Source of the DNA: Hygrocybe punicea
Taxonomy: Eukaryota > Basidiomycota > Agaricomycetes > Agaricales > Hygrophoraceae
Assembly: GCA_963556145.1 (NCBI GenBank)
Contig: OY744473.1
Location: 744,001-808,000 of the forward strand
Reading direction: 5' to 3'
Length of the DNA: 64,000 bases
The position numbers and the translations under genes are program-made. Below are positions 1 to 64,000 of the stretch, piece by piece (within the stretch, counting starts at the first letter, position 1; each line of letters opens with the position of its first letter). The notes under the pieces are model-generated. The model was not told where the DNA came from. It ran no database searches and saw only the letters and a list, made by a program, of their open reading frames with translations.

Positions 1-269
1 CAACTTCCGATTGGAGGCTTGTCACATGCCACACGATCGTCCCAACCAATACCGTATTCAAGAATCCCATAGTGACAAACCTCCCGTACCGCACCATATC
101 CCGAAGACACGCATTGAAATATTCCAGTTTCATGGTAGATGAGGAGCGGATCGTTGGATTGAAAGTTAGTTTATTGGTATGCCTGTTCATTGCATCTGTG
201 CTAAATTGTTTTCCTTGTCAGTCTGATGTGTTTGGCGACGGAGATCTGAGTGACATCCATGTTTTCAAG

Positions 270-383
270 GTCTGAGGCAAGGTCTCGATGTCGCAACACC
301 ACAGGATTCTCAACGCTGGATAAGTTTATGGTGGCGACCGAGTTGAAATCTGGAAGGTGGTTATCATCGGTCTGATTTCTCAA
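270..383 (-). other. Short open reading segment downstream of P450 copy 1, unrecognised
   Basis: The minus strand is open through residues such as NLSSVENPVVLRHRDLASDL, which look like coding sequence, but I do not recognise the family. Part of it (about 305-480) is repeated near 43,510-43,720 beside the second P450 copy, so it belongs to the duplicated segment. The segment on either side (1-270 and 480-640) has no supported gene. It could be the end of a neighbouring gene cut by the window edge or a decayed exon. Confidence 0.25.
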
Positions 384-720
384 GACTTTGCTATTGTCCC
401 GATACTGTACTGTTCACGACGCCTTTGAAAGGAAAAATTACAGTACACGTTGTTTAGGGAACCAAATCCTCAATATTCGGACTCAGATACGTGGACGTCC
501 TCGCCTTATGACGTTCTGGTTACGTTTACGCAGTGTGTATGTACTCTGTGATTTTCATCGAACAAAACAGAATACATCATGTTGGTCAAGACTAATCACA
601 GAGCAGATGAATTTTCTTGGATCAGGTCTCGGAAAAGCTGCCTCCCATATAGTAGTACATAGTTTGCGTCGAACCACCACCTCCAAACAAAATATTCCCA
701 TTTTTACCACCAACACTCCG

Positions 721-1809
721 TCAATATTTTCTGATTACAAGTCGCGCATTCATATCTGGGATGCGTATCCCCTCAAGCAAAAATGACTTCGGTGGCTCTG
801 TTACACCTGGCGGGAACTCCAAATCATAGTTGATTAGGATGTAGGCCATGGTCATCTTGAGGAGCATCTACGCAAAAAACAAAGTATACATTTTTGTCAG
901 TAAAGTACGCTTGATAGATGTAGGCATAAACGCACAGCGGCAAACAATCGGCCAGCGCTTGGTTTTTACAGATAAGAATCAGTTTCGTTTGGTGGTTTCT
1001 CCATCCAGAAAAGCCACATGTACTCACCAAGCATGTCGCCCTATCCCCCATACCAAATACTGTCGAATTGAGCGCACAAGATAAATCAATGCACAAGCAT
1101 GACGCCATTCTTGTCCGCGGTTGCAAACCTATGCTTCACACCAGCACCTTCCAGACCGTCCTTCTCGGACAGTTTCGAGAAACGGAAGGGATCAAACACG
1201 TCCGGATTCGGGTATACATTCGGGTCCCTGTGTGGACTTTGTACATCTACTGCGACCAGATGCCCGGCGGGGATTATCGTGCCATCTGGGAGCACGCCAT
1301 CCTTGATAGTCCAACGGAGTAGCCCAACTGTTTACATTGGACGGCGAGAAATACGTCCCTATTAGGTTGTAGGCATTCCTGGGCATAGCTGGTAGCTTGC
1401 TTCGTGGTCCTAGATAGAACCGCCCCACCTCCTTCAAGTAACTGTCCAGCTTGCAGAACCCGTCCAACGATGCCTTGTTCCATCCATCATGTATGGCCAA
1501 CATTTCCTGGATTTCGGCGCGGATTTCTTCCCTCTGTGATTTGCAAATTGTCGCGAGCCTGAACAGGGCAAATGAAAGGAACAAAGAACTAGAAGATTTA
1601 CAGTGACCAGATTCCATTAGTTTTTATCCTCGCGAAAAATAACTGTTCCCGAGACGAACGAGGAATGGACACCAGCAAAATTCAGATACAGGATCCGCAT
1701 TGCCAGGTGATGAGGGTTTGCAATATGATGCTTGGGTGGCGCAGCGCGATACAGAAATTCGGCCGAGATCACCTGTTGGTGTCGAAAGCCGTCAGTTGCG
1801 AGATTACTA
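721..1809 (-). pseudogene. Cytochrome P450 copy 1, C-terminal half
   Basis: The minus strand encodes the C-terminal half of an E-class P450 monooxygenase, a heme-thiolate enzyme normally anchored in the ER. Visible landmarks are the K-helix ExxR motif in LKEVGRF, the meander motif FDPFRF, the heme loop FGVGDRATCL split from its continuation by a short intron, and a last exon reading LLKMTMAYILINYDLEFPP. The I-helix exon upstream reads LNFAGVHSS. The reading frame is compared with the fuller copy at 44,548-46,696. The N-terminal half is now about 11 kb away (13,246-14,260) because of a TA-flanked insertion and a copia retrotransposon. The cysteine sits one residue later than in the canonical FxxGxRxC loop, in both copies. 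The gene cannot make an intact enzyme. Confidence 0.85.
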
Positions 1810-2573
1810 CACCGCCGTTTGGCTCACAGCGTCCCTGGGACCTAAAAAAGGCAGCGCTAGAAATAGATGAAATTTATTTCTGATCCCGCTGCAAACCCAA
1901 TCTAAATTCGGCAGTGGATAGAAGGTGATGAAAATGACATTGTATTCATGGTCATCACAGATCGACTTCTTTACTTATATAATTTTGATCAAATTTAAGT
2001 ATGGCCCAGCGCCAAATCTTGGGCTGGACCGATCACTGACAGCTCAATGTCGGGTCAACATCGATTCCATGTATATTTGATGTCACGGAAGGACTTAGCG
2101 AAAATTGTGGAAGGACTTGGCGAAACAAGGTGATATATTCAAACTCCGTCACAACTCCGAGCCCAAATTTTGAACCTTCGCCATGTTCAACTTATTCTCA
2201 ACCACGTCGTCTCTCTCCGCCATTCCTCTACACTACCAGGATAAAGAATGGCAAGTACATCCCCTTTTACTATTTTCCTTTACTCTTCTACACTGATTGA
2301 CTTCTTTTAACACAGAGGATGATGGGCTGAGTGCCGCCAGAGCAGGAGGAGATTTGGTGTAGCTGGCCTGTATATAGTACCAGAAATTGTGCAATAATCA
2401 CGTTTCCTGATTTGGTGGTCTATAAAGTTCTATATCAAATCTACATAGAACTTTCACGTCGATGCCGTGTGGCAAACCCTGGATATTGGACAGACGCTAG
2501 CATGGCTGGATCTGGCCCGCCTCAGCCTCTCAGGTCACATGGCTGATTTGGGATGACCAATCGAACACCAGTG
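1810..2573. mobile_element. 764-bp TA-flanked insertion in P450 copy 1
   Basis: The second P450 copy reads GATTACTAGCACAG across this point (near 45,660), whereas copy 1 has GATTAC-TA, 764 bp of extra DNA, then TA-GCACAG. This is a clean empty-site comparison with a duplicated TA, as made by Tc1/mariner-type elements. The ends (CACCGCCG and the reverse complement CACTGGTG) are only weak inverted repeats. No transposase is visible. Inside is a short reading frame at 2,183 (MFNLFSTTSSLS...) with no recognised family. Confidence 0.55.
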
Positions 2574-3126
2574 TAGCACAGCAGTCAGGGAAAGATGTGT
2601 TGGAATACAATCACATCAGGAATTTCAACATTTAGTGGGGATCTAAAGTTATTTCTAAAGTTAGCAGCAAAATATAATCTTTGGATTTACATTTGGGCCA
2701 AATCTAAATATTGAATTTAAGTCATGAATAAATAAATGTCTAAATTAATTCTTTTCTCTTGCCCTTAGATTAGTCCTGCAATCAAAATAATAATCAGTGC
2801 TAAAGTGTGGAGGGAAAGTATAATTTAGATTTGAGTTTACTCTGGTTTGCTAGTCCACATTCAGGCATCACTTAAAGACAAACTGAAAGTTATAATTTTG
2901 ATGAAATTAAAATATTTAATTTATTGGGTATCAAAATGTACCATTTTGGGAGTTATCAAAAGTTAAGATTCCGTCAGAACTAAAGTGATTGTACACTCCC
3001 ATCGCCCACTCATCGCCCACTCATCGCCCACTCATCGCCAACCCATCGCCACTCGCTGCCCACGTGCACGTTAGGATAAGACGATGCCATCATCTTCGAC
3101 GGGTCCGGTGTGACGGCGAGTTCTGT

Positions 3127-3742
3127 TGTAGACCCGAAATGGGAATCTACGAAAGTGGTGATCAGCTAAGAAGTGATCAGAGGAGTTTAGTGTCTATGTA
3201 GTCTAGTCAATCCAACCTGAATCCAGGGTTCCGGATCAGAGGGGAAGTGAAGGGAGTGGAGTACGAATACTAATATGGAGACGATACGAAGCGAGGACTA
3301 AGAAATAGAACTGAAGGGATGCAATATGATATGGTGTAATATGATATGGTGGGATATGATAATGATGGGATATAATATGATAATGTTGTAGTATAAGGGT
3401 ACATCTTTTATACTACTGGGAGTGATCCTGTGCCATAGTAACCATGTACTACAAGCGAAGGCTGTAACTGATGAGAGTGGAGTGGAGCGGAGTATAGGAG
3501 GAATGGTGCTATGTACTAAGTAACGGGAAACAAAGATATATCATATGTAACTATATACGTAGTGATTCTGGGTCGTTAGAGACATCGCATCTTGAGTATG
3601 AATGATTCCAGAGGCGGAATCTGGAGCGGAATTGACAGAAAGAACTGGAATCGGGCGGAATCGATGATACCTGAATGGGAATGGATGGGGACGAAGTGGG
3701 ATATGAAGAGGATTCAGATCCAGATGGCCCAGAGCCTCTACA
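3127..3742 (-). repeat. Probable solo LTR inside the TIR element
   Basis: A 616-bp block bounded by TGTAGACCC and GCCTCTACA has LTR-like TG/CA ends. On the minus strand it contains TATAAA-like sequence in AGTAGTATAAAAGATG and reads TGTAGAGGCTC to GGGTCTACA. I could not find a target duplication, so the boundaries are tentative. Confidence 0.35.
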
Positions 3743-4479
3743 CCGGATCGGGTAAGTGCTAGTTCAGTCACAAGTCACGATGACAACAATCTACGAAGAC
3801 AACAAGAAAAACAACGATACTGACAACGATGGTCATCACCAGCGAGGCCGGAGGAGTGGTGGCGATGATGATGACGGATGACGGTGATGACACAGACAAG
3901 GACGGCGATGAGGACGACAAAGATGCCGGTATCGGTGGCGGCACCACCACCCCACCACAGCCAGATGACGGCGACAACCTCCACTGCCAACAGGCAGCAG
4001 CAAGGCAATGACGACGACAACGGCAGCGGCGGAATGGGGGTGTCAGGTATCGGGCGCGCTCATCGCCCAGCCATCACCGACCATACCTCCCTCCCACCCG
4101 TCGCCCCAATCAATCCAACGGCCGCAACGATAATGAGGGCCCAGTGGACCACAACCACGACTGCTGCCATCGAATATGAATACTGGCCAGTGAGGGGACG
4201 ACGGAAGTGGCATTCACCACCACCTTCACCACCACCATCACTTCCTCAACCACTAATACCACGACGACGACGATGGATGACGACGATGTCGACGACGACG
4301 GCAATGGCCCCACGGAATGGCGACAAGATCTCCACCACCATCCGGCAGCGGCAAGATGACAATGGCGACGGCAGTATCACCACCACCACTGCCACCACCA
4401 TTCCAAGTGAAGTAGCTGCTGAGCAGCGGCAGGACGATGACGACGACCTCCTACGACCTCCCCCTGCCCACGCATGACG

Positions 4480-5120
4480 CCCATCTCCATTGCCCATCTC
4501 CATTGCCCTTGCATCCCATTGCCCGCGCCCATTGCCCTCACATCCACCCTGTCTCCCCGCCCACGCCATCTCCCTCATCTACACCATCTCCCTTGTCCAC
4601 GCCATCTCCCTTGTCCATGCCATCTCCCTTGTCCACACCATCTCCCTTGTCCACGCCACGTCACCTGCCTACGCCTGCCCACGCCAAATGCCACCTCCCT
4701 CGCCCGCACCCCACACCATCCCCCTCACCCTCATCGCCCACGCCACCCCCCTCACCCCCACCGCTTATGCCCTCTCCCCGGCCTCCCATCGCATCATGCC
4801 CATGCCATCTCCCTTCCCTGCTCTCCCATCCCATCATCTCCCTCTCCCTCGCCCACACCCCACGCCATCTCCCTTGTCGCCCACGTTGTCTCTCCGCCAC
4901 CATCATCTCCCCTGCCCACGCCATCTCCCTCGCCGACACCCCATGCCGTCTCCCTCACCCTTGTTGCCCATGCCATCGCCCACGCCATCTCCCCACCATC
5001 TCCCCCTGCCACCATCTCCGTCGCCCACACCTCTCCACCTCCCATCCAATCATGCCCCCACCATCTCCCCCTGCCCATGCCATCTCCCTCACCTGCCCCT
5101 ATTGCCCACCATCCCCTACC
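4480..5120. repeat. CCCACGCCATCTCCCTCG-type minisatellite
   Basis: Dozens of degenerate 15-20 bp units built on CACGCCATCTCCCTYG. They keep several frames open on both strands, giving proline/histidine-rich pseudo-ORFs that I do not regard as genes. Inverse-orientation relatives (GGGTGGGCGATGAGTGGGCG) lie at 5,385-5,450 and CATCGCCCACT units at 2,997-3,050. Confidence 0.8.
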
Positions 5121-5127
5121 TCTGTCA

Positions 5128-5185
5128 TGACCTCACGAACCCCACCACCACATCAATTGACGTTGGAGCTGGGCTCGTGAGGTCA
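5128..5185. other. Nested palindrome module, copy 1 (in TIR element)
   Basis: Outer arms TGACCTCACGA and TCGTGAGGTCA form a perfect 11-bp stem 58 bp across; at the centre is ACATCAATTGACGT, a near-palindrome. The same architecture recurs in three hAT-like elements at 8,557, 11,032 and 35,952. Confidence 0.8.
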
Positions 5186-6266
5186 TATGATTTGGTCCAT
5201 TGGGAGATGGGCGGACGATGGATGGACAACGGGTGGACGATGGTGGCCACGCCATCATACCCATCTCCTTGCCCATGCCATCTCCCTCGCCCACGCCATC
5301 AAGGCTCCCTGCCTCTGCCATCACCTAGGCCCTGCCCGGCGCTGCGCTGATTAATGTCGCCCACGGAACAATGATGACCAATGGGTGGGTGGCGGGTGGG
5401 CGAAGGGTGGGCGATGAGTGGGCGACGGGCGGGCAATGGCGTGGGCAATAGCTTTAGATCTGATGGCAACTTTGAATTTAAATAGCTGCCGAAATCTTAT
5501 ATTTTGATAACTATTAAATTTATTATTTTAATCCTACCAAAAGTTTTAATTTTGGCCTGCCTTTAAGTGATGCCTAAATTTGGACTAGAAATTTTGAGTA
5601 AACTTGAAACTAAATTATGCTTTCCCCTTACAATTTAGATTGGATAATTATTTTGATTGAAAGAATAACCTAAAGATGAAAATAAATAAATGATTTAGAT
5701 GTGTATTTATTCATGATATAAATTTAATATTTAGGCTAGGCCTAAATGTAAATCTAAAGATTATATTTTTCTGCTAACTTTAGAAATCACTTTAGTTCTC
5801 AACTAAAAGTTGGAACTCCTGATGTGAATGAGTCACGTTTCTCTTTGACACGTCACCTCAATCGTTTACCTACGTCATGACACTTTTACATCCGTTATCA
5901 CATGTGTTTCCTTGTAGTTATATACCTTCATTCTCCCTCAGTTGTTTCCCTTTCTTGACTGAGGTGAGATTCCCCTTGTTCTCGTTTCATCACTCCACTC
6001 ATTGTTGTATGTAGATTACTCTCACAGGTACATACAACAATATATTAGTTGTTTCCCTTTCTTGACTGAGATTACTCTCACAGGTTATGAAGCCCTGCTG
6101 CATTTGAAAAAGAAACACTACATTGGACCTTGTAAAATCACGACTTGCCATTTTCTTTTTTTGCTTGCACATCGCTCCTCCTTGAGGCCCTTGTTTCCGC
6201 GTTTTTTTTTTTTCACATGCACCATTCCTCCTTGAGGCATATTATTGCTATTATCATCTTTCTCAC

Positions 6267-7110
6267 ATGTCTAGCCTTCGGTTAGACCATATCCCTCTTT
6301 TAGAGGGGGCTTGGAACTACCGTAAATGGGCACAGTCGATGAGATACACTCTTCAGGGTGAGGCTCTCTGGGCGCATGTTAGTGAAGGCCGAGACTCTTT
6401 GGACTTGATCAACCTCGGCACCTTTCCGCCTGACCCTGTCACTGCCAAATCCTCTGAGGACACCATTGCAAAAGCACGCACGTTCTATGGATGCCAGGAC
6501 CAATGCAATCATATGTCGTCGCATTTCCCCTTTAATCACGTCCAATATCCCTGCCAAGTTCGACAACAGTGCCCGGCGCACCTGGCAACATCTGAGCTCG
6601 ACGTATCAGCGTATTGACACTGCCTCCCAGTTTGAGCTTCGCACTCGGCTCTCCTCTCTTCGTCTCAAGGATGCCTCCGATGTGGAGCGCTACCTGGGCG
6701 CCTTTGTGTCGACCATGGAACAGCTCTCTGCCATGGCTGTTACCTATTCGCACCCAGATGCGGTCTACATGCTGCTCAATGGCATCCTGAACACCGGGAC
6801 CTGGTTGGTTTTCAAACAGATCATGATCACCGCGATCTCAGCTGCTGCGGCCCTGTCACCTTTTGTCGTCCTCATGTCTGAGGATATTGCTGCTTGCATC
6901 CTAGCGGAATCCCAGCATCTTCTTGCATCCGCCTCTGAAGCCATCCCCAGCCCTGGGTCTGAGTTTGCTAATGTAGCCCAGGAACCAGATCACCGCCCCA
7001 TCCACTGTCATCGCAACAATCCTAATGGCGTTTGCTGCTCCAACTGTGGGAAGACTTCTCATGATGACAGGCACTGCTTTGACGAAGGTGGTGGTATGGC
7101 CAGCGCCCTG
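6267..7110 (+). pseudogene. Copia gag
   Basis: The frame starts MSSLRLDHIPLLEGAWNYRKW, a typical UBN2/copia gag N-terminus, and after a frameshift near 6,470 continues with TWQHLSSTYQRIDTASQFEL. It ends in a CCHC zinc knuckle CSNCGKTSHDDRHC (C-x2-C-x4-H-x4-C) near 7,037-7,078. Gag packages element RNA into virus-like particles. The frameshift makes it non-functional as read. Confidence 0.85.
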
Positions 7111-7289
7111 AGTGGATGGCTCAACGCGATGCCTCGCATGAGTCTTCAAGGCCTCCTCATCCTGGGGGTCACTCCCATACCAGATCTCGCACTGAAGTCG
7201 CCAATGTTGCTTGCAGTGTTCCCCATTTGGCAGACCTCAGCTGCATGTCATCGGAGTACAGTGCCCTCATGCATCAGGTCCTGTCTGCT

Positions 7290-8418
7290 CTCCTGACTCT
7301 GGAATGACTTCCCATCTAGTCAAAGATCAATCCTTCTTTTGGTCTTATGATGAGTCTCAGGCCATGAGCGTCTGCACTGCCAACCACAGCATGCTTAACA
7401 CCCTAGGTCGTGGTAGTTGCATCACCATAATTTGCTGGTCCGGCCGCTCTCTTCGCCTGCACATGCATGATTGTCTGCATGCCCCGTCTGCTGTCATCAA
7501 CCTTCTCTCCATTGGCCGTCTCGTTGCCCATGGATTTGGCTGCAACTTTGAGGATTGCCAGGTCATTCTGACTGCCCCCGCTAGTGTGTCATCTGGTCAT
7601 CACGTCTGCTTCCAGCGCCCGCTTGAGAACCACCTCACCTTCGTGGACGTTGAGTTCATTCACCCACCATCTGACTCTCCCTCTCTGGAACTCACTGCCT
7701 TCTCTAAGACGCCTCCTTCTCGTGACCTCTGGCATGCATGCCTGGGCCATGCTGGCGATGCTGTACTCAATCTCATTGGGTCTGCATATCTTGGCCTGCC
7801 CCCACATGGCCCCCCCTCCTCTACATGTGAAGCTTGCATTATTGGGAAGCACATCCATCGCCCTCATCCCCCCTCATCCTTGCGTGCCAGTCTCCCTCTT
7901 CAGCTTGTCCACACCAATATCTGTGGCCCATTTCCTGTCCAGATGCCTCATGACAAACACTACTTCATCATTTTTCTCGACGACCACCTCAATGCCCTCG
8001 ATCTCCAGCTCCTTGCCACAAGGGACCAGGCCCTGTCTGCACTGCAGATCATCTACCCCCGCTGGGAGAAGAAATTTGGCCACTCCCTCAAGGTCCTTCA
8101 TTGCGACAATGCCAGGGTGATGCATTCACTGCATACCTCATGAAGCATGGCATTGAGCGTCAACTGACCGCACCTTACTCTCATCAACAGAATGGTTGTG
8201 CAGAGCGCATCATCCAGACGATTGAAGGTCGTGTCCTGTCAATGATGGCTGCAGTGGATGCACCTCGCAACCTCTGGGGTGAAGCCTCCCTTACCTGCAC
8301 TCACCTCTTCATGCTCACACCGTCCCAGGTCCTCCCAAATGGATGCTCGCCTCATGAGTTCTTTCATATGTCCCCTCCTGGCCTATCTCACCTTTGTGTC
8401 TGGGGTGTGCGTTGCTTC
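7290..8418 (+). pseudogene. Copia protease-region and integrase, interrupted
   Basis: The segment contains a gag-pre-integrase zinc-binding region (LWHACLGH followed by CEACIIGK) and the integrase core. The first catalytic Asp, usually in HTDLCGP, is replaced (HTNICGP). The second lies in a degraded HCDNA segment where the frame shifts. The Glu region survives as QQNGCAERIIQTIEG. The reading frame stops at GVRCF where a hAT-like element interrupts it and resumes at 9,404. Even without the insertion the D-to-N change would predict loss of strand transfer. Confidence 0.85.
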
Positions 8419-8556
8419 TAGTGTTGCCGAAGTTCGGTTTGGTCTGGTTTTTCGCTATTTTTGAAAAACCAGAACCGGAACCGGAACCGTGTCAAACAGT
8501 TTCACAGCATTCGGTCTGCATTCAAACGCGGTTCGAACCCTGAACCAACCTCCAAA

Positions 8557-8612
8557 TACCTCGTGCGGGCCAGACACGCGTCAATTGACGCAGCTGTCAC
8601 CCTCACGAGGTA
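8557..8612. other. Nested palindrome module, copy 2 (in hAT-like 1)
   Basis: Outer arms TACCTCGTG and CACGAGGTA, 56 bp across, enclosing the perfect palindrome GCGTCAATTGACGC. It is followed by AGATGG, as in the copy at 35,952. Confidence 0.85.
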
Positions 8613-8637
8613 GATGGGGGGGGTGCTCCATCTGTTT

Positions 8638-9395
8638 TAGTGATGCCGAAGTTCGGTTCGGAACCGATCCGAACCCGGTTTGAACCGCGAACCGAACCGG
8701 AAGTTCGGTTCTGGTTCAGCCATTTGGCTGAACCGAACCGCTGGTTCAGTTTGCGGTTCTGGCACTGACATGCGGTTCAAACCGCATTCAAACGCGGTTC
8801 AAACCGCGAACCGTAATGTATAGTTACCTACGTAGATACTCATTTAGATACTTAATTTTTCACATTTTTTTCTATGCAGTCGCGTGAACTTAGGTCATGT
8901 GACCTTAAACATACTCGCGCGAAACACTAACTTGAACGTTACTCAACAACCACGGTAAGTAACGGCCTCATACTATATTTTACTGACATTTTATTATATA
9001 GAACAGCCCCGTGGCCCACCTTGACCGCATAAAGAAGGCGCCCGCGGTCAAGGTGGGCCACGGGGGGCTGTTCTATGTAAGAAAATGTCAGTAAAATATA
9101 ATATGAAGTGGTTACTTACCGTGGTTGTTGAGTAACGTTAGTGTTGAGTCGAAATTGGGGTGTCGCACAAGTATGTTTAAGGTCACATGACCTAAGTTCA
9201 TGCGACTGCATAGAAAAAAATGTGAAAAATTCAGTATCTAAATGAGTATCTACGTAGGTAACTATACATTATGGTTCGTGGTTTGAACTGCATGTCAGTG
9301 CCAGAACTGCAAACCGAACCAGAACCGAACTTCCGGTTCAGTTCGCGGTTCAAACCGGGTTCAGATCGGTTCTGAACCGAACTTTGGCATCACTA
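8638..9395. repeat. 758-bp foldback palindrome inside hAT-like 1
   Basis: Both arms (about 370 bp) mirror each other from TAGTGATGCC inward, through CTACGTAG, AGGTCATGTGACCT and CACGGTAAGTAAC, to a GC-rich stem around 9,001-9,072 built on GTGGCCCACCTTGACCGC and its inverse. The centre is near 9,017. Its right end is also the right end of the outer hAT-like element, and it has no target duplication of its own on the left. Confidence 0.85.
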
Positions 9396-9403
9396 GTTGC
9401 TTC

Positions 9404-10207
9404 ATGAGGGTCCCTCTTGAACTTCAGACGAAGCTAGGCCCCCGCTCTCGTGAATGCTTCTTTATGGGTTACCCTGAGGGTGTTAAGGGTTATCACATCC
9501 GCAATCGGCACACTGGCACTTTCTTCAATTCTCGCGATGTCATCTTTGATGAGTCCTGCATGACCTTGCCTGGCGCTGCTCCCGCTGACCTCGATCCGTC
9601 CTCCACCTTGGCCCCTCCGATTGTCCCCCCTGTTGAACCCCCTTCACTTCCGCTCTCTGTTTGCCATCCTCCATCCCCCATACTTTCTTCCTTGCCTGTT
9701 CTTTCTATTCATCCTCCTCCTGTTCTTTCTGTTCCTCCTCCTTCTTCTCCCTCCTTTGTTCCCCTCCCTTCCCTGATTCCCACTTGCTCATCTTCTCATC
9801 CTTGCACTGTCACCCCTTTGGGTCTGGACCACGCGTCCTCTGTTGCCACCTCTAAGTCTCATCGTGAAAAGCTTGCTGCCAATTGTCTCGGAAAGTTAAA
9901 TGCTTCCTTGTCCTCCTTTGCCTCTGATAATACCCCCCCTCATCCGCATGTGTTTGACGACGACTATGCCAACCTTGTCTGCATGGAGTCTGCTTTCCTC
10001 TCCATTCGCAGTGATCGCCCTCGCAACCCCTCTGGTCCCTCATATGACCTCACCGTTCCACCAGCAACATATGCTGAGGCTCGTCATCAACCTGATTTTG
10101 AAGTTTGGGAGGTGACTGTAGTGAAGGAGCTTGACACCCTGCATTTGATGGGCGTTTATTGACTCATCTCCCTCCCTGTGGGTCGCCGGGCGATCGGCAA
10201 TCGCTGG
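9404..10207 (+). pseudogene. Copia integrase C-terminus and linker to RT
   Basis: After hAT-like 1 the frame resumes with RVPLELQTKLGPRSRECFFMGY, the conserved integrase C-terminal GKGY-type region, followed by a proline-rich linker and the start of the RT region (ATYAEARHQPDFEVW). A stop occurs in the Y-to-L stretch near 10,160, and the frame ends at AIGNRW where the next hAT-like element begins. Confidence 0.8.
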
Positions 10208-11545
10208 TAGTGTTTTAAAGTCCAGTCCATAGGACCGGAAAAAAACCGGAACTGGACTGGACCCAACCGCAAAAAAACCGGACCACCGGTTGCGGTTGGG
10301 CCACTTTTGGGAGGTTGCCGGTTGCGGTTTCCCGATGTGGATGAAGCTTATGCAACCGAGTTGTAACCGGTTGTAACCGGTTACAACCGGATTTTTTCAA
10401 CACCACTACAAGGTCGACCAACGGTGGCAAATGACGACGATGGCAGCAAAATGGCGGCGTCACGAGGGAACGCAAAACGAGAAAAAGCAGCGGGGGTTGG
10501 TGCGCCCATCCCGCTGCAGAAGGTAAGTGGTTTCAATCGTGGTTTATTGTCTATTCTACACTAACGCGACGACAACAACAACGGAGAACGGCAACAACAA
10601 CGACGGACAATGATGGGATGTGGGGAGAAGGGCAGCGAGGGGCCGGTGCACCCAACCCCCGTTGCAGTATGTAAGTAATTTTTTTTTGTTTTTTTGTTTT
10701 CTCAGCTACTAATTACACAAACGACGACAACAGCAGTACCAACACAAACAACACAAGCACCCGACGAGGATGACAGGCGGCGAGGACAAGGATGACAATG
10801 ATGGCCACCACCACCACCACCCCGACAACAACAACAACACCCACGGCCCTCCAAATGGGACGACGACAATAACAACATCAACCACAAACATCACCACCAC
10901 CACCACCACCATCACCACCACAACGCAGACAATGACCGTCACAACCACGACCACCACGACCGCAATGACAACCACAACCACAACCACAACCATGACAACG
11001 GCCATGGCCATCCCACCACCAACCCCCAACATACCTCGCGGATGCACACTGCCACGTCAATCGACGTTGGCGCTGCAACCGCGAGGTAACCGGGACTCGG
11101 AGGATGGCCGTGTTGGGCACCCACCACAACACCAGCAACAGGGCCGCCAACGCGCCAACGCGTCCACCACACACCCAACAGAGTGGCCAATGCGTCTGCG
11201 CCTACCCGTGCGCCCAACGCGATCACCGATGTGCTCATAATCGTGGCCGCCAACTTTATTTATTAAAATTTAATACATTAGTTGTTATTTATTGTTAATA
11301 CATTAGTTGTTATTTATTGTATTTACTTCGGTTCTGACCGGTTTCAACTGGTTTAGCAACCAGTTAATGGAAGGACCAGTTAAATTGGGTTAGAAGACAG
11401 CAACTGAACCGCAAGAGACCGGTTCTGAGCGGTTGAGTCTAGGTTGTGCCATCTTGTGGTGTTATGGCAACTGGTTCTGGTTGCGGTCTTTTGAAAATTT
11501 GTCAAAAAACCGGACCGGACCGGACTTTCAAACCCTAATCGCTGG
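10200..11545. mobile_element. hAT-like element 2 with 8-bp target duplication
   Basis: The element proper is 10,208-11,537, flanked by ATCGCTGG on both sides. Terminal repeats are TAGTGTTTTAAAGTCC and inverse GGACTTTCAAACCCTA. It splits the copia RT exactly inside AIGNRWVFENK. The interior holds GGTTGTAACCGG sub-terminal motifs, two GCAG-plus-GTAAGT sites near 10,515 and 10,669, and long CAC/AAC trinucleotide tracts at 10,760-11,010. The apparent threonine- and valine-rich ORFs there are repeat artefacts. No transposase. Confidence 0.9.
11032..11088. other. Nested palindrome module, copy 3 (in hAT-like 2)
   Basis: Outer arms TACCTCGCGG and CCGCGAGGTA (perfect 10 bp), 57 bp across, with the inner near-palindrome ACGTCAATCGACGT followed by TGGCGCTGC. 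Confidence 0.85.
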
Positions 11546-12955
11546 GTCTTTGAGAACAAGATTGATGGCTCCTCGCTCATTGCTAAGGGTCGTCTGGTCG
11601 CCAAGGGTTTTCATCAGATCCCTGACGTCGATTTCGGCAAGACTTTCACACCCGTTGCAAAGACAGCCTTGATTCGCCTGGTCGCCTCGATGGCCTGTCA
11701 GCATGGCTGGTCACTCCAGTGCTTCGATGCCACTTGTGCCTTCCTTTGGGGAGACCTCGACGAGGAACTTTACATGTCACTTCCCGATGGCTTTCGCCTT
11801 CCTGCCAGTGCCGTTCTCCCTGCTGGTGCTTCCAACGTGTCGGGTCTCATCATGCATCTGTACAAATCAATCTATGGTCTTAAGCAGGCATCCAACATTT
11901 GGTATTGGAAGCTTTGGTCAGTCCTTGAAAGGTTGGGCCTTGCTCGCTCTGCAGTCGACAACGCCCTTTTCCATTTCTCCGGCAACTGAAGAGGCTCCCA
12001 TGTCCAGTGCCTCCTTGCTGTCCACGTTGACGATGGCATGGGCAGCTCCAACTCTCGTACTTTTCTTGATTGGATCAAAGAGGAAATCATGCACAAGTTC
12101 AGTCTGAAGGATCTTGGTGGCGTCCAATTTGTGCATTGCCTCGAATCTCGACAACTCTGGATGCATCAGATGGATTACATTCATTCGCTCTTGTCGGACT
12201 TCAACTTATTGGACTGCAACCCTGTATCCATGCCGATGGAATCACCTTGCCCTCTGTCCACATCTGGTCCCCCAAGCACCATTCACGTGGAATATCAAGC
12301 TCTCATGGGCCGTTTACTTTTCCTTTCCATCTGTACACACCCCGACATATCCTATGCTGTTAACTGCTTAACCCAGCACAACTCCAATCCCTGCGCAGAT
12401 CACATGGCTGCTGCAAAACGAATCCTCCATTATCTTAAGGGCACGATGGATCTTTGCCTTTACTACAAGTCCATGACTTCTCCTCTTGCCCTCACTGCAT
12501 TCTCTGACTCCGACTGGGCTGGCTTGGACAACCGTGTATCCATTTCCAGCCACTGCTGGTTTTATGGCAATTGTCTCATCGACTGGCGCTCCAAGAAACA
12601 ATCAACTGTAGCTCTCTCATTGATGGAGTCGGAGTACATGGCATTGACACTCTGCCTGCAGATGGGTCTGTGGCTCAAGTCCTCTCTCATTCAACTCTCC
12701 CTTCCATTCATTTCCCCGATTCACATTGCTGGTGACAACGAAGGCTCGATCTCCCTTGCATCAAACTCATCTCATCATTCCTGTTTGAAACACATTGACA
12801 TCAAATATCACTTCATTCGTGAACATGTTGACTCTGGCACCTTCCTCGTTTACTGGGTTCCCACCACTTCAAACATCGCAGACATTCTCACAAAACCTCT
12901 TCATCATGAGTCGCATGACATTCACATCTCTGGACTGCGTTTACTGCCTCATTGA
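11546..12955 (+). pseudogene. Copia reverse transcriptase and RNase H
   Basis: Reads VFENKIDGSSLIAKGRLVAKGF, QCFDATCAFLWGDLDEELYM and YKSIYGLKQA, the standard Ty1/copia RT blocks. The catalytic box is VHVDDG (usual YVDD). A stop and frameshift occur near 11,990. RNase H follows with FSDSDWAG, SLMESEYMALT and GDNEGSI. The C-terminus reads TTSNIADILTKPL, also typical. The frame ends 7 bp before the polypurine tract and 3' LTR. Confidence 0.9.
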
Positions 12956-12962
12956 GGGGGTG

Positions 12963-13240
12963 TGTTGGAATACAATGAGTCACGTTTCTCTTTGACGCGT
13001 CACCTCAATCGTTTACCTACATCATGACATTTTTACATCCGTTATCACATGTGTTTCCTTGTAGTTATATACCTCCATCGTTCGATTCCTCTCCCTCAGT
13101 CATTTCCCTTTCTTGACTGAGATAAGATTCCCCTTGTTCTTGTTTCATCACTCCACTCATTGTTGTATGTAGATTACTCTCACAGGTACATACAACAATA
13201 TATTAGTCGTTTCCCTTTCTTGACTGAGATTACTCTCACA
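12963..13240 (+). repeat. Copia 3' LTR (278 bp)
   Basis: Begins TGTTGGAATACAATGAGTC and ends TACTCTCACA. It is intact and followed by the AGATG target duplication. It defines the empty site for the element sitting in the 5' LTR. Confidence 0.95.
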
Positions 13241-13245
13241 AGATG

Positions 13246-14260
13246 TACATACCTCGTTGTCATCCATTTCATTTCGGTTTTTAATGTATTCTGCCATAAA
13301 TGGCTCAAGGTTAAAATAGAGCTTCTTTGTTGCCCCTGAAAATGGATGACAATATGAAATAAGAGGCACTGCAGCGTAATGGATATAAATTGAATTTTCA
13401 AACAAACCAGTGGTGTCACCCCACCTGTGGAGTCCGATGGGACACCATCTGAGTATGTGGGAATACATGAAGACAGATGTGGCACAGTTTGAAACTGCAT
13501 CCATGTAGGAGGGATTGCAACACAGGTCTTCCCCCACCATTGCGTGATTGGTTATGCAGCCTATCATTGGTAGAATTGTTTTTATCACAGGAAAGCTGAT
13601 TGGTTCTGTAAATATCACAAGAAAATGTTGGTAACTTGAAAATTGTTTGCAAATGAGGTGAGACTCATTTTGCTGACCTGATTCCTTGGACAGGTTCAAA
13701 GCTTTGTCAAATACTGATACCATCTCCTCGAGTTGTGTGGGAATCAAGGTAGGGATGGCACGAGCTAAATCATTGCACACCATGGCGACATGGAACAAGT
13801 GTTCGAATATGCCGTTATCCAAGGTGTGGTCGGTTTGAAGGAACTAGAATTCACAATTAAATGATTATCGCAGTGTAAATTGGGCTGACTTCAGGAACCA
13901 AACCTCGTTAACAAAGGCAGGGTAGCTGAACTGTGCAGCATGCTGCTTAGAACCACTCAAACAATCAAATTATCCTTAGACTTACAACACTGTCATCGTT
14001 ATTTCACCAGAATTCAACATTCTCTGCACCGACGACCACAATGGAGCCCGATAAAGTGGGCAACAGAAAGGGGCGTCCCGAAAACTGCTTGAACCCTTCC
14101 TCAATCAACTCTGGGTGGTTGAAAGTAAAGAGAAATGCCGTCCATATATACCCAAAGAAGGTAGGGGTCCCACACAAGGCAGCATGTTGGAAGAGCCTTT
14201 GTGGGACCACTTGTATAAGAGAATTAGGACCAAGATTTTCAGGAACACCTCAATAAGCAT
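13246..14260 (-). pseudogene. Cytochrome P450 copy 1, N-terminal half
   Basis: The minus strand encodes the N-terminal membrane anchor (MLIEVFLKILVLILLYKW), then PTFFGYIWTAFLFTFNHPEL and GRPFLLPTLSG, and then NDLARAIPTLIPTQLEEM in later exons. It matches copy 2 closely but has frameshifts in the first exon (the anchor and the PTFFGY block lie in different frames). Relative to copy 2 it has lost at least a dozen CpG sites to TpG or CpA. The C-terminal half lies at 721-1,809. Confidence 0.85.
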
Positions 14261-14502
14261 TTTTAATGCAAGCAGGATGATGGGGTGCTGGGACAAGCAG
14301 AAATGCAGATTGGGAACATTTGTACTGGCATAGCGGCCTATTGAAGGTCACGAGGATCAGAGCGGATGGCCTGACATCCGACCTGAGCACTGAGTACTGA
14401 GCAGTGGGAAGGACGGTGACATTAGTATTATTACTACCACCATCAGGAAAATGGGGCTGACATGACATACCCTGGCAGTTCCAGTCATCTATGCATCATC
14501 GG

Positions 14503-15000
14503 ATGACATGTTTGTCCTTGTTTCCTCATTCCTATGCATGCCAAAGAAGAAAATAATGCTGTATGCCATGTTCTCCTTTCTTGTAATGCTGAACTTAAGT
14601 AAACCCTTAGTTGAATGCCCTGATTGATGTTCTCTTACATGCACATTCCAGCTCCATTCAATGGTATGTTTTTGTTATTTTTCACACTGGTTTTCACACT
14701 TCACTTACTTATTCTGTCAAGGAACCAACGTGGTCTTCCATGTTTGGAAGACATTGCTCAATCCAACCAATGAAAGATGCTAGAGACAATCATCCTGAAG
14801 GAATCGCAACATTATAAAGCTCCATTCACTGAAATTGTTTTGTGGGGTTGGAGGTTGAAAGTAGCTCAACGTACTCCAGTAGATGAAGTTTGTTATCACA
14901 TTATTCCTAAGACATATTCTTTATGTTAATTCTTGCATAGGCCAATAATATCAATGGTGAACTAGCTGGTCTCCAGATAAGCTAGATCTGCTCAAACCCA
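14503..15000. repeat. Direct repeat R, copy 1
   Basis: About 500 bp that recur at 21,602-22,110 in the same orientation, including GTTGAATGCCCTGATTGATG, CAGCTCCATTCAATGGTATG and AGCTAGATCTRCTCAA. No coding sequence or terminal structure was recognised. The two copies bracket the pseudogene block in between. Confidence 0.7.
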
Positions 15001-15539
15001 CTCCACCAAACCATAATGTACTCTGGCATGTAAAGTTGTTGTGTAAATTTATGAGTGAACAAATCCTTGACAAAAATAAATGTGTGAATACATTTTCCAT
15101 CTCAAACCAATAGACATTCACATGTTCTATTGGATGTAAACACTGGACTTGAGAGAATGAGTTTAGCATGTTACTTAAGCTCTTTCAGACACCTTCAATG
15201 ATAGTCAAGATGTTGATGACCGCTGAAGGTGGCTTTAAAGTTTTCAATCATGGCATTGAGATGTACAAGTCTTGCTCTTTTTCTCAAAAGTAATCTCGAT
15301 ATGTTCCGGAACTTCAACAGAAAGACACATCCCATGCCTCCAGTGTTCCAGTTCAGTGTATTAATTTATGAATGCTAAACCTAAGCTGGATTGAGCAGAG
15401 ACAGCTCAAACTGATTCTAAGTCCCAAGCTGGTCATACGGTGACAAGTAGGGATTACAAGACAAAAATGTCAGAACCTATGACAAGAAACACTCACCATG
15501 GTGTATGTTCCAACTCTGGTCCCTTCATATTTCCATTCT
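15001..15539. other. No supported gene
   Basis: AT-rich sequence downstream of the CSE1 remnant. It may hold further decayed CSE1 C-terminal exons, but I could not align any convincingly. Confidence 0.3.
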
Positions 15540-17558
15540 TCTGAGTTTTCCCATTGCAAAGAATGTGATGAGGTGGCCTATCATTGTTATGTTCATTGTG
15601 TGTAGTTTGAGCATTTGGGCCAGAATTTGGAAGACATATGGGATATATTCTGCACAGACTCATTAGTCCAAAAATGAATTGATGAAAATCATAGCTCTAT
15701 GGTCGATTTCCTGTTGGAGGATGAAGGTGAATGGTCCAAATAGTGTCCTTTCGAAGGTAGGCAACGCAGAGGGCGTTCCATTCACAATGAACCTTAGAAT
15801 ATTGATTAAATGTTGGATTGAAGCTAACAAAATTTTGGACTTACCGGATCAGTGCAGATATGCTCTCAAAAATATATTGATCAAAGTTGGGATTGCTTGG
15901 GTTCTTGGAAATTATGCCAAGAATATTGACAAGTCAAAGCAATATTGACTCGTACCGCGGGGTCAGTTTTTCATGAGCAGTGGTGATAACTCACATGACA
16001 CCTGCATATTTGCATTCAGGTATTAGGAGAAGGTACACAAGAATATTGAAGCATACACTTCATAAGATGGTCGTTCTCCACTACCTTTTTGGGGCTACCC
16101 GCAGACTCGATTTTTGTCAAAAGTCCTTTCAATAAATCCAACTTGAAACTCTGGATGTCGTCTTGAGAAAATCTAAACATTGGTCACACCAAGCTGATGT
16201 GCAGGCACATATAAGATGCACAACATTCACCCATCAACTTTGATGAATAATATACATTCAATGGTGATGGCAGCATAGGTACACATAATGTAGTTATCAG
16301 ATCCAATGTGGTGCACGAGCAGTGGCAGTATGGACAAAAGTTGCAGTTTTGTGAGCTGAGGAAATGATTTAGCGATCAAGCAAATTTTAATCTGTACCAA
16401 CAAACCTGATTGTGGAACATATATAGGAACCGTCAGCTTTCAAAATTGGGTGTACATTGCATTTTTCAGCCTGTAGGTCTTGATAAACATGGTCTGAGAA
16501 GAAGCTAATGACATCTATAAGAGCGTTGGTTGAGTTGACACCATGCTATGAAGGATGGGAGATAAGCTCAAGTGCCAAAAAAAAGCCAAAAGTGGCTGTG
16601 AGACCTTGACTGTAGATCCTCTCGAGGCTATGGCCATCAATAAATACACTGCACTGTCTTTAAACTTCCAGTTTTGTGTTAGATTGGCATTGTACTCCTG
16701 GAGTCCTTTCGAAATCCAGGAACAGACAATTTCTGTGGTATTTGCCTTGTAACTGGAGCTCACAAGTGCTTGTAGTACATCTGCAGCAGACTGGCATTGA
16801 GTTGCAACCTCAGAACCACTGATACCCATCAAGGGGAGTGAAAGATCTAGGCAAATGAATTCCTAAGGATCATCTTTGAATTGTTCCACGTTGTGTTCTG
16901 AGGGAATAAAACATGAATGATGTGTCAAAAATATTGTTGGAAGATTTTAGAATAACCTTGCAGGACAACGTTTGGTCCACTATGCCTTGAACAAGAGCTG
17001 AGATCGTATCCTGTAGACTGAAAAGCTCCTTGTAGTACCTGGTACAGAAGGCAGTTGAAAGAAATCAAAGTGATTGAGAAACAAGCTGTCAAGGTCTTGT
17101 CAAATGGTCTTTATCCAACATGCCTTGGTGCTTGTCTGATTCTACTAGTGCCCATATGCCTTGGACAAAAGCTTTGATGGCAGAAGATTTTTGAAGTTGA
17201 TCAGGGTATAATTTGACAAATAACTGTGGCAGAAGTAAGTATTGATAAACGGCAAAATTTTGTAAATGTACTCCAGCGATCTCAAGGACTTGAGTCTTAA
17301 TTTGAGATGCAAGTGAAGGTGTGGCATTGCCAGACTGTGATAAAATTTAAATACGTGGTAAATAAAAATGGTTCGGAATAAATGTCATTCACAAGATGGA
17401 GTACATGCCTCACCGCAGGATCCTTGTGGGTCCCAAGCCAAGAACTTCTGGAACCAACTTATTGGAGGAGCAAAGAATTCCTGATGAGAATCTTTGATAT
17501 TGGGAGGTAAATCTTGGCATGTAAAGTCAATGTATATTCTAGGAAGAGAACTTGACAT
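15540..17558 (-). pseudogene. CSE1: CSE1 / exportin-2 pseudogene (central part)
   Basis: The intact family member is the importin-alpha re-exporter, a HEAT-repeat karyopherin. The minus strand shows, in order, IDFTCQDLPPNIKDSHQEFF and FLAWDP (17,558-17,410), LFVKLYPDQLQKSSAIKAFV with frame changes (17,300-17,100), EHNVEQFKDDP-stop-EFICLDL (about 16,900), ADVLQALVSSSYKANTTEIV (16,832-16,515 region), FSDHVYQDLQ, GSDNYIMCTYAAITIECIL (about 16,300) and EYIPYVFQILAQML (about 15,640). The N-terminal importin-beta domain and the C-terminus are missing. Several in-frame stops and frameshifts are present, so it is dead. It is bounded upstream by a decayed LTR. Confidence 0.8.
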
Positions 17559-17589
17559 AGTGCTAATGGATCACAGTTGGGCAATTAAA

Positions 17590-18341
17590 TCCACCATAAA
17601 AACTAAGAAAATGGACAAAACAAGCAACTAAATGAAGAACCTAGCAATGAACGGACTGAAAATGGATAAATAATAATGAACCTGACAATACCAACGATGT
17701 TGGGTATGGTGGGTCAGGTCAGGTCAGGTTGGGTCGGAAACAATGAATGAGTAATGGAACAATGATCAAGATGATGAAGTGAACTATAAAAATCTAAGGG
17801 TCTACAAGGAGGAGCAATTGAAGGGATTAAAACATGATTCTGACTGTAGGGAAATGGGGACTAAGGGTATCTCTTTTTGTACGGTCATTGGGGACTGTTT
17901 TTATAGTACATGAGTGAGTAGTCTACTTTGGGATATGTCTATTTTGGCTGATGGCAAACTACAAAGAGAAGTTGGAATGGGGATGTAGAGAGAGGAGTTG
18001 TGATGTGATGAAGACAGGAAAATGGAGGGGAAAACAAATATCCAAGAAAAAGTCCTACATATCTCGATAAGGATGAGGCAATGCGTATATTGGGCAAGTC
18101 AGAAGTTGGGAATCAAGTCTGATGAGATCCGTCTCCTATGTTGGGACTCCATGGCTTATGAGGCTGCTGGATTTGGTCCAAAAGTGGCTGTGACAAAGTG
18201 GCATACATCGGGTCACATCACATCATGTCATGTCACGTCGGGTTACATTGAGTTGGAATGGGAGTTGTTTGGATGCATCGGGTTCATCCGGATTCATGAT
18301 ATATCAATGATACGGACTCAGAGGGACCTCAACCCTGTATA
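17590..18341 (-). repeat. Old, truncated LTR of the TGTAGAGGG family
   Basis: It matches the minus-strand LTR at 24,981-25,875 across most of its length (for example GGGTCGGAAACAATGAAYGA, TTTTTGTACGGTC and GACTCAGAGGGAC). The inner end is truncated near the CSE1 remnant, and the outer end is decayed to CCTGTATAG. Nearly all CpGs of the family have become TpG or CpA, marking it as much older than the other copies. Confidence 0.8.
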
Positions 18342-19539
18342 GTGAACATAGGTGCACCAAGGGCAAAAAATTGAATGTGCTGTTTTGAGGCTTTTTTGGA
18401 TGGGTTCGACAGTGCGAGCATAGCTGGAATAAGTTCCAAGCACAGACTAGCTTTGTCTTGGTCAAGGAGATCCTGTGTTCAGAATAGCGTTAGATATTCT
18501 TCAGATACGAAGACAACCTACATCTTCCCATCTTGTCCTCATTAGATTTTTGAGGAAAATGCTTGCAGAAGCAAATACTGTACATCTTCGGCCATGGTCC
18601 TACAAACATTCAGACATCCACAGCTTTTTGATTCTTATCAGTGTCGCCAAATTTTTTTATGTGTAATCCTTGTCTAAAGGTAGAACTCATTAAATTGAAT
18701 CAGGATAAGATGGTACTCAAGCACTGGTGGGAAAAGGGAACCACTAACTGGACCTTGTTCTCATTACAGATTACATCTCCTGGAAGGTGCAAAATATATC
18801 TAGCCAGACCTCGCATGCCACCTTCAGAGTTCCCAAATACATAATCCCCTATGTCCCCTGAAAGGTGCAAAGCATTTCTAGCCAGACCTTGCATGCTGTC
18901 CTCATCAAATGCTTTGTTGTTGCACTGGTGAATGGATTCTACCTCCAGGCTCTGCAACCTTTGTCACGTTATGATCCACAGCAGATCGTAAGTACCTGAA
19001 CATCATGCTCTGTTGGTTTTCGGACATATGTCAGTACAGTCATCATTGTGATTGAGAAATACAACATATGATTCTGGTATAACCATCTAGAATCTTTGAT
19101 TAGGAAAGAACTTGAAGGCGATAGAATTTGCTGTGAAAACTTGCTTCAGTAAGTACAGCCATCACTGCAGTCAGGAGAAATGTGGAATACAAATTATACA
19201 ATACTGATTTGGTCAGAGAAGAAGGCGATATGGAATCCAGGGAGAAAGCACTGTTGTGTCTCACAGACTCTGGCTTAATAGGTCAACGCAGTGCCATTGC
19301 AAATTCTCGATTCTCAGCCAACTCAGGAACTTGCTGGCTAAGGTAGCACCCATTAATATTGGCCCAAGATATCTGTTTCTAAATGTTCTACTGATCAGCG
19401 CCTATGATAGGAAACTTTATCCTGTTCCTCCCTTACCAAAGTTCCTACTCTGGGGAGTGAGGTAGAGGGATGTGAGAAGCAGGTGGGTAAATCAAAGAAA
19501 CTGTGAGTTCAGAGAGAGATCAAATAACTAATGTCAACA
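18342..19539. other. No supported gene; local 78-bp duplication
   Basis: The block GGTGCAAARYATWTCTAGCC occurs at about 18,784 and 18,863, giving a duplicated peptide (GLARYILHLPGD / GLARNALHLSGD) on the minus strand. I do not recognise the peptide. The rest is AT-rich without convincing coding signal. Confidence 0.35.
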
Positions 19540-20430
19540 ACATATACCTTGGCCGCCCAATATTTTATCTCCTCTTTTACGACCTCTCCCACAACATGAG
19601 CCTATACCCAAAACTCTTCTTGTATGGATGGAGGTTTCAGGCTCTCACCTGTGCACTTCTTGAACTTGATATTTTGCCATGTAATTATGTAGTCTGCCTC
19701 CATGACATTGCTGTGTAGCCTTCCAAGTCTCCATGACCTCAGTATACAGTATGCCCCAGCCTGGAAAAGAAGTGCCATTAGGGCCAGCCAGATGGCATTA
19801 CCATAAAGAGCATCTGATCAACCCCAACAATAACCATGAACATGACCATTCACAACGCCGAAAACTACCAAGTCGATGACCTGTGTGATCAGAGTGAAAA
19901 GGAAGTTAAGGATATCCATAGGTGGTTGCTCATTTGTAGGTGGGATTGGGAAAGATAGGCAAAAATGGTGATTCCAGAGAGGCCTGTAGCAATTGGATGT
20001 AGTACAAGTGCCCTCGTAAGGTTATGGATGGTGGTAGAATCTAATCTGCGCTTATTCTGAAAAGGCAAATATAATAAAAGTGCCCAAGAACTCACCCAGG
20101 GCAACTATTTTTAAGGCAGGTGTTGAATGAGTAACTGACAGATATTTTACTAGTAGAACCTGAGCACCTGAAGGCTCTGAAGTGCATTGTTTGTCCGTTG
20201 AGGTTGGCATCCAAGAATGAGATCTGTCTGTCGAAGTTGCCGAGACAGAGGCCTGCAAAAGATAAGTAAAATGCCAATCGAAAGTCACCATGCAAATGGA
20301 TGAAGGTTTCCCTCCTTCATAGTGTGAACATAGTAGAATTTTGGGCTCCTTATTAAGATTGAAAACACCATAGATATGAGAGCTACAAATCCAGCAACCA
20401 CATCATACTGCATTGCCACTATGTCAGTGA
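19540..20430 (-). pseudogene. Probable SUR7/PalI (Rim9)-family membrane protein remnant
   Basis: The minus strand reads TRALVLHPIATGLSGITIF, then NFLFTLITQVIDLVVFGVV, then ALYGNAIWLALMALLFQAGA in different frames. The alternation of a leucine-rich LHPIAAGL helix, an IDxVxFG helix and a last GNAxWL helix is the pattern I associate with fungal SUR7/PalI proteins, which are four-helix membrane proteins; PalI/Rim9 acts in ambient-pH signalling. Stops and frameshifts interrupt the N-terminal half. Assignment is by pattern memory and moderate only. Confidence 0.45.
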
Positions 20431-21601
20431 AGTGCACAGGAAGCAGTGAAGCATGTGGAGGCCTTACAGAACATCAGACTCAGAGTCCATTGGTTGTGAG
20501 GGAGAAGAAGATTCAGAGGCGTGAGGAAGAATGGTCAAACTTGAATGTCAATTGAACAAAGGCCTTGGAAGGCTAGTGCCTCAACCTTGAAGCATCGTGC
20601 ATGAATACGCATAAACCACAGTGCAGAGAACATGTTGGAGTCCCACAGCTGCGAGTGGTTGTTACCGCAAATGTTATCCAGACATATTGCTTGCATTTAC
20701 CAGGTGTACCCAGTTCCTTGTTTCCCCCATAGTATGGCTGTGTGCCTCAAGGAAAGCCTATGTTAGTTTTATATCCTCAAGCTCTTTCGAAAATTATTTC
20801 ATTAGTCAGAATGCAAGTGCCACCTACCACCCAGACTCACAATGCCTATATAATCATGAAACCTCTCAAAGGTTTCATGATCAGTCTTGTGGGCATGTTG
20901 CTCTTTCCCCATCCTCTTAGATGACACTGGGCTGTAGTAGTCATAGGACGTGACAAATATGGCAGCACTACCAAAGCTAAAGATTACTTTCATCTCAAAA
21001 ACGTGAAGGGTAAAATCGAACTTGACAGGGAGGAGGTCAAAGATCCAGCTGACTTCTGATATGGTGGTACATCTATACTGAGCAATGATACAATAGAAAA
21101 GCTCAGTCAGGTCATTAAAACCAGACACACACCCCACACAACATGCTAAATGTTCAAATTATGGTGGTACTTCAAGGAGCTGTGAGTACATAGTCAAAGT
21201 AAGCCCCTCCCAGAAGACGTTATAGCACTTATGCATGCATGCATTGAGCTCGTCAACCTCATTTCCTGGTGCTATATTCTTCTGTCACCTACAGTTATTA
21301 TTGGTGTTACAGGAATAGGGTGGAAACTGAGTGGCGAGTGGCAAGGCTGGAAGTCGGCATATAATTTGTGGAATTACAATTGTCAGGTTTTCATTGACGA
21401 ATACCTAAAAATGAAGAAGGCGGAAGATAGGAAATTGAGAAGGAAGGGTACTAGTACTGCTGTTCATATGTACATGGGCGTGATGATTTGCATTAGGCTT
21501 GCTTATTACATGCTCACGACTATGGGTTGGAAGGGCATAGAGTATGTGATGGTGTGCATCTTTGAAAGCCTTGTAAGGTTTATAGACAAGCTTATACTAT
21601 G
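20431..21601. other. No recognised gene
   Basis: Contains two open stretches, minus 21,137-20,802 (reads SEVSWIFDLLPVKFDFTLHV) and plus 21,231-21,602 (reads GWKLSGEWQGWKSAYNLWNY). Both look like decayed coding sequence but neither family is recognised. They may be exons of a lost gene belonging to the same block as the CSE1 and SUR7-like remnants. Confidence 0.3.
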
Positions 21602-22110
21602 AGACATCGTGTTTGTCCTTGCTTTCCCCACATCGCGTCCCAAATGCTCGACGAAAGCTCTAACAAAGAGGAAAATAATGCCATATGATCTGTTCTTCTT
21701 GTAGGACTAAACTTGATGAAGTAAATTAGTTGAATGCCCTGATTGATGTTGTCTTACATGCACATTCCAGCTCCATTCAATGGTATGTTATTTGTTATTT
21801 TTCACACCAGTTTTTACACTTAACTTATTCTGTCAAGGAACCAATGTGGTCTTCCATGTTTGGAAGGAATCGCTCAATCTGACCAATGCAATATGTTAGA
21901 GACAATAATCTTAGAAGAATCACAACATTATAAAGTTCTGCTCACCGAAATCATTTTGTGGAGTTAGAGGTTGAAAGAAGCTCAACCTCCAGTAGATGAA
22001 GTTTGCTATCATATTACTATTCCTAAGACATAGTACCCTTTGTGCTAAGACCAATAATCCCAGTTCGAAAACTAGCTCATCTCCAGATGAGCTAGATCTA
22101 CTCAAGCCAC
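21602..22110. repeat. Direct repeat R, copy 2
   Basis: Second copy of the ~500-bp sequence at 14,503-15,000, in the same orientation and clearly diverged. Confidence 0.7.
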
Positions 22111-22225
22111 CCGCTCTTGGCAGTCGGTTCAGGAAGATGACCCACAAGGTGAAGAAGAAACTCACCAAATCCAAAGGCAAGGGTAGGGCAGATACTGGTG
22201 GGGGTGGGGAGGGAGGATCACAGAG

Positions 22226-22636
22226 TCAGGGGTCGGAGTGGTGGTTTCCACCCTGCATAAATGTGTTGATGGACATATTCGAGGATTCCAACCAGAAACC
22301 CTTATACTTCAAAGAAACAGAGATGGGGAACAAGGATAGAAGCAGGAGACAACAAATTAGTGGTGGTTCAATGTTGGTGAAGGAGAAAGAGAAAGAAGAA
22401 GGTGGCAGAGCATAACTCTCCAGGGCTTCAATGAGCTTGACTACTTTGGTAGAGCAGTAATCTACAATCCTTTCACATTTCTCTTTATCAGAAACAGCAT
22501 AGGATTTATACATTTGATTGTAATGCCTTAAGAATCTCTTGACTTCTTCATAGCTTCCTTTGAATTTGGCTGGGGCAGACTTCTGCCCTAGTAGAGGCAT
22601 CATGTCTGGGGTATGAGTACTGGTGCTTGTGGACAT
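22226..22636 (-). pseudogene. Retrotransposon gag-like fragment
   Basis: Starts at an ATG and reads KFKGSYEEVKRFLRHYNQM and CERIVDYCSTKVVKLIEAL, a gag domain type common in basidiomycete gypsy elements. Recognisable similarity stops about 75 residues in; the later residues are probably frame-shifted or unrelated. It lies about 50 bp inside the primer-binding site of the adjacent LTR, the expected position. The rest of the internal region is missing and sequence of repeat R begins instead. Confidence 0.7.
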
Positions 22637-22683
22637 TGTGTATTAGAGGTATAGAAATGCTTGGGTTATTTAGATTTAAAACT

Positions 22684-22700
22684 CCTTGCGGTGGGCTCCA
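22684..22700 (-). other. Primer-binding site of gypsy-type element
   Basis: On the minus strand TGGAGCCCACCGCAAGG follows the LTR end by 4 nt. It begins with TGG, as expected for pairing with a tRNA CCA end, and is nearly identical to the site at 28,056-28,072 of another element. Confidence 0.7.
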
Positions 22701-22704
22701 ATTT

Positions 22705-24054
22705 TGTTATGTGAATGTTTGTTTCACCAAGAATTACTGGAGTTGACTTTGTTCAGGTATCTTCTTGTTGTTCGTGGGTTTCTAATATCTAAATAACCTA
22801 TCAGGAAGGGGTTTATAGGTATATGTACTGTATGAGTCAATAGAATGTAATAGTGAGGTCTCTTCAATTAAGAAGTGAGACTTTTAGTGGATGTAGATGA
22901 TGGTTGATAAGCATGATGTACTGGAAATACTATATATTCACTACTGGAATATAAAACGTGGATTAATGAATACTGATAACAATATTCACCAATTTAATAT
23001 AAATTGTTTTGGTTACAGGGCCTATTCAATCAAGAGTATCTCTGGGTATTATAATATCTGACTTGAATCTGAAGCTTCAAACACACATTGGCTACTAGTT
23101 CAGGGATATCTTTAATACCTTTTGAATACTCTGTTTTGTTTAGGATGAAACCTTAACCTTAGAAGTGTATCTAGCTGACTAATGCTGACTAATGAATTGA
23201 TTGGACTGAGTGAACTGAGTGAATTCTCCTTAATTGACAAGGGGAACTCAGAGAATGATATAATGAGAGTGCACTGGACTGGATTGCAAGCACTAGCTAC
23301 TACAATGAGTAACTACTAGTACTAATAGAATGAGGGATCACACTGTGTGAACCCAGACTAAGACTGACTACTGAATGGTGAGGGGGGAAATCCTACTGAC
23401 TACTGGAATTTGGGGGCCCTATTTATACTGTTGGAGAACAATGGTGGACTGAGAACAATGGGAAAGTGAGAACAATGGGACTGAGTCATGAGAACAATGG
23501 ATGACATCAAAGAGGCTGTGAACAATGGGCTCTATCTCCATTTGGACTGTTTAAAACAATGGACTGATCAGAACAATAGACCTCCATTGTCTTTATGTAA
23601 GCAAACTATCACAATCACTCTCTGATGCATCCTATCTTATCACTATCTTACCATCCTCTTGTTCACATCTTATCTAATCATTTCCCATTATCTAGCTGAG
23701 CAGCTTTTGATCAATACAAGTAAACAAGATTTGTGATCAATCCATTACTGCTAATATAGGTAAGAATGCTAGTTGGGCTTGTCTCCTTGCACATGCAATA
23801 CAGAGAAATATATAATAAATACTAATGAGTGGGGGATGTGCCTCTGTGCACCATACATAAATGGCTAGGTCTGGGCATTGCTATTGAAGCCATAATAAAT
23901 GATATAAACTTAAGCATATGCTATTTGTGTCCGTTCACTAGCATGCATAATGTAGAAAGGCATAGAATGGGTACTAATGAGTGTAGGTGTGCATTCATAG
24001 TCTTGCACTTAAATATTTAAGTCCATGGTCCAATGGTAAACCCATGACATTACA
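22705..24054 (-). repeat. LTR of gypsy-type element (about 1.35 kb)
   Basis: On the minus strand it starts TGTAATGTCATGGG and ends CACATAACA, with TG/CA ends and the primer-binding site directly after. The partner LTR is not in the window, so the element is truncated. The sequence is AT-rich, with GAACAATGG-type short repeats near 23,440-23,590. Confidence 0.7.
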
Positions 24055-24217
24055 CCCAAAACCATTTGGGGTCATGACATCCACACAACACAATTAAATC
24101 AACTGTCCCCAGTTGTAACCAAAAGACAACAATTCTTTAATATGGAAGGAAGTCATTTACATCTTTTAACTATTCTTTTAACTTCTTTTTCATTTTTCCA
24201 AAGAACTCCTCCCAATC

Positions 24218-24787
24218 TCATACATCAACTCCTTGTTCCTTTAACCGATCCATATTCTTCTTCATAGCATTTAGCAGTGCCTTGAGGTGGTACTTAGGGT
24301 GAGTGCACTTCTTTTGTAGCAGCTTAGAAAGCAATGCCGGAATTGCAGGGTGTTTGAAATGATTGTGGCTGGAGGAAGTTGGGTGGTTATGATTTATGGA
24401 AAGTGAAGGAGGCAATTTGAGTCATTCCCTAAATTCCGGGTCTAAGGGTACAGATTGTGAAGGGATGGTGGTTGGTGGCATAGGAAAGTTGGGAAGACTA
24501 TCTATAAAAAAGTAGAAATCATCCGGTGGTGGACAATCAACACCTCGTACATTCATGGATTTGAAATCAATGTAATCGTCATATTCTGGGGAGGGTAGTG
24601 GTGGTGTCTGAGCAGGACTAGTCAGTTTGGTGAAGAAGTCTGTATTGTATTTGGTGGGAGTATTGAATAAACATGTTAAGTCAAGACAGCGCAGAGGAAT
24701 GTCCATAGGTGAAGAGGGTGAGGGACTGGAATATGATGTCATAGTAAGATTGTTACGGATCGCTTCTGCAGCGGGCTCCGGCAACAA
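24218..24787 (-). pseudogene. Hypothetical proline/serine-rich reading frame with one stop
   Basis: A single frame (MLPEPAAEAIRNNLTMTSYS... to ...MDRLKEQGVDV) is open for about 190 codons except for one TGA at 24,422-24,424. The N-terminal part is Pro/Ser-rich, the C-terminal part basic. No family recognised. It lies between the gypsy LTR and a solo LTR and may be retrotransposon-derived. Confidence 0.35.
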
Positions 24788-24980
24788 TCAACTTAACTAG
24801 GGATCGGATTCCAGAGGAGAGAAGAGCAGTTTTCATTGTTGCTTATAACTAAGACAACACTGCTAACAGGGGGGGTCAAGGTCTAGTGTCATCGCGAGCT
24901 GTGGGGGTTACCCAAAACAAGATGAGTCTGCCCCAAGAACCAGACTAAACGTAAAGAAAGGAAAAGAAGAAAAAGTCCGA

Positions 24981-25875
24981 TGTAGATGCGGATTCTTGGT
25001 GGCTTTGGAACTATATAAGAAATAAAAATCCTAACCAGAGGGGTGTCAGCGTAGAAGTGACTGGATAAATCAGTGTCGGGAATAGTAGTAAAAGGAAGGG
25101 AATGTTAGTAAAAGTAAAGCCGCCACGTAAAACTGGACTAATAACGACGAATCCAGCGATGAACGGAGTGAAAATGGACAAATAATAAAGAACCCAACGA
25201 TGCCAACGATGTCGGGTACGGCAAGTCGGGTCGGGTCGGGTCAGAAACAATGAACGAATATACGGAAACAATGATAAAGACGATGAAGTGGACTATAAAA
25301 AGCTAAGGGTCTACGTGGACGAGCATTTGAAGGGATTAAAAGGCGATTCTGACTAAAGGGAAACGGGGACTTAGGGTATCTTTTTTTTTGTACGGTCGTC
25401 GGGGACCGTTTGTATAGTACAGGAGTATGTAGCTACTTTCGGACATGTCTATTTCAGCCGATAGATACTACAAAGAAAAGATGGAATGGGGATGTGGAAA
25501 GGGGGGTTGCAAAGCGACGAAGACAGGAATATGGAGGGGAAAACAAATATGCAAGAAAAAGATCTAAAAAGTCCTACATATCTCCGAAAGGACGAGGGGA
25601 TGCATAAATAAGGTAAATCCGAAGTCGGGGATTGAGTCCGAAGAGATCCATCTCCTGGAATTGGAACTCCGAGGCGTTTGAGGCTGATGGATTTAGCCCA
25701 AAAGCGGCCGTCACAAAGCGGCATGTGTCGGGTTATGTTGGTCACATCGGGTCATGTCACGTCACGTCACGTCGGGTTACGTCGGGTTTGAATGCAAGTC
25801 GAATGGCGGCATCAGGTTGGTCCAGATTCGTGATATATCGATGATACAGACTCAGAGGGACGTCGACCCTCTACA
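24981..25875 (-). repeat. Solo LTR of the TGTAGAGGG family with CCGA duplication
   Basis: Bounded by TGTAGATGCGG and CCCTCTACA; reads TGTAGAGGGTCGACG to CATCTACA on the minus strand. It is flanked by CCGA on both sides. No primer-binding site follows, so it is a solo LTR left by LTR-LTR recombination. It is clearly diverged from the pair at 27,134 and 32,516. Confidence 0.85.
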
Positions 25876-26526
25876 CCGAACCAACAACAAGAACAGTATA
25901 TATAGTGACTGGTCTTGAGGGGAGGTAAATAGAAATACAACCATGAAGCCACAACATGTCCAACTCTACCATGTGTTCACCATGAGGCGTACATGAGGCG
26001 TCCTCATGTTGATGTTCTTGCGATCCAACTAGAGGCCCGGGTGTCGTTGAGGATAGAAGGGGTCCAGATGACTCGGATGATTTGTCATCGGATCATGTGA
26101 CATGCAGAATTGCCAATTCGAGGTCTACACTTGCTGTAACAGGCAAGTGCGCAGTTTGGCAAGTGCATTGCACGGTCGGGTTGAAGATGGGTATCGTCCA
26201 GTGTGGGGTTGGTGATGAGAGTGTCTTGAGGTAGTGTGGATATAGCGGCAAGGTTGGTATGAAAGAAAATGAAGGAATGTCTAGAGGAAAAAACCAACAG
26301 GACAGTGGGCTAGTCGAGGTCAGACATGTGAACAGCATAAGCTGTACCGGATGATGATGTCTGTGTCGATGACGTATCGAGGAGCAATGTCTTGTCCTGT
26401 CTGTGGAACAATGCAGTCCACCTGACGTCGGTATTTGTCCAAGAAAGGGTATTGTTGTAAACGAGTGTGGGAGGTATCAAGCTTATAGATGGAAAAGGAT
26501 AAATGACTGTGGGTCCAGGTTTCGAG

Positions 26527-26994
26527 TCATGGCATGAGTGACAAGCTGTGGGAACAAGTCATCGGGTACTGCATTGAAGCGGTGTCGTGCGAACAATATA
26601 TGATAGGGGTTGGTTCACTGTTTGGGAAGTCGTATGGTCTGTGGTCGAAGTCCAAAAGAGTATGCTCCGGCGATGGTCGGATTAGAGAGAACAGTGAAAT
26701 GTCTCGTGATCGGGGATTGTTTGGAGTTCGCATGCAGGTGAGGAATGTCGTCAGATCATCAGGGAGGATAATGGTGGGCACAGGGTATGAATATGGAAAC
26801 CAAATATCCGGGAATGGCAATTGTCAATTACGTGTCGATATATTGTTGAGGTGGAAGTCAGAAGTATCAATGGCAGAAGGGTTTCGGTGCCGATGCCAAA
26901 GATAGATCATAACAAGGTAGAAACCGATTAGGAAGGTGATGGCAATGCTGCCAATAACAATTACGGTAATGAGCTGTGTCGGGAGTACAGCCAT
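26527..26994 (-). pseudogene. Hypothetical single-pass membrane protein with in-frame stop
   Basis: Starts MAVLPTQLITVIVIGSIAIT; residues about 8-30 form one hydrophobic helix followed by a basic WHRHRN stop-transfer segment. The frame has one stop at about 26,824 and continues (PFPDIWFPYSYPVPTIILPD) to 26,527. Family unknown. The interval 25,876-27,133 otherwise shows nothing I can name. Confidence 0.35.
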
Positions 26995-27133
26995 TGTGAT
27001 CGGTTTGTCGTGGGATAGCGTAAACAAGATATCGAAGGGAAAAGACAATGTCGGTGATGTCCATCGGCAAGGAGACTATTCGGGTACAACAAGGTCACAT
27101 GGGATATGTCCATGGTCGGTCTGGATTGTTCGA

Positions 27134-28053
27134 TGTAGAGGGTTGACGTCCCTCTGAGTCCGTATCATCGATATATCACGAATCCGGACCAACCTGATGC
27201 CGCCATTCGACTTGCATTCGAACCCGACGTAACCCGACGTGACGTGACGTGATGTGACCCGACGTGACCGACGTAACCCGACACATGCCGCTTTGTGACG
27301 GCCGCTTTTGGGCTAAATCCGTCAGCCTCAAACGCCTCGGAGTTCCAATTCCAGGAGATGGATCTCTTCGGACTCAATCCCCGACTTCGGATTTACCTTA
27401 TTTATGCATCCCCTCGTCCTTTCGGAGATATGTAGGACTTTTCCAATCTTTTTCATGGATATTCGTTTTCCCCTCCACTTTCCTGTCTTTGTTGCTTTGC
27501 AACCCCCCTTTCCACTTCCCCATTCCAGTGTTTCTTTGTAGTTTCTATCGGCCGAAGTAGACATGTCCGAAAGTAGCTACACACTCATGTACTATAAAAC
27601 GGTCCCCGACGACTGTACAAAATAAGATACCATTAGTCCCCGTTTCTCTCATAGTCAGAATTGTTTTAATCCCTTCAAATGCTCGTCCACGTAGTTCCTT
27701 AGCTTTTTATAGTTCACTTCGTCGACTTTATCATTGTTCCTGTATATTTGTTCATCGTTTCCGACCCGACCCGACCTGACCCGCCGTACCCGACATCGTC
27801 GGCATCGTCGGGTTCATTCGTTTTCAGTCTGTTCACCATCGGGTTCATCGTTATTAGTCCGTTTTCACTCCGTTCATCGCCGGATTTGTCGTTACTAGTC
27901 GAGTTTATGCGGCGGCTTTACTTTTATTTCACTTTCACTTCACTTATTATCCCCGACACTGAATTATCCAGTCACTTCTACGCTGACACCCTCTGGTTAG
28001 GATCATATTTCTTATCATTATAGTTCCGAAGCCACCAAGAACCCGCATCTACA
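27134..28053 (+). repeat. 5' LTR of non-autonomous element
   Basis: TGTAGAGGGTTGACG to CGCATCTACA. Contains ACTATAAAACGG near 27,591, a plausible TATA box, about 460 bp into the LTR. Confidence 0.95.
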
Positions 28054-28055
28054 TC

Positions 28056-28072
28056 TGGAGCCCACCGCGAGG
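28056..28072 (+). other. Primer-binding site
   Basis: TGGAGCCCACCGCGAGG, 2 nt after the LTR end. The same site, one base different, serves the element at 22,684. Confidence 0.85.
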
Positions 28073-28739
28073 ATAATTCAGTGTCATCATTCATTCATTC
28101 CATAACCCTACACTTTCCTTTCGTCATCTCGAAATAACCCTTGCTGCAGCACTCTACACATCCGACTCCCGTTACCCAACCTCTTTACATCCGACATCCG
28201 ATGCCTCGACAATCCAATCGCCAACTGCCACACTATCATTTGGGTTTGATTCTCATAATATTTTCTCTTCTTTAACGACTACGATTGTCTAGTATCACGT
28301 ACAACTTCGAACCCGCTCTTGCGCGGCCGACCCAACGGCCGTTTACTGCTTTAGGAAACTTGCACAGCCACGATCCAACACTCTTGTTTTCGACTCGAAC
28401 TTCGTCACATCCACCGTCCACAATCGTTTATAGACCTCCAACACGCTCGGAATCCCAATCCCCACCGATACCCGTCGAAAAACCGCGACCGGAAAGCCCC
28501 AAAACATCGACTCGCCCAACGGCACTCACGCGTCACTCACAACTTGGAACAGACGGATCTCCGTGCAACGGGTTTAGCCTGTGTACCCCCAGCCGCTCGC
28601 GTCTACGAACTCGCACTTGTCACCGGATACAAGCCCTTACAGACCCCCCCATCGTCTGAGCCCACGAAGTTACCAGCAAAACCACGTCAGCGCCCTTCAC
28701 GAGTTCATGCGAGCAGCCCCCGCGTTCGAGCCCTCAACA

Positions 28740-30170
28740 CTGAGCTACAGCCCCACGACGCCATTCGCGAGCCTCACAAGCCATCTTCGCCGTTATCGAT
28801 GCCCCACACCGTGCCACGTCACCCGGCTTCGTGCCCCAGCCAAGTCGACATCTCCGGCCGCTCACGCCTTCGTTGGACACCCCGTCGCCTCGCACCGCTT
28901 CCCAGAGTCCCACATCGCCCTTCACGAGCCCTCACGAGCCGTCTCCGCCATTATCGAGTCCCCAACGCGTCGCCACGTCATCCCAGCTCATGCACCCGCC
29001 TATTCGACATCCCCGGCCGCTCACGCCCTCGTTGCTACCCCCACGCAGCCTCGTATGGCTTTCCGAGTCCCCACAGCACCCTTCGCGAGCCCACACGAGT
29101 TGTCTTCGCCGTTATCGAAGCCCCAACCGCTTACCACGTCATCCCTCGTGCCCTCGCCTACTCGACACCCCGGCCGCTCACGCCGTCGTTGGACCTCCCC
29201 GTCGCCTCGTACCGCTTCCTACAGCCCTACGACGCCCCTCGCGAGCTCTCACGAGCCATCCTCGCCGTCATCGACCCCTCACGTGTTGCCACGTCATCAT
29301 ACTCAACATCCCCGGCCGCTCACGTCCTCGTTGGATCATCCGCCGCTTCGTACAACCTCCCACAACCCTACAGCGTCCCTCGCAAGTCCGTACCAGCCGT
29401 CCTCGCCGTCATCGACGCCTCACGCATTGCCACGTCATACTTCCTCGTGCCCCCGTAACTCGACATCCCCGGCCGCTCACGTCCTCGTTGGACCACCCGC
29501 TGCTTCCTACTAGTTCCCAGCACCCCACATCGCCCTTCACGAGTCCTCACGAACCGTCTTCGCCGTTATCGATGCCCCACGCCGTGCCACGTCACCCTGC
29601 TTCGTGCCCCAGCCAAGTCGACACCTCCGGCCGCTCACGCCCTCATTGGACCTCTCCGTTGCCCTGCACCGCTTCCTACGGCCCCACGACGCCAGTCGCA
29701 AGCCCTCACGAGCCCTCCTCGCCGTCATCGATGCCTCACACGTTGCCACGTCATCATACTCGACATCCCCGGCCGCTCACGCCTTCGTTGAACCCATCCG
29801 CCGCCTCGTACAGCCTCCCAGAGCCCCACACCGTCGTTCGCGAGCTCTCACGAGTCGTCCTCGCCGTCATCGATGTCCCACACGTGTGCCACGTCACCCG
29901 CCTCATACCCCCGCGTATTCAGCGTTCCCCGCCGCTCACGCCCTCGTTGGAATTCCCCGTCGCCTCGCACCGCTCCCCAGAGCCCCTCGACGCCAGTCGC
30001 AAGCCCTCACGAGCCGTCCTCGCCATTATCAAGCCCCCAACGCGTCGCCACGTCATCCCGCTTCGTGCCCCCAGCCAAGTCGACATCCCCGGCCGCTCAC
30101 GTCTCCGCTGAATCACCCGCCGCTTCGTACAACCCTCAGCGTCCCTCGCAAGCCCGTACAAGCCGTCCTT
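28740..30170 (+). repeat. ~155-bp tandem repeat array inside the retrotransposon
   Basis: The landmark CCGGCCGCTCACG recurs at about 28,848, 29,006, 29,170, 29,313, 29,467, 29,627, 29,769, 29,927 and 30,086, i.e. every 142-164 bp. Units contain recurring CCTCACGAGC, CGCCACGTCATC and TCGTTGGA. Three frames stay open for 300-460 codons, encoding Pro/Ser/Arg-rich repeats (SPAAHALVG, SRAVLAVID). The openness in several frames argues for composition and repetition rather than a selected protein. Confidence 0.85.
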
Positions 30171-31779
30171 GCTGCCCTCGAGCCGTCAACGCTGCGCCAC
30201 GTCACCCAATGGCCTACCACCGCGTTCTCTCATCCAGGACCAACGACCACCGCGTACGACCACTACCACACCCACGTTCACGCCTCCGCACCTCGACATG
30301 GCTCTCTACTGTCCCAAACACGTCCACCCCCGTCCCTCGTCGTCCCACGCAAGCGGCCACGTCACCTACATCACCCCGTCGACTCCCACTCTCGACCCCC
30401 GCTTCCCAGCCGTCCCCGTCCTCGCCCACTCCCCCTCGACCACCTACGTCCTCGACCAACCCCACGACGTCCCTCTCGCGAGCCCAAACGAAGCCCCGTT
30501 GGGTTATGCCCGCGAAACCGTGACCACCGGCCGCTCAAACCCGTTCCACGACCCGACGCATCGTTGTCAAATCCCCACGCATATCCGCCACGAAAGTACA
30601 CGAAACGCCACCCGTATCACCCCCAATCTATCTCCCAGTCCACGTCATCTCATCCGCCCACGTCATCCGCCTCCGTCCCCCGACATCGACCACCCGTTGC
30701 CGCCTCCTCAACCTCTCGCCATCCTCGAACGACCTCACGAAACCACGATCCACGTCACACAACCCCACGTTCCCTCTTATCCGCCCACGTCATCCGCCTC
30801 CGTCGCCCTACGTCGCCCTATGCCATACCACCACACCGGACCACACGTTCCCCGCTCCCTCGACCCCACGCAGTCCCACAGTCGCCTCCGTCGCCCCAAA
30901 GACGAGTCCCTCCGCCCGTCAAAACGCCTCCGTTGTCGGATCCACCACCAGGAACGTCCCAGAAACGTGTCGACGGCACCCGAAGCACGCCTGAACACCC
31001 GTGACCCGCCGCACCCGTCTGCGATCTAACAGAGCCAAACGTCGTCACTGTACGAACCCGCCGCAGAACCGACACCCGTGTCTAGTCCCCACACCCGACC
31101 ACCCGTTCTCGACCAATCCGCTACATCGGCTTCCGGTTCCGGATCCGCGACTCGCATCACACCACCCGACTACGAACCCGGACGCGTTCCCAACGATTCC
31201 GCGGCATCCGGTTCCGGTTCCGGCTCAATTCGAGCATGAGGTTCCGGTTCCGGTTTCACATCCCGTACCCGCCACCTTCGCACCCCCATACCCACCGAAC
31301 CCGACCCTACGAAAACCCCATCACCTCCATCGGCTTAAGAATTATATACATAGATAGATTAAATAAATAAAAAGAAAGAAAAACGTCAGAGATAAAGAAA
31401 GATAAAAAGAAATACACTGGTTCCCGACACACCCGGCACCCGCATAATACACCCGACGCACCCAACGAACCCGCTTACGAACCCGCCGCACCCGCTTATG
31501 AACCCGACGCACCGCTTCACTCATTCCCCACGCACCCGACTCATCCGCTCACGCACCCGCATTCCACCCGTTGACATCGCTCTCCGCTTTCCATGACCCA
31601 CCGTTTCCGCCACCGTTTCGACCCAGACACAACGTTCCCTGTCTCGGCTTCGATTCCCAACCCACCCGACTTTATATTTCAGTTCCATGGGGGAGAATGC
31701 TTCCCCACGGGTCCAAGCCGGTGCTGAACCGCCTAGTATGAGGCTGATATCACAGCCGTTGATTATCGCCCCCATATTA

Positions 31780-31920
31780 GTATTGACATATCGAACCTCC
31801 GCCATCGTCTATCGAACCTCCGCCGTCGTCCATCGAACCTCCGTCATCGTCCATTGAACCTCCGTTGTCGTCATATCATATCGAACCTCCGCCGTCGTCA
31901 TATCATGTTCACCGTCGTCA
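31780..31920 (+). repeat. TCGAACCTCCGCCGTCGTC short tandem repeats
   Basis: Six or so imperfect 20-28 bp units of ATCGAACCTCCGYCGTCGTC. A second simple block, GGTTCCGGTTCCGG, lies at 31,125-31,255. Both are inside the retrotransposon interior; 30,170-32,515 holds no recognised gene. Confidence 0.75.
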
Positions 31921-32515
31921 TCGTATTTCTATGCCCATGTCACCAAGCCTTTCCGCAGCCTATGCCACCGTTTCCGCCACCCGTTGACACAGCCACCGAA
32001 GCGGCCGACCCTAACCCGACCTGACTACAACCGTTTTTGTCATCCGCTTTCGCTTTATGTTGTTTCCGCTTATGCCCTACGAGTTTCCGCTCATGCCTTT
32101 GTTATTTTTGTCACCCACCCTCAATCCCATTTCACGTTTTGATCTTACCCTGTAACCTTCCTTTCCGATCACCGACATTTATTCCCTTTTATCTATTTTG
32201 CATTTCCGCTGCATATTTGTCCCACCCTTGTAGCTTTCCGCTGCTTCCTTCATTTCCGCTTGGTTATATTGTCACTATAGTTTCTTTTCTATGTATTTCC
32301 GGACACCGGCATCACCCGCCTTTGTTCTCCGCCCTCCGACTCTCCACCATGTTCCACTAGTCACCATCCGCTCTCCCCCTTCGCATTGTCCACAACCCGC
32401 CTCGTCCCGTCGAACCCGATTCCACAACCACCACGTCAGCCTCATCTCACGCATCCGAGTCCCGAGTCCACGTAGTATCGACCAGGGATGGTCTTTATTT
32501 AAAGTACCCTGGAGA

Positions 32516-33435
32516 TGTAGAGGGTTGACGTCCCTCTGAGTCCGTATCATCGATATATCACGAATCCGGACCAACCCGATGCCGCCATTCGACTTGCATT
32601 CGAACCCGACGTAACCCGACGTGACGTGACGTGATGTGACCCGACGTGACTGACGTAACCCGACACATGCCGCTTTGTGACGGCCGCTTTTGGGCTAAAT
32701 CCGTCAGCCTCAAACGCCTCGGAGTTCCAATTCCAGGAGATGGATCTCTTCGGACTCAATCCCCGACTTCGGATTTACCTTATTTATGCATCCCCTCGTC
32801 CTTTCGGAGATATGTAGGACTTTTCCAATCTTTTTCATGGATATTCGTTTTCCCCTCCACTTTCCTGTCTTTGTTGCTTTGCAACCCCCCTTTCCACTTC
32901 CCCATTCCAGTGTTTCTTTGTAGTTTCTATCGGCCGAAGTAGACATGTCCGAAAGTAGCTACACACTCATGTACTATAAAACGGTCCCCGACGACTGTAC
33001 AAAATAAGATACCATTAGTCCCCGTTTCTCTCATAGTCAGAATTGTTTTAATCCCTTCAAATGCTCGTCCACGTAGTTCCTTAGCTTTTTATAGTTCACT
33101 TCGTCGACTTTATCATTGTTCCTGTATATTTGTTCATCGTTTCCGACCCGACCCGACCTGACCCGCCGTACCCGACATCGTCGGCATCGTCGGGTTCATT
33201 CATTTTCAGTCCGTTCACCATCGGGTTCATCGTTATTAGTCCGTTTTCACTCCGTTCATCGCCGGATTTGTCGTTACTAGTTGAGTTTATGCGGCGGCTT
33301 TACTTTTATTTCACTTTCACTTCACTTATTATCCCCGACACTGAATTATCCAGTCACTTCTACGCTGACACCCTCTGGTTAGGATCATATTTCTTATCAT
33401 TATAGTTCCGAAGCCACCAAGAACCCGCATCTATA
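32516..33435 (+). repeat. 3' LTR of non-autonomous element
   Basis: Same length as the 5' LTR; its terminal CA has mutated to TA (CATCTATA). Followed by TCGA. Confidence 0.95.
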
Positions 33436-33439
33436 TCGA

Positions 33440-34904
33440 GAAGAAGGGACAAAAAGAGAACAAGAATAAGAAAATACAAGGATGTCCAAATGAAGAAACA
33501 ATGACGTTGAAAGGAAGACAAAGGACAAAATGAAATGAAAAAGGAAGGTGTGCAGTGCAGAATCGTCATGGTGGGTATCGGAATGGGCATCAGGGTTGGA
33601 AGCGGAGTTGGAAATGTAACAAAGATATGGATTACGGTATATGGGCATCTGGTAGTGCTGAAGCACTGAGCGGAATAGCAGTGTAGTTGAGGTAAAGGGG
33701 ATATGTTAGGAAAAAGGCTTTTGTGGGGAACCGGAATGGTGGGTCAAGCAATACTAATGTGGGACGTTGTGTCACAATAGGTCCTTGTGGGTTCAGAACT
33801 AAACTGGCCCTGGCCTTCCTATATTGGGATGATGTATTTCAAATTTGATTTAAGGTTGTCTGATCAATCAAATTGAGATTTTACCATTCCCTTGGTTCTT
33901 TAGGGTCCTGCAACCATATCGGGTACAGATCTCTAATAGTACCGATGCTTATTTGGTCTGGTCTGTTTACTCAAGTCATATGAGAAAACATGTGCTGGTC
34001 ACATGTTTTCTGGGGTCATAGCCATACATTTGCACAATCCATCTTTTTCTTTCCTTTAGTCTGCCACTATAGTTCTGTAGTGCCCCACTCCTTTTTCTTG
34101 CTAGGCTACTGCGCAATAAATCATTAAAAAAATCTATCTGATGCTATGAATGGTCACTCCATCCTCCCTTCAATGGAACTCAAACAAAACCGCTAAGTAC
34201 ATTCTTATATGTATGTTCATTTGTTCACCATTACTGAATATTTGGTATTCAGATAAGATGGCTTATACCTAGCCATTCTAAACTACTATCTGCTGTAACC
34301 ATTCAAGAATGAATTCGTCTGGAGGATGGACAGGCCAGGGGTGATGCCAAGTGTCATTCCATTTCAACTAGGGCAAGCACTATATTTTTTCGGGTAGGAC
34401 TCAGTTGCTGGATTACTGGGAGTGGTGGGTCACCAGTCATTCATCCATTTCTTTATCTTTTCCATTCATACACCAGTTGTATTTCTTTTATTCTATTTTC
34501 TATTTCATTATGTCTTGTCATTTTCTTTTGTTTCGTTACATTTTAATCATTTCTATTTCATTATCATTGTATTCTTATCATGGGTCTGTCAACTTTAGAT
34601 GAGAGGGGTTGTACTATCACCTTGTAGCATTATACATCTTTTCTTTGCATGTCTGACTTAAACATGACCAGCAAATCATAAAAATAAAAAAAAATAGGCA
34701 TGGATAAAATTTATCTAATCAGTCTAGATAGCATAAAAAAAGGGTGCGTGATGGGAAATCATGTGCATAGATAAAAATAGTGGCCAATAAAATTGCATGG
34801 GGCATAGAAAAAGAGGGTGTGTAGCAGGAAATCACATGAGAGATAGGGGTCTTGAATATAACTGAATAGTCAGTCACAAAAGGTGCTAGAATATGGGAAT
34901 CAAT
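33440..34904. other. No supported gene
   Basis: AT-rich DNA with short open stretches on both strands but no recognisable motif. A loose repeat (GGGTGYGTGATGGGAAATCA-like) occurs at about 34,742 and 34,814. Confidence 0.3.
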
Positions 34905-35285
34905 GCAGAAAAAGGAAAATCTTGAATGAATGAGTGTGGGGCTATACAATAGTGGTGAGGAATAATAGTGTTGTATCTCTTCTGGAGTAGATCTGCAGAT
35001 AGTGGCACTGGTAACTGATGAAGATGATATATAGGATAACCATATTTTGACAACTTCAAACCTGCATCAAAGTCACCATGGGTCATTGACTTCTCCTGGT
35101 ACTTTTACTGAACCAACTGTAATGATGCCTGTAATGGAACTGACTGGCATTGTTTCATAAAGCCACATATGACAGACAGTGGCTGGAACTTGATATTTTC
35201 TATATTCAAAATTCTTTGCACGTGATGCAATGTGTGCAGCAAATTCGGGCTTGATTGCAAGAATAATATCTGTGATGTCTCCTGA
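34905..35285 (-). pseudogene. ASCH/PUA-like domain remnant
   Basis: The minus strand reads ITDIILAIKPEFAAHIASRA, KNFEYRKYQVPATV and MWLYETMPVSSITGIITVG, then in another frame DFDAGLKLSKYGYPIYHL. The IKPEFAxxIxxRxKxxEYRKY opening followed by WLYET resembles ASCH-type RNA-binding domains of the PUA superfamily. Frame changes indicate decay. It begins about 26 bp beyond the stop of the gypsy polyprotein, on the same strand. Confidence 0.5.
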
Positions 35286-35951
35286 TCCAAGAGATATTAA
35301 CTGATTTACTTAGCAATCCTCTACTTCAGCAGCTTCATCTTCCTGGTCTGCTATCTCATAAAGGATAGGGTCAGTCCAATAAATGTATGGCAAAATCCGA
35401 AATGCTGCATAATGCTCAGCATGTACAGCACCATCTAATTCTTTTAAGACATAAGTTCCTCTTCTACAACCTCATTTGGGCCAAGGTAATGAGGGTCTGT
35501 CTTAAATTTTCCTATAGTCATCTCCAAACGACCATTATATACTAGAACTAATTCTCCTGGCTGATAGTCACATTTTTGCAGCCATCTATGAAATCTTTGG
35601 TCAAATTGCAATTTAGATATGAAGCGAGCTTGCTTAAGCACAGCTGCTGCTTTATCAATGTCTTCTTGATGTCTTCCAAGCTGATGTATGCGGAGTGCTA
35701 ACAAATCTGATGTAGAAAGTCCTGAGCGAAAACCTTCAACCATAAATGTGGCTTCTGTTAGGTTAGTGTTGCCGAAGTTCAGTTCGGTCCAGTTCCAACC
35801 CTTTTTGGCGGAACCGCGAACTGAACTTCGGGTCCGGTTTGGCGCATGGCCAAACCTGGACCCAGACGGCGTCAAACCGTCTCTCCGCGTTCGGTCTGGG
35901 TTCAGACGCGGTCTGAAACCCAGACCGAGGTGGGCTCACCCCGTCCGTTCT

Positions 35952-36003
35952 CCTCGCGAATGGCAGGCATGTATCAATAGATACGGCGCTGCACTTCGCG
36001 AGG
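35952..36003. other. Nested palindrome module, copy 4 (in hAT-like 3)
   Basis: Outer arms CCTCGCGAA and TTCGCGAGG, 52 bp across, with inner palindrome GTATCAATAGATAC followed by GGCGCTGC. AGGTAGATGG follows, as in copy 2. Confidence 0.85.
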
Positions 36004-36666
36004 TAGATGGGTGCTGGGGAGCCCTCCGGTGTCCCCAAGGGATGTGGAGGGACGGGGGGTCTTGTCCCATGGTCCCTGCGTGGCATTGCCGGCGCTGCTG
36101 CTGCCAACCGTTGTCCTCGTCAGGGTGGTGGTATGGTTGTGGTGGTGTTGCTGCCACGGCTGCTGCTGCTGCTGTCGCCGTTGCCGCTGCCACTGTTGCT
36201 GCTGCTGCTGGCATTGCTGCTGCTGCTGCTGGACGTCGCCGTCGCCGTTGCCTTGCTGCCGCTGGTGGTGGTGGTGTTGCGGCTGTCCATGTCCGTTGGC
36301 ATTGGATGGCTTGGTGCAGCAGCAGCTGCTGCTGCTGCCGGTACTGCTGTTGTCCTCGTCGGGTGGTGGTATGGTCGCGGCGGTGTTGCTGCCACGGCAT
36401 TGCTGCTGTGGCCGGCGCTGCTGCTGTTGCTGCCGTCGTCATTGTTGCCGTTGCCGTTCCATCATCGTTGTTGACGTTGCCATTGCCATTGCCACCGCTG
36501 GCGGTGGTGGTGGTGGTGGTGGTGTTGCGGCTGTCCCGCATCCATTGGCATCGCGTTGGCGTTGGGAACCACATGGTGGTGTGCTCGCGATGTGGTCAGG
36601 GTCGAGTTTCCTGTAACAGATAATATTAGCAAAGGTAATATAATTGATGACACTCACCTGTATTCA

Positions 36667-36695
36667 TGAACGCGACATTGACAATGTCGCGTTCA
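36667..36695. other. Perfect 29-nt palindrome in hAT-like 3
   Basis: TGAACGCGACATTG, a central A, then CAATGTCGCGTTCA. On the minus strand it is followed within about 10 nt by the strong splice-donor-like CAGGTGAGT. Confidence 0.9.
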
Positions 36696-39597
36696 TTGGC
36701 CTTGCGTTGTTGCGGGGTTGGTGAAGAAAAGCTGATGGTCACATGATACCGTTTAACACGGAAAAGTAAGTAAAGAAATACGAAAAACAAATGAAATAAA
36801 TACCTTAAAAATATCCGCGTTCGCGGTTTGGACGCGGTTTGGAGCCGTTCAGGAAATCCGGCCGGCCTCGAAACCCTGAACCAAACCCGCGGTCCGGTTC
36901 AGCATTTGGCTGAACTTAGACTGAACCTAGGGTTCGGTTCGGGGTTTGAACCGGGTTCGGCTAGGTTCGGAACCGAACTACGGCAACACTATGTTAGGTC
37001 AAAGGGAAGTATAGGATGGGTGCCATGGAGTAGATAATAAGGTGAGTATCCAGTAACACTGCTGACTGTAATTCGGTCTGCAAATGATGCTAACTCTACA
37101 TGCTTGTGCCAATTCTTGATTTTTCCAGTCTTATCTTTTTCACAAGACTTGACTATGGCTTCACGTAGAGTAAAATTTCCTCTTTCTACTACACCATTTG
37201 CATGCTTATTGTAAGGTGATATGTGAACTTCAGGAATTCCTAGTCTTCTGAGCAGAGACTCAAATGCTCCTTTTACTTCTCCTCCATTATCAGTAACTAC
37301 ATGTTCAATGGCACCATAGCGACAATAGATCTGTTCTCAGAAAAACTTTGCTAAGTTGTGTGAATTGTTTGATCTTAGAGCTTTTACTTCAGTTGCTCCT
37401 GATAAATCATCACGTGCTGCTAAAATGAAATGATAGCCTCCTGAAGGTGGCATGAACATCACATCAATGTACACCTTTTGAAAAACTGCTGTAGGTGTAG
37501 AAATTGTAGGGGAAATTTTGATTTTCTTCAAGCTCCTAATTTGACACTGATGACATGATGAAATGTGGTAATGGACATCTGCTCTGAGATGGAGCCAAAA
37601 AAATCGAAGTTTGACTAAGTCAAACACAGCTTGTTCTCCTTTATGACCTAGGTTTTCATGAGCTTGAGTGAGAATAGCAATTCTCTTCTTTGCATTCATA
37701 ATTACTAGTGAAGGCATTTTCTGGCCATTTCTCCCAAACAGTTTATTATTCTTTAAATAAAATTGTCCAGTTTTCTTCAGAAATCTTCTTCTTGCCTGCA
37801 AGGTATCTGTTGAAGGTATTTCCAATGTGGATAAAACATGTTTTACTTGAATGAGTATCTTGTCCTGTTGTAATTGAAGGGAGTGTGGTAGCCTTGTATG
37901 GCAATTTGATAGGGACAGTGAAGTTAAATTTTCTTATTTCATGTGGATCAGGGATATGGATAAGCAAGGCAATATCATCTAGCCATGAATCATCATGCTC
38001 TTCAATTTCTTCATTATCTGCAAGCTCTCTGTGAGAGAGTGCATCTGGTCCCCTAAACTGGGTTGCAGGAACATGAATAAGCTTGAAGTCAAATAATAAA
38101 TTTCCTTGAATCCATCTGTTTATGGCAGCATTGGGCTGTAAATCTGGTTCATTGAGCATGCCTTTTATAAACTTGGCATCTACCTCTATATGAAGATTCT
38201 TTATTCCTATTAAATACAGTCTCCAGTGGCATAATGCATGGTATAGTCCATATAACTCCAGTTTTGGCTGTGAATATCTGGATTCTCTCACTCATTGGTA
38301 TTGAACCATATCTAGCAGGGCAATGATTGCCATCTTCATCTTCTTGTGATAAAATAAAACCTGCAGCAATATGGCTACTGTCTACTGATAAATATGTGGG
38401 TCTATCTGATGTATAATCAATAGAGCAAAGTGCAGGTGCTGAAGAAACCTCCTCTTTCAATGCCTGGAAAGCTGCTTGTCTTCTTTCATCCCATATAAAC
38501 TCTGCTCCTTTATGGAATAACTCTGATAGTGGCTTGGCTAGTGCAGAATAATTGTTTATCCAAATGCGAACTGTTCCACAGAGACCTAGGAAGCCTCTAA
38601 CATCCTTGGGTGTCTTGAGTGGGGGCCAGTCCAAAACCTTTTGTACTCTACTATCATCAGGACAACATCCTTCTGGAGTGCATTTCTGTCCTACAATCAT
38701 AACACTTGAGTGGAAAAGTTGTGTCTTCTTAGCTGATATTGTCATTCCTGCACAAGCAAGGTGATGCATAATGCGATGTACCTCTTGAGCGTGTTCCCAA
38801 ATAAACCTTCTGATTCCTGGGTTATCTAGCAAAACTTCTGGTCTTCCATCTTGATCAGGATAAATAGATTGAGGTCTAGGTAAATCATCAATGAAGCTAT
38901 TTGCGGTATGAAGGATGAAACACATACAATGTTGGAATTCTGCAGGCAAATTTGTGAATCCAGTGGGAAGTGATGTGAGACGAAGTAATCCCAGTGGTGT
39001 CATGAATTCAGTGAGGTCACGAGATGTAGGATGTACTTTCCTAGCATCAAATCCCCATAGTAAATCAAAAACTGTATAGCATTGGCGACCAGCAAAATAT
39101 TCTACAAATTCATCTAGTATGGGAGGAAGGCCTGCATCATGTATTGTAACTGCATTGAGAGGTTGTAAATCATGGACTATACAAAGTTTTCCATCCTTTT
39201 TGCTTCCACAAAACCATCTTGACCTATAAGAGGATTAACTTGGTTCATATACACCAGCATCTATTTTTCTCTTCAAAACATCCATGACCTTTTCTCTAAG
39301 TCCTGGTGGTATAGGAATATTTCGAAATGCCCAAGGTACATGTGGGACAGTAGGAATGATGTATGGTGAAAAGTAAGATTCCTTAACTGTGCTTCTTTCA
39401 GTATCTTCAAAACCAATAGCATCTTGGTCAAGTGACAAGATGTAAGTAAATAATCTTTCTTCTTCTGGCCAAAGAAATCCATCATTGTTTATCTTGAGTA
39501 TCTTTAGATGTTCAGATGTAAGCTTCTCTGTAGGTATAAAGTCTGGTGGTATCATAGGAAGTGGTGGTAATGTGGATAGAGGGTCATAGGGAAATTT

Positions 39598-39914
39598 CCT
39601 TGTAAAATCTCACATATATCTCCAAAGGGACGAGGGGATGGGTATATAAGGTAAGTCCGAAGTTGGGGATCGAGTCTGATGAGATCCATCTCCTATAATT
39701 AGAACTCTGGGGCTTCTGAGGCTGCTGGATTTGGTCCGAAAGCGGCTGTGACAAAGCGGCATGTGTCGGGTTACATCAGTCACGTCGGGTCACATCACAT
39801 CACATCACGTCGGGTTACATTGGGTTCGAATGCGAGTTGAATAGAGGCATCGGGTTCATCTGGATTCGTGATATATCGAGGATACAGACTCAGAGGGACG
39901 TTGACCCTCTACAA
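39598..39914 (-). repeat. Partial LTR of the TGTAGAGGG family abutting gypsy pol
   Basis: Ends CCCTCTACA like the full LTRs and is related to about the first 310 bp of the family (upstream end) on the minus strand. The downstream LTR end, primer site, gag and protease are missing, as after a deletion joining LTR to RT. It has the same orientation as the gypsy pol. Confidence 0.75.
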
Positions 39915-39959
39915 CGTCAAGTCTCTACAGCGTTTGCCAACCCTCCTTGTTCTGCTGTC

Positions 39960-40865
39960 ACGGTGTAGAGGGTCGACGTCCCTCTGAGTCCGTATCATCG
40001 ATATATCATGAATCCGGACGAACCCACTGCCTCCATTCAACTTACATTCGAACCCAACGTAACCCGACGTAACCCGACGTGACGTGACCCGATGTGACCG
40101 ATGTAACCCGACACATGCCGCTTTGTGACGGCCGCTTTTGGGCTAAATCCGTCAGCCTCAAACGCCTCGGAGTTCCAATTCCAGGAGATGGATCTCTTCG
40201 GACTCAATCCCCGACTTCGGATTTACCTTATTTATGCATCCCCTCGTCCTTTCGGAGATATGTAGGACTTTTCCAATCTTTTTCATGGATATTCGTTTTC
40301 CCCTCCACTTTCCTGTCTTTGTTGCTTTGCAACCCCCCTTTCCACTTCCCCATTCCAGTGTTTCTTTGTAGTTTCTATCGGCCGAAGTAGACATGTCCGA
40401 AAGTAGCTACACACTCATGTACTATAAAAACGGTCACCGATGACCGTACAAAATAACATACCCTTAGTCCCCATTTCCCTTTAGTCAGAATCACCTTTTA
40501 ATCCCTTCAAATGCTCGTCCACGTAGACCCTTAGCTTTTTATAGTCCTCTTCGTCGTCTTTATCGTTGTTCCCGTATATTTGTTCATCGTTTCCGACCCG
40601 ACCCGACCCGACCCGCCGTACCCGACATCGTCGGCATCGTCGGGTTCTTCTTTATTTCTCCGTTTTCACTCCGTTCATCACCGGATTCGTCGTTATTAGT
40701 CCAGTTTTATGCGGCGGCTTTACTTTTACTAACATTCCTTTACTTTTACTACTATTCCCGACACTGACTTATCCAGTCACTTCTACGCTGACACCCACAG
40801 GTTAGGATCTTTATATTATTTCTTTATATAGTTCCGAAGCCACCAAGAACCCGCATCTACAACGG
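39960..40865 (+). repeat. Solo LTR of the TGTAGAGGG family with ACGG duplication
   Basis: The LTR (39,964-40,861) runs from TGTAGAGGGTCGACG to CGCATCTACA and is flanked by ACGG on both sides. No primer site follows. The first half is almost identical to the LTR at 27,134; the second half is more diverged, suggesting recombination between copies. Confidence 0.85.
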
Positions 40866-41280
40866 CTCCACCCTGCCATCCCCATCATCCTCCTATGTGC
40901 CACCATTCGCCATTCATCCATGTCATTGGGCATGGGTGCTGGCAGCCAGCGTCTGAATGCGGGGAAGTGGGGGTGTTGCAGCTGGTGTTCCCATTCCCGT
41001 TCCTGCTCCTGTTGTGTTGCATGGCTGTTGCTGCTGGTGTTGCCACTGCTGCTGCCTTTCATGTTGGTGGTGGTGGTTGGGATTGCATTTGCGTTGGTTG
41101 GAGTTGCCATTGGTGTTGGTGCTGTGGTTGCAGTTGCTGATCAAGGTTGGTGTTAGTGGTGCTTGTGTTGGTGTTGGATGGTGTTGGATGGCGGTGCTGT
41201 AGCCTAGCACAGTAAAATTTATCTAAAACAGTTTTAATTAGTAAAATATAGAATTCTCAATGAAAGAAGAGACTTACCTT

Positions 41281-41314
41281 GAGCAGAGCAGTTTGATTGC
41301 GAACTGCTCTGCTC
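41281..41314. other. Inverted repeat with 13-bp perfect stem
   Basis: GAGCAGAGCAGTT, 8-nt loop, AACTGCTCTGCTC. Immediately to its left is ACTTACCTT, i.e. AAGGTAAGT on the minus strand, the same palindrome-plus-splice-donor arrangement as in hAT-like 3. Confidence 0.85.
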
Positions 41315-42012
41315 ATGTTGCTTGATGAAGGTTAGTGAGCCGGAGTGGAAATGGTCTTAGTGGGACAACAGGTTGAAGAATGTGGGCTGGTGTTCATGCG
41401 AAGATGGAAACGAGCGTGTGTATTGTGAGTACATGTAGAATAGAATGGTATCATACCTGGTGTTCATGCGAAGGTGGAAACGAGTGTGAACACAAACTAC
41501 ACAAGTGAATAGAATATAAAAGAGCAGGAGCTGATGCAGTATACAACTAATATATGGAAAAGGAGGTATATTGGAAATGAATCATAAGGGGGTACATGCC
41601 TATGATATGAATTGCCCCTTTCGTCATTGCTGTCTTGGGTGGTTGTGACAGGAAGTCACAGGTTAGTCACAGGTTGGCCACAGGTCATGGGTTTCTTGCG
41701 GTTCTTGATTTGGCAACCCATACCCATACTGGATGGTGCCAGGGGTCCAAACCTGCATGGGTTGAAAAACCCCTGCATATGCCTAATTGGATTGGAGATG
41801 AGTGGTGTGAAGCTTGGATGCTGGAAGTTGCTGAGGTTGTGGGAAATGTCAGAGTGGTTTACAAACCTCCACATACACAGCACTGTTCCCTATGCATTTG
41901 CCTTCCATAGATTGGAATCTTCATAAAATCCTATATCTTCCAAAAGCATCATACACACACATTGTTAACACATTACAATTTTTGAATTTGGGAATCTCCA
42001 AATCCTTTCACC

Positions 42013-42105
42013 ATATGGAGTAATGCTGGTACTTCATATGGTAATCTTGGTACTCCATATGGTAATCTTGGTACTCCATATGGTAATCTTGGTACTCCAT
42101 CAGGT
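42013..42105 (+). repeat. 21-bp tandem repeat, four units
   Basis: GGTACTCCATATGGTAATCTT repeated about four times with small changes. Surrounded by AT-rich sequence; no spacer structure. Confidence 0.85.
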
Positions 42106-43727
42106 TAAATACTTTGTAGGCTCTCAAATTCAAAATTTGTAATGTATTAGTAATGTATTTGTACAAAGCTCAAATCTTATTTTGCACACTGTGTTAGCAT
42201 TCTGCACAAGATCTGAGCAGAATGTGATCTGAATTATTTCTGAATTTATGGTATAATTATTAGGCTTTTACTTGGAATCTGACAGGAATTTGCCTGAATT
42301 TTTATAAATTGTTTGATATTTAAAAATCATTAATAACTCAAAATTTTAAATTATATTACTTCCTCATTCATTAATTACTATATGGAGGGGGAAGGAGTGA
42401 GGTAGGGAAAGAGGCAGGGAAGAAGGGGGGGAAGGGGGAAGGAGAGGGGGTAGATGGGCAGCCATGTTTTCGAGGGGGGGGCTGTGTTGTCATCATTGTC
42501 CATTGTCCTTCTTGTTCTCATGGTCCTCATCCTGCTCATTGTCCCACTCCTTGTTCTCATAGCCTGTCCTTGTTGTCCCTAGCGTGGGGTGGGTACAGCC
42601 ATGGGTGTAGCTATAACATCGTTAGTAAAAATATCAATGAATTTTAAAAAAAACTCAGCGGAGGTGGCTTGGGCCTGTCGTCGTTCGTTGCTGCTGTTGT
42701 CACTGGTAGCCACTGCTGGCTGTTGTGGCTGCTGTTGTCACCATTGCTGTTGCCACCATTGCTGCTGCTGCTATTGCCATTGCAGCCATTGCAGCCGCAT
42801 TGCTGCTGCTGCTGCTGCTGTTGCACTGGGAATCACCATTTGGGTCCAGCCTCGTTCCCAGGTGCAGGGCATTTGGAGGTGGGGGGTTCTCATTTGGTGT
42901 TGGTGTTGACATGGACTGTGGTACAAGATTAGAAGAAAAGAATGAAAACAAAACAAAAATCCATTCCTGGGCAGCGGGGGGGCACGCCACCATTCCCCTG
43001 CATTCATTTTACTACCGCTTCTGTCAAAATGACCCCAACGCCCTTTTGCCATAACAGTGGCCATAAATCATAGTTCAAAAATAGCCCAGTTGAGCCCACT
43101 GGAGGCCAGTTTCAGGACATCCAATGGGAGGGAGTTGTAGATGGCTTGAAGGGTGGTGGACATTTGGTTGGACAATTGGGAGGCAGACACGCAGTGAAAA
43201 TGGAGGGCTTATAACCTGTAGTGACTATAGACTGAAGTCTCAGTGCGAATACGAAGAGCAACTAAAAATGTATTCATTACCTATAGACTGAAGTCTATAG
43301 GTACATCAGTCTAAGGTACAAATCAGAAAAGGGGAATACAGACCTCAGTGCAAATACAAAGAGCAACTGTGGTCTTTCTATGCTGCAAAGGGGGTAAATA
43401 TACTACTGTAGACAAAGAAGAACGTTGAGACAAAGCATGAGTGATTCAAAAAGGAAAGAGTCTAGAATCTTATCTAATTGTTATCATCAATCAGAGCGTT
43501 TATGTCTCAACACTGGATAAGTTTATGGTGGCGACCAAGTTGAAAACTGGAAGAAGAGGGTTACCATCAGTCTCCGTTCTCAAGACTTCACTCTTTTCTC
43601 AATAATGTACTACTCACGATGCCTTTGAAAGGCAAAAATGTTTTTCAAGATTACAATATACATTGTTTAGTGACAGGACCAAATCCTCCATTATTCAGAC
43701 TCAGAATATGTGGACGTACTCGCCTTA

Positions 43728-44474
43728 AGGTTGGGGACATCCACCATCCACCTATCTCACATAAGTGTGACGTGCCAAATTGAGTGGTTTTGACATGAAA
43801 CATCTTTTTCTCAAGCTCCAAGCAATTTGGCTCCAATCAGCTCCTAAAATTTATAGATAAAGTCTAATATATAATTTTGTACTACTCAGATTTGACTTCT
43901 CCTGTATGACCAGGAAGCCTGAGCAATTTTAAGTTCTGCAGCATGTCAGCATGTCAGGACGCATCGTGGGGTGAAATACCCCTGCTTCAATATGCCCAGA
44001 TGTCCTTGATGCCCTTGAATCAGTTCCTCTTGACTCCATGTGACAGTGAGCCTATGTTTACTCATGTCATTTGACCCTGAGTCCCTGACTGAGGCATGAC
44101 CAATTCTCGACAGATTCTTGGCAGTTCACAGATGCATATCATATAGGTCTCAATGGAAGTCAGGCAGCCTGGGCTGCTAGGATATACTGGGGCCACCCGA
44201 TTCCCAGATTTACTTCTTCATGAAGCAGATGCTATTCCTGCTCAACAATGAGTAATTTGCTATCTAGTCCTTCATTTTTTAATGTTTCATCAATCCCTCT
44301 GAGATACTACATCACATAGTATATATCTGCAATATATAGGGAGCGATTGTCATAATTCAATGTCGATGCTACAGTATCTCTTAATCTTAAGTTGCTGTCC
44401 AGTTTTGGATGGAATTGTCATGTAAGAGTAACACCACATGACATTAATCAATCAATCATGGATGTCCCCTACCT
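43728..44474. mobile_element. 747-bp TIR element beside P450 copy 2, TA duplication
   Basis: Ends AGGTTGGGGACATCCA and inverse TGGATGTCCCCTACCT, flanked by TA. This is consistent with a non-autonomous Tc1/mariner-type element. P450 copy 1 lacks it, but carries about 140 bp of other sequence at the equivalent position, so the empty site is not clean. No transposase visible. Confidence 0.7.
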
Positions 44475-44547
44475 TATAGTAGTACATAGTTTGGGTCGAA
44501 CCACCACCTCCAAACAAAATATCCCCATTTTTACCACCAACACTCCA

Positions 44548-46696
44548 TCAATATTTTCTGATTACAAGTCGTGCATTCATATCTGGGATGCGTATCCCCT
44601 CAAGCAAAAATGACTTCGGTGGCTCTGTGACACCTGGCGGGAACTCCAAATCATAGTTGATTAGGATGTAGGCCATGGTCATCTTGAGGAGCATCTACGC
44701 AAAAAACAAAGTATACATTTTTGTCAGTAAAGTACGCTTGATAGATGTAGGCATAAACGCACAGCGGCAAACAATCGGCCAGCGCTTGGTTTTTACAGAT
44801 AAGAATCAGTTTCGTTTGGTGGTTTCTCCATCCAGAAAAGCCACATGTACTCACCAAGCATGTCGCCCTATCCCCCACACCAAATACTGTCGAATGGAGC
44901 GCACAAGATAAATCAATGCACAAGCATGACGCCATAAAAACAATGAAAACCAAGGCATGTATACATACATTCTTGTCCGCGGTTGCAAACCTATGCTTCA
45001 CACCAGGACCTTCCAGACCGTCCTTCTCGGACAGTTTCGAGAAACGGAAGGGATCAAACACGTCCGGATTCGGGTATACATTCGGGTCCCTGTGTGGACT
45101 TTGTACATCTACTGCGACCAGATGCCCGGCGGGGATTATCGTGCCATCTGGGAGCACGCCATCCTTGATAGTCCAACGGAGTAGCCCAACTGTTTACATT
45201 GGACGGCGAGAAATACGTCCCTATTAGGTTGTAGGCATTCCTGGGCATAGCTGGTAGCTTGCTTACGTGGTCCTAGATAGAACCGCCCCACCTCCTTCAA
45301 GTAACTGTCCAGCTTGCGGAACCCGTCCAACGATGCCTTGTTCCATCCATCATGTATGGCCAACATTTCCTGGATTTCGGCGCAGATTTCTTCCCTCTGT
45401 GATTTGCAAATTGTCGCGAGCCTGAACAGGGCAAATGACAGGAACAAAGAACTAGAAGGTTTAGAGTGACGAGATTCCATTAGTTTTTATCCTCGCGAAA
45501 AATAACTGTTCCCAAGACGAACGAGGAATGGACACCAGCAAAATTCAGATACAGGATCCGCATTGCCAGGTGATGAGGGTTTGCAATATGCTTGGGTGGC
45601 GCAGCGCGATACAGAAATTCAGCCGAGATCACCTGTCGGTGTCGAAAGACGTCAGTTGCGAGATTACTAGCACAGTAGTCAGGGAAAGATGTACATACCT
45701 CGTTGTCATCCGTTTCATTTCGGTTTTTAATGTATTCTGCCATAAACGGCTCAAGGTAAGATAGAGCTTCTTTCTTGCCCCCGAAAATGGATGACAATAC
45801 GAAATAAGAGGCACTGCAGCGTAATGGATATAAATTGAATTTTCAAACAAACCAGTGGTGTCACCCCACCTGCGGAGTCCGATGGGACACCATCTGAGTA
45901 CGCGGGAATACATGAAGACAGATGCGGCACAGTTTGAAACTGCATCCACGTAGGAGGGATTGCGACACAGGTCTTTCCCCACCATTGCGCGATTGGTTAT
46001 GCAGCCTATCATTGGTAGAATTGTTTTTATCACAGGAAAGCTGATTGGTTCTGTAAATATCGTTGGTAACTTGAAAATTGTTCGCGAATGAGGTGAGACT
46101 CGTTTTGCTGACCTGATTCCTTGGACAGGTTCAACGCTTTGTCAAATACTGATACCATCTCCTCGAGTTGTGTGGGAATCAAGGTAGGGATGGCGCGAGC
46201 TAAATCGTTGCGCGCCACGGCGACATGGTATGAGTGTTCGAATACGCCATTATCCAAGGTGTGGTCGGTTTGAAGGAACTAGAATTCACAATTAAATGAT
46301 TGTCGCAGTATAAATTGGGCCGACTTCGGGAACCAAACTTCGTTAACAAAGGCAGGGTAGCTGAACTGTGCAGCATGCCGCTTAGAACGACTCAAACAAT
46401 CAAATTATCCTTAGACTTACAACACTGTCATCGTTATTTCGCCAGAATTCGACGTTCTCCGCACCAATGACCACAACGGAGCCCGATAAAGTGGGCAACA
46501 GAAAGGGGCGTCCCAAAAACCGCTTGAACCCTTCCTCAATCAACTCTGGGTGGTTGAAAGTGAAGAGAAATGCCGTCCATATATACCCAAAGAAGGTAGG
46601 GGGTCCCACACGAGGCAGCGTGTGGGAAGAGCCTTCGTGAGACCACTTGTATAAGAGAATTAGGACCAAGATTGTCAGGAAGACCTCAATAAGCAT
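44548..46696 (-). CDS. Cytochrome P450, copy 2 (multi-exon; possibly decaying)
   Basis: A heme-thiolate monooxygenase. Start chosen at the ATG giving MLIEVFLTILVLILLYKW, a signal-anchor helix, followed by PRVGPPTFFGYIW. Later exons carry FSYPAFVNE, NDLARAIPTLIPTQLEEM, the I-helix LNFAGVHSS, LREEI-like IREEICAEIQEM, the ExxR motif in LKEVGRF, FDPFRF, the heme loop FGVGDRATCL and the C-terminus AYILINYDLEFPPGVTEPPK. At least eight exons with short introns. Both this copy and copy 1 have one extra residue before the heme cysteine, and some exon joins are not clean in phase, so function is uncertain. The specific CYP family and substrate cannot be told. It is divergent from the HNH-like gene, sharing 228 bp upstream. 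Confidence 0.7.
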
Positions 46697-46924
46697 TTGT
46701 GATGCAAGCAGGATGATGGGGTGCTGGGACAAGCAGAAATGCAGATCGGGGACATTTGTACTGGCATAGCGGCCTATTGAAGGTCACGAGGATCGGAGCG
46801 ATGGCCTTGACCTTGACATGCTTGACATCTGACCTGAGCACTGCAGTGGGAAGGACGGTGACATTAGTATTATTACCGCCCATTTTCAAGTTCGGGGTGG
46901 AGTTGCCTATTCCACGTGCACCAC

Positions 46925-48439
46925 ATGCCTCAGGCTCATGTTTTCAGAAAGAACAACCACCCTGCAGATGAGATTACCGCAATGAATCGTTTTTATGGTG
47001 GAAAGACTTGTATAGTCACTCGGGAGGATAGTACTATCAACTGGGCTCATATGCTCGATGCGGCTTTGGGGCCTAGCAATGCTCGAGTATGAAGACAATT
47101 CATCACACTTTCCTGTAAACCGATACTAAATAGCTTCTTTTTAGCTCCAGTGGATGTTTGCCCGTAATCTACGCCAAGAAAGAAATCCCAGTCACCCCGC
47201 AGAGCTACGAGAAAATCTTATACCTTGTGAGTTTTATTTTGTGCCTTGTTGATCAGTCTTATAATAATATCTATCCTAGTACGTGTCGATATACATGCGA
47301 AAACTAATCTCAGACCGGCAGAAGTGACACCGTTCCTACACGAGGATATATTGGCTCGTACCCTTGCATTCGAACTTGAACTTCAGCAATGGAGGCGCGC
47401 AGAGATACAGGCTGGACGAACTGATCCTGGAAGACCCCGGTACGATGTCTTTGAAGTATGTGGCTATTATATAGTCCCTTTCAGTACTACTACGCCCTTG
47501 ACGTGCTCAATCCTTTAGGTGTTTGGTAACACAACACACCGGTTTCACTGTGCACGCGACTCACCAGCGTTGTTTACGAGGAGGAACTCGACAATTTTGT
47601 ACAACGCTATGGATTGTCCTGGTGTCTACCCAAACTCTAGAAACCCGTTCCCTATAATGAAGACTCTGCTTTCCATCCCATTCTCGCTCCTACACACCCT
47701 CCCCCGTTTAAGCTCCATCGTGCCTAATAACGAGTATCAGCGAAACCTGATCGCTATGGGCAACCATATAATTTCCTTATGGTCGTGGGACCCTTCCGAC
47801 GACTTGAATGAGCCAGCAATGATTCGTGGAGCCATTGGCATTGGCAGCAATAACTTGTCACGAGCGCCCCAACCTCTGCCCATCTTCCACCCCTCCCGTC
47901 AAGGCACAACATACGAATCCATGCGACTTCAAGGGACGTTCGATGGGACTATCCCCTTGTCTACTTGCTACACAAATACCCAAAGCAATACAACACCAGA
48001 TTCGATCACAACGGAGCTCCCCTCTGGCGAGGTTCTGATTGGCAGGGCACCTTCCGTATCCTGGGAAGTCAAAGACGGGCTGCAACTCACAGCTGGGAAT
48101 GAGCAACCAGAGTCAAGCTGCATGCAATGGGATAACATTGGTAACGTCGACGAAATCGCCAAGTTGGATTCTGAGCTACATGTAAGTGAGGAGTCTGTAG
48201 ATGCTGTTGATGGCTGGCAGGACCCTGAGGACGAGGACCCTGGTCGACTGTTGTCCAAGGAGGACATTTTGGGTTGGTTGGGTGGTATTGATGGTGAGAT
48301 TTCGCAACGTGTACCTCTGACTCATACCCCTTTTGAGAAAGGCATACTTGGGAGTATGACTGTGAACGAAGTCCTGATGATCAAAGGATTGATAGATCCC
48401 AGAGTTTACATTCAATTTTTGGACTTGCAATCATTCTAG
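46925..48439 (+). CDS. HNH-endonuclease-like protein (446 aa, four exons)
   Basis: Exons 46,925-47,086, 47,145-47,226, 47,280-47,455 and 47,519-48,439 join in phase with GT-AG introns of 53-63 nt. The N-terminal third reads GKTCIVTREDSTINWAHML, then ELRENLIPLRVDIHAKTN. The C-x-V-T, WAH and NLIPLRxDIH spacing matches fungal HNH nuclease-signature proteins, where the two histidines bind metal. The C-terminal two-thirds is low in recognisable domains, acidic near residues 330-380, and ends LMIKGLIDPRVYIQFLDLQ. Catalytic competence is unproven because the canonical asparagine is not obvious. It could be a domesticated or mobile HNH family. Confidence 0.6.
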
Positions 48440-48465
48440 CATCGGCTTAAATTCACTCAAAGTGC

Positions 48466-48750
48466 CTAAGAAAGTAGATCAAGGAACTGAATGTCTACAA
48501 GTGGATCTACGAGTCCTTTAATCATTAATACCCTCTCGAAGGAAGGTGTGAGAGGGATGGGCTCTACTTCGGAGTCGACAACTTTTTCATTCCGTGATAT
48601 AATATCAACCGGCAATTTCCAGGGTTTTCCTTGCAATTGATGCTCGTCGTCAATGTCCTCAAAATCCTCAAGGCTGCTGATAGTCTGATCCTCCCAACCC
48701 TGACCAGGCCTGACTTGTCGTCGGAAAAACTTGTACTGTAACACGAGCAA
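48466..48750 (-). pseudogene. Inverted C-terminal remnant of an HNH-gene paralog
   Basis: The minus strand ends VLMIKGLVDPLVDIQFLDLLS, mirroring the C-terminus VLMIKGLIDPRVYIQFLDLQ of the gene that ends 27 bp away on the plus strand. Upstream residues (EDFEDIDDEHQ) also match its acidic character. The rest of the paralog is missing beyond about 48,780, so this is a tail-to-tail truncated duplicate. Confidence 0.7.
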
Positions 48751-48925
48751 CGGGAACCTTGTCTGTAGGCTGGTGTCATCCGAAGTACAAATAAACCTGC
48801 AAGTAGTGCCTATTCTACAGCAGAGCGTGGATCTTCCACGCTCTGTTTATATATAATCACAGCCTGAATACCCAAAAAAAAAAACGAAAGAGTGGGATCA
48901 AATGAGTGATACACGACGAAAAAAT

Positions 48926-51667
48926 TCAAATCCATCTCTCCCGAACGCCCGGCGGGTAATGGCTTTTTTCCATAGTTTTGAGTTCATAGGAGTCAATGCT
49001 GTCGACGGTGTACGAAGGATCGTGGCCCTTTCGCGGTGACGGAAACTCCATCGACTTTCCCTCATATTTGGGGCCAAGTACCGCCTTATTACGTCTAGTG
49101 CTAGTGCGTTGTCGTCCTTGAGAACCAGTCAGGTAATGAATGTGGTTGGAGGAGTAGAACGAGCGGTTTGCCATGAATGCGATCAACTGCAAGGAGCAAA
49201 ACAAAAAAAAAGTGAGGAATTATCTATAGAATATCAAGCAACAGATGATACCGACGCGTTCCGTTACTAGCAAAACTCCCATTGCACTTGCCATGAAGAT
49301 CAACCTTGTTTCATTGACGATGTTAGGGTGCAAAAAAACTAAGATTTTTAGAAGAAGCTCACAGCCATTGGTGTTCTGAAAGGGCAACTCTCCAAATGAG
49401 GGCGTCAGTTTGTCTGCCCTCACTGTCGAAAGTGGGTTTCGAATGCCCGATGTTAAGAAAACCAAGGACGAGGATACTACCGCCAACACAGAGTCTGCTA
49501 ATAATGATTCTCCATTCCCACATATCTGTAGGGCAAACATCCACAGGAGAATTAGGTTCAACTACAAGAACAAGTAATTCTACGAACCTCGAGGTAATCC
49601 CTTGACAAAAGACATCAACACTAATGCAAGGATCGTTGATCCCTAAAGGCGGCCAATTTGTCATTCAAGCAAGAGAATATGTAAAATGAGGAAGCCTACG
49701 GCAGCAGGATAAAACCACAAGGCAGAAGCTCCACGGTCTTTGACTATGCCATCATAAATGTCAAAGAAATTGGCCTTGTTGATCTGGGTCGTGTTGGTGG
49801 GAACGGCGCGCAAGAAGAGGTCCAATTTAGCTGAGAGCAAGCATTCGGGATCAGGTCTTGCTTCAAAAGTCTGCAAATAAATAGTTGAATCAGCACTGTT
49901 CAGGAGTGTACAAGAACCCAAATGATGTTCACCGTCAAGAGGACATCGATAAGGGCGACCTCCAGCTGCAGTTCACCGGCCGTGATTATGTCACTGTTGT
50001 TTAGCTGTTCGGCCAACGCAACGTATGAGTTGAGACCGTCCACGATGTCGTCCAATGATAAGCCCAGTTTTCGAAATAGAAGCCATGACGAGTTGAAATT
50101 GGACGCGGTTAAGTTGACACCTGGATTCATGGCCAATGATTCGAACAAGGGGACCATCGCATTACTATTCTTCATTATGCCTGCGTTTAGATTCTGGTAG
50201 GAGGAATGTTAGTCCAGTCAGTTTGTCGGAAAATCCCAACATCCTCACCGTAAATTGGAGTGAAGTTGCGATACCTGCCAAGACATACGCATCAACGATG
50301 GTACGTTGCACCACGAATCAAAATTACGAACCTTGTAGAGTTACGACCAAGGCAGACAAGAAGAAGAATTGAGAGAACAACCATGTCAAAGCGCGTTTGT
50401 TTCCGAGTCCTTTTGTGCTTCCGGGTGTGGCGAAATAGAGCGAGAAGTAGCCAATAAATATCACAGCAGCTGCAACGAAAAGTGATATTCCGTTCCTTCC
50501 CAATCCCGCGTTTCCAATGATAGACTTGAAGCCACCAGTGATTTTATCCAGACCAGCACCAAGAATGATTAGGAAGACTGTACCGCTACGAGCATGAACG
50601 GATTCCGTGGAGTATCTAACAAAACCGGGTAAAAGAAGGGCGATGTAGTGGCTAGCCATTTCGACAAAGATTGGAAAGTACCACAAAAATAGTTTTATCA
50701 AGGATACAGCCCGTGAAGGTGACATAAGGTTATCGCCAGAGCCTAGGACCACGAAGGCCGCCAGGTAACATAAGCAGGAAAACAGGAGAGTTACAATGTG
50801 CACGAGCAGCGAATTGCGTTTTCGCTGTCTCGCGTGGTGGAAGACTAATCACCATATAAGCGAATGAAAATTTTGATGTCTCGAATTTTTACTCACCAAC
50901 TAGGTATTGCATCAACAGCATGAGCCTGCTGATTGCCATAACCATGGACACACCTCTGGCATTCAGTCGTGGCAAGCGTTGATCCCGATATTGTGTCGCG
51001 GCTATATGTGATTGATCATACCCCAAGTCGGACCACAATTGGTCGACCTGGGCTACATTAGAGTGCGAGGACAGGCCAGTCTTGATATCGAAATCCTTGG
51101 TGAAGGCAGCCAATGCGCTGAATACAATGAGCTGGCCAAACACCCATATGCGGTGAAGCCAATCGGCTTGTCGGAACCGCATGTTGTAAGCTACTTGTGC
51201 GACCCAGATCCACCAAACGAAGGCGAAATAAAGAACGTAGGAAAGAGCGTTGTCCCATTGTAATATGGGTGTCCCGTCGCTGTTGATGAAGTTGAGCGCT
51301 TCGCCTTACAAAACATTACGAGACCGATCTCACGATAAACTTGCAAAGGCAGTGGTCATGGCAATTTCAAGGAGCAAGTCTACGGTTAAGCGTGAGGGCC
51401 AAGAGGAGATTCGATCGTGAAGAACGTTACCTATCCAAGGTACTTCTTCTGGAGAGTTCACTCTCAGTTCACCTGCCTCGAGTTCCTACAGCGAAATTTA
51501 AATTTAAAAATAAATTTGAGATCGGCAACAAGGTTGATTCTTACTTCTTCTGCCAGTGTTTCACCAGGTACGAACCCATCGCCGAAGGGTGAACGGGAAA
51601 AAGGAAAGTGGCTAGCCTCCCGCTCCAGGAGTAGGCCGTCTAGGTCAGAGTGTTCTTGCGTAGGCAT
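48926..51667 (-). CDS. Multi-pass membrane protein, LtrA-like, paralog A
   Basis: Start ATG at 51,667 (MPTQEHSDLDGLLLEREASH), stop at 48,926; about ten or more short exons. Core blocks shared by all three paralogs: DLLLEIAMTTAFA; WWIWVAQVAYNMRFRQADWL; SMVMAISRLMLL; LLLPGFVRYSTESVHARSGT; FLIILGAGLDKITGGFKSII; AVIFIGYFSLYFATPGSTKG; FFLSALVVTLQG. Alternating helices with an early acidic helix and a W-rich second helix resemble the LtrA (low-temperature requirement A) membrane family; function unknown. The C-terminus ends SYPPGV-like cytosolic tail (KSHYPPGVRERWI). It lies head-to-tail with paralog B. Confidence 0.65.
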
Positions 51668-52323
51668 GTTGTGTAACTCCCGAGCTACTTGACCCGTCGG
51701 TGGAGTCAGTGAAAGTGCATGACTATGCCATGATTGCCTGCCTCCATTTTATGTGGCAGTTGAGCGCTCAAAAAACGTGAAACCCAATCAATCATTCCTT
51801 GTCAGTTTTTGACATTTTTGACACGTGCTTGTGCAAGGCGTGTGCTCCAAAGCTGTGCTGACCAGACTATATATGGAATAATACAACTCCGTCGTATTCT
51901 AAAAATAGTCCAGGAACTAATAACATACTGATTTGGTAGTAATTAGGAAGGTTTTCCACCAATTACGCAAAAATTCTAGCCTGAATGCCCGAGAAATAAA
52001 GAAATTGCGCTCCAGTCCATCCAATATCGTTCTCCAGAGCCTCTCAGACCTCTGGCACCGTTCACCAGACACAAATATAGTATTGAAGATCCTGGTGGAT
52101 TGCTTCGTGTTCGCCGTTGTAATAGTACAGTTTCATGCGCTCCTAGCCGCCCACAAATAATATCCTACATCATCAGACTCGTCACTCGGGAATTGTGTCA
52201 TCAGTGTAGAAAACGTTGAGATCCATGTGACAAAAAATGCGAAGAAGGGATGGTGGGAATACGATGAAGGATGAAACGATGAAACCAAAAAACCAAAAAC
52301 CAAAAAACCAAAAAACCAGTCGC
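51668..52323. other. Intergenic between paralogs A and B
   Basis: A 75-codon plus-strand frame at 51,933 has no recognisable motif and is not called. A short AACCAAAA repeat lies at 52,281-52,317. Confidence 0.4.
51761..51778. promoter_or_regulatory. Promoter motif shared by the LtrA-like paralogs, A
   Basis: TGAGCGCTCAAAAAACGTG about 95-110 bp upstream of the paralog A start; TTGAGCGCTCAA is a perfect palindrome. Paralog B has AAGCGCTCATAAAAACGT (55,243) and paralog C TAAGCGCTCACGG (59,925). Confidence 0.45.
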
Positions 52324-55175
52324 TTAAATCTTGCTTTGCTGGTCCGGCGAGTACTGGGTTATTACCAGTTCCTTGTAGGGGTCGTAAGGGTCGTCGACGT
52401 ATATGAGGTCTTGCCCCCCTGGTGTTTCCGAGAGATACTCAATTGGTGTTGAGGAGGCCACTATACCCGAGTCGGTGGCGCCGTTGAGTTCATATCGTCG
52501 GCCGAACTCGAGCTGAGCTCTTCCTCCACCAGCACCGTTCAGGAAATCGATGTTGTTGAAGGAGTAGTACGAGCGGTTCGCAATGTACGCAATGCCCTTC
52601 AACGTGCCAAAATAAATAAATAAATAAGAGAAAAAAAAATAAAGGGTGGAATGATACTGACACGCTCCACTATTTGTAAAACTCCCATGATAACTGCCAT
52701 GATGATCAACCTAGTTATACAATGTTAAATGGGGCAGGTGACGGAAAAGGCTGAGATGAGTAGCAAATTCCAGAATCTACTCACAGCCAATGATGCTCTG
52801 ACAAGAGGAGAACCCAAATGGGACTTCGGTGGCCGTCACCATCAAAGATAGGTTTCGATGACCCGAGGTTGAGGAAGCCAAGTAGAAGGACACCGCTGCC
52901 AACGAGGAGTCTGCTAATAATGGCTCCCCATTCCCACTTGTCTGTAATACAAAAAAAATTGATGGTAAACGACAAACCAAAATGGCAAGAAAATTCTACT
53001 CCACCCCGAGGTAATCCTTTGGCAAAAGACATCAACACTAACGCGAGGATGGTGGCTCCCTAATGTGGCAAACATGTCATTCTCCAATAATGAGAAAAAA
53101 ATTCTACAAAATGAAGAACGCCTTACTGTAGCAGGGTAAAACCACAATGCAGAGGAGCCGCGATCTCTTACGATGCCATCCAAAATGTCCCAATAGATGC
53201 CAGGAGCGAACTCATCCGTGACCGGATCGGCATATATGATGGCCTCCAGTTTGACTGCGAGCAAGGATTGGGGATCAGGTAGGGCCTCGAAACTCTGCAA
53301 AAATTCGATATATATCGAATACAGACGGTTCAATATGCCATACTACCAACTTTGAAGGCCAAACAAATGCTTACCATTAGGATGATATAGACAAGTTGAA
53401 TCTCCAGCCACTCATTGCCAGAACGAATGATGGTCGTGTCATTGAGTTGTTCACTTTGAGTCACATAATTGTTCACCAAGTCCACCACGTAGTCCAACGA
53501 TATACCCAGCCTACGAAATGAAACATCGGTGTCGTGAAAGTTCGACGCAGTCAAGTTGAGACCCGGATTATTGTTTACCCAAGCAATCAAGGGCGATAGG
53601 GCATTGGTGCTTTTAAAGATGGCTGTGATGATATTCTGGTCGAAACGAGGGTCAAGTAAGCCAGCGGTCAAGTCACCCGGACACTGGCATTGAATCTCAC
53701 AGTAAATAGGAGCAAAGTCGCGGTTCCTGCAATTATGTTTATCGAGGATACGGTCAGCATTGCTTACACCCACGACTCGGATAATAACAACGACGTCGCT
53801 AGTACGAACCTTCCAAAGCTACGATCAAAGCCGACAGGAAGAAGAATTGTGAAAAAAACCATGTCAAAGCACGTTTGTTTCCGAGTCCCCTTGTACTCCC
53901 AGGTGTGGCAAAGTACAGTGAGAAAAAACCAATGAATATCACGGCTGTTGCAACGAAAATCGGAATTCCGTCCCTTCCCAATCCCGCGTTTCCCACGATG
54001 GACTTGAAGCCACCAGTGATTCTGTCGAGACCGGCACCGAGAATGATCAAGAAGACGGTACTGCTGCGAGCATAGATGGACTCCGTGGAGTATCTAACAA
54101 AGCCGGGTAAAAGAAGGGCAACATAGTGGCTAGCGATTTCGACCAAGATAGGAAAGAACCATAAAACTAGTTTTTCCCATGCCATAGCTTTCGAGGGTTC
54201 GACTGTGGTGTCGCCAGACCATAAGATCGCGAACGCAGCGAAGTAGCATAGCGAAGAAAATATAAGAGGTACCATGTGGACGAGGAGCGAGCTTCGTTTC
54301 ACTGGCAGCTTTCTTGCATGGTAGAAGACTAAAAACCGTGTTCATAAGTGATTTACTATTGTGTTGTAACTTGAACTTGGAATCAAATCTCACCCACTGC
54401 ATATTGCACCAGCAGCACCAACCTGCTGATTGCCATGACCATTGATACACCTTCTGCATTCAACCGTGGCAAGCGTTCATCCCGGAATTGAAGCGCGTCC
54501 AATTGAGATTTATCATACCCCAACTGGGATCGCAGTTGGTCCACTTGAGCCGCCTCAGAGTCGCTGGACAGCCCGGTGGTGATATGGAAGTCCTTAGTGA
54601 AGGCAGCCAATGCGCTGAATACACTCAGCTGAGCGAACACCCATATGCGGTGAAGCCAATCGGCTTGTCGGAACCGCATGTTGTAGGCCACCTGTGCGAC
54701 CCAGATCCACCACACAAAGAGGAAGTAGAGAACGTAGGAGAGGGCGTTGTCCCATTGCAATATAGGCGTCCCGTCGCTGTTGCGGGAGCAGTTGAGCGAT
54801 TCGCCTATTAAAAACCTGAAAAAAAAAAAATCTAATCACGTTAAACCAGCGAAGGCCGTGGTCATGGCAATTTCCAGGAGCAAGTCTACGATCCAACATT
54901 AGAAGATGTACGGGCGCTAGCGAGAGGAGTCTAACACACACCGACCCAACGTACTTCTTCTGGTGACCTCACTCTCAATTCGCCTTCCTCTAGTTCCTGT
55001 CGCTAAAAATAAGTGGAATATCAGAAACAGAGGGTCGACTTGATTTTATTCTTACTTGCTCCGGACCTTGACCGTCGCCTGGTACCAACGCAAGGATAAA
55101 GGGTGAGCGAGAAAAGGGAAAGGTGTTGTCGTCCCGCTCCCTGCGTAGGGAATCTACGTCTCCCGTACTAGACAT
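52324..55175 (-). CDS. Multi-pass membrane protein, LtrA-like, paralog B
   Basis: Start ATG at 55,175 (MSSTGDVDSLRRERDDNTFP), stop at 52,324. Exon 2 encodes ELEEGELRVRSPEEVRWVG, exon 3 DLLLEIAMTTAFAGL, then the long exon WWIWVAQVAYNMRFRQADWL with GLSSDSEAAQVDQL in the following loop. The middle exon carries LLPGFVRYSTESIYARSSTV and ILGAGLDRITGGFKSIVGNA. Late exons give DILDGIVRDRGSSALWFYPA, WEWGAIISRLLVGSGVLLLG and the tail NRSYYSFNNIDFLN ... YDPYKEL. All blocks are open, so it is probably functional. It is divergent from the small basic protein gene at 55,910. Confidence 0.65.
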
Positions 55176-55242
55176 ATTATCTGGAGACTGGGGTAGCGAA
55201 GGTGCCGCTGAATCGGGGGGCTATGTAGCCGTCTGTGAGGCC

Positions 55243-55260
55243 AAGCGCTCATAAAAACGT
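55243..55260. promoter_or_regulatory. Promoter motif shared by the LtrA-like paralogs, B
   Basis: AAGCGCTCATAAAAACGT, about 68-85 bp upstream of the paralog B start. Confidence 0.45.
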
Positions 55261-55751
55261 GGATCGATGCCATTCGATGGTCATTGCCATCCACTGGCAT
55301 GTGATCGATATGATCGACGCCCGAACACGCGGTCATGTGATTCGGGCCGATTTCTTTGTTAATTTGCGATTTATAACAGCCGATTGCCAACGATGTTCTG
55401 AACGCCTTCACTGACTCCAATAGTCAACAATATAATGAGATATCGGAGGTAGTCTATGACTCTGCATCTCGCAGTCGGTGCACTGTGAAGGGTACATAGC
55501 CTACTAGCCTAGGGTACATTCACTCGTGAGAGCGCAGCGAAGGGCAGGTGATCACAAACGAGATCACAGATCCAGAGGCTGTCCGGTTGGGCGTACATGA
55601 GTATACACGCTTGCGGAAGGTAAGGAGGCCCTGCAGGATACTGCATCTTCAAATATATTATCAAACTCAAATCGGATGAAAGAAATCTGCAAATGAACCT
55701 TTGTCTTGAGCAGGTCCATTGTCGAGTGGCACTTTCCTTTCATCAATCCGT

Positions 55752-55760
55752 TATAAAAAG
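55752..55760 (+). promoter_or_regulatory. TATA-like box upstream of basic protein gene
   Basis: TTATAAAAAG, about 150 bp before the ATG at 55,910. Confidence 0.4.
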
Positions 55761-55909
55761 ACGCTGATTTTTCTGAAAACTACACCACGTTCTATCCCGC
55801 CCGACAACGCAGAGCGTTGTCTGCTTGCATCTCCCTTTACCATCTCGACATCGAGCATCCATCTACCATTTCCATATCTTCGCCACTCAACACTCACCGA
55901 AGTAAAGAC

Positions 55910-56533
55910 ATGGAAGCAGCTGAGGTGCAGGTCGCTTCAATTCCATCGTGTTCGACAGGCGCCACCCGTGTTCCTCATATCGCGGAGAGAAAATCGTTCC
56001 TAGCCATCGTCACCGACAGTCGGTGGCTGGCTTCGCTGCACGATGCCGACCGTGATAAGCATCGGGGTGTCGATAAAAGACGGGGGAAGAAGAAGCACCG
56101 CCTCTCGATACTGAGGTCTTTCATTCCCTCGCTCAGGAAGCGTCGCTTCAAGAACAGCGAATCCTTGCTCAGCCAAGTGCATACGCGCGACACGACACCC
56201 GTTTCAAACGAGAACGACCCGGAACCTGACGACCACCTGAACAACCTTTTGTTAAACTCGCCCGTTGCGGACCCATTCAAGACGCCTCCTCGTACGCCGA
56301 CAAAGTCAGTCACCGCCAATGATAGTTCCCCTCTATCAATTGTGACGAACAGCCCAGATAGCACAAGCACAAAGAGGAGCTTTGAAAGGAAAAGGAGGGC
56401 ACGGTTGATGAGTCGGTTGAAGAGTATCCAGATTTTGGGTATCGAGGCGGGCGCTGACGTTGCAAACAAGTGGTTGGAGGAAGATTTGAGATTTGAGACT
56501 GACCTAACCCTAAACTTGGGCCTAGTAGCGTGA
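55910..56533 (+). CDS. Hypothetical basic 207-aa protein
   Basis: The first ATG in the frame is at 55,910 (MEAAEVQVASIPSCS). The protein is rich in Lys/Arg (DKRRGKKKHRLSILRSFIPS, KRSFERKRRARLMSRLKSIQ) and in Ser/Pro (PFKTPPRTPTKSV), with no recognised domain. The basic clusters could be nuclear-localisation signals and the TP/SP sites phospho-acceptors, but that is inference. It is intronless as read. It ends about 115 bp before the HSP60 start on the same strand. Confidence 0.55.
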   Translation: MEAAEVQVASIPSCSTGATRVPHIAERKSFLAIVTDSRWLASLHDADRDKHRGVDKRRGKKKHRLSILRSFIPSLRKRRFKNSESLLSQVHTRDTTPVSNENDPEPDDHLNNLLLNSPVADPFKTPPRTPTKSVTANDSSPLSIVTNSPDSTSTKRSFERKRRARLMSRLKSIQILGIEAGADVANKWLEEDLRFETDLTLNLGLVA

Positions 56534-56580
56534 CGTGACATCATGTAATCCAGTTATAAACTTTGTGGCCGAAGCGTGAC

Positions 56581-56592
56581 GAAAATTCTAGA
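56581..56592 (+). promoter_or_regulatory. Heat-shock-element-like site of HSP60
   Basis: GAAAATTCTAGA fits GAAnnTTCnnGA, two full inverted nGAAn units and a partial third, 57-68 bp upstream of the HSP60 start. A TTATAAA sequence lies at about 56,555. Heat-shock factor control is expected for this gene. Confidence 0.5.
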
Positions 56593-56648
56593 GTCTTTCG
56601 CCGACCGAAAAAAAAAAACTAACTTTTCACCTCGTCCCCTTCGCCGTA

Positions 56649-58601
56649 ATGCACCACCTATCTAACACGTCGGCAAAAGCTCTTCGTCGTGCTGCAACGA
56701 AAGCCAGGCCTTCATTGGCCCGCGGTATACATAAGGATATCAAGTTTTCCAACGAGGGTCGTGCCAGCATACTCAAAGGTGTGGACGTCCTTGCCAATGC
56801 GGTCAGTGTAACTTTGGGTCCAAAGGGTAATGCCTTTTCACCTTTTTCACTTGCTTTTCTTGTTATTGAAATCGTCTGCAGGACGGAATGTGATCATCGA
56901 GCAGTCGTTCGGTGGTCCCAAGATCACAAAAGGTACACATTCGGCCTATGTTATCTCGGAATGCACTGACAACGTTGTCTTGTTCAGATGGTGTCACCGT
57001 TGCTAAAGCCATCTCCCTCAAAGACAAATTTGAGAATCTCGGAGCTCGGTTTGTCCTCTCATATCAGACCACGAAACTCTACTCAATAGTTTCGTAGCCT
57101 CATTCAAGATGTCGCACAAAAAACCAACGAAACGGCTGGCGACGGTACGACTACTGCCACAGTCCTCGCCCGCGCCATCTACTCTGAAGGTGTCAAGAAT
57201 GTTGCCGCAGGTTGTAACCCCATGGACCTCCGTCGGGGCTCGCAAGCTGCCGTCGACCGTGTGGTCTCCTTCCTGTCCGCACACACCAAAACTATAACCA
57301 CCACATCTGAGATTGCGCAGGTGGCGACTATTTCTGCCAACGGGGACACGCATGTGGGCAACCTCATTGCTCAGGCGATGGAGAAGGTCGGCAAGGAGGG
57401 TGTCATCACCGTAAAAGAAGGCCGCACGATTGAGGACGAGATTGAAATCACTGAAGGCATGCGCTTCGATCGCGGGTTCATAAGTCCATACTTTATCACG
57501 GACGTCAAAGCGCAAAAGGTCGAGTTTGAGAAGCCTTTCATCCTCCTCAGCGAGAAAAAGATCTCGCTGCTGCAGGACATCCTGCCGTCTTTGGAGGCTG
57601 CGGCACAGGCTCGTCGGCCGCTTGTCATCATTGCGGAGGACGTCGATGGTGAGGCCTTGGCGGCGTGCATCTTGAATAAACTGCGCGGGCAGTTGCAAGT
57701 TGTAGCTGTAAAAGCACCTGGTTTTGGTGATAACCGAAAATCAATTCTTGGCGACCTTGCGATCCTCACGGGCGGAACAGTGTTCACGGACGAGCTGGAC
57801 ATCAAACTTGAGCGTGCTACCCAAGATCTTCTCGGGTCCACTGGGTCTATCACTATCACCAAGGAGGACACTATTGTGCTTAATGGTGAGGGCGCCAAGG
57901 ACGCCATTCAGGCTCGGTGTGAGCAGATCCGCGGGCTCATCGCAGATCCCACCACGAGTGATTTTGATCGGACGAAACTTCAGGAGCGGCTCGCGAAACT
58001 CAGTGGTGGGGTGGCCGTCATCAAGGTCGGTGGGAGCAGCGAGGTTGAGGTGAGCGAGAAGAAGGACCGGTACGACGATGCTCTTAACGCAACCCGCGCT
58101 GCGGTTGAGGAAGGCATCCTCCCAGGAGGTGGTGTCGCCTTGCTCAAGGCGTCCTTGTGGCTGGCAACCAATTCTCCGGGCGGCGTAGGTGCTTTGCCCA
58201 CCGCACCGGACGCGAAGGTTGTCCCCACAGCCAACTTTGACCAAGACCTCGGGGTCACGATCATCCGACGTGCACTTACGAACCCGGCACGGACCATCCT
58301 TCACAACGCGGGAGAGGAAGCATCCGTCATCGTTGGTACGTTACTCTCGCAGTATGGCACCTCGGACAAATTCGGGTGGGGCTACGACGCGAGCAAGGGC
58401 GAGTATGTGGATATGATCAAGGCTGGGATTGTTGACCCGCTCAAGGTTGTGCGCACGGCGTTGGTGGATGCGAGCGGTGTGGCCAGTTTGCTGACGACGA
58501 GCGAAGCTTGTGTAGTTGATGCTGAGGAAGAGAAGCCTGCGGGTGGCACGGGCGGCGGCATGGGTGGTATGGGTGGTATGGGCGGCATGGGTGGATTCTA
58601 A
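56649..58601 (+). CDS. hsp60: Mitochondrial chaperonin HSP60 (597 aa, four exons)
   Basis: Group I chaperonin folding proteins in the mitochondrial matrix as a heptameric ring with HSP10. Exons 56,649-56,826, 56,882-56,932, 56,988-57,048 and 57,098-58,601 join in phase. The N-terminus ([20 protein letters not shown]) is an arginine-rich, acid-poor targeting presequence. Signature blocks: [28 protein letters not shown], the ATP-site [30 protein letters not shown], the class signature [16 protein letters not shown] and a GGM-rich C-terminal tail. Length and all catalytic landmarks are normal, so it is expected to be functional and probably essential. It marks this end of the window as ordinary gene space. 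Confidence 0.97.
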
Positions 58602-60015
58602 GTGACTAAAAAACAAAAAAAAGTACCCTCAAATTGCTGGATTTAATCATGATCATGATCTACTGACTCCCCACATCTCATCATCATAATCGCAACCCCT
58701 TCCTCTCATTATCCAAGTAGTTTCTATTTGTGTTATTCATTACAACAACCACCTCTCCGATAACTAGACAGTGTTCAGGACCAAAAACATACGAGATTGG
58801 TACCAACAAAATCACTGTTTCGCAAGCATTGGTTGCTGAGTCACTGCCATTGAATGATTGAGATCTTTCGACGAGTTGTCAAGGAACCCCTCTGCAATTT
58901 GGGTTACCATGTATCCCAAACGATTGATCGTCTTATTATAAGAATATCTGGTCTGACTATGGGACATGCAGTGCTGCATAGTAAGGTTGAGATATCCAGA
59001 TACCAGAATCGCCAATTCTCGTCAACGAATTCAAGATTATACCTCGCTCATGGCAACGAGGCAATCGTAACGAACTGTGCTGAAGGGATCCAATTCGTAT
59101 TCTACGAAGACACGAGGAATCCTGGAGGCTGGAGCGTAAAGACAAGATCCATCTTTTCCCAGGAACCTATTGTCATCATGTTCACCCACGAGAGTGGCCA
59201 GACATCGATATAGTGACTTTCCTCCACCAAAGGCGAAGAGGCCAGCTCTCGACAGAATCAGGAACCAACCTGCATAGGGCATCTAGACCGCGATGTGGAT
59301 GGAAGGAAGCTGGGTGACAGTCAAGAATCTATGTTGTAGTGCTGCGACAGAGAGAAAAAAAGGCGATTGCGTTGGTACGCGAGATGAAATGTGCGTAGCA
59401 GATTTTGGCGGACGCACACAGGCTCCTAGAGAAGCTCAGGCTACGGCAATCGAATGTCGGTTATGGGAGGCCTAGGAATTGGGATGCTATCCGGTTCAGG
59501 AGGCGGCCCGTTGTAGAGGGAATTCGAAATCAGTATGCCTGACAATCACGTTCGAGGTGAACTTTTTCCCAGTCGGACAAGGACAGCTGTAAGTTCAAAT
59601 GTCTCCAGGCGAAATTGGGAGATTGTTTGCACGAGGGTGGCACTGGTATCGGGGAAATGGGGCTTGGCCGGGACTAATTCTTGAGCTTGATTTCGCTATC
59701 GTGGTGTGATCCATGATGAAAGTCGCAAATCTTCAGTTACTACATGATTTGGCAGCCGTGGAACACGAAACTGGTCTTATTGCAATAACTTTTTTGTTCG
59801 GTCGAACTTGCCTGTGTCCAGCCGGTTTCCGAGTCAACAGCCCACTCGTTCGACCTATTTTTATGTGTTTTCAGCACTAGACCTTGACATGCTTGACAAG
59901 TTGGCATGGGAACAGTCATTTATCTAAGCGCTCACGGCTTCCGATAACGCGGAAGTACGATAAATATTATTATAATAATGTGCGTGGCCTCGCTCTTCCC
60001 ATCATCACAGCCAAC
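58602..60015. other. Intergenic, weak hypothetical frames
   Basis: On the minus strand 59,282-59,037 (AGLFAFGGGKSLYRCLATLV) and 59,015-58,812 (INRLGYMVTQIAEGFLDNSS) share a frame and might be exons of a small gene, but no family is recognised. From 59,300 to 60,015 I see only the upstream region of paralog C, with an AATATTATTATAATAATG stretch just before its start. Confidence 0.3.
59925..59937. promoter_or_regulatory. Promoter motif shared by the LtrA-like paralogs, C
   Basis: TAAGCGCTCACGG, about 80-90 bp upstream of the paralog C start. Confidence 0.4.
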
Positions 60016-62761
60016 ATGTCCAAGTCACAGCTACGAGAGGCCGACGTAAATTCTCTGCTCCTGGAGCGGCAAGCTAGCCGCTTTCCTGTTTCTTGCTCGC
60101 CCTTCGATGATGGGTTCATACCTGGTGGAGATGAACCAGAGGAAGTAAGTACAAGTACACAACTTGGGCCTTTTTGTTATTAAACTCTTTTTCGCGGCAG
60201 GTACTCGAAGAAGGTGAATTGAGAGTGAGGTCACCGGAAGAGGTACCTTGGATAGGTATGTCCTACGATTGCGACCCTCGACGGCCCCCTCACACTTCAC
60301 CGTAGACTTGCTCCTTGAAATTGCCATGACCACTGCCTTTGCGAGTCTAACGTGAGAACCTCGGTCTTGTCATGTTTGGCAGGCGAAGCGCTCAACTTCT
60401 TCAATAGCGACGGGACACCTATATTGCAATGGAACAACGCCCTCTCCTACGTTTTCTTCTTCATCTTTGTGTGGTGGATCTGGGTCTCACAAGTAGCCTA
60501 CAACATGCGCTTCCGACAAGCCGATTGGTTTCACCGCATATGGGTGTTCACCCAGCTCATTGTATTCAGTGCACTGGCCGCCTTCACTAAGGGCTTTAAC
60601 ATCACCGATGGGCTGTCCAATGACACTGAGTCGGCACAAGTGGACCAATTGTCAGGGTTTGATCAATCTCAATCAGCCGCAAACCAGTTTCGGCAGCAGC
60701 GCTTGCCACGGCTGAACGCTCAAGGTGTGTCCATAACCATGGCGGTCAGTAGGTTGGTCCTATTGGTGCAGTACATTGTGGGTGAGTACTTCAAGCCACC
60801 AACATCGTTCGCTCATATGTACACGGCTCTAGTCTTCTACCATGCAAAAAAATTGAAACGACATTCATTGCTCGTGCACATCGTAGCCCTGGTGTTTTCT
60901 TCGCTATGTTATTTTGCCGCCTTTGGGATGTTAAGCTCCGGCCGGTTGTCTGATATACCCTCGAAAACTGTGTCAATTGTCAAACTGGTTTTATGGTACT
61001 TACCAATCTTGGTCGAGATCGCCAGCCACTATGGTGCTCTTCTTTTACCCGGCTTTGTTCGATACACCAACGAATCTATTCTTGCCCGCATCGGTACCCT
61101 CTTCCTGATCATTCTGGGCGCTGGTCTGGACAAAATCACGGGTGGCTTCAAGGCCATCGTCGGAAACGCGGGATTGGGCAGGGATGGGATAAAGCTTTTT
61201 ATTGCAGCCGCTGTGATATTCATTGGATTTTTCTCGTTGTACTTCTCCACACCTGGGAGCGTAAGGAGAGTCGGAAGCAAACGCACCTTGACATGGTTTT
61301 TTGCACAATTCTTCTTCTTGTCGGCTTTGATTGTAGCCCTGCAAGGTTCGTAGCAGTGTTGTTGTGCAAGATGCTGACCGTTTGATCAATGCATCTCAGG
61401 GGTCGCTACTTCGCTTGGATTCTCGGTGAGGTTTCCCAGCGTTTGAGTGATTTTACTCCCAACTTACTTTCACTAAATCTACCAGAATCTCTACGCAGGC
61501 ATAAACAAGAGTTCTCTTGCGTTGGTGCCCTTGTTTGAATCGGCACTGAGCTCTGGTTCCAATTTGACCGCGTCCACTTTCAACGACAGCCGGAGTCAAC
61601 TTCTTAAATTGGGTATATCACTGGACGACGTTGTAGAGGTTGTGAACGAATATATCACGGAGGCACAGCAGCTCAATAACACTGACATAATCGGGGCCGG
61701 CAACGTGCAACTGGAGATGGTACTTATCGATTACCTCCTAAGGGTGAGCATTTGGGATTTCCTGTACCGTGACGGTGTCAAATCAAAAACATGTTGCAGA
61801 CTTTTGAGGCTATGCCTGACTCCGAGTCTTTGATCGCAACTAAACTGGATATCTTTATCAATGCCGACCTGACCAACACAACTGAACTCAACGCGGCGAA
61901 CTACTCGGATCTCCTTGATGGCATAATAAGAGACCGCGGATCCTCCGCATTATGGTTTTACCCTGCTTGTGTAGGTATCTTCATCGTACGTTTTCTCATT
62001 GCTGATGCTTGGCCAAATTAGGGAGCCACCATCCTTGCGTTAGGGTTGATCCCTTTTACCAAAGGATTACCTCGGGGTAGGTGGTATTAACTCACTTTGC
62101 TTGTTACTCGTGAATCATTTTGTGTTATAGACAAGTGGGAATGGGGAGTCATTTCCAGCAGACTCCTCGTTGGCAGTGGCGTCATGTTACTTGGTTTCCT
62201 TAACCTTGGGTCATCGGCACCTGTCCTCGATAGCGACGGCAATATAACTAAATGCCTCATTTGGTACATTGCTCTTTCAAACAACCAATGGCTGTGAGTA
62301 GGCTTCGAGCAACCCTCTGTCGCTCGGCCTTTCAGTCACCTGCTCATTTTGGCATTTTCACTAGGTTGATCATCATGGCAATTATAATGGGAGTTCTACA
62401 AATAGTGGAGCGTGTCAGTATCATTTCCACTCTTGATGTTTCGGCGACCATTGTTCTCACAACTTTATCTTCACCATTGAAGTTGATTGCGGTCTCCGCC
62501 AATCACACCTACTACTCCTTCGACCGCATTAATTTCCTGAACAGTCGCCGGGGACGCCACTCCAGCCGTCAAGCGGAACGTATTCAACAATATAATGACG
62601 CCGATTGGAACTCACAGGCCGACTATCCCAACTTAGGCCCACGGGCGACGCCAGGCGCGATATACGCCGATAACCTCTACGACCCTTACAAGGAACTGGA
62701 AAAAAACGGTACTCGCAGGGCCTGGCGTGAACAAAAGATACCGGGTGTGGATTCGGATTAA
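60016..62761 (+). CDS. Multi-pass membrane protein, LtrA-like, paralog C
   Basis: Start ATG at 60,016 (MSKSQLREADVNSLLLERQA). Exon 1 60,016-60,144, exon 2 60,201-60,255 (VLEEGELRVRSPEEVPWIG), exon 3 from 60,306 (DLLLEIAMTTAFAS), then a long exon WWIWVSQVAYNMRFRQADWF. The middle exon gives LLLPGFVRYTNESILARIGT and ILGAGLDKITGGFKAIVGNA. A lumenal or extracellular loop is predicted around NNTDIIGAGNVQLEM and NADLTNTTELNAANYSD, with several N-glycosylation sequons. The tail has NHTYYSFDRINFLNS and YDPYKEL and ends GVDSD. It is in inverted orientation to paralogs A and B and separated from them by HSP60. All blocks are open. Confidence 0.65.
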
Positions 62762-62901
62762 GCTTTTGGCTTTTTATTTATCATTGAGAAAATTGACTGT
62801 ATGTTGGATAGTATTCCTGTTGATGTGTTTTCTGGTATCAAGTAGTATTTGCTATGTGGATGGATCATACTGCGGTTCTGCTTCTTTTCATAATGTTGAC
62901 T

Positions 62902-63546
62902 CACAGGAAGATTTTTTGTGATCTAATAATGTGTAAATATCCAGTCATATTTTGACCCAGGAGACGGATGAGGATTGGAAGCAAATAATATTCAGGCACA
63001 TTTTGAAACTGTTTGTGTTGTTATCCTGCTTGTGAAAATATTCCAAAAAATAATGTTATCCAAAAGCAGTATTCAGACAGAAAAAAGTGCAGACAGAAAA
63101 TGAGAGTATCCAGGCCTTCATTGTTTTCATCATTGTGTACATGTATTCAGAAAGAAGAAAATGACACAAGTTTTGGGATTTCTGCACCAATATCTGTGGA
63201 TTTTATTGAGGGCAGAATTTTAGACCATTTGGTCTCTGGATAATGAGGACCTGGAGACCAAATTTCTGAAAGATCTGCCTGATAATAAGATCTACAGATA
63301 TGTAGCAGATATCTAATATATTTGTGTCATTTTCTTTTTTCGGAATACATGTATACAATAATGAAAACAATAAAGGCCTAAATAGCTGTATTTTGTGTAC
63401 ACACTATTTTGTGTATGAATACTGCATTAAGATAACATTATTCTCTACAATATTTTCATAAGCGAGGTAACCATGTAAATAGTTTTAAAATGTGACTGGA
63501 TATTTGCATATTATTTGATCACAGAAATCCTTGTCTGTCTCCTGTG
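62902..63546. repeat. 645-bp foldback (long inverted repeat)
   Basis: The left arm (from CACAGGAAGA through TGTGATCTAATAAT, CAAATATCCAG-like, TTCATTGTTTTCATCATTGT, AGAAAATGACACAA) is mirrored by the right arm ending TTATTTGATCACAGAAATCC...CCTGTG. Arms are about 310 bp and imperfect, with the turn near 63,240 (GGTCTCTGGATAATGAGGACCTGGAGACC). No coding. It looks like a foldback MITE; no target duplication could be fixed. Confidence 0.8.
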
Positions 63547-63663
63547 TCTGTATCACAGAACATGATTGTAAATGATAGGAAGCTAAAATGATTCATAGAA
63601 ATTTATGAAGTACAAGAGTACAAGTAAAGATTGAAGAAATTGGCATGGTTGAAAGTGCCATAA

Positions 63664-64000
63664 TCACATCCCAATGTGTATAAATGGTACCCAAGACAAA
63701 TATGATTTCCCTTTCTTGCTCCTGCGAAGTTGGTCCACAGCATGGTGCAATGCATGAGCAGATTGAGTATGGTCTGGCTGGTCCTTGAAAAGATGTTGAT
63801 AAACAGTATCTGTAATGTGAGGAGCATCCATGTCCATGATTGACCACATGGTAGCAACGACACTGCGGTACCCTGCCAGCAACATGCCTGCAGCCAAATG
63901 AACAGCCTCCTCCGAAAGATCTTCAGCACCTTTAGCCGTCTGACATGCGGAGAGAAATGCCAAGTCTGCATGAGGAAGAGACATTTCAATAATATCTGAG
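63664..64000 (-). CDS. CHAT-domain protein, C-terminus (partial at window edge)
   Basis: The minus-strand frame is open from the right edge (SDIIEMSLPHADLAFLSACQTA) to a stop at 63,664. It reads SEEAVHLAAGMLLAGYRSVV, TMWSIMDMDAPHI, QHLFKDQ and ends SYLSWVPFIHIGM. This is the C-terminal part of the CHAT fold, a caspase-like peptidase domain usually following TPR repeats. The SACQT cysteine is the predicted nucleophile; the catalytic histidine would lie in the part outside the window. Basidiomycetes have expanded families of such proteins, whose roles are largely unknown. Confidence 0.88.
   Translation of the reverse strand, partial: SDIIEMSLPHADLAFLSACQTAKGAEDLSEEAVHLAAGMLLAGYRSVVATMWSIMDMDAPHITDTVYQHLFKDQPDHTQSAHALHHAVDQLRRSKKGKSYLSWVPFIHIGM

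Follow-up and report, generated by a model that had tools for sequence, protein, structure and literature searches.

The central domains of SINEs (CORE, V, Deu and similar) are short internal parts that are kept while the ends or the rest of the element differ. Bacterial REP sequences are short, hairpin-forming and very numerous, and the motifs of the gypsy insulator and of the VANC anti-silencing proteins occur as several cis-site copies per element. To our knowledge, a short internal sequence common to transposons of different superfamilies would not be expected. Palindromic repeats of Volvox organelle DNA (PMC2670323) are again short, hairpin-forming and present in very many copies.

The nested palindrome described here, hereafter the module, shares features with each of these systems. 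Like the SINE central domains it is a short internal part kept between differing ends, but those domains lie in retroposons and are not known to be dyad-symmetric, whereas the module lies in DNA transposons and keeps its complementarity. Unlike the REP and Volvox repeats, which it resembles in length, hairpin formation and number, it sits inside nuclear transposons that have their own ends, combines a constant arm and core with variable spacers, and gives no sign of lone movement. The role proposed below would work as the gypsy insulator and VANC sites do; those sites, however, are not known to be nested palindromes with covarying stems, and the factor that would read the module is putative.

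The module and its carriers in the window

The window is the whole stretch of DNA analysed, 64,000 nucleotides from Hygrocybe punicea. A preliminary description had reported the same palindrome at four places in it, and all four are present in the sequence:

5127..5186, no strand assigned: module copy 1, nested palindrome (61.3 bits; dyad centre between 5156 and 5157)
8557..8614, no strand assigned: module copy 2, GGGCCAG type (69.6 bits)
11032..11088, no strand assigned: module copy 3, arms CCTCGCGG / CCGCGAGG (68.4 bits)
35950..36005, no strand assigned: module copy 4, GAATGGCAGG type, loop AATA (63.3 bits)

The module can be described as a putative cis-acting DNA site of 51–54 bp made up of two nested inverted repeats. 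Its outer arm is of the CCTCGCGA / TCGCGAGG type, and its inner stem is closed by TC....GA, with adjoining base pairs that are free in sequence, yet complementary. The loop is mostly AATT, i.e. self-complementary, and the spacers vary from family to family. A conserved strip said to follow the palindrome, GGCGCTGC, is clear in the alignment of copies 3 and 4 but not in copies 1 and 2.

Each copy lies in a transposon of its own:

2612..5826, no strand assigned: CACATCAGG...CCTGATGTG element with module copy 1 and the 3-bp duplication AAT (TIR/TSD scan and edge letters)
8419..9395, no strand assigned: non-autonomous hAT-like element with copy 2, TIR TAGTGTTGCCGAAGTTCGG, duplication GTTGCTTC (TIR/TSD scan, letters)
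10208..11537, no strand assigned: non-autonomous hAT-like element with copy 3, TIR TAGTGTTTTAAAGTCC / TAGGGTTTGAAAGTCC, duplication ATCGCTGG (letters read)
35764..36991, no strand assigned: non-autonomous hAT-like element with copy 4, TIR TAGTGTTGCCGAAGTTC, duplication TGTTAGGT (letters at the edges)

The duplications reported earlier, 8 bp for GTTGCTTC, ATCGCTGG and TGTTAGGT and 3 bp (AAT) beside the CACATCAGG ends, were all recovered. The same account spoke of four transposons with different ends; different ends do exist, but the window holds three end types rather than four, because the elements at 8419–9395 and 35764–36991 have the same end class (TAGTGTTGCCGAAGTTC). The carriers of copies 2, 3 and 4 have the 8-bp target duplication and the short TIRs starting TA/CA of hAT elements. 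The carrier of copy 1, with AAT on both sides and inverted CAC... ends (CACATCAGG; 3/20 mismatches), is classed as CACTA/EnSpm-like as judged from its ends and 3-bp target duplication.

Across the genome, module carriers are non-autonomous hAT-type elements with at least three kinds of ends, plus the CACATCAGG element with its 3-bp duplication, and they often hold several module copies roughly 100–220 bp apart. Of 40 loci scanned, 19 had TA-type ends bordered by a perfect 8-bp duplication; two further hits (L006 and L038) were dismissed as false, and the remaining loci gave none within the flanks examined. Matches to PF05699, the dimerisation domain of hAT transposases, number 152 in the genome, and these transposases are a candidate source for mobilising the carriers. 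No transposase-bearing hAT element with an internal module was found at four such loci (L061–L064): the modules at L061 and at L062 are part of an adjoining element, at L063 it lies ~2.9 kb away from the transposase match, and L064 was counted neither way. A search with a 54-residue peptide read from locus L033 gave no relative.

According to the preliminary description, its idea would fall if the four elements proved to be one family sharing this DNA by descent. That holds within three carrier families, in which the module is inherited, and two of the window elements share ends; it does not hold where, among the matches listed, the same module variants sit between unrelated ends. The module is inherited together with the internal part of an element, and elements with different ends have exchanged internal parts.

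Abundance, retention and covariation

The 92-Mb genome contains at least 1,434 matches to a pattern of the arms plus the TCAAT core (1418 forward / 1434 reverse), and 839 to one with perfect outer arms alone and the middle left free. The reversed controls gave 0 in both cases, which rules out a chance origin. TC-N4-GA stood at the centre of all 50 places listed among the 839 (by reading). That the arm letters stay the same from family to family is no independent result, since the search patterns imposed them. A half-site search with the break at the centre returned 54 matches, 51 of which continue with C like the known AACT-loop variant. As the 54 may include whole modules, all that follows is that half-sites on their own are rare relative to modules. 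The strict module pattern had 0 matches in a viral collection and in a bacterial/archaeal collection.

In nine related elements, CpG was intact in 86/100 arm cells and 66/75 inner cells versus 344/458 outside, so that loss in arm and core is somewhat lower than in the surroundings. At non-CpG sites of the same elements, the spacer (0.983) shows as few changes as the arms (0.977) and the core (0.974), with 0.947 outside.

The two halves of the module covary. The inner positions 7 and 8, counted from the centre, differ between module families yet stay complementary, and in 16 family representatives 91.3% of cells are paired, compared with 82.4 (sd 1.3) in shuffles and 22–57% in slid controls; two-sided cells number 30 versus 12.8 in shuffles. 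Permuting the right halves of the 16 families gave p 0.003 for inner position −7 and p 0.001 for −8. The 71 unselected relaxed-pattern strings alone, in which p depends on the clustering threshold, gave 0.004 or 0.02 for −7, 0.0001 or 0.0009 for −8, and 0.0002 or 0.0003 for −7 to −9 jointly; singly, −7 and −8 hold and −9 does not. The permutations yielded no robust signal at inner −9, −10, −11, −5 and −6 or at arm positions 6, 9 and 10, and the signal at arm position 8 varies with clustering. Nor did the C-rich 20 bp on the left and the G-rich 20 bp on the right (47/61 modules; the opposite in 0) pair better with their own partner (p 0.23). Compensatory change, as the preliminary description had suggested, is supported: self-complementarity is kept by two-sided changes, beyond shuffles, slid controls and half permutation. 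That description had named a lack of covariation genome-wide as what would speak against it; covariation is present.

One case within a family is F3 (100 of 205 matches listed). There, left GGGAGC pairs solely with right GAGCA (25/25) and right GGGA solely with left GGGGA (4/4); since these pairings are exclusive, opposite halves have changed to match in the same two letters. A mismatch is kept in 36 copies of this family, and because the copies are related, few independent events may be involved.

A proposed protein-read DNA site and its alternatives

We tentatively favour, at a little short of an even chance, the reading that the module is a DNA dyad or hairpin acting in cis within DNA transposons with different ends, read by a putative factor to the element's benefit. 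In the cell, the duplex could form an extruded DNA hairpin or be copied as one, and a dimeric protein of the host or the element would read arm and core; the module might then help its element to be transcribed, to avoid silencing, or to be replicated and repaired as it transposes. The covariation itself is compatible with selection as well as with hairpin-templated correction and does not separate them. Quasipalindrome correction is well established as a mutational process, and without any selected function the arrays could be inherited transposon filler whose symmetry arose as replication or repair copied one arm onto the other. The symmetrising two-letter changes in opposite halves of F3, the non-CpG spacer changes that are as few as those in the arms, and the inverted duplication at L065 (below), whose turning point is the module centre, would all fit such an origin, and foldback inversions via single-stranded hairpins are described for yeast (PMC7467729). 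Yet the TC-N4-GA core persists in every listed perfect-arm place despite family-variable spacers, and correction keeps halves alike while giving no reason for a fixed combination of arm and core; the slightly lower CpG loss in both also tells against filler. Common descent of all modules would also account for that combination. On balance, we regard filler with correction as somewhat unlikely.

The preliminary description had offered three options, of which a protein-bound DNA site, with its factor putative, fits best; an RNA structure draws no support from the G–U counts on the exon-1 strand, and a self-moving micro-element none from a search for empty sites whose ranking was biased against finding them. 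A hairpin in the transcribed RNA of transposons, retained because it serves processing, export or binding, agrees with the stable predicted folds of the modules and with the finding that folds are less stable when right halves are swapped between modules (−28.2 kcal/mol for a module's own half versus −22.3, 0/20,000 permutations; p 0.005 for the middle alone). Several carriers also keep a conserved first exon and a 5′ splice site reading towards the modules; a second shared motif considered as a further hairpin was dropped, the splice-site reading fitting better. However, 33 modules oriented by exon 1 have 377 Watson–Crick, 32 A–C, 18 G–T and 2 other cells, so that G–U is not favoured on the exon-1 strand (18 G–T versus 32 A–C). 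Were the other strand the one transcribed over the modules, 32 would stand against 18, the copies not being independent. The self-complementary AATT loop is a property that RNA does not need, and of the seven Rfam 15 matches in the window (E up to 5) not one reached the gathering score or fell on any of the four modules. An RNA role is quite improbable in our estimation. More doubtful still is a tiny mobile element (~56 bp) that inserts into transposons. In its favour, the same variant occurs between different ends, and, among the matches listed, the similarity of locus L023 to the class represented by window element 2 is confined to ~65–73 bp. But no target duplication is apparent in the flanks, most of which share just the outermost A and T (by reading), and a Tc1/mariner-type micro-element with a TA target duplication was rejected, flanking TA not being general. 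In shorter alignments of copy 1 relatives (read in L070 and L071), moreover, the gaps lie outside the module. All 40 best-scored copies in each of three carrier searches cover the module, and empty sites were absent from the best 40 of 621 for the copy 2 region, the best 40 of 703 for 261 bp around copy 4 and the best 40 of 116 for the copy 1 region; some may have been missed because the ranking favours full, module-bearing copies.

A broader form of the cis-site reading, which we consider unlikely, would make the module transferable: a nested DNA dyad, extruding as a hairpin and read by one putative host factor, would have been acquired across DNA transposon superfamilies as a common licence for transcription, silencing escape or replication during transposition, and would now and then serve as the turning point for new fold-back elements. 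Its retention by several superfamilies, at well over a thousand copies and with stem positions that covary, would suggest that fungal transposons depend in common on one host process. The ~16 variants form a natural series of one hairpin, useful for studying how hairpins form and how arms are corrected in eukaryotic DNA.

Inverted duplication and fold-backs

At locus L065, arms of 169 nt that are 99% complementary and 0 nt apart are centred on a module. The locus derives from a half element like that at L033, through an inverted duplication with the module centre as its turning point. A palindrome reaching into the flanks was found for just one of 96 modules; none of the other 95 scores above 39.5, against a 95th percentile of 61 in cross comparisons. 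Two further inverted pairs (L013/L014 and L018/L019) were set aside as evidence, since L029 mirrors around a run of N and the pairs may be assembly effects. In the window, the right part of the element at 8419–9395 (8638–9395) is itself a long fold-back.

Nested palindromes and their carriers

A nested palindrome with covarying stem positions is abundant in the genome of Hygrocybe punicea and common to DNA transposons of different ends. Reading of the window sequence bore out the four palindromes of one design reported in the preliminary description (5127-5186, 8557-8614, 11032-11088 and 35950-36005). In every copy, an outer arm of 8-10 bp leads into a stretch of 12-14 letters that are loosely related, then into an inner stem of ~5 bp around a loop of AATT or a variant of it, beyond which the mirror image follows. 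A covariance model built on these copies matched those four alone in the window (E up to 10), each of them on both strands because the module has dyad symmetry. Across the four copies, 93.2% of cells are paired in the true structure versus 26-47% in versions slid along the alignment, and two-sided changes occur at six pairs in this alignment of only four rows.

The module had also been assigned to four transposons with different ends, which holds in part. Window elements 2, 3 and 4 (8419..9395, 10208..11537 and 35764..36991) have hAT-type ends and 8-bp duplications, and in element 1 (2612..5826) the ends are CACATCAGG and the duplication is 3 bp long, but elements 2 and 4 share an end class. 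TA-type ends with an exact 8-bp duplication were found in 19 of 40 module loci scanned, element 2 included, many of the remaining loci being covered by flanks of only 1.0-1.5 kb; the ends of the 19 are TAGTGNTGCCGAAGTTC, TAAGGC/TAGGGC...CACGGGTA, those of element 3 and a few other kinds. Element 2 also contains a long fold-back (8638-9395), folding about a distinct hairpin centre of its own (9011-9063), and a sub-threshold match to Rfam MIR2646 lies at 9006-9066.

In the 92.2 Mb genome (42 contigs), a relaxed module pattern gave 1418 forward and 1434 reverse matches, and the reversed pattern gave none on either strand. Since the relaxed pattern is nearly its own complement and re-finds most places on both strands, the module count is stated as at least 1,434. 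A pattern fixing only CCTCGCGA and TCGCGAGG, 33-41 letters apart, found 839 places (control 0), and a central TC-N4-GA was read in the free middle of 50/50 among the matches listed. Arm position 8 is other than A in 142 forward and 141 reverse matches. No description of the module was found in the literature covered; most subscription journals lie outside that coverage, so it may have been published.

Paired change between families

For a comparison across the genome, 94 module strings (71 from relaxed-pattern places, 23 hand-picked from two other pattern searches) were clustered into 16 families, whose spacers vary from family to family. Every pattern used already prescribed CCTC and a G at position 7, so the constancy of both is uninformative by itself; TCAAT.GA was fixed in the relaxed pattern and free in the outer-arm pattern. 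Counted from the dyad centre, positions -7, -8 and -9 were jointly paired in 34 of 48 cases versus 17.8 after permutation of the right halves (0/20,000 as high). Because the 23 strings were hand-picked, the test was rerun with the other 71 alone under two clusterings, giving 18 or 13 families. Pairing was upheld at -8 (p 0.0001 and 0.0009, respectively) and -7 (p 0.004 and 0.02), as was the joint excess (35/54 vs 22.3, p 0.0002; 26/39 vs 15.5, p 0.0003), these p values serving as guides, as families may share ancestry. In the same rerun, -9 alone had no excess (p 0.63, 0.36), arm 5 was weakly above permutation (p 0.02, 0.01), the signal at arm 8 changed with the clustering (p 0.001, 0.11), and -5, -6, -10, -11 and arm positions 6, 9 and 10 gave no signal. 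All four Watson-Crick types occur at -8, and exchanging right halves between families weakened the fold. The compensatory change proposed earlier is supported among these families at inner stem positions -7 and -8.

Among nine related elements, CpG was intact in 86/100 arm, 66/75 inner, 38/50 spacer and 344/458 outside cells. Agreement with the consensus at non-CpG sites was 0.977, 0.974, 0.983 and 0.947, respectively, meaning that the whole module, spacer included, is less changed there than its surroundings. A diverged branch of the CACATCAGG family (L070 and L071) has three module differences and several flank deletions; both comparisons concern small samples of related copies.

Probable exchange between elements and a second cassette

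In three carrier searches, the best 40 of 621, 703 and 116 candidates were scored; all 40 places in each covered the module and none was short by a module length, although empty sites rank low and may be missed. The largest shortfall, 23 letters among the best 40 of 116, lay outside the module where read. The GAATGGCAGG type occurs in locus L009 (TAAGGC ends) and also in L020, L027, L028 and window element 4 (TAGTG ends), the similarity between L009 and L028 running from ~15 bp before the module to ~110 bp after it. The F3 type, another sequence variant, is present in both end classes (L005, L015, L021; L011, L026), the GGGCCAG type of L023 has only ~65-73 bp in common with the class of element 2, and the interior of element 3, module included, recurs in L036 between the other ends. 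The simplest account would be that internal parts were exchanged between elements, perhaps during gap repair.

Carriers with different ends share a second cassette:

L023:2054-2091, L009:1797-1834, L033:1916-1953 and others, reverse strand: probable exon end

TACCTGGGCCGGTAGGTGGGCGCACCACCCTCCC or close variants are common to nine loci; allowing three mismatches or fewer, the genome has 368 copies (control 0). The reverse strand reads as the probable end of an exon (AGRVVRPPTGPG type) and then a consensus 5' splice site; by reading, the open frame (e.g. MATERMAGRVVHPPTGP) terminates at AG/GTACGT, GTATGT or GTAAGT, and several copies have CTAAC-like branch points ~35 letters beyond. Most likely, the cassette is a first exon remnant of a gene-bearing ancestor.

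Hairpin in DNA or arm correction

Best supported, if still tentatively, is the reading of the module as a dyad or hairpin site in DNA; its main rival, correction of the arms without any function, appears rather unlikely. Among 33 modules oriented by the conserved first exon, there were 32 A-C and 18 G-T cells, and G-U was not preferred on the exon strand. The module loop is mostly self-complementary. Among 100 of 205 F3 matches listed, two adjacent letters were matched via a left-half change in one group (25/25) and via a right-half change in another (4/4), with the mismatch retained in 36 copies and others shorter; these copies are kin, and independent events may be few. One further locus carries a rearrangement:

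L065:1107-1930: L033-like half element, duplicated in inverted orientation with its turning point at the module centre

Here, a perfect 54-bp palindrome stands at the centre of arms of 169 nt (99%) with no spacer, and no mirror counterpart from the other half of the element was found at up to 3 mismatches. This would be a fold-back element at an early stage of formation. The cell counts, the loop, the F3 changes and this duplication all fit a hairpin formed in DNA. An extended palindrome is absent around 95/96 modules, which speaks against a general role in rearrangement.

A long perfect mirror image about a run of N (L029:196-7027) may be an assembly effect, and inverted pairs there should not count as biology. 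At L062 (~3690-3720), beside an intact module, a second one was read that seemingly lacks most of its right half and keeps its flanks, a loss resembling hairpin-associated deletions. Flanking sequence is skewed at the 61 modules compared, C-rich over the preceding 20 bp and G-rich over the following 20 bp (mean skew -0.39 and +0.36); 47/61 show this arrangement and none its reverse.

Elsewhere in the window lies one gene with a relative of known species:

57222-58601: HSP60

Of its relatives assigned to a named species, that of Piloderma croceum is the best (92% identity). By this comparison, the source would be an agaricomycete and may lie near Atheliales. Nearby, three frames (50324-50803, 53799-54302 and 60352-61353) with similar membrane-protein-like sequence are, by reading, seemingly paralogues.
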